Positions 1 through 64,000 of a stretch of 64,000 bases of DNA are shown here, one piece after another. Source of the DNA: Plumapathes pennacea (taxonomy: Eukaryota > Cnidaria > Anthozoa > Antipatharia > Myriopathidae); NCBI GenBank assembly GCA_964036295.1, contig OZ038462.1, positions 8,878,267 through 8,942,266 of the forward strand. Reading direction: 5' to 3'. Position numbers and translations under genes: made by a program. The notes beneath the pieces were generated by a model, which saw nothing but the letters and a program-made list of their open reading frames with translations, did no database searches and was not told where the DNA came from. Each line of letters starts with the position of its first letter. The first letter of the stretch is position 1.

Positions 1-1055
1 GTGTCAGTACAAGCATAATTCAGTTGATGACCGAGCATGTACTGGTGCATTCCAAAGATGAAGGCGGCCTTACAAAACTCATATGATTTTCTTTAGTCTA
101 GCCTTTGACCGACCCTTTAAAATACCAACAAAAAAAAAACATTTTTATACTTTTTTTAATACCTGGGGCTGGTAAAGGGACCCCTTCCGGGCGGGAACTC
201 ACCGTGCAGCCGATCATAGGGAGTACCCCCTTCCCCCCTCCGGGCCACAATGCTCATGGCACAAGAGACAGCAGCAGAAATGGCGTTTCTTTCAAATTTC
301 TCACAGTCACTATAAACGCATTTTATTTGTTAAAGTCCCCGTGATCTTGTCCTATTTCGAGAAGATACCGATTTGCAAGCGGAATAAGAAAGTGTTTTGT
401 GGAAGAAGTGATGGGGCCAAGCGATAACCTTAAGGAGATCATAACTAAAGCATCGGAACGTTTGTATATGATCAGGGTGCATGCTAATGCATGTTGGGCA
501 TTCCACCACTCCATCGATCTTGTTAACATCTACATCGCACTTGTGAGAGCCATCCTCGAGTATTGTTTTGTTACCTGGTCAAACAGCCTACCTGGATACC
601 TCGAGGACAAGATCAAAATGGTTCAGAAGCGTGCAGTGCGTATCATTTTCCCTGAAACTCACTATCGTGACGCCACATTGCGCTCTTAATGCCAGTAATA
701 TTCTGCACAACACTAATAGTGACTACTATTTACCAGTGTCCTACAGACAAGATTAGACTGTTTCTTTTTTTCTCTGCTATGGCCTTTAAACTGACTGATG
801 TCAATCGACTGACCCCAGAGTTTAGAGCATGAACCATAAGTAGTTTGTAAATTCAAGTTTTAGGTACTATTTTTATTATTGTACACAGTTATAATTCCTA
901 CTATTTGTAACCCAGCCCCTTTTATCCCCTATAATTACCTCTTATGTATCTCCTATTGTAATTCACCTACACGGGTGCGATTCACTGATATTAAACTTTC
1001 ATTATTTTCATCCTTGTTATTATTATCATTGTTATCATTATCATTATAACTTTCG
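1..1055 (+). mobile_element. 3' end of a CR1/L2-like LINE (copy 1)
   Basis: The reading frame at 399-689 encodes the C-terminal tail of a non-LTR reverse transcriptase: a run resembling 'ASERLYMIRV', then 'ILEYCFVTWSNSLP', then 'VQKRAVRIIFP', the usual order in CR1/L2-type elements. The palm domain with its catalytic aspartates is absent, so this is a 5'-truncated dead copy. The 3' end runs into an ATT/ATC-rich tail at about 1,010-1,055. The same sequence recurs at 28,543-29,600 as part of the segmental duplication and, more degraded, at 27,550-28,205. The window starts inside the repeat. Confidence 0.75.
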
Positions 1056-2193
1056 GTCAGAATAGTGACCGGAATGAAATAAAGTGGAGATAAGGGGGGG
1101 AGGGAAGGGACTTATCTAAATATATATACAAAAAAATCCACCAGACATGATTTGTCAGCTGTTTTTATAACTTTGGCAACTTTTACATTGAAATTCATTC
1201 TATTCTTAGATTGACAGTTTACAGGTTTTGCTTGACAGGCCATAATGTTCTGCGAGAACTAAAGGGGCGCGAGGAAATTAGAAAATGAAGTTTGTTTGAT
1301 AATCAGCCTGGCCGGTTTAAAGTTTGGTTTGGCGTCATCCACAGCAACGACGATAGCACTAGAGAAGAAAAGAACTAAGTCATTTTGAGTGCTAAATATG
1401 ATCTGTTTCCGACCGTTTTGTAATTTTTGCTAATGCAAGATTACAGCGCTCGACTAATGGATTGAAGGTACGCAACTGACATACGCCTATAATAGGGCCC
1501 TGTAATTAGGGGTATCCATGTCCCCCGTCTGAATTTCAAAACCAGGTATGTCGCAATTTCAAAACGTCCCTGTGTCGTTGGTCGGAATTTCGAGCAGTGA
1601 CGTCATTCACGCGAAAATCTGAATTATCCTTTTGACATTTGTTAGGAACTCCCGAAAAAAATCAACCCTGAAGGTAAAGGTTTATCACACTCTGTTAAAC
1701 ACTCTACATTTTCTTAAGCCATCCAATCATTTACAGTTGGGGCGGATCTAGCATTTTGTGAGAGAGGGTTCGAGCACCGACACACTGAGGGGGAAAATTT
1801 TGACGACTGCGAGGAGACTAGTTTGAACGTTTACATTTGTTCAAGGGTCCTCAAATTGCAAGAAATGGTATTTCAGCGAATCTAGATTTCAAAATTTTGC
1901 GGGGGAGTGTACTTTCTTGATTTGTAATAAAAAAAAAGCTGTCGTGATTTTTAATACATCTCTGTCGTGTTTTGTAACAATAAAAGCTGTCGTGATTTGT
2001 AATAAATATTGACGTGTTTTGTAATAACAATCTATCAATGCACTATATGAGTGTCTTGGAACAAGATTGGTGCCTTATTGTACGACCACCTGTGACTTAT
2101 CCAGCCACGTAATAGTGGGGAAATTAAGGGCCTATATTTGAGTAGGGGTTTATTTGGAAGGGTGGGTGGGGGGAAGGGGGGGGGGGGGGGAGG
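1056..2193. other. Noncoding flank of the duplicated segment
   Basis: No gene is visible. A short degenerate tandem repeat with core GTCGTGATTTGTAATAA lies at about 1,935-2,030, and a G-rich run at 2,160-2,193 abuts the LTR. The stretch is repeated with few changes at 29,601-30,736. Confidence 0.6.
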
Positions 2194-2406
2194 TGACCGG
2201 AGCTGTGAGGGTATCACCCTTCCCCCCCTAGTTTTGTTTTGTTAGAGTGATCATGTGGTGATCATGCGGTGATCAGGGGGTGATCGGGAGGTGATTAGGA
2301 GGAGAGAGGAGAGACAACGCGAGAAGTGTTTCATCTACTATTGATTCTTGATTAAAGACTGAATCAGAAGCTGTGACTTCATTGTGTACCCTACAACTTC
2401 GGGATA
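2194..2406 (+). repeat. 5' LTR of BEL/Pao copy 1
   Basis: It begins TGACCGG and ends at the last base shared with the 3' LTR (GGGATA). It contains a C tract followed by four to five near-repeats of GGTGATCA at about 2,245-2,300. The exact end is uncertain: a TG...CA boundary would place it at 2,395. Confidence 0.85.
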
Positions 2407-2409
2407 TAG

Positions 2410-2427
2410 TGGTGCCGTGACCAGGAT
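2410..2427 (+). other. Primer binding site of BEL/Pao copy 1
   Basis: TGGTGCCGTGACC directly follows the 5' LTR and starts with the TGG expected to pair with a tRNA 3' CCA end. The tRNA was not identified. The same site lies at 30,970 in copy 2. Confidence 0.6.
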
Positions 2428-2475
2428 CTGCGGGGAGGAAAGAGCGAAGTTTTTACTCCAACGTGAAGGAGACTT

Positions 2476-4860
2476 GTGCCGCAAAGAACAGACATGGGAG
2501 ATACAGGGCCCGATGAATCCAACCCAGATGCGCCGGTCATTTCTGAGGAAGAACGAGACCTGGAGAAGAAAATCAAGAAGGAAATTGACAAGCTAAGGTT
2601 CTACTTAGAAGAAGCTGAGGAGCTGTTAGAGAGTGGCGATTACAGCGAAATGAAACTTACGTGCAAGCGAACCGACGAAATTCAAGATCGCCTAAATGAC
2701 CTTGTGTCAACATTGCAAGAACTTAAAATTGACCTCGGAAATTCGACGCAGAGAGCTGTCAGACAGTGGAAGAAAGACCTGAAGGAAACATACACGCCAC
2801 TGTTGGAGGTAAAGGACAGACTTAGTAAGGCCCTAGATGAAAGAGAGCGGAGTATAAAGAAAGAGGCCGAGGAAGAGAAGCTGATAGCGAAGTTTGAGAA
2901 GGAAGAGCAATTTAGACGTGAGATCCAGCAGTGGGAGATAGAGCTTTGGGAGGAAAAAATGAGAGCGGAGTTGAGAGCGACAGAGAAGAGAATCGAAATG
3001 GAGAAAACCGCAAAAGCCGCCCGTACGAAGCTGCCAGAACTGAAGATAACCCCCTTCGACGGTACCTCAGCCGACTGGATCAGGTTTGAGAATATGTTTA
3101 CAGCACAAATACATAACAAACCAATGTCTGACGAAGAGGAATTTGGATATCTGCTAGAGCTGGTGAAACCCAAGGTAAGAGATCGATTTGCTAATTTGAA
3201 GCCAGGCGCGACGGGATACAAAACAGCGTGGGGCAGGCTCAAAACTGAGTACGGGCAGAGTAAAACAGTTATCGCCGCACACATGAAGGAGATAATAAAC
3301 TTGCCAGTGATCAGAGGGTCGAACTACGATAAGATGCGCGAATTCTATGAGAAGTTGAGCAAGAATTTTGACGCACTGCAGACTCTGGGGGAGGGAGAGA
3401 TGCTTAAGGGTTTTGTCTTGTCCATTCTGAACAAGCTTCCCCAGGTCAAACCCGATTTGGTGAGAACTGATGAGGGGTGGGAAGATTGGAATATGGAGAA
3501 TCTAATCGTTTCCATCCGAAAATGGCTCAAACGTAACAAACCAGAAGACAACCACAAGGATCAAACGGATCCGAAGAAAAGGGAGTGACACCTGTTTAGT
3601 CAGAGGGGAGCATCGCCATCAAACCCCAGGGAAAGAGGGCCGCATTGCATATTTTGCGAACAGAAACACTGGGGGAACTCGTGTTTGACGTACGACACCG
3701 TTGCGAAGCGCAGACAGTTCTTTGCAGAGAAACGGCTATGTTTCAATTGCGGCCGCGCGGGACATCGGAAGAACAAATGCCGCGGCAGGGGTTGTTACAA
3801 GTGCAAGAGCAAACACCACACCAGCCTATGCGACAAACCACAAGAGAGCAAAACGGGAAACCACAACGCAATGTTAAATGGCTACACGCCTTCGATCGAG
3901 GAAAAGTCACTACCCGTCAGTAGTCACTACGCTATTGTACCACTGAAGATCCAGGAAGTCACGTTCTGGGCGTACTTGGATACAGGGTCAGGGAGGAACT
4001 TTATCTCTAAAGAGGCACTCAACAGATTAAAACTGAAACCGGTGCGACACGAGACGCGCCATATTGTAACGGTCAACGGAACACCGATTTTTGACGTGAC
4101 CATCGACTCGGTTGACAGTCAAGCAAGTGAGAAAGTAGAGATCACCGGAAGCAAACTGGCGGATTTTACAACCATCAGGAGACCCACCCTGGCAGAACTG
4201 AAGGCCAAATATCAACACATGGAGGGAAAGCTGTTCTACAGAACCGCAAGTGAAGAGTATCCAATCCACGTCATATTAGAAGACGCGACCTACTGTAAAA
4301 TCAGAACTGAACAAGTGTACAAAGGCCAACCGGAAGACCCCATCGTCGAGGGTACCACATTTGGCTGGGTCGTCCACGGTGGAAAAGAGTACTCGGACAG
4401 CAAGCGCACGCACGTGAGGGAAACCAACGACCACGAGAGACTGCATTCGCTTGACGTGTTGGGAGTAGAGGAACGAGGGGAGGACGATCAGCTAGACGTG
4501 TGTACGGAGTTTCAAGAGAACATCACCAGGAGAAATGACGGCAGATATGAGGTGGGCGTGCCATGGATCCCAGGCGCCGAGCTCTCAAACACAAATGAGG
4601 AGCCAAGCAGAAGACGCCTTTACAACGTTGGACGGAAACTGAATAGAAACGACGAGCTGAAAGAGGAGTATGAGAAGATAGTGCGCGAGCAGCTCGACCA
4701 GGGCATCATCGAAGAAGCACCAGAGGAGCCCACAGGTGATCGCGTGTTTTATATGCCCCACAAACCTGTAGTGAGAGAGAGCGCAGCGACAACCAAGGTG
4801 AGAATGGTGTTTGACGCGAGCGCGAAGCCACACCCGCTTGCTAACAGTGTGAATGAATGA
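2476..4860 (+). pseudogene. BEL/Pao gag-protease region, copy 1
   Basis: The N-terminal part (about residues 10-180) is charged and coiled-coil-like. It is followed by the DUF1759-type Pao gag region starting near 'PELKITPFDGTSADW'. A premature TGA at 3,586-3,588 ends this frame; copy 2 has a sense codon there. Coding resumes through a CCHC knuckle (CFNCGRAGH, then CYKCKSKHHTSLC) and an aspartic protease with the active-site triad DTGS in 'AYLDTGSGRNF'. It ends at 4,858-4,860 where a short GAAT repeat shifts the frame at the start of the RT. Both genomic copies share that shift. Confidence 0.85.
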
Positions 4861-6240
4861 ATGTATGCATACCGGCCCGCCGCTACAACCGCTACTGTGG
4901 GATGTCATGGCGAGGGCGCGGATGTCCACCCACTTACTACTTGCAGATCTTCAAAAGGCCTTCTTACAGATCGCCATCAAGGAGCAGGACAGGGATGCGT
5001 TTCGATTCCTATTCAATGTCAATGACAAGGAAGAACACTTGCGCTTCGCTCGAGTACCCTTTGGAACAGAAGCAAGCCCGTTCATGCTGGGAGCCACACT
5101 ACGACATCACTTCAATCAACAGCCACCAGAGCTTGAAGACACTGTCCAAGCGCTAAGGGAAAACACGTATGTAGATAACCTCATGAAAACCGGAAGTGAC
5201 GTCGCAGAACTGAAGAGGTTCAAACAGGAAGCGACTGAGGTCCTCGAAAGTGCAAGGTTCCCAGTGCATAAGTGGGAGTCCAACGTTCCAGAGTTAGACA
5301 GTGAGGCCAATCCTAGCAAGATACTCGGACACGTGTGGGACAAAAGAAAGGATACGCTGGAGATTCAAGCGCAGATGAACGAGGACACGCCAGTGAAAAA
5401 ACGATCAATACTCAGTCAACTCAGCAGTCTGTGTCTATGATCCGCTCGGCGTAATCTCACCGACCATGGTAGAGGGAAAGCGCATTTACAGAGAGGCGTG
5501 CGAGGAGAAAGTAGGCCGAAGTGAGCAGTGCTGTAACGAGAGATTGGCTGAAGTGGAGCAGTCAGCTTAGGAACGTCAGAGTGCCGAGGAGCATAGCCAG
5601 AAATATCAGCAAGATGAAGGGTGTGCAACTCCTTGTTTTCGCAGATGCTAGTAACACAGCGTGTTCAGCTGCGATCATTGCTGTAGTCGAACACTCGACA
5701 GGTGTTGTGAAGGGGTTGCTGACGTCTAAGTCTAGAATTTCGAAACGTAACACATCAATAGCAAGACTAGAGCTGGTGGGCGGGCAGATGGCATCAAACA
5801 TGGCAAAGAACCTGCTAGCAGCGCTGAGACGGTGACCCATCACTTCTGTGAACGTGTTGATGGACAGCATGGTAGCGCTATACTGGATCTGCAGCCCAGG
5901 AAAAGCATGGAAGGTGTTTGTGTCAAACCGAGTAAGGAAGATTGCTGAAATCACACAAGAGACAGGGATCGAGTGGAAGTATTGTCCCACAGATAAGAAT
6001 TTAGCAGACTTGGGAAGCCGGGGCGCTTCACTGGAGAAGATGCAGAGAGGAGAGTGGTTTGAAGGACCAGAGTGGTTGCTGAATAAGGATGAGTGGCCAG
6101 AACAACCGAAACTGGAGAAGACCAAGAGCGTTAGCGAAGAGCACAAACCGGTAAAAGAGGAGGCGCTGTACTCAGTAAAGAAAGAGCCTGACGAGTGGGA
6201 CGCACTTCTGGATAGAAGCAAACTCTGGAGAACCCTCTGA
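4853..6240 (+). pseudogene. BEL/Pao reverse transcriptase-RNase H region, copy 1
   Basis: The RT core is recognised by '[12 protein letters not shown]' (first catalytic Asp), '[11 protein letters not shown]' and 'TYVDNLM', in which YVDN replaces the usual YxDD, as is common in Pao elements. A 4-nt insertion near 5,428 and an 8-nt loss near 5,515, both relative to copy 2, shift the frame. The RNase H-like part follows, with 'HVFADAS'-type and 'LELVGGQMA' motifs and an in-frame stop at 5,833 that copy 2 lacks. A further stop lies at 6,238. Confidence 0.85.
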
Positions 6241-7689
6241 GTGACCGCGTGGGTTCTAAGGTTCATGCATAATACATTGGCCAAGAAACGCAAAGCAAAG
6301 AAGAGGACTGGACCGCTGACGACGGAGGAGATAGGGAGTGCAAGAGATCATTGGTTAAGGAAAGTGCAAGCGGACGTGGAGTCAGATCTAGAGACCCCAG
6401 GTTGGAAGCTAGTGACAGAGGAAGGCACCGGCATCCTCAAGTGTAAAGGGAGAATCCCTGTTACCAGCCAACATACATCGAAGGGGGAGTATTTGCAGAC
6501 AAGCTGATACGTCATGTCCATGAAGACATAAAACACCTAGGCGTCGCTAGCACAATGGCAGCAGTGAGAGAAGAGTGGTGGATACCACAGCTGAGATCGA
6601 AGGTGAAGAAGGTAACCAATAGCTGTTACTTGTGCAAGGCATTCAACGCCCAACCGTACGGACCAGCGGCAACAGCTGCGCTACCTTCGTTTCGCACCGA
6701 ATGTGGAAGACCGTTCGAGACTACAGGGGTCGACTTCGCCGGACCCCTCAGTTACAAGATTTCCAAGAAAGAGCAAGGCAAGTGCTACATTGTGATATTT
6801 ACTTGTGCGACGTCAAGAGCAGTACACTTGGAGGTGACAAAGTCGCAAACAGCAGAGGAGTTCCAGGGAAAGCTCAATGCGTTCATCACAAGGCGCACCA
6901 GACCAGAACGCATTGTATCAGACAACGCTGCAGTCTTCAAAACCACGGCAACCTGGATCAATTAAGAAGATACGGAAGAGTGAGGCGTTGCAATACTACC
7001 TGGCCAGACAACGAATAAGGTGGCAGTTCAACCTTGCAAGGTCACCATGGTGGGGAGGACTGTACGAAAGACTAATCAAGGAAGTCAAGAAAACTTTGTA
7101 CAAGACGATGGGGAGAACGAGCCTGAAGTATGATCAAGTAGAAGCTGTAGTGATGGACATCGAGCGGCATCTGAACAATCGTCCCCTAACGTACGTGGAA
7201 AGCGAGCCAGGAGAGGAGCAAGTGTTGACGCCCAACGTAGTCATGTGGGGTCAGGGTGCGCATGCCATAGAAGATATCGAGTTGGACGGAGATAAAGTCA
7301 CCAAGCTGCATGCGCGACTGACGGAGAAAAGGCAGCACGTATGGCAGAGGTGGAGGAAAGAATACGTCCACAGCCTGATGGAGAGTCACCGTATCAAGAG
7401 AGGCGACAACAATTACCCAGATGTTGGAGAAGTCGTGCTAGTCGTCGGGGATGAGAAGAACCGAGAAGAATGGAAGAAAGGGCGTGTCTTGAGACACATC
7501 AGAGGAAGAGATGGTGTGGTGAGGGGAGTCATACTCCTACACAAGTGTTACTATATCGAGAGACCACTATCTCTTGTGTGTTCACTGGAGATCAAGGGAG
7601 CTGTAGTTGCTGATAACAGACCAACAGCGGAGGTGCAGGAGTTGAGACGGAGCGACAGACGTGCAGCGCAAGACAGAAGGTTCAGCTGA
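6241..7689 (+). pseudogene. BEL/Pao integrase region, copy 1
   Basis: The zinc-binding H2C2 segment includes '[15 protein letters not shown]' near 6,620. The catalytic DDE core is spread over two frames: Asp in 'GVDFAGP', Asp in 'IVSDNAAVF', and Glu in '[14 protein letters not shown]'. A frame break occurs at about 6,960 between the second Asp and the Glu. The C-terminal DUF5641-like part ([11 protein letters not shown]) is present. Copy 2 lacks about 1.08 kb here, from about 6,341 to 7,420. Confidence 0.85.
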
Positions 7690-7885
7690 TACTACAGGAG
7701 GAAGACAAGTGAGGGCGGATGTTGCATGATGACAACGATAGTGAGGCTAATTGAAGAGCAAAGGAGTCACAATACTGCGTGCACGAACTGTGTAGTTTTT
7801 GTTAGTTTAAGGAACACTGAAAATTGAACTTTCCAGAAAGACGTTATTGTTAGTAAAATTAAATAACTTTAATTTTAGGGGAGTG

Positions 7886-8094
7886 TGACCGGAACTGTGA
7901 GGGTACCACCCTCCCCCCCCCCCCCCCCAGTTTTGTTTTGTTAGAGTGATCACGTGGTGATCATGCGGTGATCAGGGGGTAATCAGGAGGAGAGAGGAGA
8001 GACAACGCAAGAAGTGTTTCATCTACTATTGATTCTTGATTAAAGACTGAATCAGAAGCTGTGACTTCATTGTGTCCCCTACAACTTCGGGATA
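7886..8094 (+). repeat. 3' LTR of BEL/Pao copy 1
   Basis: It matches the 5' LTR with a handful of substitutions and a shortened GGTGATCA repeat block. It is preceded by a purine-rich AGGGGAG stretch at about 7,877-7,883 that may be the polypurine tract. No clean target-site duplication could be assigned because both flanks are G-rich. Confidence 0.85.
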
Positions 8095-9889
8095 GAGGGG
8101 TGGCATATTCGAGGATATACCGCATTTTCAATTTATCTTAACAACCACATTTTCACCTGACTGTGTACGTTTCTACAATAGTTCCACCATTTGCAAATCA
8201 ATCATCCTGTGAATACACTAATAACTATGGCATGCTGTGCGTGTGTCAACTGGGAAGACTTGTCCCACTCCTCCCCCCGACTCACTGAGACGAGCACAAT
8301 CAACAAATATCAAACTCCATTTAATAACAATTACAAGAATGATTTACAGTTGCTCTCTGCTCAGGCAAACAAAGCTTTATATTTTATCACCTACAACGGG
8401 TTCAGCATTTAAGCAAAGTTATTACAGAAGACTGTATTTTTGCCGCTGATACATGAATGTACGTTATTTATATAATCTGAATAAATACAATAATAATTAT
8501 TTCTATACAATGCTATAATATAATACATTAACTACGTGAAAGAGATCTCCCAGTGCTCTTATCATTTCCTTTCTTGAGTGTAAACATAGTTATAGCTATT
8601 CTTGTTGTGGAGGTAAGCCTACGTCCACAAAACTGAGTTTTTAAATACCCGCATCATTTGTCAAAGCCACTTGTCCACACAAATTCGTTTTCATTTCAAG
8701 ACACATGTTTTCGAAGGTCTGCCCATTGAGAACCAATTTTCGACAAATCGTTTTAGTGTCGACGAAAAAAAAAATGACGTGTTTTCAACTGAAAGCTCAT
8801 TGGTGTGGGTGTGGCTGAAGTCCCAAATTCTGTTTTAAATTGCACGCGCACGAGTTCAAATCATACAATACTTTTAATAGAGTTGGCCCTGAGTCCGCAA
8901 GGCGAGGAAACAGATAACAAACACTTTACAAGACCATTCCCACAAGGTAGCAACTTTAAATTATTGTAAACATGATGACAAAATTAAAAGGAAAATAGCA
9001 AGACAAAAATGAGACAAAGGTCAATTAAGAAGAAAATAGATATTTCTAATAAAATGTTGTATGAAGTAATCTCTCCTTGGTGCTGTAGTCTGAGTAAGAG
9101 CTGCAACAGGAGAATGGTCTTTGGTAACCAGACACCAGGCAACAAATAGTCTCACAATACGTAAAAAATAATCATGAAAAATACAAACATCACACTGTAA
9201 ACAGACGCACACACACAGCCAAACATGCTGCCAAAACACACAAAGTCCTTCACACCGTACTATATACCAGGCCACAAAACATACCACATACAATTTTCAT
9301 GCTAATTTTGACCGAAGTAGGTAATTTCATCAACAAGAATTTGACATTCTATTAGGAGCGACGATGTAAAAAAAGAATGTAAAACAATATGAAAGGCCTG
9401 GCACAGCAGCAGTGTGTAAGGTGGTGAAAGCGATGCACTTCAAACTCAACCATTTGAAGTCTGAAGGAGTGGGGATAGAGAGAGAAAAACCACAGCAGTA
9501 ATTCTTTGGCTGTTCGGAAATCAAATTAAATTGAAAACGTTTTGTGGCAGAAAATACATTGCCTGAAATCTTGTGCATTTCCTATTCCTTCGTCTAAACA
9601 TCAAATGGTTAAAGTATAACAACAAATGACCTGCCTAAGGCTGAACTAATCCGGCAATTTATCTGCACTAAAAACACTTCTGATCTACTCTACAGTAACC
9701 ACACATTGCAAGTTGACACAAACAGACTAGCGGTTGGTTCTTACACCTCAGATGAAATTCCTTTCAACTGTCATGATCAAGGCAGGCATATTTCTGTCAG
9801 ATAAACGAGTACTATTGGAATTACTGCCACTGCAAAGAAACCATTTCGATGCAATGAGGACCTCGGAGGAAAATCAAAGAAATTTTCTC
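8095..9889. other. Noncoding stretch, duplicated at 35,883-37,690
   Basis: No gene is recognised. The longest shared frame, 73 codons at 8,191-8,412, is conserved in the duplicate, but so is the surrounding DNA, so it carries no evidence of coding. Confidence 0.5.
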
Positions 9890-10042
9890 ATTGGTGCGTT
9901 TTCATCCACTGACAAATATTGCAGGTTTCTCATTGGTTGAGAGTTTGCGCTCCAAACGAATTCAGCTAATCAGAAGCGAGGGATTTCGATCCGCACTCGA
10001 GTAAAAGCTGAAGAGTTGCAATATGAACCGCATTTATAAAAG
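9890..10042 (+). promoter_or_regulatory. Promoter-like block, copy 1 (two ATTGG boxes and a TATA box)
   Basis: Two inverted CCAAT boxes (CTCATTGG) lie at about 9,890 and 9,930, and a TTTATAAAAG box is at 10,033-10,042. About 535 bases downstream a good 5' splice site (ACG|GTAAGAAA, GT at 10,578) would end a first exon with no long frame. The block points away from the BEL element, toward and antisense to the NLR gene. It is preserved in the duplicate at 37,700-37,850. No transcript evidence is available. Confidence 0.35.
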
Positions 10043-11056
10043 TGGACTGAAAAAATACGCCAGAAAAAGGCGACGAAAGACACGGAAAACACTTTCTGGA
10101 AATTCGTAAAAACGACGAGGACTGTTTGAAATCGCAATCACGCTACAGGATTTGAACAGGAGTGTTGGATGAAGTTTGAAGTAAGGACAGCCGTTATTCA
10201 ACGAAAAATTGTACTACAAGTCCTTGGTATCAACGGCCGGCGAGATATTCTTATGTAGTATTTCAACACAGCTGGAGGATAAGCTGGGACCTTACTTGGA
10301 CTCTGAACATATTTACATGGATTTGATCGCCGAACTTGTGCCTCGGACTGAATAATTGTACAAAATATTTGTAGAAACGCTGCTAATTTCACTTCAGTAA
10401 CGGATCTCTACAAGATTGAAACTTGAACTCGGTTTATTTTGTTTACTGTGAGCTGTGCTTCGATTTGCTCTCGATGAAACTTCTGTAAAAGTTACTGCTG
10501 GCTATTTTGTGGAAAGAAAAAAAATGTGACTTGGAGTGTTTTCCCGCGCGAAACAACAAATACTTCACAAGTTTACGGTAAGAAATCACAAATAACTTGT
10601 TCTGTTTGATTATTTTTCTGCTCAAATATTATTCTCATATGCTCTTCATCATTGCTGTAATGACCTTCATGTATATTTTGTTGATTAATTCAGGATTTCC
10701 TCTATTAAACGGCTTTGTATTTGAATTTCTCTTCATAACTTGCCACAGAACGCGGCGAGTCTTGGCGTGTTTTTCGCTTTCTTGTTGAATTTTCTTGCTT
10801 TTAAATCGTTTTGTGAATGAAAACGCACTTGTTTATCACACAAAATTCCCCTAAACACTGCTAAGCCGTGTGGTAATGTTTCCTGACAGAAATAAACTCG
10901 TTCAGTTGCCTTTTTGATAAATTTCTGGCCAAACAATTTACAAATCGAAGCCAAACTCGTTCTGTTCACAGAGGAAATGTTTTGTTTTCAGTGAATTAAT
11001 TGTGAGAAGTGAAGCAAACGCTTGTCTCTTGTCTCACTACATTTTTAATATACTAA

Positions 11057-12831
11057 TTAATAAATCTCCAGACGTGTGTTTTGTTTCTTTAATTCCTGGA
11101 TAGCTGGCTCGTCCCTGAACTCCTCGCCCAATCTTAACCCTTGTAATGTTGTGTTGTGAGTCAGTGCGCGAGCCAGTGCAGGCAAACCTGTGAGGAGCGG
11201 GTTATTAAACAAATATAAATACTGCAATGTGTGGTTACTTACCATTGACTCGGCTAATGTTGTTACATCTTTTATGTTGTTCCCGTACAAATATAACCTC
11301 TTCAGCGGCCTGTTTTCTCTCAACATTGTACACACAATTCTATATTCTCCATCTGTCTCACTAATCTTACTGCCGCTCAGGTCCAGGTCCTCCCAAGTGC
11401 TACTGCTGACAACTGCCTCGTACATCGCTTCACCAAACTCAGCGTTAATATCAGCACATTCACGAACAACATCAAAAAGGTATTTTACATTATCTCTAGA
11501 ACCAGAGAGATGCCGTGTGAGAGATGACACTAAACCAACTAAAGACTGTTTTCCCGCCTCGGCTTTCTGACTCAGAAGGCCTAAAACAAACGAAATAAGT
11601 TGTTCGTATTTAACACGAGAAATTTTAACCTGACTAAGACAATCATCATTACCTGAGAGAAGCTGCTGGCATAGACTAACAGCGGCAAAATATTCTTGCA
11701 CTGTCTTATGCACAAATTGATAAGAGCAGCCGGGCCTCATTCTTGAAACGCTCGTTTCTTTGCAAAGGAATCCAAATTCGAGTATTATCTTCGTCGCGCG
11801 GCCTTCAGCGTGAAAGTCGTCTTCATCGAAGTGAAGTTGGTCGTTCGCTATACCCTTGAGAGCCAAACGACCGAGAGCATCAAGGTCTTCTTGGTGCTCC
11901 CCCACTGGGTCAACGGGAGGTTCTTCTTGTTTTCTCTTGTAGTATCTTGTCAAAACACAGCGTGTTAGCTCTTGGTACAGCTGGATCTTGCTGGAGGGAA
12001 GATTACCATCCGTTTCCTCGCAGACAAAACAAAGAAGAGACGTGGTGAGCGGGTTAGAGATGAGATCGCGCAGATATGCACCGTCTTCGCTTGACTTCTT
12101 CCCAATTTTGTCACGAAGATACTTGGCTCTTTGTTTTCCTTTCTTTCCATCCCCAAAGAATTTGTTGATGTAAGATTTCGCATCTCTGAATGTGAAACCA
12201 ACGATCTGGAAAAGGCTATCACAGTGCTTTCGTAACTGCGGGTCATTTCTGCTGGTCAGCAGAAACTTGCACTGCCAAGATTGAAGCTCTTTGTTAATCA
12301 GGAAAGAGATGTTGATGGCCTGTTTGAGTTCATCTAAGCCGTCCAACACAATCAGGACTTGAGACTGAGTGGTCTTTATGTAATCAAACAAAGCCGTCTT
12401 TAAATCTTCTGACGCATCTAATGGCAACAGTTGGTCGACAATGGAACACTTCAAGGTTTCGGCATTAATAGTATCAGCTGTTGACATTATATCTCTGCAT
12501 TTCAGTTTCAGGAGAATCTTAAAACTCGGAAATGCCTCTCCAATCTGGCCTTTAGACCAATCGGCTGCTATTTTCTGACAAAACACCGTTTTGCCAATTC
12601 CAGGTGCTCCCTCTACAAGGACAATTCTTGGCTCCTCACAATGTTCGTGTGGCTTGAAGACCTCATACATGTCACGAGTATTATCCTCTCGTTGGTTGGA
12701 TCGTTGGGTTTTTCTTCTGACCATTCGCACCTTGATGTAGATGGATTTTAAAGACAACTGCCAGTCTTCCAACCACGGGAAAGGAGTGACGTAAGTGTGT
12801 TCTCGTGTCTTGTACTCCCTCTTCAATATTG
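11057..12831 (-). CDS. NLR A exon 5: NACHT and LRR domains
   Basis: One large exon holds the whole ATPase and repeat region. The acceptor is CTGCAG|CAATATTG. Markers are 'VTPFPWLEDW' at the N-terminal edge, GAPGIGKT, 'LIVLDGLDEL', 'LLTSRNDPQLR' (sensor 1-like), 'LISNPLTTSLLC' and 'YQFVHKTVQEYFAA' (winged-helix end of NACHT). Then come LRRs with WEDLDLSGS, LKRLYLYGNN, LQYLYLFNN and LQGLRLG strands. The stop is TAA at 11,057. The single-exon NACHT is typical of invertebrate NLR expansions. Confidence 0.92.
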
Positions 12832-15800
12832 CTGCAGATGAACATAAATTAACTGCCTATTAGTAAAAAAGAAAAGCCGCAAGATCAGGTGCGCAAATAG
12901 TTTTATTTTACTTTAATAGTGTTTGTGCCCCTTTGGGGAGGGTTGTGAAAGGCCCCTAAGATGAGGTACTTATTATCTCTTCCCAGAAATACCCAGCGAG
13001 CAGAGCCTCTATACCACCAACCCCCCCCCCCCCCCCACCCCTCACTGCACTGTATATGTGTGTGTGTTTGGGGGGGGGGGGGGAAGAGGGGGCCTTTTTT
13101 TTTTTGCCTGTACTGTCTTCCTGTTGGTGTCCTAACATAACAGTCTGGCATTACCACTCACTTACATTCCAGTTCCCTCACAAGTGGGTCCTCAAGTGAT
13201 TTGGCTGGTTGGCTTGTGGAGGCAGCCTGATGACCTTAAAAAAAATTGCTGATTGCTTGAAAATGGCAATTTTCAGATCTTTCCATAACAGAATGCCAAT
13301 ATCCATCACATATAACCAGTCAATCTTTAAGTATAAAGGATCACACAAAATCAAAGCAGCCACACTGCTGAAAGCTCAGCTGTCCCTTTAAAAAAGAACT
13401 GTCAATTAAGATTGACAGATTTTGACGCACTTTTCAAAAACCTCCTAACATCCGTTTATGTTTCATGGTTGAAAGTCTCCATTTCCAAACAACCTCAACT
13501 TCCAAAACAAAACTTTTTAAAACACATCATTAAGAATTCTTCATGGGCAATCTCTGATAATCTGCATATACAGCTCAAAAAGCTGCTCAACATTAGGCAG
13601 CTGTATTCACAGGCTAAACTCTGAACCAGAGCAAGACTGCTCTAAATGCGGTAGCAAAGAAAAACGTAATTTATAACATGGATTTTTACGGTTTTCATGC
13701 ACAATAGATTTTGACAGCTTATCTTTGACACCTTAATTTTTTAATTAGAGGTGTAGTATGTACACTTTGGAACAACTGAGTTCTAGTGTAGTGCTGACAA
13801 AGGTATAGCCAGCATAGTTCTGGCATCAGTGTTCTGAGTTGAGTTGAGTTGAGTTGGTTGTGTTCCGAGTTGTTGTGGTCGTCGAGTGTATACAGTTCAG
13901 CCATGAGTTAATAAATACTGGATTTTACAGAGGCAACAATATTATTACTCCAGCCTGTGCTGCATCCAAGCTACATATTATGTAAATAGTATTACATGCA
14001 CTATTTTGACATTTAGTCTGAAATAGGGTCGAAAATTGTCAAATTTGGTCCAAAATAGGGTAAGGGTTTTCAGTCCTGGGCAGCACACTCTCACCCAAAA
14101 TTTTTGAGGAGTAGGCAGCCATTACAAATTAGTGGCTTTATGCAATATTGAAGATCAGAATCAATATTGCCCTATTTTCACATTGTTTAATTTCTTCCTT
14201 CTCAGGAACAGGAATCCTATCACTAACCTGAATCTATTTCTTCTGTTTTTCTTCTCTTTGCTTCAGGAGTCTCTGATGCCAAGTGAGTGGAAGACGGGCC
14301 TGTGCATGAAAATAGAATGTCAGAAAGAGAGCACCACACTGTTTTCACATAATACTGCATTAATAAAAAACATACAGTATGTACAATTTGGTAAAATCAG
14401 GTGTGGGCAGGGAACCTACACTGACAAGTGCTCAAGTAGCAATAAAAGTTTGGCAAAACTGAGTGTGGCAGACAGGAGTATGAAATGCTGATAAATACTC
14501 TGCTTGTTGGAAGTTACCAAAAACAGCCAACCAAACATAAGGGCATCCACAGTTTTTTTTTAATTAATAATAATCACACTTTTTCGTTCAAATCCTTTAG
14601 GACTTTTACATTTTTATGTTATTTTATTATAGAAAAACAGTATTTCCCATACAGTACCCTGTGCTTGTCCACAAAGTTCATCATCATCCTGCAAAGACAA
14701 CAAAATAAGTTATTACAGCTGTTTAACAAACCTCCAATGTACTCAAGGTATGAAAATATCAAACTATACCATGCTGTAGGTTAAAATAACACAGCATTGG
14801 AAAATTATGTTTGGCAAGGTAAAAAGCTCTGCTCTTTAAAAAATAGCAGTAAGGTCAGAAAAATCTACAAACTATAAGAAAGTTTCCATGAGAAATAAAT
14901 AATAATCAAGCAAGTTCAGAAATTATAGAAAAGTGCTATGGATTTGAATCTTGACAGTGAAATTACTTTTCTCCTTATCTGACCTTCTTTAGTACTTTCT
15001 TGTTAAACCTACACCAGTGCTTTAGGCTATGTTTACATTATACCAGATAACTTTCCATAGCATCACAAAAATGTACTGGATAGGCCTTCCATTTACATTG
15101 GATATGCTGTTTTTGAAGCAATTCTTGAAATGAAGCGCTGTTGCTCTACCCCTCTTCTGAAGTGGTTACCACCCACATCAGATAGTAAAACACTTCAATT
15201 GCATTGACTGATTGTGATAAAGCCACCCTGGACTGGCCTTGTGTTGAGGGATAGGCTTTTCACCCAAAGCCACTTCGAACCGGTCTTTTCGTGTTTCACT
15301 GTACCGGATAGGTTTTCACAATGACTCAAAATCCTATCTGGTATAGTGTAAACGTAGCCTTGGCAAACAAAGCAGAATAGCATATGCAAAAATAGGAATC
15401 TGTTAGGTTCATGTGTCTATTGCTACACAAAAGATGCAAAAATAGAGAGGTGCCTGCTTGTTCATACCCTGCAAGCAGTGGTTTCTCTGGATGGAAATAC
15501 TTTGGACATAGAAGAAATCATTCAACATCCAGGTTTATGCATGATTGATCATAGAACGACACTCAACCTTCTTTGCTGTCAAACACTCGCAAAAGTAAAA
15601 CTGTTTACGGCAATGATCACCAACCCAAACTAAGTTTCTATTATGATAAACATGTGAGAAAAGTAAAAAGATGACACTAAGCACTACTCACGGAGATGAA
15701 TCTCAACTAACCTGAGTTTCAGGCTTTTTTTCTGGGGAGATATGGTATAGGGATGAGGGAGAGAGGAAAAATGCGTAAATTTCATTTCTCTCCTCTCTCT

Positions 15801-16590
15801 CCCCAGTCTATTAGGCCGAGGGAAAAATTAGCTGAAAAATTATTAGCCTAATACTCAGGTTAAATCTCAACATGCAAGCTATTGAAGAAGCTATAAATAA
15901 CACTGAGAGTGAAATACATTGCAGTTGTTTATTGACATATTTCCTTCTCCTCTCTATTGCTCGAGGATGGTTGCTACAGCAAAAAGTTGTGAAGTCAAAG
16001 ACACGAAGGTTATACAGTTTACAAAGCCAACAAATGAGCGACACAGCTAATGATCAATCAGAACAGTTCTTATCTGAAGTTTGCCACTCATACTGTATAT
16101 CCTCACCCTTTTCATGAATTGAATTTACAGTGACAGGCTACAAGCACTATCAAAACATTTAAAACAAGCACATTTTCAAACCCAGAAAATTACAACTAAA
16201 ACCTTGCTCAGGAAAGCTGGAGTAATTGAGAATTAATTATGCATATAGTTGAAAATTGAATGTGTCAACTATATTGTAGTTTGTAATATAGAAAATGTAT
16301 AGTTGGCTTACCATTGATGGACAAATGCTGTTTGCGAGCTCGGCTTTACCAAGTTCCCTTAGAGCACCCGCCATTTTCCTGTACGAAGCACCTCTTTGCT
16401 TTCTCCAAGTTTTCAGCATTTGAAACGCCCGTCTTTCATGAGTGCGGTACAGCTGGGTGTTAATTTCGATGTTTGTTAAGTGGTCATCAGGAACCCCCAA
16501 TCCAGTGCCCAATGCATACCAGTATTCAGCTACCTCTACTGACCATTTATTGAAGTCTCTAAAGCTTGGAACAGCTTCTGCATTGCTCAT
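11057..16590 (-). CDS. NLR A: Death-NACHT-LRR receptor, five exons
   Basis: Predicted intracellular NOD-like receptor. Exons in transcript order: 16590-16312, 14688-14658, 14299-14228, 13234-13166, 12831-11057. All junctions have GT-AG sites and compatible phases, and the sum is 2,226 nt, giving a closed 741-codon frame plus stop. The ATG at 16,590 has an in-frame TGA 12 nt upstream. Domain order: Death (about residues 8-90), a K/R-rich linker with 'AKRRK', NACHT with Walker A GAPGIGKT (about 225-232) and Walker B 'VLIVLDGLDEL', then about four LRRs. By family analogy it would sense ligand through the LRRs, oligomerise by NACHT and signal through Death-domain contacts. No frame break is visible. 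The exon model is by inspection, not from transcripts; the ligand is unknown. Confidence 0.85.
13166..14688 (-). CDS. NLR A exons 2-4: microexon, linker, 23-residue exon
   Basis: Exon 2 (14688-14658, 31 nt) encodes an acidic DDDELCGQAQ stretch after the acceptor TTTGCAG. Exon 3 (14299-14228, 72 nt) encodes a single linker unit ending 'SETPEAKRRKTEEIDS'. Exon 4 (13234-13166, 69 nt) encodes 'HQAASTSQP...LVRELE', a likely helical lead into NACHT. The phases (0/1, 1/1, 1/1) close only if exon 4 starts at TTTAAG|GTCATC. Intervening DNA is intronic, with a GAGTT repeat at 13,838-13,857. Confidence 0.75.
15024..15360. mobile_element. MITE with about 26-bp terminal inverted repeats
   Basis: The left end AGGCTATGTTTACATTATA is mirrored at the right end (TATAGTGTAAACGTAGCCT). 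There is no open frame and no convincing target-site duplication. It lies in intron 1 of NLR A. Confidence 0.7.
15710..15860. mobile_element. Short MITE-like element
   Basis: The ends ACCTGAGTTTCAGGCT and AGCCTAATACTCAGGT are inverted repeats flanked by TA, which would suit a Tc1/mariner-type insertion. The inside carries purine and pyrimidine tracts (GAGAGAGG/CCTCTCTC). It lies in intron 1 of NLR A. Confidence 0.5.
16312..16590 (-). CDS. NLR A exon 1: Death domain
   Basis: 93 codons from ATG to the donor CAATG|GTAAGC. The Death fold is recognised from 'EYWYALGTGLGVPDDHL', 'IEINTQLYR' and 'MLKTWRKQRGASY', followed by 'LRELGKAELA'; the spacing fits the six-helix Death family. Phase 0 at the donor matches the microexon. 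It has no close counterpart in the duplicate, whose Death exon (46,482-46,732) is a distant relative. Confidence 0.85.
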
Positions 16591-19282
16591 TTTCTTTGAT
16601 CAATATATGATCACCTTGAAGAAAAAAAAAAAATATCATGTCTTGTTTTGTTCCTTTTCTTTTTGAAGGTCAGTCAAAAAGAACTGATAGTCACAAGTTA
16701 GGAAATGAGTAATAATTATCTACACATCAGTATTAAAGTCATCCCTCAAAACATTTTGAAATTTAGATTGCCTGAAACACCACATTTCTTGAATTTAAAT
16801 TGGCTGATGTTTTCCTCCTTTGCTGTATCATTCAACATTATTTTTCAAAATGTATATTCAGTTATTATTTAACTTATTCTCAAACAAATCAAAGACCAAT
16901 CATTTATTACGTCCCGAGGGAGGGGTAAAAAAATTTTTTTTTTGAGGAGGGGGGGGGGGGGGGGGGGGGGAGGGGTAATTTTTTATCTTCTTGGTGAAAT
17001 AGGGAGGTAAAATTTTCATACCATTACAAACTCTTAATGTGCAGACTGTTCATTGGAATTATAAGAAATACTGTACCTCAAAAATGAAGGAAATGGCATT
17101 TCAGGGAGACTAAATTTTCCGGGGAAGCATGCCCCCAGACCCCTAGAAGCTCAAGCCTTTCAGCTGTTCATACCCCCACACAATTCTGTAAAAACCTCGT
17201 GCCTTGGGATAAAAATATTTGACAGGTATAGAAGAATGTTGTAATCTTTACCAAGAATGATGGTACAGAAGTGGAGAAAGATAAGTTAGATTTGGGGGAC
17301 ATGTTGATTTTGGGCAAGAAGTCATCTTCATTATCCACAGGTGAGAGATGGATGTACATGTAAGTTAACTTTCTTAGACATACAGTAGCTGGGTAAACAG
17401 ATCAGTTTCTAAAACCTGTGACATGATTCATGTTTTAATAAACAGCACTAGACTCTTGTTCATGCTGGGAGGAGGGTATTTTTTTTTTAATGATTCAAAT
17501 TTCAGAGGGGGTTATTCTTTTGTTCACAATTTTTTGTAGGGGGTGGAAATTTCAACCTTAAGATCATTTAGAAAACCACCAATGCACCCCCTCCCCCCAT
17601 AATAATCTATCGGTCCCTAAGTCCAGACTAAATCTAAATTGTTAATCTACAAAGGTACCAGCCCATCACTGCAGACACTCTTTGTTTTCACATGTGAACA
17701 ATTCAGTTCAGTTAAAAGTCACGGAAAGAGCAGCTGAAAATATACTAAAAATATGATAATCACAGATATCCCCTTGCTCTGTAGTGGGTTTTCGGAAAGT
17801 GGGGTTCTACTTTATTTTCCACTCGGAGATCATTTAAAATTATTTTGCAAACCACAGTTGGTAGCAACGTCACCAGTCGGCCGGTAAAAAAATCTTCGTT
17901 GCACGGCAGACTGGGTTTAGTTCAGACAACATGCAGTCTGTAATTTTTAAGCTCGCGTTCAGCACAAAGTGCTGAAAAGTGAAGCTTCATGTGATTAGTC
18001 CAACTGGAATGTGTCCCATGTCCCAGTGCTGTCAACAATGGATTCCAAATATGGGAGTAATTCTGTTCCTAATTTGGGCAGTATCGATATTACAGACAAT
18101 GCAACAAAATTGAGAACACGATTGTTGAAGCAGTTTTTGTGGTGGCATTTTTAAGCCTCCCACCTTACTGCAGTTAAGACTGCATCAGTCAGTCAGTCCA
18201 TCATGCTGTGTCTACAATTGACTTTGAAATTTGAGCATCAGCGAATACGCATGAAGAAACAAAGAGACGGGAAGACGTTTTCTGGAGTTATTTTGATTGT
18301 TATCATTGTATTCCTTTATTGCCAGTAGATCTGTTGCACTTCAGAACCATTATCACACAGGTTTTGGTAAATTCTCGGTTGTTTGACAAGCGTAAGTCAA
18401 AGTTGAAATACCTGTGACCACTGACAGCCCTGAGCGACTTCAGCTTGTCAAAATATTTCTATCGTTTGATTATAGTTGCTTTGCTTCGCATAGTTTTCGC
18501 CAGTAATGAAAAATGCTGTAGAGAACTGGAAGAAGAATAATTCGAAAATGAATTTGACCAAAACCTCAAGTAATGTCAACAAGTTATCAGATTTCAATTA
18601 AATTTATTCGACTTGAAACTCAGACAAAAGAAGAAAGGCGTGTTTTCTTTAAGCACATATTTAGTTTGAATGCAGCCCAGGCTGGAGTATCATGGCCTCT
18701 GATGAATATGTAGATGTTGAACATAAGCTGTAAATGACAAAAGTAATGAAGTCACGGATAGACATTTTTCAGTGCGACTCCGGAAGGTCTCCTTTCGGTT
18801 CAAAGCTTTGGCATTAGGTGAAGGATTTTAAATTCTCTCAATTCGAGTGTCTAAGTTTATAGTTTTCACCCTCTGCCGCCTTGTAAATGAGGGTTTTTAA
18901 AACTAAGACTAAATCGAATACGCGGTTCAGCAAAAGTGGAGGCCTGCGGAAACAGATGTGAACTTCCACATACCTAAAATTGAGCAATTTTTACAATGTG
19001 TCCTTGAGCCAGTTCTATTAAATACCCACCCCCGCAAAAGTACTTTTTACAAATTCGCGAGCTTACAGCTGTATTGCTGCTTTGATTGTAGACACTAGCT
19101 GAACTCCAAAATTCCCTGAGACAACATTTACATGCAACTACAGAATACTCCTGGAGCTCAAAAGCCAAGAAAAGCGCAACTAGAAACGTGACTTGATCAG
19201 TTTTGCACAGTCAGCAAAGTCGATCTTGGACACCAAAATTGTTATGAATTTCAAGAAAAGCCACGATTTATCCAGCCAACGC
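16591..19282. other. Sequence upstream of NLR A, no gene seen
   Basis: 16,850-17,700 matches 51,105-52,725 of the second copy. It contains a G run at 16,949-16,970. From about 17,700 to 19,282 nothing is recognisable; copy 2 has only about 80 bases between the matching flanks, so this block arrived with, or beside, the Gypsy element. Confidence 0.5.
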
Positions 19283-20543
19283 TTAATTTACTTTCCTCCA
19301 AGGTCCAGACGGTAATTCAGTCATCTTGAGTGGCTCGCGATGTGTTACCGGCGTGGTGGCTTGACATGCTGTGCATGTTGACACAAACTTTTCACACTGT
19401 GAGTCCATCTTTGGGAACCACACGTGCGCCCTCAACAATTGCTTGGTACGAACTTGGCCCTGGTGGCCTTCGTGCGCAATTTCTATCATCTTCTGTCTGA
19501 GTTTGGCGGGTACTACAATTCTATTTCCCCGCAGTATTATTCCGTCAACCAAGGTGAGTTCGGGGAAAACTTGCTTGTAGATTTGAATATCCGCCAGTTT
19601 TGTATCCAGCCAGCCTTGTCGAATGCACTTTTGTAGTCTCTGCAGTGTCTGGTCTTCATTAGTGGCTCTTTGCACTTGGTCCCTAGTGACTGCCTTAGGT
19701 GGTCGTCACGTTTCTCGAATCTTCTTTTGGTTCCAATTGATGATACCCTTTGCACATGTCGAGGTGTGAGAACACGGTGGAACTGTTTAACTCGTTGATT
19801 ACATCATCAATCGTGGGGTGCTGAATGTTCCTCCGAGGTATTGCTTGATTGGCCACACGCATGTCTACATTTAGACGAATCTGGTCTTTGTTTTTCTTGG
19901 GCGTGACTACAGGGGGTGACACCCATCCCGTAGGTTCCTTGACTTTTTCGATGATGTCTTGGTCCAGAAGATGTTGTATTTCCTCCTCCATTTTCTGTCG
20001 TATGCTGTAGGGTTGGCGTCTTGGTGGTTGTGCGATTGGCTTGAAACTGGGGTCAACCTTTAGGTCCACTTGTATTCCTTTTACTTTGCCAATGCCTTCA
20101 AACCTGTCTCCATATTCTTCTAGTAGTTTGTCTGCCTTGGTTCGTTCTGGCGTTTCTTTGTCTTCTGTTGCGATCGCATTGGTGATTTTGATCATTCCAA
20201 GATCTGTGCCGTCCGCGTAGCTTAACAGAGGTGGTGTCTGTGTATCTCCTTTGATTATTTGCCACGTCACCACCTTCATCCTTGTTTTGGACTCTGTCAG
20301 CGCTTCAAAACTCCCAAGTACCGGTAGGAGTTTTGCCTCTGTGGTCAAACCATAAGGTTTAATTCGGCAATTTGTTTTTTTGACTGTTACGTTTTTTTCA
20401 AGTCCAGATCGCCTGAACGTCTCCTCATCCATTGCGCTGACGGTAGCACCGCTGTCCGGTAATACCGTAACGTTTACGCCGCTGATCGAAATTTTCATCA
20501 ACGGTCTGTTGTTCGAAGGTCCCACGGGGCTAACTGTCTCCAA
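19283..20543 (-). pseudogene. Gypsy protease, RT start and integrase zinc finger
   Basis: The protease active site is DSGAT in 'VTVLPDSGATVSAM'. RT begins with 'LLDQDIIEKVKEPTGWVSP' and 'RLNVDMRVANQAI', and stops just after 'FSHLDMCKGYHQLE'. A deletion then joins it, out of frame, to an integrase HHCC segment ('HEGHQGQVRTKQLLRAHVWF', 'CTACQATTP'). All catalytic parts downstream of the first RT Asp are gone. Confidence 0.85.
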
Positions 20544-20631
20544 AGTGCACGTGGACTCTACGTCGCTGCTGTCAGATGACGCGTACGTGTCAGGTTTTTG
20601 CGTGCCTCCGTGTGTGACTTCTCTCGTGGCT

Positions 20632-21378
20632 CTAATTGCTTGCTTGTTTCTGCAGCATTTTGTGAAGTGGTTTTTCTTTGAGCAATGCAGACATTGTTTG
20701 CCAAATGCGGGGCATTTTTTTTGGTCCCCCGGGATGTGGCCATTGTTTTCCGCAATTGAAACAACTTTTCTTGTCGGTGTTATCTGCGGTGATCTTGTCT
20801 ATTTCTTGCTTTATTGATACATCCAGAGGCCTCGGGTTTTCTACTTTCGCTGCGTGTTCATTTGCGCTTTCCAGTCCTCTGGCGTATTTAATTGCTTCTG
20901 CTACGGTTAGCTGATCTTGCAATAACTTCCTCCTTACTCGCTTCGACTTTCCATTCTCGATCATGGCCATCAATATTTCGGTATCCAACCAGCCCTCTGG
21001 GAAGTCGCAATGTCTGCCCTCGGCTCTCAGTTTGGATATAAACGAATCCCATGACTCTTCCTTTCCTTGTTTGATGCACCGGAATTTGTGTATATTGAAC
21101 AACTGATTCTGCGACTCCTTGAATTTTGTTTTCAGCGCATCAATGGCGCCATCCAAATCCGTTCCTGTGTCCGCGAGCTGTTCAAATACGTCCAGCGTGG
21201 CCTCGCCAACAGAGTCAAGAAATAGCGATCGCTGTTGTTCCTTGTCTGTAATTTTGTACGCCTTCAGGTGGTTGTTCTTAAACCGTTCCGCATACTTTAT
21301 GAATCGGGCGTATACAGTTTCCGGATCCTTGCGAATGTCAAACTCGGGGAATTGCTTGTAACCTATGTTGACGGCCAT
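20632..21378 (-). pseudogene. Gypsy gag
   Basis: The start ATGGCCGTC follows the primer site closely. The capsid-like region includes 'KTKFKESQNQLFNIHKF' and 'SWDSFISKLRAEGRHC', a pattern usual in Mag-type gag. The first zinc knuckle begins CFNCGK and is then frame-shifted; a second knuckle (CLHCSKKNHFTKC) continues in another frame at about 20,660-20,700. Non-functional. Confidence 0.8.
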
Positions 21379-21410
21379 TGTGGGTTTGTTTGCATCCTCG
21401 TCGCCAATTT

Positions 21411-21560
21411 AATGTCGAAGGTTATATTTCGTGAACGCACGATTAACACACACTCCTTCGGTTCTAATATCACACTCTCATCTAATATATTCAGTGAATT
21501 ATTATCTAGTCTAACAGCCCGTGTCCCGGATCTGGGTTCCAGTTCCTCTGGTCATGACAG
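21411..21560 (-). repeat. 5' LTR of the Gypsy element
   Basis: It lies between the host junction and the primer-site motif TGGCGACGAGGATGC, which is typical of Mag-like Gypsy elements. The end is approximate, because no 3' LTR is available for comparison. Confidence 0.6.
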
Positions 21561-22090
21561 CAGGAATGCAGGAAATGAATTCCAAAGCTTAGATTACACT
21601 TTCTGTTTATTTAGTGAAGTAACCTTTCGCTGCATTTAGCATCTATTTATCGAATAGTTTGGCCTTTCTACAGTCTGATCAGTTCACACCTTTCTTTCCA
21701 AAACACAAAATTAAAGTACTACATAAATTGGCACAAAAGACAAACGCCAACTGTTGGCAAATCTTTATACGTGAAAACAGCCACCATCCACATAACTAAA
21801 ATATGTATTTGTAGACTAAAAACGAAGCAGTAGTACTTATTAAGCTATATGTAACGAAATCTGTGTCTAGTCCATTTAGCTAGAGTGAAAAAAAGGGTCG
21901 AAATTTCCGAGCCGTCGCTGGCCTTATTAACATTTCACACATCGCTCAATTTTCAAACCACACAAACCAAAAAGAACGAGTACCTGTACATTAGACTGGT
22001 GGACTTACCTTCTGCGAACCGTTTCCTCCGAAGAGAAGCCAACTATTCGATCAACAAAGCGCTTATCAAACACAGCACCCTTCTCCTTCG
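21561..22090. other. Duplicated noncoding flank
   Basis: Matches 52,808-53,340 closely. No gene is seen. Copy-to-copy similarity stops at 22,096, exactly at the inverted repeat described next. Confidence 0.5.
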
Positions 22091-22881
22091 GGGAAGCGAA
22101 TTCCTACGTAAGGATGGTTACCCCCTCCCGCAGTCTGATTATATTATGTCAGCGGTCGCCCCTCAACAGTAATAACTGACTGACAGAAGTGCAGTGATAA
22201 ATAAACGTCACATCGGAGTGAAATAGCGTGTACGAAGAAAGACGTAAAGTATAAAATATAAAAGTTCCTAAAGCGTTTTATTTGAAACGTGCATACAATA
22301 CTCTTTTATAGAAAATTAGCGCTTCGTGTAAATTTAGTAATTGTGACTAAAATCAACGTGAATCAGAGAAAAATATCCCGGAGGGGGGAGGGGAGGGTCC
22401 CATCAATACTGCATGCGCCGCCTCAAAGGCAGTATCGTTTTTTAACATTTTTGAGGCTGCAAAAGGTGATCAATTTTGCCTTTTTGGTCTGAAATAGTAG
22501 ATTTTGCATATTTTGGCATTTGGTTGCAGAAATAGGGAAAAACTTTTTGGTATACAGAGTCTGAAAAAGTGTCGAAAAATCTCAAATATATATTTTTTAA
22601 CTAGGGTCGAAAAATCGTACAGTTTTAGTTTGAAGTAGGGCAAGGGTTTTGCCGGAACAGTCCGACTCAAAACTATGAAGGTTTTCACCCCCTCCCCCTC
22701 CCCCCGAGAAGTTTGGGGGGCAGAGCCTTTAACGGCTAGCTAGCTAAACTGTCCCATATGAACAGTTCAACGTGGTCTCATCTAAAAAGCAGTAGCCTTA
22801 AATCTCTTTCGATGCGGACATCGCGCGGGTTTTGATTTCATTTTTTACAAGGCTCGAGTAGTCGCAACAACTGATCTCTAA

Positions 22882-23506
22882 AGGCCAATTTTCACTAAGT
22901 GAAGTAAGCGGAGACGGAGAAGGAGACGGAGACGTAAGACACTTGCGCGCGTGTGAAAATTAGCGAACGGAGACGGAAGCAGAGAAGGAAGCGGTGAAGG
23001 AAGCAGAACGGAAGGTTTTCTTTTTCTTGCGTCTCCGTCTCCGCTTACTTCGGTTACGTTCCTGTGAAAATCGATTGAACGGAAGCGGAGACGGAGACGG
23101 AACGAATCAACCAATCAGAAGGCGTCTCCCGAGGCTAAAATACTACTAGTTCCCATGCCCAACGCGTCTTGCCACCAAACAAAAACAAATATGTCATTTA
23201 ACCTGATTTCTTTTATCAGGTTTTCGAACCGCCCATGGGTTTTCCTCTTCAGAAACATCTCCCTGACCCCAAATCTCTTTGGTTGTCTCTGACAAGCCAG
23301 TTCTCGTCTCCTCCTCCGCCGCTTCAAGAACAGGAAAAGAAACAGGAGTAGTTTATCATCGTCGTCCTCCATGTTTACAAAGATGTTGAGGCCGATAAAA
23401 ACACGTCCCCAGCCCACTGATCGCACGACCGTACGCCAAAAATAGCATCTCCTTCCTTCTCCGCTTCCGTCTCCGTTCGCTAATTTTCACACGCGCGCAA
23501 GTGTCT
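22882..23506. mobile_element. PIF/Harbinger transposon fragment
   Basis: The left end AGGCCAATTTTCACTAAGTG follows a TAA and matches the MITE at 32,629-32,885. The subterminal GGAGACGGAGA repeats are shared with it. The right side (23,450-23,506) holds the inverted subterminal copy but lacks the outermost bases. A remnant of transposase coding lies inside. This links the MITE to a probable parent family. Confidence 0.65.
23115..23372 (-). pseudogene. Harbinger-type transposase N-terminus remnant
   Basis: It starts MEDDDDKLLLFLF, then an arginine run (KRRRRRR), then 'KTHGRFENLIKEIRLND'. Acidic start, arginine block and 'LxxELR'-like helix match the N-terminus of HARBI1-like transposases in marine invertebrates. 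The DDE nuclease is absent. The assignment rests on this pattern and on the flanking TAA-bounded ends. Confidence 0.5.
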
Positions 23507-23579
23507 GTGTTTACTTGGATGTTTAGTGCTTTGCCTAAAGCTATTTGCAACGCCAATTTGCTCCAAATCCACGCAACGG

Positions 23580-23618
23580 CGTTGCAAGTTTTTGAATCGC
23601 TTTCAAAAACTTGCAACG
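23580..23618. repeat. Perfect hairpin
   Basis: Two 17-base arms (CGTTGCAAGTTTTTGAA and its complement) are separated by five bases. It sits in a dispersed-repeat context running to about 23,730 (ending in GTGTAACACCACCTTA). Confidence 0.6.
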
Positions 23619-23988
23619 CGTTGCAGCACTGGAAACATCGCGAAAAATCGTTCGCAATGGGGTAACACCTCAACGGTTTTTAGCGCAACATCGCATCGTT
23701 GCAAATTGACCAGTGTAACACCACCTTAAGTCTCTTTTGTTGTCAAGGGTGACAAGGGGTTTCGCTGGTAACGAGTCATTCACAGATCATCCTTTTTTAT
23801 TTACATTTTGGAGCAATGCTACCTAATAAACACGAACACAGAAAACGGCAAATAGAAAGAAACCATAACAGCGCGAAAATTACCGCTGCTTCAAGGTTGG
23901 TTAGTTATTAATACAGTGGGGCGACCGCTGACATAATATAATCAGACTGCGGGAGGGGGTAACCATCCTTACGCAATTCGCTTCCCGT

Positions 23989-24419
23989 TGTAGACTCCAT
24001 TTTCTTTGCTGGAGGGTAGTTACCAGGTTACGCGCGGAATGGGATTAATTTTCTCTATATCAGTGAATGCCATTGTCAGATAGTATTTCACTATATCCGT
24101 TAATGGCAAGGCAATCTACCGCTGCTTCACGTTTGGTTAGTTATTAATGCAGGGTGAGACTGGGGAGAGAGGAGAGAAGGGAAAGCCAGATTCTCGCCAG
24201 AAACACCCTCGCGTCTGGAATGAAATTTCCGGCAAACCCCGGATGATCAGATGACGGTAGAAAAATTTTGGGCCGTTGGTTAATTTTGAGGTCTAAAAAT
24301 TTGGTCGTTTTTTGTGGAGTTACAAAATCTGGCCTCCATCGCACCTCCCCGTCACTAATCAGCTGACCTGAGTACTCCCCCCCCCCCCCCCCCCCCTCCT
24401 CCCCTCCCTGGAATTAAAC
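23989..24419. other. Noncoding, dispersed repeats
   Basis: A stretch near 23,884-23,919 is repeated at 24,120-24,155. The segment 24,270-24,420, with a C tract at 24,379-24,396, is repeated at 28,215-28,345. No gene. Confidence 0.5.
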
Positions 24420-25468
24420 TGGAACTTGTGCGTCGCAGTAAAGCTGAGGTAAGGTCAAACTCAGCAAGAGTATTGGACAGATTGAATATTGAATCACCGA
24501 ACACTCTAGAACTTTAATCGACTTATATCTCACCTCCAGACCTGAACTGTATTTATCTGGAATTGTATCTGTCGCTTTTTCCGACCATTGCGCTATCTGG
24601 GGAGTCAGAAAACTACACAGAGTGAAACGCCCGCCGCCTAGATATATTGATACCAGAAATGACAAAAGCTTTGATTCTGCATTGTTCAAGGAAGAATTGA
24701 GTCACATCCCTGGATATACGGGAATTACAACAAACACCAGATGACGCGTGGAACTCTTTCAAGGACCTCTTCTTGACAGCAGTTGAAAATCACGCACCAG
24801 TCGTCAAGTGCCGAGTCCGTGGTTGGTCCGTGCCCTGGCTAACACCTGAACTAAAGAACCAAATGCAGAAGTGTGAATACCACCACAAGAAGGCTATACA
24901 TACAAACAAGGAGCAACACTGGAGCAGTTATAAGCGCTTACGCAACGCTGTAAACACGAAACTACGGAGAGAAAAATGCAGTTATTATTCTTCTCAGCTT
25001 TCTGGCAACAAGGACTCCAAAGAAATGTGGAAAACACTAAAAGAAATTCTGCCAAAAAAGAACAAAACTCAAGCTTCTGGGGACAGTTTAACAGCGGCAA
25101 AATTTAACCAGTTTTTTACATCAATCGCTGGTCATTTGAGCAAACATTTTAGTGCAAACCCGTCTTTGCCTGGAGTTCAAACTCCAGGAGTAGATCCGGA
25201 ATTTGTTCTCCAGGAGGTGAGTGCAAGTTTTGTGCGTCAGGAAATGCAAAAGCTAAAGTCAACCAAAGCTACAGGTCTTGATGGAATTTCCGCGAGACTT
25301 CTGAAGGTAAATAACTATCGCCCGATCTCCGTGCTTCCTTTGGTCTCCAAGGTTATGGAACGCGCTGTTCAAGTGCAGCTCCTTACTTTTCTTGAAGAGA
25401 ACAATGTTCTATCAGTATACCAGTCTGGCTTTCGGAAACGCCATTCCACCGAAACGGCGGTGAACTAG
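24420..25468 (+). pseudogene. LINE endonuclease end and RT fragment
   Basis: 24,511-24,700 encodes the end of an APE-type endonuclease ('TLIDLYLTS', 'VSVAFSDHCAIW', with the conserved SDH). After a frame change, 24,773-25,468 encodes the linker and RT start ('VPWLTPELKN', 'KSTKATGLDGISARLLK', 'NNYRPISVLPLVSKVMER', 'QSGFRKRHSTETAV'). Sequence between 'ARLLK' and 'NNYRPIS' is missing, and the frame ends before the YxDD palm. CR1/L2-like, dead. Confidence 0.85.
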
Positions 25469-26576
25469 CCTTTCTTTATTGTTTCGCCTTTTTGTATAGC
25501 CTTTGTTCTACTGTATGACTGTACGTGTACTTTAGATATGTGAAGGAGATTGCTGAGTTGCTCGTAGCGTTCAGACCGTTTGTAATGAAAGTGTTATGTT
25601 AGTGACCTGTGAGTTCGTTCTGCTCCGTGCCCTCGGCAAGCGTTACAAATGTGTGCCGTTTTGGAGAATTTGGCTTTTGCCTATGATAAATCAATTGTAT
25701 CCGAATATGTCAAGTTACAATTGTTAATCAAAGTACAATACATCATATTAAGGGTCACAACTTGTGTTTTTCCCAGTTAACTGGAAATGTATTTCAACAA
25801 AGACCAAATAAATATTTGCCGTTGTATTTAGAAACAAACGACTTGAACGACATTCTGTACAGGGTAAAGTTTGAATCAAACGTGAAATATTGACGTTTGG
25901 AGTACCTGGTTCTCGTCCACCACTGAATAATTAGTGTATCCGGCTGTCAAGTTACAAAAGCCAATTGAAAAGGTAAAAGTGTACTATTAGAGGCACAACG
26001 TGGATAAGCTATCATTCGATACAGTATTAATTGAAAAGTTCCCAGATCGCTGAGCTGAAATGTCTTCCGAGAGAGACCTCTCAGACGTTCGCCGTTAACC
26101 CTAACCCTGTCAGGATTAATTTCTGTCACGCGTTCTCTGTTATATCAAAATTCACCGTAAACCGAGAACGATTCCAACACAAAAAAGCAGTGATAATTGT
26201 TTCCGCCGCACGCTAAGTTTGGCAAATGGGGATATTCTCCCGAAAGAAACTATTTTATTTTCTAGTCCCACGCGGATTGTAAGGTAGGGCGGGGTGCACG
26301 AATAAAACGAGGGGGGCGAGTGGAATTCCTCACCCCCCCCCCCCCCCCCCACGACCATCCCGTTTCTTTCCGTCCATCCGTCCGTCCGCCCACCTCACTC
26401 CTCCGAAACAGTTCATCAAAGACACCACAGGTCACGCAGCACTTGACAGTATGAACTGATTACATCCAGATGTCTGGCTAGAATTTGATTATTTCAGTAT
26501 CCTATGTTTACGCACGGACGAGCTGTGCACGGATTTGTTGATCAGAATTACTTGTAACTCGAAATCGATGGTTTTG
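25469..26576. other. No gene seen; interrupts the LINE
   Basis: Noncoding DNA between the LINE RT start and its C-terminal part. It includes a C run at 26,333-26,350 and short CCGTCCGT repeats near 26,375. It is either an insertion or the scar of a rearrangement. Confidence 0.4.
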
Positions 26577-26692
26577 TGAATGGGGGGCATTTTTACCCAG
26601 AGAGGGCTTTTTTGCCTGGGCGTAAAAGCCCGGGGAGGCATTTTTGCCTGGGCAATAATGCCCGGGGAGGCATTTTTGCCAGGGGGGCAAAA
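26577..26692. repeat. Three-fold palindromic 32-33 bp tandem repeat
   Basis: The unit is roughly GGGAGGCATTTTTGCC followed by a TGGGC...GCCC stem, repeated three times with changes. Each unit can fold back on itself. Confidence 0.6.
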
Positions 26693-26732
26693 AAGACTCT
26701 TACACCGGTACAAATCATAACGACATTTCCTA

Positions 26733-27431
26733 GTGACTACAATACAGCAGAAGAGGGTAAATTCTGACAAACTACAAGTTCGTTACACTATTCTAAGTTA
26801 CATTGACACAGCATGGGGTGAGCTGGCGGCTGGCTGTAGCACCAATCTACAGCGCCTACAAAACAGGGCAGCTCGCATAATTCTCCAGCGAGACACTTCC
26901 AGAGAAGCCTTCGACATCTTCAACTGGGTAGATCTAGCCACAAGTAGGAAAATCCAGAAGTGTATTTTAGTTTTTAAGTGTCTTAATGATTTAGTTCCGA
27001 CCTATTTAAGTAAATATTTTACTAGAAATAGTTATTTTCACTCCTATAATACTAGACGTAATAACGACCTACATCTGCCCAACCCTAAACTTAGCTTAGG
27101 TAAAAGGACTTTTAGGTGTTCGGGTTCTATTCAGTACAATTCTCTTCCAGCCGAAGCTAAAAATGCTACCTCACTAAACACTTTCAAGAATTATATAAAA
27201 AGACACTTCAGTTAGAGTCCTTAAACATTTTTATTATATACATTTATGTAAATATTTCTCTTCCGTTTTAGTAGGTAATTAGTTTAAACTTACCATTTGT
27301 AAAATATTGAAATTTTAGTTAAGTTATATTGTAATAATTGATAAATTCATGCAGGGCCCCTCTGGATACCAGCCTCGTAGCTGAATGGGCCACCCTGCCT
27401 AAATAAAGTTTCTTACTTACTTACTTACTTA
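26733..27431 (+). pseudogene. LINE RT C-terminus and 3' tail
   Basis: The frame 26,733-27,215 carries 'SYIDTAWGELAAGCSTNL', 'LQNRAARIIL' and 'YNSLPAEAKNATSLNTFK', the conserved C-terminal tail of CR1/L2-like reverse transcriptases. The stop is at 27,213. The 3' UTR ends in a (TTAC)n run at about 27,408-27,431, a usual L2-type terminus. It probably belongs to the same insertion as 24,420-25,468. Confidence 0.8.
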
Positions 27432-28205
27432 CAGATGTATTGTTTTAGCCCTTTGTGTGTCCCGACAAACAAAAACTATTTTACAAAACCTGACAGCTGT
27501 ACTGGGAGTGCTTCTTTAGTCCAGCTTTTTTTTTTTTTTTTTTTTTTTACCGACCCCTTAACCCTAAAAAACAATTTTGTAAACTGATTATGATCATGGT
27601 GCTAAAGCGTGCTGGTACCACTCCATCGATCTTGTTGACATCTACCTCGCACTTGTGAGATCCATCCTCGAGTATTGTTGAACAGCCTACCCACCGTACA
27701 ATGCGTATCAATTTCCCTGGCCTCCACTATCGTGACGCACTGAAATTTTCTAAGTGCAGTAGGCTAAATGAAAGGAGAAACAAACTTTGCTACAAGGTGC
27801 TTTAATAAGAATATTTAACACCTTTTGCCCCACATTGCGCTCTCAATGCCACAAATATAATCTGCAAAACAATAGTAGCTACGACAGTACCAGTGTCGTA
27901 TACGGAAAGATTTAAACTATTTTTCCCTGCTATGGCCTTTAAACTGACTGATATCAATTGACTACCCCAGAGTAGAGAGCATGAACCTTTTAAGTAGCCT
28001 ATAAATTCTAGCTTAGATACTATTTTTATTATTGTACACAGCTAAAATTCCTACTAATTGTAACTCAGCCCCTTTTATCTTCTATGATTACCTCTTATGT
28101 AACTTCTATAGTAATTCACCTACACAGGTGCGATTCACTGATATTAAATTTTCATTATTTTCACCGTTTTTATTATCATCATTGTCATTATCATCATTAT
28201 AACTT
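27432..28205 (+). mobile_element. Degraded LINE 3' fragment
   Basis: An older, deleted relative of the LINE end at 1-1,055 and 28,543-29,600. Shared blocks include 'CACTCCATCGATCTTGTTGAC' (shared core only) and the AT-rich tail near 28,140-28,205. A long T run lies at 27,528-27,548. The frame is broken throughout. Confidence 0.65.
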
Positions 28206-28542
28206 CCGCTGGTCAATTTTTGGGTCTAAAAATTTGGTCGTTTTTGGGGGATTAAAAAATCTGGCCTCCATTGCACTCGCACCTCCCGGTCACTAATCAA
28301 CTGACCTGGAGTACCCCTCCCTTCCCTGGAATTAAACCTACCGACTTTCTAAGTAGACTTTTTTCTTTAACTAGTTTGTTCGAAGGATTTATTGAGCTAG
28401 CAAGGAGAAAAATCTTGTTTCCTGTCTGCAGCGCTTGCAACGTGAAAAGCGTTTTCTTGACGGACACAGATGTATTGTTTTAGCTTTTTTTCTGTCCCAA
28501 CAAACAAAGACTATTTTACAAAATCTGACAGCTGTACTGGGA
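28206..28542. other. Junction region before copy 2
   Basis: 28,215-28,345 repeats 24,270-24,420, and 28,465-28,545 repeats 27,432-27,510. No gene. This is where the upstream copy ends and the second copy begins. Confidence 0.5.
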
Positions 28543-29600
28543 GTGCCAGTACAAGCATAATTCAGTTGATGACCGAGCATGTACTGGTGCATTCCAAAGA
28601 TGAAGGCGGCCTTACAAAACACATATGATTTTCTTTAGTCTATCCTTTGACCGACACTTTAAAATACCAAAAAAAAAAACATTTTTTATACTTTTTTTAA
28701 TACCTGGGGCTGGTAAAGGGGCCCCTTCCGGGCGGGAACTCGCCATGCAGCCGATCATAGGGAGTACCCCCTTCCCCCTCCGGCCCACAATGCTCATGGC
28801 ACAAGAGACAGCAGCAGAAATGGCGTTTCTTTCAAATTTCTCACAGTCACTATAAACGCATTTTATTTGTTAAAGTCCCCGTGATCTTGTCGTATTTCGA
28901 GAACTTAGATACCGATTTGCAAGCGGGATAGGAAAGTGTTTTATGCAAGAAGTGATAGGGCCAAGCGATAACCTTAAGGAGATCATAACTAAAGCATCGG
29001 AACGTTTGTATATGATCAGGGTGCATGCTAATGCGTGCTGGGCATTCCACCACTCCATCGATCTTGTTAACATCTACATCGCACTTGTGAGAGCCATCCT
29101 CGAGTATTGTTTTGTTACCTGGTCAAACAGCCTACCTGGATACCTCGAGGACAAGATCAAAATGGTTCAGAAGCGTGCAGTGCGTATCATTTTCCCTGAA
29201 ACTCACTATCGTGACGCCACATTGCGCTCTTAATGCCAGTAATATTCTGCACAACACTAATAGTGACTACTATTTACCAGTGTCCTACAGACAAGATTAG
29301 ACTGTTTCTTTTTTTCTCTGCTATGGCCTTTAAACTGACTGATGTCAATCGACTGACCCCAGAGTTTAGAGCATGAACCATAAGTAGTTTGTAAATTCAA
29401 GTTTTAGGTACTATTTTTATTATTGTACACAGTTATAATTCCTACTATTTGTAACCCAGCCCCTTTTATCCCCTATAATTACCTCTTATGTAACTCCTAT
29501 TGTAATTCACCTACACGGGTGCGATTCACTGATATTAAACTTTCATTATTTTCATCCTTGTTATTATTATCATTGTTATCATTATCATTATAATTTTCGG
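28543..29600 (+). mobile_element. 3' end of a CR1/L2-like LINE (copy 2)
   Basis: Nearly identical to 1-1,055, with the same truncated RT tail frame at 28,943-29,233 and the same ATT/ATC tail. A duplicate by descent of the segment, not a new insertion. Confidence 0.75.
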
Positions 29601-30736
29601 TCAGAATAGTGACCGGAATGAAATAAAGTGGAGATGAGGGAGGAGGGAAGGGACTTATCTAAATATATATACAAAAAAATCCACCAGACATGATTTGTCA
29701 GCAGTTTTTATAACTTTGGCAACTTTTACATTGGAATTCATTCTATTCTTTGATTGACAGTTTACAGGTTTTGCTTGACAGGCCATAATGTTCTGCGAGA
29801 ACTAAAGGGCGCGAGGAAATTAGAAAATGAAGTTTGTTTGATAATCAGCCGGGCCGGTTGAAAGCTTGATTTGGCGTCATCCACAGCAACGACGATAGCA
29901 CGAGAGAAGAAAAGAACTAAGTCATTTTGAGTGCTAAATATGATCTGTTTCTGACCGTTTTGTAATTTTTGCTAAAATCTAATTGCATTCAGTACATGCA
30001 AGATTGCAGCGCTCGACTAATGGATTGAAGGTACGCAACTGACATACGCCTATAATAGGGCCCTGTAATTAGGGGTATCCATGTCCCCCGTCTGAATTTC
30101 AAAACCAGGTATGTCGCAATTTCAAAACGTCCCTGTGTCGTTGGTCGGAATTTCGAGCAGTGACGTCATTCACGCGAAAATCTGAATTATCCTTTTGACA
30201 TTTGTTAGGAACTCCCGAAAAAAATCAACCCTGAAGGTAAAGGTTTATCACACTCTGTTAAACACTCTACATTTTCTTAAGCCATCCAATCATTTACAGT
30301 TGGGGCGGATCTAGCATTTTGTGAGAGAGGGTTCGAGCACCGACACACTGAGGGGGAAAATTTTGACGACTGCGAGGAGACTAGTTTGAACGTTTACATT
30401 TGTTCAAGGGTCCTCAAATTGCAAGAAATGGTATTTCAGCGAATCTAGATTTCAAAATTTTGCGGGGGAGTGTACTTTCTTGATTTGTAATAAAAAAAAA
30501 GCTGTCGTGATTTTTAATACATCTCTGTCGTGTTTTGTAACAATAAAAGCTGTCGTGATTTGTAATAAATATTGACGTGATTTGTAATAACAATCTATCA
30601 ATGCACTATATGAGTGTCTTGGAACAAGATTGGTGCCTTATTGTACGACCACCTGTGACTTATCCAGCCACGTAATAGTGGGGAAATTAAGGGCCTATAT
30701 TCGAGTAGGGGTTTATTTGGAAGGGTGGGGGGTGGG
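29601..30736. other. Noncoding flank, copy 2
   Basis: Duplicate of 1,056-2,193 with few differences, including a 17-base insertion near 29,977 and a shorter G run before the LTR. No gene. Confidence 0.5.
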
Positions 30737-30966
30737 TGACCGGAACTGTGAGGGTATCACCCTTCCCCCCCCCCCCCCCCTAGTTTTGTTTTGTTAGAGT
30801 GATCATGTGGTGATCATGCGGTGATCAGGGGGTGATCGGGCGGTGATTAGGAGATTAGGAGGAGAGAGGAGAGACAACGCGAGAAGTGTTTCATCTACTA
30901 TTGATTCTTGATTAAAGACTGAATCAGAAGCTGTGACTTTATTGTGTCCCCTACAACTTCGGGATA
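30737..30966 (+). repeat. 5' LTR of BEL/Pao copy 2
   Basis: Same boundaries as 2,194-2,406; longer because of an expanded C run and an extra GGTGAT unit near 30,830-30,855. Confidence 0.85.
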
Positions 30967-31035
30967 TAGTGGTGCCGTGACCAGGATCTGCGGGGAGGAA
31001 AGAGCGAAGTTTTTACTCCAACGTGAACGAGACTT

Positions 31036-33693
31036 GTGCCGCAAAGAACAGACATGGGAGATACAGAGCCCGATGAATCCAACCCAGATGCGCCGGTCAT
31101 TTCTGAGGAAGAACGAGACCTGGAGAAGAAAATCAAGAAGGGAATTGACAAGCTAAGGTTCTACTTAGAAGAAGCTGAGGAGCTGTTAGAGAGTGGCGAT
31201 TACAGCGAAATGAAACTTACGTGCAAGCGAACCGACGAAATTCAAGATCGCCTAAATGACCTTGTGTCAACATTGCAAGAACTTAAAATTGACCTCGGAA
31301 ATTCGACGCAGAGAGCTGTCAGACAGTGGAAGAAAGACCTGAAGGAAACATACACGCCACTGTTGGAGGTAAAGGACAGACTTAGTAAGGCCCTAGATGA
31401 AAGAGAGCGGAGTATAAAGAAAGAGGCCGAGGAAGAGAAGCTGATAGCGAAGTTTGAGAAGGAAGAGCAATTTAGGCGTGAGATCCAGCAGCGGGAGATA
31501 GAGCTTTGGGAGGAAAAAATGAGAGCGGAGTTGAGAGCGATAGAGAAGAGAATCGAAATGGAGAAAACCGCAAAAGCCGCCCGTACGAAGCTGCCAGAAC
31601 TGAAGATAACCCCCTTCGACGGTACCTCAGCCGACTGGATCAGGTTTGAGATTATGTTTACAGCACAAATACACAACAAGCCAATGTCTGACGAAGAGAA
31701 ATTTGGATATCTGCTAGAGCTGGTGAAACCCAAGGTAAGAGATCATTTGCTAATTTGAAGCCAGGCGCGACGGGATACAAAACAGCGTGGGGCAGGCTCA
31801 AAACTGAGTACGGGCAGAGTAAAACAGTTATCGCCGCACACATGGAGGAGATAATAAACTTGCCAGTGATCAGAGGATCGAACTACGATAAGATGTGCGA
31901 ATTCTATGAGAAGTTGAGCAAGAATTTTGACGCACTGCAGACTCTGGGGGAGGGAGAGATGCTTAAGGGTTTTGTCTTGTCCATTCTGAACAAGCTTCCC
32001 CAGGTCAAACCCGATTTGGTGAGAACTGATGAGGGGTGGGAAGATTGGAATATGGAGAATCTAATCGTTTCCATCCAAAAATGGCTCAAACGTAACAAAC
32101 CAGAAGACAACCACAAGGATCAAACGGATCCGAAGAAAAGGAAGCGACACCTGTTTAGTCAGAGGGGAGCATCGCCATCAAACCCCAGGGAAAGAGGGCC
32201 GCATTGCATATTTTGCGAACAGAAACACTGGGGGGACTCGTGTTTGACGTACGACACCGTTGCGAAGCGCAGACAGTTCTTTGCAGAGAAACGGCTATGT
32301 TTTAATTGCGGCCGCGCGGGACATCGGGAGAACAAATGCCACGGCAGGGGTTGTTACAAGTGCAAGAGCAGACACCACACCAGCCTATGCGACAAACCAC
32401 AAGAGAGCGAAACGGGAAACCACAACGCAGTGTTAAATGGCTACACGCCTTCGATCGAGGAAAAGTCACTACTCGTCACTAGTCACCACGCTCTTGTACC
32501 ACTGAAGATCCAGGGAGTCAAGTTCTGGGCGTACTTGGATACAGGGTCAGGGAGGAACTTTATCTCTAAAGAGGCAGTCAACAGATTAAAACTGAAACCG
32601 GTGCGACACGAGACGCGCCATATTGTAAAGGCCGATTTTCACTAGTGAAGTAAGCGGAGACGGAGAAGGAGACGGAGACGTAAGACACTTGCGCGTGTGA
32701 AAATTAGCGAACGGAGATGAACGTAACCGAAGTAAGCGGAGACGGAGACGCAAGAAAAAGAAAACCTTCCGTTCTGCTTCCTTCTCCGCTTCCGTCTCCG
32801 TTCGCTAATTTTCACACGCGCGCAACTGTCTTACGTCTCCGTCTCCTTCTCCGTCTCCGCTTACTTCACTAGTGAAAATCGGCCTTAACGGTCAACGGAA
32901 CAAAGAAACAGTCGATGCCAATTTTTGACGTGACCATCGACTCGGTTGACAGTCAAGCAAGTGAGAAAGTAGAGATCACCGGAAGCAAACTGGCGGAGTT
33001 TACAACCATCAGGAGACCCACCCTGGCAGAACTGAGGCCAAATATCAACACATGGAGGGAAAGCTGTTCTACAGAACCGCAAGTGAAGAGTATCCAATCC
33101 ACGTCATATTAGGAGACGCGACCTACTGTAAAATCAGAACTGAACAAGTGTACAAAGGCCAACCGGAAGACCCCATCGTCGAGGGTACCACATTTGGCTG
33201 GGTCGTCCACGGTGGAAAAGAGTACTCGGACAGCAAGCGCACGCACGTGAGGGAAACCAACAACCACGAGAGATTGTATTCGCTTGACGTGTTGGGAGTA
33301 GAGGACCGAGGGGAGGACGATCAGCTAGACGTGTGTACGGAGTTTCAAGAGAACATCACCAGGAGAAATGACGGCAGATATGAGGTGGGCGTGCCATGGA
33401 TCCCAGGCGCCGAGCTCTCAAACACAAATGAGGAGCCAAGCAGAAGACGCCTTTACAACGTTGAACGGAAACTGAATAGAAACGACGAGCTGAAAGAGGA
33501 GTATGAGAAGATAGTGCGCGAGCAGCTCGACGAGGGCATCATCGAAGAAGCACCAGAGGAGCCCACAGGTGACCGGGTGTTTTATATGCCCCACAAACCT
33601 GTAGTGAGAGAGAGCGCAGCGACAACCAAGGTGAGAATGGTGTTTGACGCGAATGCGAAGCCACACCCGCTTGCTAACAGTGTGAATGAATGA
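31036..33693 (+). pseudogene. BEL/Pao gag-protease region, copy 2
   Basis: Same domains as 2,476-4,860. A one-base loss near 31,744 breaks gag between 'KVRD' and 'LKPGA'. The stop at copy-1 position 3,586 is a sense codon here, so gag to protease is continuous (31,755-32,645) until the MITE interrupts the protease after 'RHIV'. Coding resumes at about 32,915. It ends at the same GAAT-repeat frameshift as copy 1. Confidence 0.85.
32629..32885. mobile_element. PIF/Harbinger MITE inside BEL copy 2
   Basis: The ends AGGCCGATTTTCACTAGTG are inverted repeats that continue nearly perfectly for about 90 bp with GGAGACGGAGA repeats. It is flanked by TAA on both sides (32,626-32,628 and 32,886-32,888). 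Copy 1 has the empty site with a single TAA (about 4,067), proving insertion after the duplication. Family from the 3-bp TAA target site and similarity to 22,882-23,506. Confidence 0.88.
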
Positions 33694-35479
33694 ATGTATG
33701 CATACCGGCCCGCCGCTACAACCGCTACTGTGGGATGTCATGGCGAGGGCGCGGATGTCCACCCACTTACTACTTGCAGATCTTCAAAAGGCCTTCTTAC
33801 AGATCGCCATCAAGGAGCAGGACAGGGATGCGTTTCGATTCCTATTCAATGTCAATGACAAGGAAGAACACTTGCGCTTCGCTCGAGTACCCTTTGGAAC
33901 AGAAGCAAGCCCGTTCATGCTGGGAGCCACACTACGACATCACTTCAATCAACAGCCACCAGAGCTTGAAGACACTGTCCAAGCGCTAAGGGAAAACACG
34001 TATGTAGATAACCTCATGAAAACCGGAAGTGACGTCGCAGAACTGAAGAGGTTCAAACAGGAAGCGACTGAGGTCCTCGAAAGTGCAAGGTTCCCAGTGC
34101 ATAAGTGGGAGTCCAACGTTCCAGAGTTAGACAGTGAGGCCAATCCTAGCAAGATGCTCGGACACGTGTGGGACAAAAGAAAGGATACGCTGGAGATTCA
34201 AGCGCAGACGAACGAGGACACGCCAGTGAAAAAACGATCAATACTCAGTCAACTCAGCAGTGTCTATGATCCGCTCGGCGTAATCTCACCGACCATGGTA
34301 GAGGGAAAGCGCATTTACAGAGAGGCGTGCGAGGAGAAAGTAGGCTGGAATACCGAAGTGAGCAGTGCTGTAACGAGAGATTAGCTGAAGTGGAGCAGTC
34401 AGCTTAGGAACATCAGAATGCCGAGGAGCATAGCCAGAAATATCAGCAAGATGAAGGGCGTGCAACTCCATGTTTTCGCAGATGCTAGTAACACAGCGTA
34501 TTCAGCTGCGACCATTGCTGTAGTCGAACACTCGACAGGTGTTGTGAAGGGGTTGCTGACGTCTAAGTCTAGAATTTCGAAACGTAACACATCAATGGCA
34601 AGACTAGAGCTGGTGGGCGGGCAGATGGCAGCAAACATGGCAAAGAACCTGCTAGCAGCGCTGAGACGGTGGCCCATCACTTCTGTGAACGTGTGGATGG
34701 ACAGCATGGTAGCACTATACTGGATCTGCAGCCCAGGAAAAGCATGGAAGGTGTTTGTGTCAAACCGAGTAAGGAAGATTGCTGAAATCACACAAGAGAC
34801 AGGGATCGAGTGGAAGTATTGTCCCACAGATAAGAATTTAGCAGACTTGGGAAGCCGCGGCGCTTCACTGGAGAAGATGCAGAGAGGAGAGTGGTTTGAA
34901 GGACCAGAGTGGTTGCTGAATAAGGATGAGTGGCCAGAACAACCGAAACTGGAGAAGACCAAGAGCGTTAGCGAAGAGCACAAACAGGTAAAAGAGGAGG
35001 CGCTGTACTCAGTAACGAAAGAGCCTGACGAGTGGGACGCACTTCTGGATAGAAGCAAACTCTGGAGAACCCTCCGAGTGACCGCGTGGGTTCTAAGGTT
35101 CATGCATAATACATTGGCCAAGAAACGCAAAGCAAAGAAGAGAACTGGACCGCTGACGACGGAGGAGATAGGGAGTGTGAATGTTGGAAAAGTCGTGCTA
35201 GTCGTCGGGGATGAGAAGAACCGAGGAGAATGGAAGAAAGGGCGTGTCTTGAGACACATCAGAGGAAGAGGTGGTGTGGTGAGGGGAGTCATACTCCTAC
35301 ACAAGTGTCACCATATGGAGAGACCACTATCTCTTGTGTGTTCACTGGAGATCAAGGTAGCTGTAGTTGCTGATAACAGACCAACAGCGGAGGTGCAGGA
35401 GTTGAGACGGAGCGACAGACGTGCAGCGCAAGACGCCAGACAGAAGGTTCAGCTGATACTACAGGAGGAAGACAAGTGA
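33686..35479 (+). pseudogene. BEL/Pao RT-RNase H region, copy 2
   Basis: RT runs open from 33,686 to a TAG at 34,382 (tryptophan in copy 1). RNase H continues from 34,418 ('[12 protein letters not shown]', '[15 protein letters not shown]', '[10 protein letters not shown]'). After 'TEEIGS' a deletion joins directly to the integrase C-terminus ('[10 protein letters not shown]'), removing the zinc finger and all DDE residues. Confidence 0.85.
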
Positions 35480-35656
35480 GGGCGGATGTTGCATGATGAC
35501 AACGATAGTGAGGCTAATTGAAAAGCAAAGGAGTCACGATACTGCGTGCACGAACTGTGTAGTTTTTGTTAGTTTAAGGAACACTGAAAATTGAACTTTC
35601 CAGAAAGACGTTATTGTTATATAGTAAAAGTAAATAACTTTAATTTTAGTGGTGTG

Positions 35657-35882
35657 TGGCCGGAACTGTGAGGGTACCACCCTTCCTCCTCCCCCCCCCC
35701 CCCCTAGTTTTGTTTTGTTAGAGTGATCACGTGGTGATCATGCGGTGATCAGGGGGTGATCGGGCGGTGATCAGGAGGAGAGAGGAGAGACAACGCGAGA
35801 AGTGTTTCATCTACTATTGATTCTTGATTAAAGACTGAATCAGAAGCTGTGACTTCATTGTGTCCCCTACAACTTCGGGATA
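35657..35882 (+). repeat. 3' LTR of BEL/Pao copy 2
   Basis: Matches the 5' LTR; the first bases are TGGCCGG. It contains five GGTGATC-type units. Confidence 0.85.
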
Positions 35883-37699
35883 AAGGGGTGGCATATTCGA
35901 GGATATACCGTATTTTCAATTTATCTTAACAACCACATTTTCACCTGACTGTGTACGTTTCTACAGTAGTTCCACCAATTGCAAATCAATCATCCTGTGA
36001 ATACACTAATAACTATGGCATGCTGTGCGTGTGTCAACTGGGAAGACTTGTCCCACTCCTCCCCCCGACTCACTGAGACGAGCACAATCAACAAATATCA
36101 AACTCCATTTAATAACAATTACAAGAATGATTTACAGTTGCTCTCTGCTCAGGCAAACAAAGCTTTATATTTCATCACCTACAACGGGTTCAGCATTTGA
36201 GCAAAGTTATTACAGAAGACTGTATTTTTGCCGCTGATACATGAATATACGTTATTTATATAATCTGAATAAATACAGTAATAATTATTTCTATACAATG
36301 CTATAATATAATACACTAACTACGTGAAACAGATCTCCCAGTGCTTTTATCATTTCCTTTCTTGAGTGTAAACATAGTTATTACTATTCTTGTTGTGGAG
36401 GTAAGCCTACGTCCACAAAAATGAGTTTTTAAATACCTGCATCATTTTTCAAAGCTACTTGTCCACACAAATTCGTTTTCATTTCAAGACACATGTTTTC
36501 GAAAGTCTGCCCATTGAGAACCAATTTTCGACAAATCGTTTTAGTGTCGACGAAAAAAAAAAAAAAAGAAAAGAAAAAAAAAAGACGTGTTTTCAACTGA
36601 AAGCTTATTGGTGTGGGTGTGGCTGAAGTCCCAAATTCTGTTTTAAATTGCACGCGCACGAGTTCAAATCATACAATACTTTTAATAGAGTTGGCCCTGA
36701 GTCCGCAAGGCGAGGAAACAGATAACAAACACTTTACAAGACCATTCCCACAAGGTAGCAACTTTAAATTATTGTAAACATGATGACAAAATTAAAAGGA
36801 AAATAGCAAGACAAAAATGAGACAAAGGTCAATTAAGAAGAAAATAGATATTTCTAATAAAATGTTGTATGAAGTAATCTCTCCTTGGTGCTGTAGTCTG
36901 AGTAAGAGCTGCAACAGGAGAATAGTCTTTGGTAACCACAAACACCAAGCAACAAATAGTCTCACAATACGTAAAAATAATCATGAAACATACAAACATC
37001 ATACTGTAAACAGACGCACACACACAGGCAAACATGCTGCCAAAAAACAAAGTCCTTCACACTTTACTATACCAGGCCAGAAAACATACCACATACAATT
37101 TTCATGCTAATTTTGACCGAAGTAGGTAATTTCATCAACAAGAATTTGACATTCTATTAGAAGCGATGGTGTAAAAAAAGAATGTAAAACAATATGAAAG
37201 GCCTGGCACAGCAGCAGTGTGTAAGGTGATGAAAGCGATGCACTTCAAAACTTAACCATTTGAAGTCTGAAGGAGTGGGGATAGAGAGAGAAAAACCACA
37301 GCAGTAATTCTTTGGCTGTTCGGAAATCAAATTAAATTGAAAACGTTTTGTGGCAGAAAATACATTGCCTGAAATCTTGTGCATTTCCCATTCCTTCATC
37401 TATAAACATCAAATGGTTAAAGTATAACAACAAATGACCTGCCTAAGGCTGAACTAATCCGGCAATTTATCTCCACTAAAAACACTTCTGATCTACTCTA
37501 CAGTAACCACACATTGCAAGTTGACACAAACAAACAAGCGGTTGGTTCTTACACTTCACATGAAATTCCTTTCAACTGTCATGATCAAGGCAGGCATATT
37601 TCTGTCAGATAAACGAGTACTATTGGAATTACTGCCACTGTAAAGAAACCATTTCGATGCAATGAGGACCTCGGAGGAAAATTAAAGGAATTTTCTCAT
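35883..37699. other. Noncoding stretch, duplicate of 8,095-9,889
   Basis: No gene is recognised. A longer A/G-rich tract at 36,551-36,582 is the main difference from copy 1. Confidence 0.5.
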
Positions 37700-37850
37700 T
37701 GGTGCGTTTTCATCCACTGACAAATATTGCAGGTTTCTCATTGGTTGAGAGTTTGCGCTCCAAACGAATCCAGCTAATCAGAAGCGAGGGATTTCGATCC
37801 GCACTCGAGTAAAAGCTGAAGAGCTGCAATATGAACCGCATTTATAAAAG
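37700..37850 (+). promoter_or_regulatory. Promoter-like block, copy 2
   Basis: Same two ATTGG boxes and TTTATAAAAG (37,841-37,850) as copy 1, and the same downstream donor (GT at 38,375). Preserved but uncharacterised. Confidence 0.35.
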
Positions 37851-38839
37851 TGGACTGACAAAATACGCCAGAAAAATGCGACGAAAGACACGGAAAACAC
37901 TTTCTGGAAATTCGTAAAAACGACGAGGACTGTTTGAAATCGCAATTACGCTACAGGATTTGAACAGGAGTGTTGGATGAAGTTTGAAGTACGGACAGCC
38001 GTTATTCAACGAAAAATTGTACTACAAGTCCTTGGTATCAACGGCCGGCGAGATATTCTTATGTAGTATTTCAACCCAGCTGGAGGATAAGCTGGGACCT
38101 TACTTGGACTGTGAACATATTTACATGGATTTGATACTCGAACTTGTGCCTCGGACTGAATAATTGTACAAAATATTTGTACAAACGCTGCTAATTTCAC
38201 TTCAGTAACGGATCTCTACAAGATTGAAACTTGAACTCGGTTTATTTTGTTTACTGTGAGCTGTGCTTCGATTTGCTATCGATAAAACTTCTGTAGAAGT
38301 TACTGCGGGCTATTTGTGGAAAGAAAAGAATGTGGTTTTCCCGCGCGGAACAACAAATACTTCACAAGTTTACGGTAAGAAATCACAAATAACTTGTTCT
38401 GTTTGATTTTTTTCTGCTTAAATATTATACTCTTGTGCTCTTCATCAATGCTGTAATGACCTTCAAGTATATTTTGCTTAATAAATCAGTATTTTCTCTA
38501 TCAAATGGCTTTGTGTTTGAATTTCTCTTCATAACTTGCCACAGAACGCGGCGAGTCTTGGCGGGTTTTTCGCTTTCTTGTTGAATTTTCTTGCTTTTAA
38601 ATCGTTTTGTGAATGAAAACGCACTTGTTTATCACACAAAATTCCCCTAAACACTGCTAAGCCGTGTGGTAATGTTTCCTGACAGAAATAAACTCGTTCA
38701 GTTGCCTTTTTGATAAATTTCTGGCCAAACAATTTACAAATCGAAGCCAAACTTGTTCTGTTCAAAGAGGAAATGTTTTGCTTTCAGTGAATTAATTGTG
38801 AGAAGTGAAACAAACGCTTGTCTGTTGTCTCATTACATT

Positions 38840-40635
38840 TTAATATACTAATGACCTTATCTCCAGACGTGTGTTTTGTTTCTTTAATTCCTGGATAGCT
38901 GGCTCGGCTATGAACTCCTCGCCCAACTCTAACACTTGTAATGTTGTGTTGTGAGTCAGTGCGCGAGCCAGTGCAGGCAAACCTGTGAGGATCGGGTTAC
39001 CCCACAAACGTAAATACTGCAATGTGTGGTTACTAACCATTGACTCGGCTAATGTTGTTACATCTTCTATGTTGTTATTCCTCAAATCTAACCTCTTCAG
39101 CGGCCTGTTTTCTTTCAACATTCTACACGCAATTCTATATTCTACATCTGTCTCACTAATCTTACTGTGGTACAGTTCCAGTTTCTCCCAAGTGCTACTG
39201 CTGACCACTGCCTCGTACATCGCTTCACCAAACTCAGTGTTGATATCAGCACACTCGCGAAGAACATTAGTAACGTACCTCAAGCAAATTCCGTCAAAGA
39301 TATTTGTAGACCAGTGCACAAGAGATAACGCTAAATGCACACAAACCTGTTTTCCCGCCTCGTTTTTTTGACTCAGCAGGCCAAGAACGAAAAACAGAAC
39401 TTGTTTGTACTTACGACGTGCGGACGGTATATTCTGAGTAAGATAACCAAGACAATTGCTGTTACCTGAGAGAAGCTGCTCGCACAAACTAACAGCGGCA
39501 AAATATTCCTGCACTGTCTTATGCACAAATTGATAAGAACAGCGAGGCCTGATTCTCGAAGCGCTTGTTTCTTTAGAAAGGAATCCAAAGTCAAGTACTT
39601 TCGTCGCGCGGCCCTCAGCGTGAAAGTCGTTTTCATGGAAGTGAAGTTGGTCGTTCGCTATGCCCTTGAGAGCCAAACGACCAAGAGCAGCTAGGTCTTC
39701 TTCATGTGTTACCACTGGGTCCACGGGAGGCTCTTGATCTTGTTTCTTGTAGTATCTTGCCAACACACAGCGTGTTAGCTCTTGGTAAAGCTGAATTTTG
39801 CTCGATGGAAGTTTACCATCCGTTTCATCACAGACAAAACAAAGAAGAGACGTGGTGAGCGGATTGGAAACGAGATCACGAAGAAGTTTGCTATTTTCCC
39901 TCGACTTGTCGCCAATTGTCTCAATTAGGTACTTAGCTTTCTCCTTCCCGTTCTCTCCAAAGAATTTGGTGATGTAAGACTTCGCATCTTTGATCTTGAA
40001 ACCAACGATCTGGAAAAGGCTATCACAGTTCTTTCTCAACTGAGGATCATTTCTGCTGGTCAGCAGAAACTTACACTGCCAGGGGCGAAGCTCCTTCTCT
40101 ATAAGGGAGGAGAGATCGATGGTCTGTTTGAGTTCATCTAAGCCGTCCAACACAAGCAGGACTTCAGACTGGGTGGTCTTTATGTAATCAAACAAGGCCG
40201 TCTTTAACTCTTCTGGCGCGTCCGGCAGCAGTTGATCGACAATAGAGTCTTTCAAGGTTTCGACATTAACAGTACCAGTGGTACTGTTAATAAGATCTCT
40301 GCATTTCAGTTTCAGGAGAAGCCTAAACCTCGGAAAGGCCTCTCCAATCTGACCTTCGGACCAATCGGCGGCTACTTTCTGACAAAACACAGTTTTGCCA
40401 ATTCCAGGTGCTCCTTCTACAAGGACAATTCTTGGCTCTTCACAATGTTCGTGTGGTTGGAAGATCTCGTACATATGACGAATATCACCTTTTAGTTGGT
40501 TGGATCGCTCGGTATCTCTTGTCGTCATCCGCACCTTGATGAAGATGGTTTTCAATGACAACTGCCAGTCTTTTAACCACGGGAAAGGAGTGACGTAAGT
40601 ATGTTTTCGTGTCTTGTACTTCCGTTTCAGCATTG
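38840..40635 (-). CDS. NLR B NACHT-LRR exon
   Basis: 597-codon counterpart of 11,057-12,831, about three quarters identical at protein level by eye. The NACHT motifs and 'YQFVHKTVQEYFAA' are conserved. Differences cluster in the helical middle (about residues 340-480 of the exon) and at LRR strand positions (WEKLELYHS, LKRLDLRNNN, LQYLRLWGN, LQVLELG). The C-terminus is four residues longer (ends 'LEIRSLVY'). Confidence 0.92.
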
Positions 40636-43600
40636 CTGCCGATGAACGTAAAATAACTGCCCATTAGTAAAAAATAAAATAAAATAAAATAAAACAAAGG
40701 TGCATAATCAGGAGCACAAATAGTTGTATTCTACTTTATTATGTGTTCCTTTGGGGTGGGTTGTGAAAGGCCCCAGTTTGTGTACGCTCTTTATTCACAG
40801 AAATACCCAGCTAGCAGAACCCCCCCCCCCCCCCACACACACACACACACCCCTCAAGAAGCAAAGGGGTACTCCATCAAAAAAAAAAAAAAAAAAAAAA
40901 AAAAAATTATACACAGTCATGCTGATGCTTCCAATACTGAAACTATCTGACCCATATTCAAGAATCATTTTATGATGGTGTGTGTGTGCGGGAGGGCATA
41001 GTGTTTCTGCTGAGCTACAGTAATATTTCATGCCTGTCTGTCTTCCTGTTGGTGTCACAACATTACAGTCTGGCATTACCACTGTCTACACAAAAAGATC
41101 ATAACAGATTGGCACACTCACATTCCAGTTTCCTCACAAGTGGGTCCTCCAGTGATTTGGTTGGTTGGCTTGTGGAGGCAGCCTGATGACCTGAAGAAAC
41201 AGAAGATGTAAAACATCAATATTATTATGTCTTTTTATCCTACATCTCGTTGCTTAAAATAATGGCAATTTTCAGATCTTTCCATAACAGAATGCCAATA
41301 TCAATTACAATAGTCACTCGTAAAGTACATCAGTAATTGGCACACACAAAGGCAGAGGGATTCCTTTCGACTTTAACAGTTGTTTCGTGTTTTAAAGCCA
41401 GTTCCTGTTGATTGCCCCTTTCTCAGAAATCACTTTTCCTTTTTGATCCAGTTCGGACTCACCATTAGTGCTTTCATGCAGAAAAATATCGAGGTAAAAC
41501 TTGCAAAAGTCTGATCGCGACAGCTTCACTCCTGTTGAATGACGAAAAAGAAACTCGCCACTGTGACGGCCGCGCCGTTTTTCGCGCCACAAGAAAGCTG
41601 GCTTTGATTGGTCAATGTGACTCGTTCCCAGTGCTCACTCAGTCATTTTCTCTGACGTTGTTTACGGACTTCACGGCGAAGGAATGTTTGTGTATTTCAC
41701 GGCTTTTATATTAATTCTGTGGATTTCACGACATGATTCCAGCAATTTTGAGTGAGAAGTGAACCTAAGTTTGCATGTTTCAAGAAACGGCTTCCCCACA
41801 AAAGGTGTGAAATGGATAATCTCCCAGCTGTTTGTGGCAGCCATTTTGAACACTTTTCCACAGATCGGATAATGACTCGACTGTACCTGAAAACTACTAC
41901 ACTAGTGAACCTAAGATCCAAGGAGAACTGAGAGTAAACCTACGAGAACATATAATTTGATCTGTGAGGACTTGCTGCGAAAAACATGTTATATTTTCAT
42001 TCCTGGAAGTACGGGGAGAGCCGGGTGAGTGCATTATCGGCCCTGATGTCGATCAATTTTAAATTATTGTGTGATCGCTGCCTTTTTGACGATATTAAAA
42101 GAACAACAATTACTTTGCAATGTACGATTAAGCTCGTTGACAAAGAGTAAGTATCTATTTCTCCTTTTTTCTTTCCTTCGACTTTGCTTGTGATTTTCAG
42201 CACTTGTTGCACGTACACTGTACAAAAGAGTAATATATATATGGACACTATAGTACATAGATTAGACCTGGAAATTTTACCTTAAAATTCTGGCTCACAA
42301 CTTTCAGGATCTGTGCTGACCCTATGCATGGGCATGTTCTATTTCATGTCACATATCTGTTTCTACATAGCTTCCGGGTTAGATTTTACAAAACCACTGT
42401 TTCTCAGTCTCCTGCATTTAACCTTTCCGCAGAAATGTGATGCAAACTTTTACATAGATGGCAGGCTGTTTTATGATGTAGATGATGAAACTGTGTGCAT
42501 TCAATTTTAGAAAAAGCTAAGATGGATAGTGCGCATGATGGTGAAGGCTGATGAATCCATGTGCATTATAACTCAACATTATAACTTCAAACTCAGCTCG
42601 TTTTCTTTTTCCTTTTTTACAAAGTTATTGTTTTCTATATCTTATAAAAGGAATAAAGCACTTGTCAGCGTATTGTGTTGAGTTATAGAAGCACTTGGGA
42701 ATTTGAAAGAACATGGAGAAGCACCTCCGCAGTGCCATGCCTCTCCACACTTCTCGTATTCTTTCAAATTTGTGTGTGCTATTATAATTCAATATGGCAC
42801 ACTGAAAAGTTCTCTATTCTTTTAATAATAATATTTTTTTAGCAGCTCGGTGGATGCACTTGCCAAGTCACTTATGCAATGGCTCATGTGGGGAGAATAT
42901 TGTAAAGTTTCAACTTTTTTTATGACGGAAAAAGATGGAAGTTCCCATGTCTGCTTGCATGAATAGGAGCTGAGGCTGGCACAATATTTTTGTTGGGTGG
43001 GAACAGTTTCTATTTTGGCCTAACAATAAAGCAAAATAGGTTTTTGATTTTGCTGTTCACACTAGGTATGTTCAAGGTATGCTAAAACAAGGTATGCTTT
43101 TGGTATGTTAGAATAGGTATGTTCCAGGTATGCTTTGAAAAGGTATGCTTTTGGTATGGAATAGGTATGTTCCAGGTATGCTTTGAAAAGGTATGCTTTT
43201 GGTATGGAACAGGTATGTTCCAGGTATGCTTTAATAAGAGGTATGCTTTTGGTATGTTAGAAAAGGTATGTTCCAGGTATGTTTGGTCTTACAAAATGCA
43301 AGGTATGTTTTTGGTATGTCAGTGGTATGTCAGAGGTATGTCAAAAAGGTATGTTTCTGGTATGCTGTGGAGCCAAAGCCTTTGGTATGTCAGAGGTATG
43401 CTAATGGTATGTTCAAGGTATGTGTAAAAGGTATGCTTTTGGTATGTTTTTGTTGTGCATACCAAAAACATACCTTGTGAAATGACAACATACCTCGAAC
43501 ATACCTTGAACATACCAATTACATACCACAAATTTCATGTGGGATATAACCAGTCATTCTTTAGGTATGAAAGGTCACACAAAATCAAAGCAGCCACGTT

Positions 43601-46600
43601 GCTGAAAGCTTAGCTGTCCCTTTAAAAAAGAACTGTCAATTAAGATTGACAGATTTTGTTGCACTTTTCAAAACCTCCTAACATCCGTTTATGTTTCATG
43701 GTTGAAAGTCTCCATTTCCAAACAACCTCAACTTACAAAACAAAACTTTTAAAACACATTAAGAATTCTTCACGGGCAAAAGCTGCTCAACATTAGGCAG
43801 CTGTATTCGCAGGCTAAACTCTTTTACAGCTTATCTTTGACACCTTATTTTTTTAATTAGAGGTGTAGTATGTACACTTTAGAAGAACTGAGTTCTAGCG
43901 TAGTGCTGACGAAGGTATAGCTAGCATAGTTCTGGCGTCAGTGTTCTGAGTTGAGTTGAGTTGAGTTGAGAGTTGGTTGTGTTCCTTATTGCTACCCATC
44001 TCCTTGCCAGAAAACAAAAAGGTAAATTTATGTACATGTTCATGCACCCAATACTGAAACCATATTCAAAAATCAATCTACAGTGGACGAAACATGGTGT
44101 ACATGTATGAGGAGTAGCACATTTTGTTTCTGCTGAGTGAAGGGAGGCTAATATTTCATGCCTGTACTTTATTCTCATTATACAGTAACACAACAGTCTG
44201 GCATTACCGCATGAAAAAGATAGCAGATTGGGACATGCACTTACATTCCAGTTCCTTCACAAGGGGGTCCTGTAGTGATTTGGTTGGTTGACTTGTGGAG
44301 GCCGCCTGATGACCTAAAAGAACAGAAGATGTAAAACATCAATACTCTGTGACAATGTTATGCAGATAGAAATTATAACCATATTATTGTTTGTCAATCC
44401 TAATGTTGCCACACTGCCACAACCAAATGTATATACCCCATTTTTTGAAAAAATGGCAAAATTTTTTAAAACAGAAGTTCTCCATGTAACACATGCCCAT
44501 GTGAAATATCTGATGAAGATTTGTTGCCATACTGAATAGGATGCATAAAACTTTCCCATAAACAGATCTGTACACTGCACAGAACAATGATAATGTACAT
44601 TCCATTCAATTGCTCATTTCACAAGCACAATAAAGATTATTTGCATCCAATCTTTATGGGCATTTACAATGGTGAGCCATCCATTAAAAATGCCCAAATA
44701 GACTGGCCATTCTTTTTTTATCTGAACAGAAAAGTATGTCTACCCACAACATTTTCTGTGCAAAAATTAGGACCTTGATTTAGAAAGTCTAAGAACTATA
44801 TGTATGACTGCTTGAAATCAACAGCAGGCATTTTTCTGTGAAATGTAACTTTTGCATGCCTGTAAGCACAAATTTATGATTTTCTTTTATTATCATCATC
44901 TCATCTATATTTTACAGAGAAAGGACAAGGAATAATTGATGAAGAGGATAATCTAGTAGAAAGAATAGTTAAGATCCATTTGGCTTGGAGAGGTGGGAAG
45001 GGTACATGTAAATTTCTGATCATTCCATGGCCTATGAGAGTATTGCCAAAGTTCCCCAAGGGCATTACAAGATGACGAAGATAGATGATGGATTGCCCTT
45101 TTTTTAATTTGTGTATTTTGCTTCTTTTTCAGGTACAGGAATAACTTATTTTTATGACAAAGAAATCACTAACCTGAATCTGATTCTTCTGCTATTCTTC
45201 TCTTTGCTTCAGGAGTTTGCAATGTTGCTGAGGTGGAAGGTGTTCCTGTATTTCTTCCATTTGGTCTAGGAGTCTGTGATGTCGCTGAAATTGAAGGCGT
45301 TCCTGTTTTCTTTCCACTTGCTTCAGGAGTTTGCATTGTCAATGAAGTTGAAGGTGATCCTGTTTTTCTTCTTTTTGCTGTCTCTGATGCCACGCGAGTG
45401 AAAGGCAGTCCTGTGCATGAAAAATAGAATGTCAGAAAAAGAGCACCACACTGAGTTTGTGTAATACGACTACAGCCGCCCGAGCAACCTCATGTTAAAA
45501 GTTCTCGTGAGCCACTGGACTCTATTGTTTCAATGTGTGGTTACTTAAAGAGCCCATTCTCCAAAGCGACCATGCAGCTAGCTCTAATTATTACAACCAA
45601 TTTTTTTGAATTCCAGAGGTGTTCGCTTATGAGAGCTTTGACTGTACTGCATTGATAAAAATGTAAAAACTTTTCAGTTTGATAAAAACAGGTGACACAT
45701 GTGGGCAGGAAATGCTCACAAATCTGCTTGTTTTGAAATTACAAAAAGCTGTCAAGCCAAACCTACATTCATCTGCTCAAAATGTAACCAAAGTTTGGCA
45801 AAACTGAGGATGACAAATGTGAATATAGGGGTTCCTGATAAATACCCTGCTTGTTTAGAAATAACCAAGAACAGCCAGCCAAACATAATTATGTTAAGGC
45901 CATCAACAGATCTTATTATCACACATTTACATTCAAATTTTTAAGTAAAAAACATTTACATTATTTTATATTCTCAAACTTTTAGAGGTAGAGCAATTCC
46001 CATACCCTGTGCTTGTCCACAAAGTTCATCATCATCCTGCAAAGACAACAAAATATACTATAAGACAGTAATAATACAGCTGTTTAAATCTCCATGGTAT
46101 GGAAATGTCAAACTTATACCACAGTATATGTTTGAATCTTTACGCATATTTGCGAGGTCATAATTATGCTTATAAATATGCAGAAAACAATACTCGCAAG
46201 TGACAAAAACACTTGTAATGAATACTCGTGAGTGGAGGTGCTGTTATGCGCAGGCAGCACTGTATATTATGTCCTGTTCAGCACTGTACATACCACTGTA
46301 TATGTATCATACCACTTTTCTGCCCTCCTTTGATCTTTTTTTTTTTTTCATTTTTCAGTATCACAGTCAACAAAATAATGTGTGAAGTGTATCACTACAA
46401 AGATCTTACAGTTAGTTCTATAACATATTTGATTATCACAAAATATGATTTTATGGAAATGAAAACCACATTATTGTTTACCTCATCACTATCATCAGGT
46501 CCCAACTCTTGTCTAACAGCTTCCTTAAGAGCCATTGAAGAAGAGGAACTACCTTTATCACGCCAAATAAAAAGCATTTCAAGTGCCTTTTCCTGAGGGC

Positions 46601-46732
46601 TCGGGAACTCCACATAGTTTCTATTTATATTTTGCAATGTGCGTCGACTGACACCAAGTCGTATTCCAATAAAATACCAGCATGAGATGATCCTACTGGA
46701 AATGTCCAACAGATCTGTATCAGATGGGATAC
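38840..46732 (-). CDS. NLR B: Death-NACHT-LRR receptor, 5' end not found
   Basis: Predicted intracellular NLR, paralog of NLR A. Exons in transcript order: 46732-46482 (Death), 46036-46006 (31-nt microexon), 45410-45174 (expanded linker), 44313-44245 and/or 41190-41122 (duplicated 69-nt exon), 40635-38840 (NACHT-LRR). GT-AG sites and phases agree; from the first full codon this gives 793 residues, or 816 if both 69-nt exons are used. The Death exon enters in phase 1, so at least one upstream coding exon exists; 50,471-50,414 is a weak candidate. Walker A GAPGIGKT and Walker B 'VLLVLDGLDEL' are intact. No inactivating change is seen. Confidence 0.8.
40819..40906. repeat. C run, CA repeat and A run
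   Basis: C tract and (CA)n at 40,819-40,850 and an A tract at 40,879-40,906, in the NLR B intron before the NACHT exon. Confidence 0.8.
41122..44313 (-). CDS. NLR B duplicated 69-nt exons
   Basis: Exon 44313-44245 and exon 41190-41122 both encode 'HQAASTSQPTKSL...PLV' followed by a short charged end (KELE or RKLE). Each has a good acceptor (TTTTAG|GTCATC, TTCTTCAG|GTCATC) and donor (GTAAGT, GTGAGT), phase 1 in and out, so either or both could be spliced in frame. They lie in a duplicated segment of about 400 bp; copy 1 has one such exon. Confidence 0.7.
41302..43063. other. Intronic stretch absent from copy 1
   Basis: The matching point in copy 1 is at about 13,302-13,312, where these bases and the following GGTATG array are missing. 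No gene recognised. It has a CCGCGCCG-rich spot near 41,568. Confidence 0.4.
43064..43527. repeat. GGTATG array with an inverted end
   Basis: About 30 GGTATG hexamers, spaced irregularly by 4-15 bases (GGTATGYTTT is the common form), run to 43,446, followed by six CATACC copies on the other orientation (43,458-43,527). It can fold into a large stem-loop. Intron of NLR B. Confidence 0.85.
45174..46036 (-). CDS. NLR B microexon and expanded linker exon
   Basis: Microexon 46036-46006 encodes the same DDDELCGQAQ as NLR A. Linker exon 45410-45174 (237 nt) encodes about three 18-19 residue units of the form KKTGTPSxSATxQTPEA, plus KRRK/KRR basic clusters, against one unit in NLR A. The linker is predicted disordered and basic; a nuclear-localisation role is possible but unproven. 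Confidence 0.75.
46482..46732 (-). CDS. NLR B Death-domain exon
   Basis: Acceptor TTTACAG|GTATCC, donor GATGAG|GTAAAC. 83 codons with 'CWYFIGIRLGVSRRTL', 'IWRDKGSSSSS' and 'LKEAVRQELG', fitting the Death fold. It aligns with the NLR A Death exon only at core positions (W-x-LG-x-x-LGV, W-x-x-x-G). Confidence 0.75.
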
Positions 46733-48224
46733 CTGTAAATTACAATAAAGTTGAAATAAGTGGCCTTTGTAAAAATACAAAATGACAACAAGTTGGACTG
46801 ACAACAAATAATAACACAAATATACAACTCAGCAAAGAAAAATAATGCAGCCAGAATTCCTGACTCAAATTACCTCATACCGCATGAACAAGATCACAAA
46901 ATGGGAGAAAAAAAGGAAGAGAAAGAGGAAAAAAAGGAATCTTTTGTGCAACTGTCACATAACTTTAACTAGTGGATGATCAGGAATCAATTATAATAAA
47001 TGCAGAATTATTTATAATCAGTATTTCATAAAATACTGACTTTCACTCCAGGGTCCTAAATTTATAGTTTAAGCACAGCTTGAGTAGCAGAACAAGATTG
47101 ATAATTTACCAAGTGGAATGAAAGTTTTGCGGGATTGCTGATTTTTTGTGTTTCTTGGGAAGAAATTTGCAAATTTGGATTTCAGAGTTTGACATTTCAC
47201 AGATCTCAGGCAAGTTTATGTCCTGTATTTCACATTAGGCACTGGACAAATTTAAACAGCTGTCATTTGTAGTCTATCAGTCGATTACGATTATTGCAGG
47301 CCCTTCCACTTGCATTGGTGTGGACCTTTTAGTATTTGCAGCACTTTTCATGGATGTACTATATAACAGCTGGCATTGTTTGGGTTTGGCATGGAGTTTG
47401 CTCTTTTTCTGTGGTACAGTACCATTGTTTTTCAGTAGATGCAGGTGTCCTCTAGAGTTACAAATTTACACAAAGACCGCAGAAACTGTTCATTTTGTTT
47501 CAATTGCAAAGGAGGCCATGATGTTGTTTGCAGTTGATTTAGTTGAAATTCAGACATCTAAATAAATGGAGTAAAATTTTACAGATTTTTTTTTGTCAGA
47601 AAATCCATGAAATTAGCAAAAATAAACTCCCACAAAAAAAATCATGTCACACAGTATGCTCTCTGTTGCACAAACTTGTGTCAGGTTTAGACTTGTTAAC
47701 TTTGGTGTGAATAAGTACAGCAGTAACAGAACAAGATTAAACTGTGCTCTCTGTTGTACATGTACAGACTTGTGTCAACTCTGCCAGGTTTATGAGTATG
47801 TTAAAAAGACTCTCTCACGGTAGATATACAGACTTGTGTCAGTTCTGTCAGGTTTATATGGACATGTTAAAAAGACACTCTCACTGTAGATGCTTTGCAC
47901 GCCCAGTAACTGATGGCAGCCATTTTGTATCATGAAAAAAAATGGCAGATTCTCATGTTTTGTTTTTTTTTCTTTTTACATTTTATCGTAAAATAATTCA
48001 GCACAAACTCAAAGTGTACTGAATTCAGGAAGCAGCAACAGTCAGATCGGTCAGTCATAATGTGGGCACTTCAGGAAGGTCTAGTTCTGGATGTAAGTAT
48101 AAACATGGCTGTGCAAAGCATCCTGGTAAAAGAAAGAAGTAAAGTAGCTTTATTTTTTTTATACACGGTAAGTAATTCAGCAGAGCTGGTGGGGCCGTGT
48201 TTTAAACTCAATGTAAATCTGTTA
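46733..48224. other. Upstream of the NLR B Death exon, no gene seen
   Basis: Contains a tandem pair at about 47,758-47,890 (ACTTGTGTCA...TTAAAAAGAC units) and a segment at 46,990-47,110 related to 50,780-50,945. No coding exon could be supported. Confidence 0.4.
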
Positions 48225-48375
48225 AAAATCCCAACTGGTCGAAGGCTAGCCAGTTGGCTATTTACATAACGTGGCCGAGGATTTGAACGCGGGGCTACCG
48301 TGTTACAAATTCAGTTAGTGCTCAGAGCGGGACTTGAACCTGGGACCTTCGGATTTCAAGTCCAAAAACTTTTAT
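48225..48375 (-). mobile_element. tRNA-Ser-derived SINE-like fragment
   Basis: On the minus strand GGACTTGAAATCC (48,351-48,363) resembles a serine tRNA anticodon arm (loop TGA), followed by a B-box GGTTCAAGTCC (48,330-48,340) and a second B-box-like GCGTTCAAATCC about 60 bases on. No intact cloverleaf. Confidence 0.55.
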
Positions 48376-48819
48376 ATCAATACACTCAGGCTGTGTTTTC
48401 TGACGCTAGAAAAGTGAATCGAAGAGGCATAACTTTAAGATTCTACGCTCAAATCATGTAAAGCAGTTGTACAATACCCTTCAAACTCCCAATACATATC
48501 CAGATCTTGCTCCACTACTTCATACAGCATGTCCTTTTACTAAACATAGGTCCGCAAAGCGTACGTGAAGCTATTTGCTAGTTGATGATAGTCTATGATA
48601 GGTAGTTCGTGTTACAACGGGGCACGAACTATCATCGAATATTATCACCGTTTGATCGGGGTTTTACACTATGTTCTACTATGCCAGCTACGTACTATGC
48701 ATGACCAAACACAAATGCACAAACATGACAGTTTATTATGATTATTTTGAGCTGATCGACATAAAAGGAGGAAAGTATAGCTTGCCAAAATATTTCAAGT
48801 CGTTCTGTAAATTTCTGTG

Positions 48820-49262
48820 AGGTAAGCCAGACTTTGACTCGTTCTAGTAGTTTCGTATTAACGTAACACACTCCAGCCAAACAAACCTGTTTCTCGTGCT
48901 CTTCGAACGGTGGTGAAATAGATTCACAGTAAAATTTCCTGTCGACTTTTCGGTCGATTTTTCATTAGCGACAAAACCCGCTAGAGACAATTTTTGTAAA
49001 CAAACAACTCAGACAAACCACAGTCGATCTGGTCATTAAATCATGTGTCAACAAACATATCATGCGAGGTAAACCAGATTTTGACTCGTTATAATAGTTT
49101 CGTAACGTAACACACTCCAGCCGAACAAACCTGTTTCTCGTGCTATTCGAACGGTGGTGAAAAGGGTTCACAGTAAAATTTCCTGTCGATTTTTCATTAG
49201 TGACAGAATCCGCTCGAGACAATTTTATAAACAAACAACTCAGACATACCACAGTCGATCTG
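48820..49262. repeat. Tandem pair of about 215 bp
   Basis: 48,820-49,015 and 49,055-49,262 share GAGGTAARCCAGAYTTTGAC at the start and ACAAACAACTCAGACA near the end, with scattered changes. Confidence 0.75.
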
Positions 49263-50067
49263 CATTTGCAATTATGGCATGAAATCATGTGTCAACAAAC
49301 ATATCAGCGAACGCAAAAAAACTCGGAATAAGCTTTTACCTTTGCCAAAACATATGTCATGGTCACACCATACAGCTGTGTTCCTTCTTTTGTGAGCGGA
49401 GCGTATATTCGCAAATGTGTCCAGAAATGTCGCTCTAAATGTGAATCTGTGTCGCCTGTTTGCCAGATACTATGGATATGTCAGCCGGGGCCTGAAGGGG
49501 GAGCAGATTTCCACATGCAACCAAAGAATCGGCAACGCTCACAGCCGCCATTAAATAATGACTTCCACGTGCGAGAGATCCAATTATATTTAGAAAACCC
49601 CTCCCCGGAGAGGTAATTTAGCTTCTGACATTCTGTCGCAAAGTTATAACATTAGCACGGAAACCCTTCACTGGAAATCTCTCTGTGCATTCTTTGTGTT
49701 AAGTAGATAATAAAAGACAAACTTTCTCACAGGACCTGTACCATGGCGGCTTTTATATGGATAACACTTCATGCTCCTCCCCACTCAGTAGTTTTTGCCC
49801 CCTAGAGGGGGAGCATTTTAATGACCTAATGAGATGGGCCAAACGGTGATTCAACTATCGCCCAAACGCCGACATAGAAGCTATTTGCATATTGCAAATA
49901 GCTTCAAAAAGAATCACAAATAAATTTGATCTTTAGCGTTTGGTCCTCCTGCATGCCATTTTGTTTTACCTTTGTATCTGCATCTGTGCACAACTAGGCC
50001 CCAGGGGGTGAGGAGTAGGGAGTGAGTTTCAGCCAGAACAAAAATAATTTTTTGATAAAATCACTAA
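49263..50067. other. No gene seen
   Basis: Noncoding, no recognisable element. A repeat of GCTATTTGCATATTGCAAAT type near 49,880 is a short palindrome. Confidence 0.4.
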
Positions 50068-50289
50068 GGGCCTGATTATATGAGCTGGGCTGGCCCAGTT
50101 GGGCAGTTTTCCAAGATCCCGGCATGGCTGTGAAACACACAAAAAATTGACTACGCAATTACATGAGAACCAGGCCAGCCTGGAAAGCCGGGATCCCGAC
50201 TCTGAGCCACCAGGATCCCGGCTGACTGGGCTGACATTTTTCCATGTAATCACATGAACCGGGCCAGCCCGGCTCATATAATCAGGCCC
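50068..50289. mobile_element. MITE with TAA target site
   Basis: The ends GGGCCTGATTATATGAGC and GCTCATATAATCAGGCCC are exact inverted repeats flanked by TAA (50,065-50,067 and 50,290-50,292). CCGGGATCCCG-like palindromes lie inside. Harbinger-type by target site. Confidence 0.85.
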
Positions 50290-50413
50290 TAAAGAAGCTA
50301 CTTCAACTGTCTTGAATAAAAAAAAGAAAAAGGGAAACTGACAAGCAATAATTGCAATTATAGAAATTATTGCAATTATTGCAATTATAGAAATTTTCAA
50401 ATGAGCAACTCAC

Positions 50414-50471
50414 CATTTTTCAGGGCAACAAAATGCCAAAGATCAAATTTATTCACAATTTCTGTACTGAA
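50414..50471 (-). CDS. Weak candidate upstream exon of NLR B
   Basis: An open stretch ending GAAAAATG|GTGAGT leaves phase 1, which would fit the Death exon. The acceptor (GCCTGCCAG) is poor and there is no start codon in frame before a TGA. Recorded only because the phase fits. Confidence 0.15.
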
Positions 50472-51315
50472 CTGGCAGGCTGTGTGGAGTGTGTGAAGCA
50501 AGCATCATCCTAGCATGATTACCCGGATCTGGAGATGTATTGGGAGTTTGAAGGTATGATATAAAACGCTTTATGTGTTTCGAATATAGAATTTTAATGT
50601 TATGCCTTTTCGGTTCACTTTGCTAGCCTCAGAATACACATACTCATTATACTACTTGATGTAAAAGATTTTTGGAGGGGTCAGTATTTTATGGAGTGGG
50701 GTCAGCACTGACCTTGTCGAAATCCTCTGTCACATAATTTTGACAATTTGTAGATCTCTGGTGCATTAACAGTAATATTATAAGACAGCTGCACAGAATT
50801 ATTTAAAATACTCAGTAATTCATAATATTGACTTTCACTCCAGGGTCCTACAGGGTATTAGTGTAAGTACAGAGTAGCAGAACAGGATTAAATTATTGCA
50901 GCTCTGTTGTACATGAACATACTTGTGTCAGTTCTGTCAGATGCAGATGTTCCCACCATGTTGGGAACTGTTCCCATGGGTAACTGGCCACCCTCAGCCA
51001 TTGCCTTAAGACCTAAAGTCAAACAAAAAATTGATCAAGTTATGGTCAGCAAAAGGTATCACAGGTTTAAACTAGTTGCACTATCATTCAACTTTTTTTT
51101 TTTTCAAAAATGTATATTCAGTTATTCTAATTTAACTTATTCTCAAACAAATAAGGGACCAATCGTTTATCATGTTTGGGGGGGGTCGGTGGTTTCAGTG
51201 GGGGGTAAACCTTCAGAATATGCACTTTTTTGTTGGGGGGAGGATAACTTTTTATCTTCTTGGTGAAACAGGAGGGTAAAATTTTTATACCATTACAAAC
51301 TCTTAATATGTAGAC

Positions 51316-51863
51316 CAGTGTTGTATCCAGAGCATGTCATTGCATCCTGGGACACACAAATCTCAATTTGGACGCAAAAAACTCCAGCAAACACGTCATC
51401 GCGGCGTGCACACCTTTTATCAATCACAACGACACTGCTTTTAATATGTCAAACAGTCAAAATCTGTCCGCATACAAATCTTAAAACATTGACCTGTAGT
51501 CTTGCACATCGACTGAAAATCAAGCTGTCAATTTTAGGCGTAGCGTGGTGAAATTTGATAACCCAAAGAATTGAGTTCAGATTTGCATATATATGTTTGT
51601 GCGAATGGCAGACGTCTATAAAATACTTTTAGCTGAAAACCTCCTCGAAAGAGAACAAAATGTGGCAGGAACATCAAAGATGTCCAATTGGCTTGTTATT
51701 TGTTTCGTACAAAAATAAGCAACGTGAATAATGATGTGCCACGAATATTAAAAATGAATATTAATTTATTTGGACCCCACAAAATCCTACTTGGACCCCT
51801 AAATTTTGGAAGAGGGGGTCCAAAGGACCCCCAGTCAGTTTTGAAATCCTGGATACAACACTG
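51316..51863. mobile_element. hAT-like non-autonomous element
   Basis: The ends CAGTGTTGTATCCAG and CTGGATACAACACTG are perfect inverted repeats, flanked by TGTAGAC (51,309-51,315 and 51,864-51,870). Copy 1 has an empty site near 17,037. The CAG start and the 7-8 bp duplication suit hAT. No transposase frame. Confidence 0.8.
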
Positions 51864-52466
51864 TGTAGACTGTTCATTGGAATTTATAAGAAATACTGTA
51901 CCACAAAAATGAAGGAAATGCCATTTCAGGGAGACTTAGATTTCAAAATTTTCCAGGGAGCATGCCCCCAGACTCCCCTAAAAGCTCAAGCCTTTCAGCT
52001 GTTCATACCCCACACAATTCTGTAAAAACCTCATGCCTTGGGATAAAATGATGTTGGCAAGTATAGAAGAACGTTGTAATCTTTACCAAGAATGATGGTA
52101 CAGAAGTGGAGGAAGATAAGTTAGATTTGGGGGACAAGTCGATTTTGGGGCAAGAAGTTATCTTCATTTTATCCACAGGAAGGCGAGAGATGGATATAAG
52201 TTAACTTTCTTAGACAACAGTAGCTGGGTCAACAGATCAGTTTCTAAAACCTGTGACATGAGTCATGTTCTAATAAACAGCATCGTTTTAACCTTAGACT
52301 CTTGTTCATGCTTGGGAGGGGGGGAGGGTATTTTTTTTTAAATAATTCATAATTTCAGAGGGGGTATTCTTTTGTTAACAATTTTTTGTAGGGGGTGGAA
52401 ATTTCATTTAGAAAACCACCACCCCCTCCCCCCATGATAAACGCTGGGTCCCTAAGTCCAAACTAA

Positions 52467-52646
52467 GGGTGTGTTTCTTTTTAGGAATCCAAATCTGGAT
52501 CAAAAATCCAAAAACAGATTCTCTGTTTCTTTACTGAAATCCACATCCGAATAATGAATCCATGTGATCCACACTGAGGACGGATTCATTGGATCATATC
52601 CAAAATTGAATACTTTGGATCATGGATCTATTAAAGAAACGCACCC
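52467..52646. mobile_element. MITE with GGGTGYGTTTCTTT ends
   Basis: Inverted ends GGGTGTGTTTCTTT and AAAGAAACGCACCC, with GGATCCA/ATCC repeats inside. Copy 1 lacks it. The target-site duplication is unclear (CTAA/CAAA). Confidence 0.75.
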
Positions 52647-52729
52647 CAAATCTTCAAATTGTTAATCTACAAAGGGACCAGCCCATCACTGCAGACACTC
52701 TTTGTTTTCACATGTGAACATTACACACA

Positions 52730-54122
52730 GCGCCGTAATTATTACCCTCGCTTACGCTCGGGAATAAACAGACCAAGATTAGTCATGAGGGACCCACGAG
52801 GTTTGCAGGAATGCAGGAAATGAATTCCAAAGCTTAGATTACACTTTCTGATTATTTGGTGAAGTAACCTTTTCGGTGCATTTAGCATCCTTTTATCGAA
52901 TAGTTTGGCCTTTCTACAGTCTGATCAGTTCACACCTTTCTTTCCAAAACACAAAATCAAAGTACTACATAAATTGGCACAAAAGACAAACGCCAACTGA
53001 TGGCAAATCTTTATACGTGAAAACAGCCCCCATCCACATAACTAAAATATGTATTTGTAGACTAAAAACGAAGCAGTAATACTCATTAAGCTATATGTAA
53101 CGAAATCTGTGTCTAGTTCATTTAGCTAGAGTGACAAAAAGGGTCGAAATTTCCGAGCCGTCGCTGGCCTTATTAAGATTTCACACATCGCTCACTTTTC
53201 GTACCACACAAACCAAAAAGAAGGAGTACCTGTACATTAAACTGGTGGACTTACCTTCTGCGAACCGTTTCCTCCGAAGAGAAGCCAACTATTCGATCAA
53301 CAAAGCGTTCATCAAACTCCGCACCCTTCTCCTTCGCATGTATCCTAGTCACGTGTGCGCTAGTAAAATCAGGCTTGATTTCCACCCGGCCTAAGAGACT
53401 GGGAAGGGAGGAGAGAAGTGCGGGTGAGACTGGGGAGAGAGGAGAGATGGGAAAACCAGCTGGACGTTTCGTAAATATGTAGGAAAATAATGGGAAAGAA
53501 CGGAAACTCCGGAAACTTTGGAAGTGCTGCTGTGTAACTGCTGTTAGCTAGTAGAAGGGAAAAAGCATCCAGAGACAAGGTCATCCGCGATAAATTGACA
53601 AAAGAAGGAAGAACTCCGCCACGCGTACACTGGTTCACAGAACTGATTTCGCTGTCGAGATTTGTACCAAACACAAAATTCGCTATCGGTTTAATTATTA
53701 TCAGTGTCGCTGTCAAAATATCCTCGCAGCGCCTTGTCGTTCGTCCCTAGTTCGTAGCTCTCCTGTCGCCGTTTTTAAGGCCGTGTCGCTGATTCGGAAT
53801 TACCCCTTCCAGGGCCCTGATAATGAGTCACATCCCCGTTGTCGAATTTTTCAGTCCCTGGCTTGTTTCAGCGCCCGCGATCCTGACCACTGACGTGCGC
53901 GTGCTCGGTTCCACCAATCACCAGCCAGGCCCACGAATTTTAAGGGAGAGCTAAAAAAAAAAAAACTAAATCCCAGGCCAAACGAGATGCAAGTCGACGC
54001 AAGTTTTCATACTTGCGTTTTGTTTGGCCACCCATTTGCACGGACTTCCAATTTTTAAAAGCTCGCCATTCGGTTCTGATGGGCCAATCAAATACTTTTT
54101 AATTTGTATAAATTAAATCGAC
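52730..54122. other. End of copy 2 and noncoding flank
   Basis: 52,808-53,340 matches 21,563-22,096. Beyond it, a short GAGACTGGGGAGAGAGGAGAGA block at 53,425-53,446 also occurs at 24,157. No gene is seen. Confidence 0.5.
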
Positions 54123-54125
54123 TAA

Positions 54126-54306
54126 GGCTCCGGTCGCACTCGTAGCTTTAACGACATTAATATCAACATTTGCATCATTTGAAGTGCAAACAGCGCTTGT
54201 CACCAAAAACATATGTCAGCAAGTTGCTACCAAACATTAAAGAAGCCGTCGTGTTGCTCTCGAGGATGAGTTATTATCGACTAAACTTCCTAGTGCGACC
54301 GGGCTC
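54126..54306. mobile_element. MITE with TAA target site
   Basis: The ends GGCTCCGGTCGCACT and AGTGCGACCGGGCTC are inverted repeats, flanked by TAA (54,123-54,125 and 54,307-54,309). Confidence 0.8.
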
Positions 54307-54436
54307 TAAGGGTCCATGTATGAAACCTAAACGCCGTAAAAGAACTGGAAGCTGACGTTTCGAGCGCTAGCCCTTCGTCGAAGCATTTTTGTTTTTTCTG
54401 ATGACAGGGTTGTTTTTAAATCGGATTAACTTTAGT

Positions 54437-54929
54437 TGCCCTGTTCACATGGAGGTGGAGGACCCCGGGAAGGTATGGTACCCCGCCTCGGTGGGGTAAC
54501 TTATCTCTCCACACAATCTCTCGGCCATGCCGGGTAACCCGCTTAGCTGGGATGAGTTTTCTTCATGTGAACGCGGGAGGTGGGGTAACCCGCCTAGCCG
54601 GGGTGATGTTCATCCGGGCATTTATGTTTAGTTCAGTTCCGCTAGCCCGCCAAAACAAATTGGCTGCCAACCACTACAAGCCTGGCAAGTTTTTCCGCCA
54701 AATTTAATATCTTCAAAACGCCGAAGAGAGAGAAAATACTTAAGAACTTGACGGCACCAACGATAACATAAGCGCGGAGTCCGATAATCAAGCTGATCTG
54801 CTGAACGGAAAGCTTCATCAGATCCAAACGTTCTTCAGCCCAGAGCCCCGGGGCTCAAATATTGCATGTGAAGCTAGCTTTCTTTGCCTCCCGCGTACCC
54901 GGGGTCCCCCACCTCCATGTAAACAGGGC
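54437..54929. mobile_element. Non-autonomous element with about 30-bp inverted ends
   Basis: The ends GCCCTGTTCACATGGAGGTG and CACCTCCATGTAAACAGGGC are inverted repeats. GGGGTAACCCGCC repeats lie near the left end. No open frame of note and no clear target duplication. Confidence 0.75.
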
Positions 54930-55100
54930 TTAAGTTACAGACCGAGAGGAGAGCTTGGCTTTAATCGCTGCTGTACATTTTTGGATTAAATCAAGATTAG
55001 ATAGATTTTCAAGGAGTTAAATTTCCAGTCACTCAGTTTTTTGTTGTCACGTATGCCTTGTGAATGCAATATCCATCAGTCATTAGAGATTTTTTCCTGC

Positions 55101-55903
55101 TTCAGTTTGCTTGTCTTTTTATTTTAACCCTTTCATTCCCAGTAGTGAGCCACTTCGATTTTCTCCTTCAGTTTGCTTGTCTTTTTATTTTAACCCTTTC
55201 ACTTCCAGTAGTGATCCACTTCGATTTCCTCCTTCAGTTTGCTTGTCTTTTTATTTTAACCCTTTCATTCCCAGTAGTGAGTCACTTCGATTTCCTCCTT
55301 CAGTTTGCTTGTCTTTTTATTTTAACCCTTTCATTCCCAGTAGTGAGCCACTTCGATTTCCTCCTTCAGTTTGCTTGTCTTTTTATTTTAACCCTTTCAT
55401 TCCCAAGAGCCACTTTGATTTTCTCCTTCAGTTTGCTTGTCTTTTTATTTTATCCCTTTCACTCCCAGTAGTGATCCACTTCGATTTTCTCCTTCAGTTT
55501 GCTTGTCTTTTTATTTTAACCCTTTCATTCCCAAGAGTGAGCCACTTCGATTTCCTCCTTCAGTTTGCTTGTCTTTTTATTTTAACCCTTTCATTCCCAG
55601 TAGTGAGCCACTTTGATTTTCTCCTTCAGTTTGCTTGTCTTTTTATTTTATCTCTTTCACTCCCAGTAGTGATCCACTTCGATTTTCTCCTTCAGTTTGC
55701 TTGTCTTTTTATTTTAACCCTTTCATTCCCAAGAGTGAGCCACTTTGATTTTCTCCTTCAGTTTCTTACCAGAAACATGATACAGTAGGGAGAACTGATT
55801 AAAGAGGCTGATTAAACTATCAGTTCTCACTACATTACTAATATATTTTACTTTTAAGAAGTTGGGAGAATCTGCATCTTGAGCTTGAGAGTGAAAGGGT
55901 TAG
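55101..55903. repeat. 66-bp minisatellite grown from a MITE end
   Basis: Units start at 55101, 55167, 55233, 55299, 55365, 55427 (preceding unit 62 bp), 55493, 55559, 55625 and 55691, with a final partial unit at 55757. Each contains CAGTTTGCTTGTC, an A/T stretch, AACCCTTTCATTCCC and a CCACTTYGATTT block. After the last unit the sequence continues as one element ending GAGTGAAAGGGTTA (55,903), related to 62,111-62,298 and 62,985-63,209. 66 bp is 22 codons, so a long frame is open by chance. Confidence 0.85.
55118..55713 (-). promoter_or_regulatory. Ladder of AATAAA sites downstream of MLYCD
   Basis: Each 66-bp unit carries TTTATT on the plus strand, which is AATAAA on the MLYCD strand. The nearest (55,708-55,713) is about 205 bases past the stop codon, a normal 3' UTR length, and nine more follow at unit spacing. 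No other AATAAA was seen between the stop and the array. Confidence 0.45.
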
Positions 55904-55918
55904 AGCACCATACACTAG

Positions 55919-58900
55919 CTATCTTGGGTTTAGCAGTTCCATAAACTGAGGAGAGCTAGCAATATTCCCGTTGAGCAGGTAATTCTGGTTATTCCTGTCC
56001 ACGTCATCAAGTTCATATTTATAGTTCATCATCATGCTGCACGAGTTTTGCAGGCCTCGAGGGCTGGTATCCGCCAACCAGTTTAGCCGCCACATGCACG
56101 CCCCGTTTCTGATGTGGAAGTTAGCTGAAAAGGAAAAGAAAGTACAACTGAAATTCAGTGGCTGACTTAAGGTACTACCTTGCAATAGAGCAATGTTTAC
56201 CCCATAAATGTCCCTTAAATTTGGTACAAAGACTCATTTAAATTGTGTACCAGATAGTGAGTCAAATTTATGAAAAATATGGGGGTCACCATCTCCGTTT
56301 AGCTGCTATTGTGGCCGGAGTATCACGCACTTTCTGCCCTAATAAAACAATTTACATATCAGCGTACCAGCTTTAACCAAAATTCCGAAAGAACTGCTCG
56401 ATATTTTTTTCACAAAATAGTGACTAGCAAGTAGAGGCCCAAAGGGTAGGTAGCCGAATTAATTTTTGCGTTATTCCTGTGTGTTTCCGGCCATGTTGGA
56501 TTGACGTCATAGTTTGTAACATGAAAACAAGGTGGGGCACAGAGCATGCACGAAAATAAAATCTATCGACTGCTATTATATAAAAAATTAAAATGCCGTA
56601 AAAACAAACATAAAAAAGAACCGTGACTTTTACAGCTGATAAAAATGACAGCAACTTAGTAAAACCACAACCGTGGGTAAGAAATGTTGCGCACAAATGG
56701 GTGATCGCATTACAAACGGAAGAAAGCACAGAGATTCAGTGGTCGCGGGTAGAGATTTATAGCCAAAAAATTAGTGTAGGTAACCGAACTAATTTGTACA
56801 TTATTCTTGCATGTTTCCGGCTTTGCATTATTACAGGACGGCCATGTTGGATCGACGTCATAGTTTGTGGCACGAAAACAAGGTGGGGCGCAGAGCATGC
56901 ACGAAAGTGAACTCTGTTGAGTTTCTTTATGTAAAAATGTCATGAAAAACATGAAAAAATTCGTGACTTTTACAGCTGATAAAAATGACAGCAACTTAGT
57001 AAAACCACAACCGTGCGCAAGAAATGCTGCGAACAAATGGGCGATCGCATTACAAACGGGAGAAAGCACAGAGATTCAGTGGCTGCCTAACGGGTTGGTT
57101 CACACAAGAGCGCCAAGCTGAGCTCTGACTTAAGTCTGACGTAAACGGTAAGCAATTGTTCAGGTTTTAACTCACCGACTGGGTCCATAGCAAATCCTCT
57201 GCGTTTTTCATTGTAAAGATACCTGTAAACATTTCACAACGGAATTTCATCAAGCTTTACATACTGCTTTTCATTAAAACCGTTCTATATTATACACAAT
57301 GGCAATATAGACTAACATTTTCCCTAACTTTCTATGCATACAACAAATACTTTTGAAAACTAAAAACTGCATTTATTGCGCAGTGAGAAAGAACCACGAA
57401 TACATCAAGCTTTCATTAGCTCAAATAGCTACAGCTGAGAAATACAGTGATGACAAAAAATGCTGCTACTGATGATGACCACGATGACAACGATGATGAC
57501 ATTGATGATGACGACGAGGATTAAGGTGATGATGATGATGGTGATGGTGATGGTGATGGTGATGGTGATGGTGATGGTGATGGTGATGGTGATGGTGATG
57601 GTGATGGTGATGGTGATGGTGATGGTGATGGTGATGGTGATGGTGATGGTGATGGTGATGGTGATGGTGATGGTGATGGTGATGGTGATGGTGATGGTGA
57701 TGGTGATGGTGATGGTGATGGTGATGGTGATGGTGATGGTGATGGTGATGGTGATGGTGATGGTGATGGTGATGGTGATGGTGATGGTGATGGTGATGGT
57801 GATGGTGATGGTGATGGTGATGGTGATGGTGATGGTGATGGTGATGGTGATGGTGATGGTGATGGTGATGGTGATGGTGATGGTGATGGTGATGGTGATG
57901 GTGATGGTGATGGTGATGGTGATGGTGATGGTGATGGTGATGGTGATGGTGATGGTGATGGTGATGGTGATGGTGATGGTGATGGTGATGGTGATGGTGA
58001 TGGTGATGGTGATGGTGATGGTGATGGTGATGGTGATGGTGATGGTGATGGTGATGGTGATGGTGATGGTGATGGTGATGGTGATGGTGATGGTGATGGT
58101 GATGGTGATGGTGATGGTGATGGTGATGGTGATGGTGATGGTGATGGTGATGGTGATGGTGATGGTGATGGTGATGGTGATGGTGATGGTGATGGTGATG
58201 GTGATGGTGATGGTGATGGTGATGGTGATGGTGATGGTGATGGTGATGGTGATGGTGATGGTGATGGTGATGGTGATGGTGATGGTGATGGTGATGGTGA
58301 TGGTGATGGTGATGGTGATGGTGATGGTGATGGTGATGGTGATGGTGATGGTGATGGTGATGGTGATGGTGATGGTGATGGTGATGGTGATGGTGATGGT
58401 GATGGTGATGGTGATGGTGATGGTGATGGTGATGGTGATGGTGATGGTGATGGTGATGGTGATGGTGATGGTGATGGTGATGGTGATGGTGATGGTGATG
58501 GTGATGGTGATGGTGATGGTGATGGTGATGGTGATGGTGATGGTGATGGTGATGGTGATGGTGATGGTGATGGTGATGGTGATGGTGATGGTGATGGTGA
58601 TGGTGATGGTGATGGTGATGGTGATGGTGATGGTGATGGTGATGGTGATGGTGATGGTGATGGTGATGGTGATGGTGATGGTGATGGTGATGGTGATGGT
58701 GATGGTGATGGTGATGGTGATGGTGATGGTGATGGTGATGGTGATGGTGATGGTGATGGTGATGGTGATGGTGATGGTGATGGTGATGGTGATGGTGATG
58801 GTGATGGTGATGGTGATGGTGATGGTGATGGTGATGGTGTCGGATGACGTCACAGGGTTATTTTGGCCGCGCCAAAACTGTCTCAATTTTTGGGGTCGAC

Positions 58901-61900
58901 CAGGTCGTCTTCAAGCGGCGAAAAAAGGTACTTTCCTTAAATCAATTCCCCTGAAACTTTCACAATCAAGAAGAAAACTCAAAAGGTTTGTCTTATTAAG
59001 TTTATTTTGTATAGGGGTTCTCGCTGCATAGGCACTGCATAGACCATCCTGAAGATAATGAATCAATTCATTGACGAATGATCAGGATGAAGATGGCAGC
59101 TAAAACATTCAACTGCTTTCATTTCTTTTACATAACTCTGTTAAAGCCGACTTACACGGTGCAATTTTTACTTATGATTATCGCATCTGATGTTTTACGA
59201 CATGGAAGATGTATCGTGTAAATCAACTTTACGACATGCGATTCGTATTGTAGGTCACACGTTGTAAGCAAAAAATCGCACCATGTAAATCGGCCTTTAG
59301 TGCCCATGATTAGATCGATCAAAAGATAAACGGCTCTGACCTGGCACAAAGTCTCATGAGCGGTTTCTTCAAACAATCAACCGCCGATGAATCTTGAGGC
59401 CAATCAAGTCTCTCCGTCAGTTCCTAAGGCAAACATGACAAGAAATATAACTAAACAGAAACAGACTGATAAATAACAGAGACATGAATTGCCAAAGGCA
59501 AAGATGGCTCAACCTGGAAAACTTGCAACTCTTTAGAATCCTAAACGTTTGATCTCTCACAATTCAAAGCTCTCAACGAGTTCTTGCAGTTTCAATTATA
59601 CATTGATAGGAAAACACTGCACGATAATTATTAGTTAATACAGTTACAAAGAAACAATCAACCCTAAACGAACCAAAACTCTTCGTGATCTGCTTGACTA
59701 GCCGCACCCAGTACTTACACTGTTCAACAAAAGGTCATAAAATCACGTTCTGGAATTTATAAAGAAATAAGACTAGAAACCTTGAAAATAATAGCAGGCG
59801 ATGTCATCTGATCTCCGTGATAGTCCAGCAGTTTTTCACGCTCGTCTTGCAAAAGAAATGTCGATTCATCTGCAGGAGGAAGGACCAGACACAAGCTCTA
59901 TCACTCAAAGTATAAAAAATGCTGTGCAAAATACGGCTGTTTGACCCTTCCAATCCTGAGCTCATAACACAAATTCTCACAACCATTTAAGAAAAAACTG
60001 TATGAGTGATGTAGTGAGAATTGATAGCCCACTCAGCGTTCATGGTATTTCAGACCAAATAGCAATGTATCTACTACCCTATTCAAGACCAAAGAGACAA
60101 AATCTATACCTTATTTCAGACTAAAATTCTTGGAAACAAAACCCTTTGCGCCGGCACATACCAGTATGTGAGAATTGATAGTCCACTCAGCGTTCATGGT
60201 ATTTCAGACCAAATAGCAATTTATCTACTACCCTATTCAAGACCAAAGAGAAAAAAATCTATACCCTATTTCAGACTAAAATTCTTGGAAACGAAACCCT
60301 TTCCGCCGGCACATACCAGTATGTGAGAATTGATAGTCCACTCAGCGTTCATGGTATTTCAAACGAAATAACAAATTAATCTCCTACGCTATTCTTAACA
60401 AAATGACAAAATATATACCCTATTTCATACTAAGATTATTGAAAATGATACACTGAAGCAGTGACTATTGGGCTTATTTCAACTATGTAATTCCTATTCC
60501 GGAAAAAGAGCCAAACAAACGCGGTCTTAGTGTCTTACCTCCCTTCTCGATGCTGTCGTTTAAACTGAATTGCAGCCATTGTCTGAAGCCCGGGATGGGA
60601 GAGAGCGTGGAGAACTGCGAGATATTCGGGAACTCGTGACGTAGTTCCTCTACCACGTGCTTGATCAGAAAGTTGCCCAGGTCCACCCCGCTTAGACCTG
60701 GGTACGAATAAAACACGCTTAGACCTGAGTACGAACAAAACACTTCACATTACCTGGACAAAGGAACCAAAGTACTCCGTAATATTAGAGTGTTTTTCGG
60801 TTTGCTTTACTGTATTTTTTGTTTTTTGTTGGTTTTGTCTCTTCGCCTTATTGATTTGATTTTCGCTGTGTTGTGTTGTGTCTATCTTTCGTTTTTGTTG
60901 ATGTTCCGGTTTCTTTCGTTTCACTTTCAATTTGTTTTCGCGTTGATTTATTCACTGTTGCTTTTTTTCTCTGTTATTGGACTTTCTTTTTAGTTTTTGT
61001 TTTCCTGTTTGTTGTTATTGTTATTGTTGTTGTTTGTTTTCATATTGTGCTCTACCTTTCTGTGTGGACGAGATGGAGTAAAACACGGCCGTGGTTCTCT
61101 TGTCGAGTTCGTACTCGTACTCATTTGCATCGACTTCAGGTTCACTGAGAACAACCTGCCAAGAAAAAATGACAGTTTATCAGATACAGTCAGACAGACT
61201 GTGTAAACTTATGCAACGTCATTTCAATTTCGTTATTTTGTGTTCCACAAGAAAAATACTTATCCACACATAGTCACAGGGCGCAGAGGAGTTCGCTTGT
61301 TTTCCATCATGTAAAACCTTATATATTAACCTACATAAAGGATACCGCAGGACAATTGCATCGCGGGCGCGCGAAGGCGAAATCGTCTTGCGGTATCCTT
61401 GATGTAGGTCAATATAGGTTTTACATAATGGTAAGCAAACGAACTCCTCTGTGCACTGACGCACATCATCGACTGACGGACATCATTGACTGACGCAACC
61501 TTACGAGGCATTCCCACGACGTAAAGCAAATTAGAAAGTCCTAAATTATCAAATGTCTGAATACAATGCTGTCAAGAATAAAGTCTGCTCCTCAATAGCG
61601 CATAAGTAAAAGCATAAGAGAAGGACAGTGGAGACATAAGCATAAGCATAAGGAACGGACGTGTTTGATCCTTATGCTTTTGCTTATGCCATAACTGTCG
61701 CTCTATTGTGTTTGTAGGGAGGACCAGGCTTAAAGTGTCCTACTCACTTGAATGTTATCAGAGATATTGTTCTCGAGTGCAGTGTGTAGCACCACTATTG
61801 GTTCACCGGGCATGGAGCGGTGGGTGTAGATATAGCACCTCCTGTCGGGCGACAAGCGCCGCTTCAAATCGTCCCAGTCTCGGATGGGATGTACTGCCTC

Positions 61901-63483
61901 ATAACGAATTATCTAAAAAAAAAAAAAAAAAAAACAGTTTCTTTGCGTAAGTCAGGAGAAAGTGAGAGTGCGCGTTCTAGGAAGAGCAAACGTCACATGA
62001 ATTTCCCCAGTCACAAATGGTCGTGCGACACTCGCTTCCTAAATCGCACGTGCTTGCCTCATGTACTGCCTCAGAAGGGGTGACTCGGTCTGGGGAGGAC
62101 AAAGTCCCGGTTTCCACTCCCGTGAGTGATCAACTTCCATTTTCTCCTTCAGTTTCTCACTAAAGATATATCATACAGTATGGAGAAGCTGGTTCAGATA
62201 AAATCTGATGAAACTATCAGTTCTCACTACATCACTCATACTTTTTCTATTAATTCAAAGTTTTGGGAAAATCTGCATAATCAGCTTGGAAGTGAAATCG
62301 CTTATTTCGACTTCGTGCCATTTTTTAAAAAAAGTGTCTAGTTAACGGTTACCTAAGTTACGTTCAAGATAGATGACGGGATGACAGTCCACTACCTTTT
62401 CGAGAATGCTGCACGGAGATTCCCACGTACATCTCTCCAGATCCAGCAGTCCAGTGGCAAACCACTGCGCCAGTAGAGACTTGATGGAGGAACTAAGAGA
62501 CTGCAGTTCTTGTCTGGCTACAGTTTCACCGTGGGTTGATAAACCTTCCTGAAGTGAAAGATTTGAAACTTTGTTACAATTGTCGTAAACGACCTGCTCA
62601 CGACACGGTAACGACACAAATCGCATTGCGTAAATCAACCGCATGACATACGATTCGTTTCGTAAGTGTGTCGTAAAGAAGTTGCAAAAATTGCACGTGT
62701 AAAAGAGCCTTTAACGCACGCACGCGCACACATACACGCGCCCGCCCGCACGCTCCACGAATGCGCACACTGTGTGAACTTGCATTCGAACCAATACTGA
62801 AAGATAGATAATTATACATAAAGCCCGGGTCAAGCGCACTCTCAAGTCAACCCAAGGTTTCGACTCGCGTTCAGCTTGGGCATCATTTGGCCACCACTTA
62901 GTTGACTATAGTCGAGCTCAAACTTGTACTTAAACCAGTGGCCAATGAGTTTTCACCATTTGGCCACCCAACCCAAATATACTGTTAACTCCTTTTCACT
63001 GTCAACAGTGACCAATTTCAATTTTCTCCTTCAGTTTCTCACCAGAAATATGTTATACATTAAGGAGAGCTTGGCTTTTGATAACTTGCCCACATCAAAA
63101 TTACTGATTTAATCTGATTGGACTATCGATTCTCACTACATCACTCATACATTTTCTTCTTAAAAGTTTGGGATAATCTGTATTTTGAGCTTGGGAGTGA
63201 AAGGGTTAACTCCTTTTCACTGCCAAAGGCGAAAACCCATCGCAGGTCCGTACGCAAGTTCTGATATTTAGCAAACTTGGGTCGACTAAAACAGCTTGCA
63301 GGCTTGAAAGTGATGCTGAACTGGTCTGACAGTTCAACTCACCAACAGGTCCCTGCGCATGTCCACAATGTCCTTCACTCCACTCCGTAGTTTGCTGATC
63401 TGAGACAGCAGTTGAATGTACGGCGGTTCTAGTGCTTGACGCATGCGCTCCTCTGCCCTCAGGACAACTGGCACATCACTGCC
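55919..63483 (-). CDS. MLYCD: Malonyl-CoA decarboxylase, C-terminal nine exons
   Basis: Converts malonyl-CoA to acetyl-CoA and CO2, relieving inhibition of fatty-acid oxidation; mitochondrial, peroxisomal or cytosolic in animals. Exons in transcript order: 63483-63343, 62548-62396, 61912-61748, 61155-61056, 60697-60539, 59869-59781, 59423-59341, 57222-57176, 56124-55919. All use GT-AG sites with agreeing phases and total 1,143 nt, 380 residues plus stop. The helical N-terminal domain end is marked by '[18 protein letters not shown]'; the catalytic part by '[13 protein letters not shown]', '[12 protein letters not shown]', '[15 protein letters not shown]', 'STLSPIPGF' (family catalytic Ser), '[16 protein letters not shown]' and '[15 protein letters not shown]' (family catalytic His). 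Human protein is 493 residues, so about 110 N-terminal residues lie past the edge. It ends LLNPR, without a SKL-type peroxisomal signal. Confidence 0.95.
56448..57083. repeat. Tandem pair of about 300 bp in an MLYCD intron
   Basis: 56,448-56,744 and 56,778-57,083 share GTGTTTCCGG, GGCCATGTTGGATYGACGTC, AAACAAGGTGGGGC and ACAGCTGATAAAAATGACAG blocks in the same order. Confidence 0.85.
57541..58836. repeat. Perfect (GTGATG)216 microsatellite
   Basis: 1,296 bp of uninterrupted GTGATG hexamers, preceded by a degenerate GATGATGAC stretch (57,470-57,540). It lies in the MLYCD intron between exons 57222-57176 and 59423-59341. All frames through it are open on both strands as dipeptide repeats; this is not coding. 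Confidence 0.98.
59144..59296. mobile_element. MITE with TTA target site in an MLYCD intron
   Basis: The ends AAGCCGACTTACACGGTGC and GCACCATGTAAATCGGCCT are imperfect inverted repeats, flanked by TTA (59,141-59,143 and 59,297-59,299). The right end is only 45 bases from the exon donor at 59,341. A degenerate relative is at about 62,583-62,715. Confidence 0.8.
60014..60440. repeat. 154-155 bp tandem repeat, 2.7 copies
   Basis: GTGAGAATTGATAG starts units at 60,014, 60,168 and 60,323; the third is partial and more diverged. MLYCD intron. Confidence 0.9.
61274..61459. mobile_element. Foldback MITE in an MLYCD intron
   Basis: The arms 61,274-61,360 and 61,378-61,459 are reverse complements, with CAGAGGAGTTCG at the outer end and GGATACCGCA at the inner end. 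The short loop is GC-rich. No clear target duplication. Confidence 0.75.
61592..61709. mobile_element. Small foldback element
   Basis: The ends CAATAGCG and CGCTCTATTG and inner GCATAAG/CTTATGC repeats are inverted. It contains repeated CATAAG hexamers. MLYCD intron. Confidence 0.55.
62111..62298. mobile_element. Dispersed element related to the minisatellite
   Basis: Shares TTTTCTCCTTCAGTTTCTCA, a YCATACAGTA block and an end like GCTTGGAAGTGAAA with 55,757-55,903 and 62,985-63,209. MLYCD intron. Confidence 0.65.
62583..62715. mobile_element. Degenerate MITE relative
   Basis: CATGACATACGATTCGTTTCG and the end GCACGTGTAAAAGAGCCTTT resemble the inside and right end of the element at 59,144-59,296. 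The left end is decayed. Confidence 0.4.
62985..63209. mobile_element. Complete copy of the TTAAC...GTTAA element
   Basis: It starts TTAACTCCTTTTCACTG and ends CTTGGGAGTGAAAGGGTTAA. Inside is the TTCTCCTTCAGTTTCTCACC block found at the minisatellite. MLYCD intron between the first two exons in the window. Confidence 0.7.
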
Positions 63484-64000
63484 CTGAAACATCAATAGCA
63501 ATGTTCAGCAATCCGCTGTAGTGACACTCTACTAACCATGGTTACACTCATCAGCATGTGATCAATACGTAGGCAATAAGTGGTCTGTATGTGGTCGGTA
63601 TGTAGACGATAAGTGGGGGTAAGTGGTCGGTATGTGGTCAGTACGTAGTTGATAACTCGGCTGATATGTGGTTGGTAAGTAGGCAGTACGTGGTGGGTAG
63701 GTGGTCATGGTTAGTACCATTGGTCGGTAACCTTCTATGCAATAGTCAGGTGTATGAAAGTTGAGTATGGACTTGAGTCTACACTGGATGGCCAGAAGTT
63801 TCATGAAGACCATGAAGAATATAGTAGGCCTTTGCATCAGGTTGGTCACATGACCAAAATCCACCAATTGACTCAAAAATTCCTCACATAAGGGTTTTTG
63901 AGTACCAGAAAGCAAAATTTCAGGCTCATAGAATTTATAGACCGAATTTGGCAGCATTTTGAAATTCAAAGTAATGTACCTTTTGAATTTCAAAATACTG
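63484..64000. other. MLYCD intron reaching the window edge
   Basis: 63,575-63,712 holds an irregular GTGGTCGGTATGTA-like repeat. No further MLYCD exon could be recognised before the edge. Confidence 0.5.

Follow-up and report, generated by a model that had tools for sequence, protein, structure and literature searches.

Two NACHT-LRR paralogs in a 64,000-nucleotide stretch of the Plumapathes pennacea genome (hereafter the window) belong to a family in which strong diversifying selection fixes changes at positions x3, x5, x7 and x8 of the LRR strand motif LxxLxLxx and, less strongly, around two loops of the adjoining HD2 region. These genes are likely to encode NACHT-LRR receptors that use the LRR β-sheet as a variable recognition surface, diversified by exchange and selection.

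The two copies sit in a 28-kb tandem duplication (Table 1) within a genome of 290 Mb. Both ORFs carry the Walker A motif GAPGIGKT of the NACHT NTPase of animal NLRs, and both end in LRRs, for which five strands are predicted and all Pfam matches (LRR_4/LRR_6) are under the cut-off. Sequence matches of the LRR part in the PDB are LRR34, ribonuclease inhibitor and 5irm, which we take to be the NLR NOD2; PDB relatives of the ORFs include NLRP1, NLRP3 and NLRP6 as well as 5irm, and Pfam lists no B30.2 domain in either ORF. The ORFs are NACHT-LRR paralogs, and upstream exons are expected for copy A. On the same strand, 3.4 and 5.8 kb upstream of the two copies, lie ORFs with Death-domain matches (that of copy B being below the Pfam cut-off), which are likely to be N-terminal exons. 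The products are probably cytosolic Death-NACHT-LRR receptors with the Death domain at the N terminus. An initial annotation had described four LRRs with differing x residues; every peptide it quoted is present, but the truncated fifth strand was missed.

Table 1 Features of the window (positions are numbered from its first nucleotide)
Feature	Positions	Strand	Details
Tandem segmental duplication, first half	1..13007	+	
Tandem segmental duplication, second half	28543..40821	+	3 main aligned pieces, identity 90-98%
NLR copy A	11057..12826	-	NACHT + HD2 + 4.5 LRRs; single exon-like ORF, 589 aa, TTG start
NACHT domain, copy A	12149..12628	-	Pfam E 4.2e-20; Walker A 12587-12610
HD2-like region, copy A	11396..11689	-	Pfam NLRC4_HD2 match below cut-off; second, weaker selected-site cluster
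LRR1 strand, copy A	11369..11395	-	WEDLDLSGS
LRR2 strand, copy A	11279..11305	-	LKRLYLYGN
LRR3 strand, copy A	11201..11227	-	LQYLYLFNN
LRR4 strand, copy A	11120..11146	-	LQGLRLGEE
Truncated fifth strand, copy A	11060..11071	-	LEIY
Death-domain ORF 5′ of copy A	16240..16599	-	Pfam E 4.8e-7
NLR copy B	38840..40633	-	597 aa; identity to copy A 77%
NACHT domain, copy B	39953..40432	-	Pfam E 7.4e-22, residues 68-227; Walker A 40391-40414
HD2-like region, copy B	39191..39502	-	Pfam match below cut-off
LRR1 strand, copy B	39164..39190	-	WEKLELYHS
LRR2 strand, copy B	39074..39100	-	LKRLDLRNN
LRR3 strand, copy B	38996..39022	-	LQYLRLWGN
LRR4 strand, copy B	38915..38941	-	LQVLELGEE
Truncated fifth strand, copy B	38843..38866	-	LEIRSLVY; 3 selected sites
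Death-domain-like ORF 5′ of copy B	46398..46739	-	Pfam E 0.0043, below cut-off

Codons at the variable positions of LxxLxLxx (x codons, 20 per gene) were counted separately from the remainder of each gene. Between copies A and B, 12 of the 20 x codons differ nonsynonymously and none synonymously, with 9 nonsynonymous and 2 synonymous differences in the remaining 92 LRR codons, 37 and 13 in 100 HD2 codons and 78 and 66 in 370 codons of the NACHT body. The earlier claim that the differences centre on x positions therefore holds for the x codons themselves, but HD2 and the silent sites of the NACHT part also diverge strongly. Over six paralog pairs, in which every gene was used once, the x mask captures 73 nonsynonymous and no synonymous changes in 120 codons. 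Masks shifted by 1–10 codons along the same pairs yield only 6–43 nonsynonymous changes, and 20 randomly drawn LRR codons equalled 73 in 0 of 20,000 draws; thus, the x-codon pattern is far beyond chance. The NACHT body shows 249 nonsynonymous and 212 synonymous changes in 1836 codons from five pairs, the L002–L006 pair being left out of the body and HD2 counts.

Maximum likelihood codon models with fixed site classes were fitted to two paralog clades, C6 and C1, by using our own implementation rather than PAML or HyPhy. The C6 fit comprised six of eight genes (without the more distant L008 and L009) and the C1 fit comprised six genes, of which L006, with a reading frame that breaks upstream of the LRR, entered through its C-terminal piece alone and was absent from the body fit; the single genes L007, L010 and L020 were aligned but stood outside the fits. 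Values of ω at x codons reach 7.38 (C6) and 4.93 (C1), compared with 1.25 and 0.47 in the LRR framework and 0.40 and 0.34 in the NACHT body (the value for the C6 framework is not that of purifying selection). A single ω for all site classes is rejected (2ΔlnL of 80.2 for C6 and 140.1 for C1), as is ω = 1 at x (76.3 and 63.7). Both the diversifying selection proposed for the x positions in the initial annotation and the excess of dN/dS there over the framework are thus borne out in the two clades. Trees of the C-terminal part have weak support (bootstrap 36–72), as expected under recombination.

Surface residues might simply diverge neutrally or under relaxed constraint, which would be in keeping with the solvent exposure expected of x positions and with a C6 framework ω near 1. 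However, the rejection of ω = 1 in both clades refutes this explanation at the level of the tests run, the 73 nonsynonymous changes stand beside no synonymous change despite roughly 22% of the possible mutations there being synonymous, and x codons of the window pair diverge far above the downstream DNA. We therefore regard neutrality as scarcely credible.

At a site-wise threshold of pp > 0.9, 13 of the 20 x codons are positively selected, including four of four at x3, four of four at x8, three of four at x7 and two of four at x5; the seven that fall short include all four x2 codons. Selection also marks 3 of 96 framework codons, all of them on the fifth strand, and 8 of 106 HD2 codons. An equal scatter over the NACHT framework was looked for and not found, with 0 of 371 body codons under positive selection at the same threshold. 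Modelling of the full-length structure was of low quality (mean pLDDT 45), and the strand comparison was made with residues from about 481 on, where predicted strands 2–5 lie in blocks of pLDDT 74–90 and strand 1 in one of 69. Each of the 16 selected LRR sites maps to one of the five predicted strands or to the residue that follows it, positions that together make up 30 of 116 residues (hypergeometric p 8e-12).

The selected HD2 codons show that selection extends beyond the LRR. Selected sites in the HD2 region beside the LRR are also what would be seen if strand diversification, instead of serving to bind foreign ligands, prevents cross-assembly between paralogs or tracks co-evolving self partners, through autoinhibition, dimer or cage contacts, or allorecognition as in HET-D/E, and fungal NLRs of the same design are described in the sections cited as serving allorecognition (PMC1805685). 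The data are equally compatible with this explanation and with pathogen recognition, but 4.5 LRRs would allow few intersubunit contacts, and we consider this explanation unlikely.

Within units, and often from one family to another, many x codons keep a constant third base (NNG, NNT or NNC), and 41 of the 73 changed x codons differ at two or three bases. Such patterns could arise if targeted hypermutation (DGR-like, deaminase-driven or codon-position specific) alters x codons and selection merely purges bad scaffolds. A rate increase without raised ω nevertheless fits worse (2ΔlnL of 17.7 and 41.5), the x codons show no raised synonymous rate when it is left free (0.18–0.19), and the shares of the three codon positions among changes (0.37/0.44/0.19) match those expected for selected nonsynonymous changes (0.40/0.45/0.15). 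Local hypermutation is rejected on the likelihoods and these codon-position shares, and targeted hypermutation as a whole is very improbable. A further candidate prompted by the constant third bases, adenine-specific (DGR-like) mutagenesis, was also rejected: third-base A at five unit codons changed in 1 of 136 cases, and the adenine-specific changes, silent A included, that characterize diversity-generating retroelements were not found. The strand Leu codons may be constrained at the nucleotide level, with a mean codon homozygosity of about 0.71 in six columns (LRR1–3, L4 and L6) versus 0.37 in 38 body Leu columns from 16 genes that are 34–78% identical to copy A, but four body Leu columns equal the strand columns in codon conservation.

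The history of the genes can be read from their flanks. Downstream of the NLRs, the duplicated DNA is 96–100% identical in fifteen 200-nt windows (7421–10420) and 92–98% identical in the next three, and copies A and B diverge far above these flanks outside the LRR too, in HD2 and at silent sites of the NACHT part. Exchange with other paralogs is our reading of this excess. Over approximately 2.6 kb, genes L013 and L014 share 99–100% identity, with agreement at 365 of 365 NACHT-body codons compared, and then 92–93% in HD2-LRR. Genes L014 and L011 are 34–87% identical before 2.2 kb and 90–100% identical in 200-nt windows 3′ of that point. The NLR genes are thus mosaic, which points to gene conversion plus diversifying selection. 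Conversion from diverged paralogs could bring in differences without any selection, as the clear mosaicism would allow, but the framework codons that lie between x codons retain their silent bases for the most part, and the differences cluster on x codons inside the same 27 nt. Conversion as the sole cause is accordingly a highly doubtful proposition.

Under the receptor model that we favour, duplication, unequal exchange and gene conversion would copy whole receptors and swap NACHT halves with HD2-LRR halves while the LRR scaffold is kept nearly identical, steps that we infer because mosaic and homogenised sequence is observed. Selection on the strands would then give every paralog a concave face of its own for contact with ligands of microbial or other non-self origin. 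Ligand binding may free the NACHT module, which could permit oligomerisation and Death-domain signalling.

The same LRR design, with tandem units, an almost frozen scaffold and variable x codons, is present in two distant NLR subfamilies, C11 and C3, which were assessed by diversity counts (plus a one-ω body fit for C11), the positive-selection models covering C1 and C6. For C11, 10 of 14 gene-sized places were used, and the 28 internal 78-bp units found in eight of these ten genes (L029 and L058 have none) carry 27 distinct x combinations. Nonsynonymous diversity (piN) at x is 0.343, whereas scaffold piS is 0.032; one silent site (AGC/AGT) varies. Outside the x codons, 38% of unit pairs differ at the codon right after Asn and 20% at the first codon. 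Internal unit number ranges from 0 to 6 among the ten paralogs of this single genome, as counted with a regular expression that kept 47 of 49 units and misses those whose strand is altered or that have a gap of one codon. No linkage between x codons inside C11 units was significant in any of five pairs (p 0.07–0.65), a result that fits recombination and recurrent mutation alike. By inspection, C3 has 165-bp two-LRR units of the same design (3 of 16 genes fetched, the others seen as pattern matches). It is conceivable, and we put it forward tentatively, that the three deep subfamilies act as a germline repertoire generator in which active ectopic exchange fixes the LRR scaffold, including most silent bases, and x variants, statistically independent within a unit, continuously reassort into new surfaces. 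Such a system would be the animal LRR counterpart of the fungal NLRs of high internal conservation, and may differ between individuals.

In lamprey variable lymphocyte receptors, recognition takes place on a surface built from the variable strand residues of LRR modules. These receptors are somatically assembled and are secreted or displayed on the surface, whereas the genes described here are intact germline NACHT genes. Plant hypervariable NLRs (hvNLRs) are NB-ARC receptors with plant-type LRRs. In the sections cited for these and the following systems, hvNLRs such as RPP13 have highly variable LRR residues, many in the concave-side β-sheet, as here, and most such residues of RPP13 are under positive selection (PMC8226289); that variation is among accessions of a species, whereas ours is among paralogs of one genome. 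The Podospora HNWD family (het-d/het-e/hnwd) and ANK/TPR fungal NLRs are NACHT STAND receptors, like the present copies, and those of high internal conservation have repeats that are near-identical in DNA within and between genes through concerted evolution, with few interaction-surface codons per repeat positively selected (PMC1805685, PMC4986451). Near-identical units within a gene likewise occur as the 78-bp and 165-bp units of C11 and C3, whereas the 4.5 LRRs of each window gene differ among themselves; diversifying selection on a small number of surface codons in each repeat is seen throughout (codon models for C1 and C6, piN/piS for C11, inspection for C3). The fungal repeats are WD40, ANK or TPR, the cited part of the survey reporting no LRR motifs, whereas here LRRs are used in an animal host. 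RIP has been proposed as an extra mutation supply in fungi, whereas a mutational signature was looked for here and none was found.

Zebrafish NLR-B30.2 genes also form a large animal family in which gene conversion shapes the NACHT and C-terminal parts differently and the presumed recognition part is positively selected, but this part is B30.2, the LRRs being described in the section cited as 'not particularly variable' (PMC4852459), whereas in the present genes the LRR is itself under selection. Positive selection that includes LRR codons is reported for bird NLRC5, NOD1, NLRC3 and NLRP3; in NLRC5, however, 5 of 39 selected LRR codons lie in LxxLxLxxN and NACHT is also selected (PMC8105094), whereas here no selected LRR codon falls outside the strand segment and the NACHT body is free of selected codons. 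In the literature searched, we found no comparable animal LRR case.

In the usual description, animal NLRs sense microbial or danger signals that vary rather little. The LRR strand face here behaves as recognition surfaces do in plant and fungal NLRs, with ω of 5–7 at predicted strand positions. Plants and fungi are well known to combine a near-constant DNA scaffold with selection on residues of the recognition surface. The presence of this strategy in an animal genome, at a predicted surface, opens a long-standing question to direct tests, namely by what means animals that lack adaptive immunity diversify their receptors, and whether homogenised repeats with selection at the surface are a solution common to NLRs. 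NLRs with NACHT and LRRs occur in nine of nine anthozoans surveyed and also in a sponge (PMC8260672), and the parts cited of these anthozoan and sponge surveys report counts and architectures, whereas our results concern site-level selection. Sea anemone transmembrane NLRs have gene-wide dN/dS below 1 (PMC5094078), and sponge NLRs have 2–30 LRR repeats (PMC12909245). The 4.5 LRRs of the window genes amount to a small surface.

Two paralogous NLR genes in the window, copy A and copy B, encode proteins that are 77% identical and lie one in each half of a tandem segmental duplication (Table). Because Death-domain ORFs are found upstream on the same strand, both genes are likely to have a predicted Death-NACHT-HD2-LRR architecture, where HD2 is the region between the NACHT body and the LRRs. 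Each half of the duplication also carries, at the same place, a retroelement that we take to be BEL/Pao-like, with terminal repeats that are 87.7% and 91.9% identical. Elsewhere, a TGATGG repeat underlies overlapping long ORFs on both strands, the plus-strand one of which has no Pfam match.

Table. Features of the window (whole-window coordinates)
Feature	Position	Strand	Remarks
NLR copy A	11057-12826	-	ORF with NACHT domain and LRRs
NLR copy B	38840-40633	-	ORF with NACHT domain and LRRs
Tandem segmental duplication	1-13007 vs 28543-40821		three main aligned pieces, 90-98%
Death-domain ORF upstream of copy A	16240-16599	-	E 4.8e-7
Death-domain ORF upstream of copy B	46398-46739	-	E 0.0043, below Pfam's cut-off
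Retroelement, two copies	2187-8102 and 30729-35890	+	DUF1759, aspartyl protease, RVT_1 and DUF5641 matches in first copy
Second retroelement remnant	19286-21378	-	integrase zinc-binding domain; weak aspartyl protease and PNMA matches
TGATGG hexamer repeat	57530-58839		~218 copies
66-bp minisatellite	55093-55764		~10 copies

The LRR peptides that the initial annotation compared are correct in sequence and position in both copies. At positions x2, x3, x5, x7 and x8 of the four LxxLxLxxN strands (20 codons, hereafter x codons), the two genes differ by 12 nonsynonymous (N) and 0 synonymous (S) changes, and the remaining LRR by 9N/2S in 92 codons. Fifteen 200-nt windows of the duplication's 3′ flank (7421-10420) are 96-100% identical and three beyond it 92-98%; two covering most of the LRR are at 89-90%, two covering HD2 at 68% and 84%, and five within the NACHT part at 80-86%. 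Thus, the flank has diverged far more slowly than the strand codons, and the history of the NACHT/HD2 part is older and differs between copies A and B.

A six-frame search of the 290-Mb genome (24 contigs) returned 78 matching places. Close paralogs comprise six genes at 8.85-9.23 Mb on C1, the contig whose bases 8,878,267-8,942,266 form the window, and eight on contig C6; one of the C1 genes, L006, is broken upstream of its LRR. Lower-identity, gene-sized places number 14 on C11 and 16 on C3 (3.0-5.1 Mb). Among the close paralogs, genes differ from one another at the x positions but little around them.

The proposal that these positions are under diversifying selection is borne out by codon models in both close clades. 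We used our own MG94-type likelihood implementation with fixed site classes, fitted to six genes in each clade. Omega at x codons exceeds that of the LRR framework, at 7.38 versus 1.25 in C6 and 4.93 versus 0.47 in C1, with HD2 at 1.34 and 1.77, respectively. Fixing omega at 1 for x codons costs 76.3 (C6) and 63.7 (C1) in 2ΔlnL, and a single omega for all classes costs 80.2 and 140.1. Faster mutation alone at x codons gives a fit worse by 17.7 (C6) and 41.5 (C1). When left free, the synonymous rate there is low (0.18 and 0.19), a difference that is not significant (2Δ of 2.2 and 3.5). We see no need for a special mutator.

A FUBAR-type site-wise test on both clades together (posterior >0.9) identifies 13/20 x codons, 3/96 framework codons and 8/106 HD2 codons; the NACHT body, with 0/371, lacks the scatter seen at x. 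Selected x codons fall at x3 and x8 in all four repeats, x7 in three, x5 in two and x2 in none. The three framework sites lie on a fifth, truncated strand (residues 601, 603 and 605 of an extended ORF, equivalent to 591, 593 and 595 of the 597-aa protein). Body omega is 0.40 in C6, 0.34 in C1 and 0.38 in C11 (10 genes, 348 codons).

Tree-free counts from three C6 and three C1 pairs, with every gene used once, agree: 73N/0S in 120 x codons and 74N/22S in 553 framework codons. Five pairs (the L002-L006 pair, which lacks these parts, was left out) give 108N/35S in 506 HD2 codons and 249N/212S in 1836 body codons. Shifting the x mask by 1-10 codons lowers the count to 6-43N, and none of 20,000 sets of 20 codons picked at random from the LRR attains 73. 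At x, changes at codon positions 1, 2 and 3 number 46, 54 and 23, near the shares of 0.40/0.45/0.15 predicted when selection can act on any nonsynonymous mutation.

A structure model, built from an alignment of the two window proteins only, is poor overall (mean pLDDT 45) but better in the LRR, with 10-residue blocks at 74-90 from residue 501 onward and 69 for the strand 1 block. Strands are predicted at 484-488, 514-518, 540-544, 567-571 and 591-595. All 16 selected LRR sites map to a strand or to the residue just after it (30/116 residues eligible; p 8e-12), and 12 of them to the strands proper (25 residues; p 8e-7). Two inter-helix loops, their edges included, hold 7/8 selected HD2 sites; model confidence is low there. 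By analogy with the LRR fold of relatives (ribonuclease inhibitor and the NOD2 structure 5irm), rather than from coordinates measured here, the strand face would be concave and exposed.

The genes are mosaics. Loci L013 and L014 lie 840 kb apart; their identity is 99-100% in the first 2.6 kb of the compared stretch and 92-93% from there through HD2-LRR. L014 and L011 show the opposite pattern (34-87% in the first 2.2 kb, then 90-100%). Between L011 and L015, 10/20 x codons changed versus 10/192 HD2 and framework codons (Fisher p 5e-7), with 2 silent changes in the latter. Exchange and conversion probably recombine NACHT with LRR halves and keep the LRR scaffold homogeneous, with selection diversifying the strand face.

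Two distant subfamilies show the same design in repeated LRR units. C11 genes have 78-bp LRR units; among 28 internal units from 8 of 10 genes read, unit pairs differ at x2 (56%), x3 (76%), x5 (75%) and x8 (88%), while x7 hardly varies (14%). Most codons of the scaffold do not vary even at silent bases; the exceptions are the first (20% N, 30% S, AGC/AGT alternation), that following Asn (38% N) and codon 24 (14% N). The units hold 27 distinct x combinations over 13 scaffolds, one common to 12 units; piN and piS are 0.343 and 0.061 at x, against 0.019 and 0.032 in the scaffold, and x codons within units are statistically independent of one another. Genome-wide, a strict unit pattern matches 54 times, always on the plus strand of C6 or C11 (reversed control, 2+1). 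C3 genes show the same contrast in two-LRR units of 165 bp (three genes read), with 39 pattern matches, 38 on C3 and one on C10 (control, 0).

The mitochondrial genome, contig C24 (17.7 kb), has an interrupted cox1 and uses TGA for Trp, which we take to indicate a hexacoral cnidarian. This agrees with a survey in which NACHT-LRR NLRs occur in 9/9 anthozoans and in no medusozoan (PMC8260672). Podospora WD40 repeats show concerted evolution, and each has four surface codons under positive selection (Paoletti et al. 2007, PMC1805685), a fungal NLR design extended to ANK and TPR, with no LRRs found in fungal NLRs (Dyrka et al. 2014, PMC4986451). In plant hvNLRs, variation lies on the beta sheet of the LRR (PMC8226289). 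The window-type NLRs are an animal, LRR-based counterpart of these. The selected part of zebrafish NLRs is the B30.2 domain, not the LRR (PMC4852459), and gene-wide dN/dS is <1 for the sea anemone transmembrane NLRs tested (PMC5094078). Positively selected LRR codons have already been published for animal NLRs: bird NLRC5 has 39, of which only 5 fall within the LxxLxLxxN segment (PMC8105094). Searches of open-access literature, judged by titles and abstract openings, gave no description of such a design in animal LRRs. For the NLRs described here, recognition function, ligand and population variation are putative.

C3 genes near 4494174 and 4887681 share an identical series of three x combinations and are either a very recent or an assembly duplicate; single unit types are common to several other C3 genes. 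Across 16 genes, the strand leucines of LRR1 are encoded by CTG and those of LRR2-3 mostly by TTA/TTG, a choice conserved between lineages down to 34% identity with copy A. In a C12 NLR (L021; 940-1500 of the reverse-complemented locus), a long poly-serine/proline stretch, probably an intronic simple repeat, reads in frame upstream of the NACHT part.
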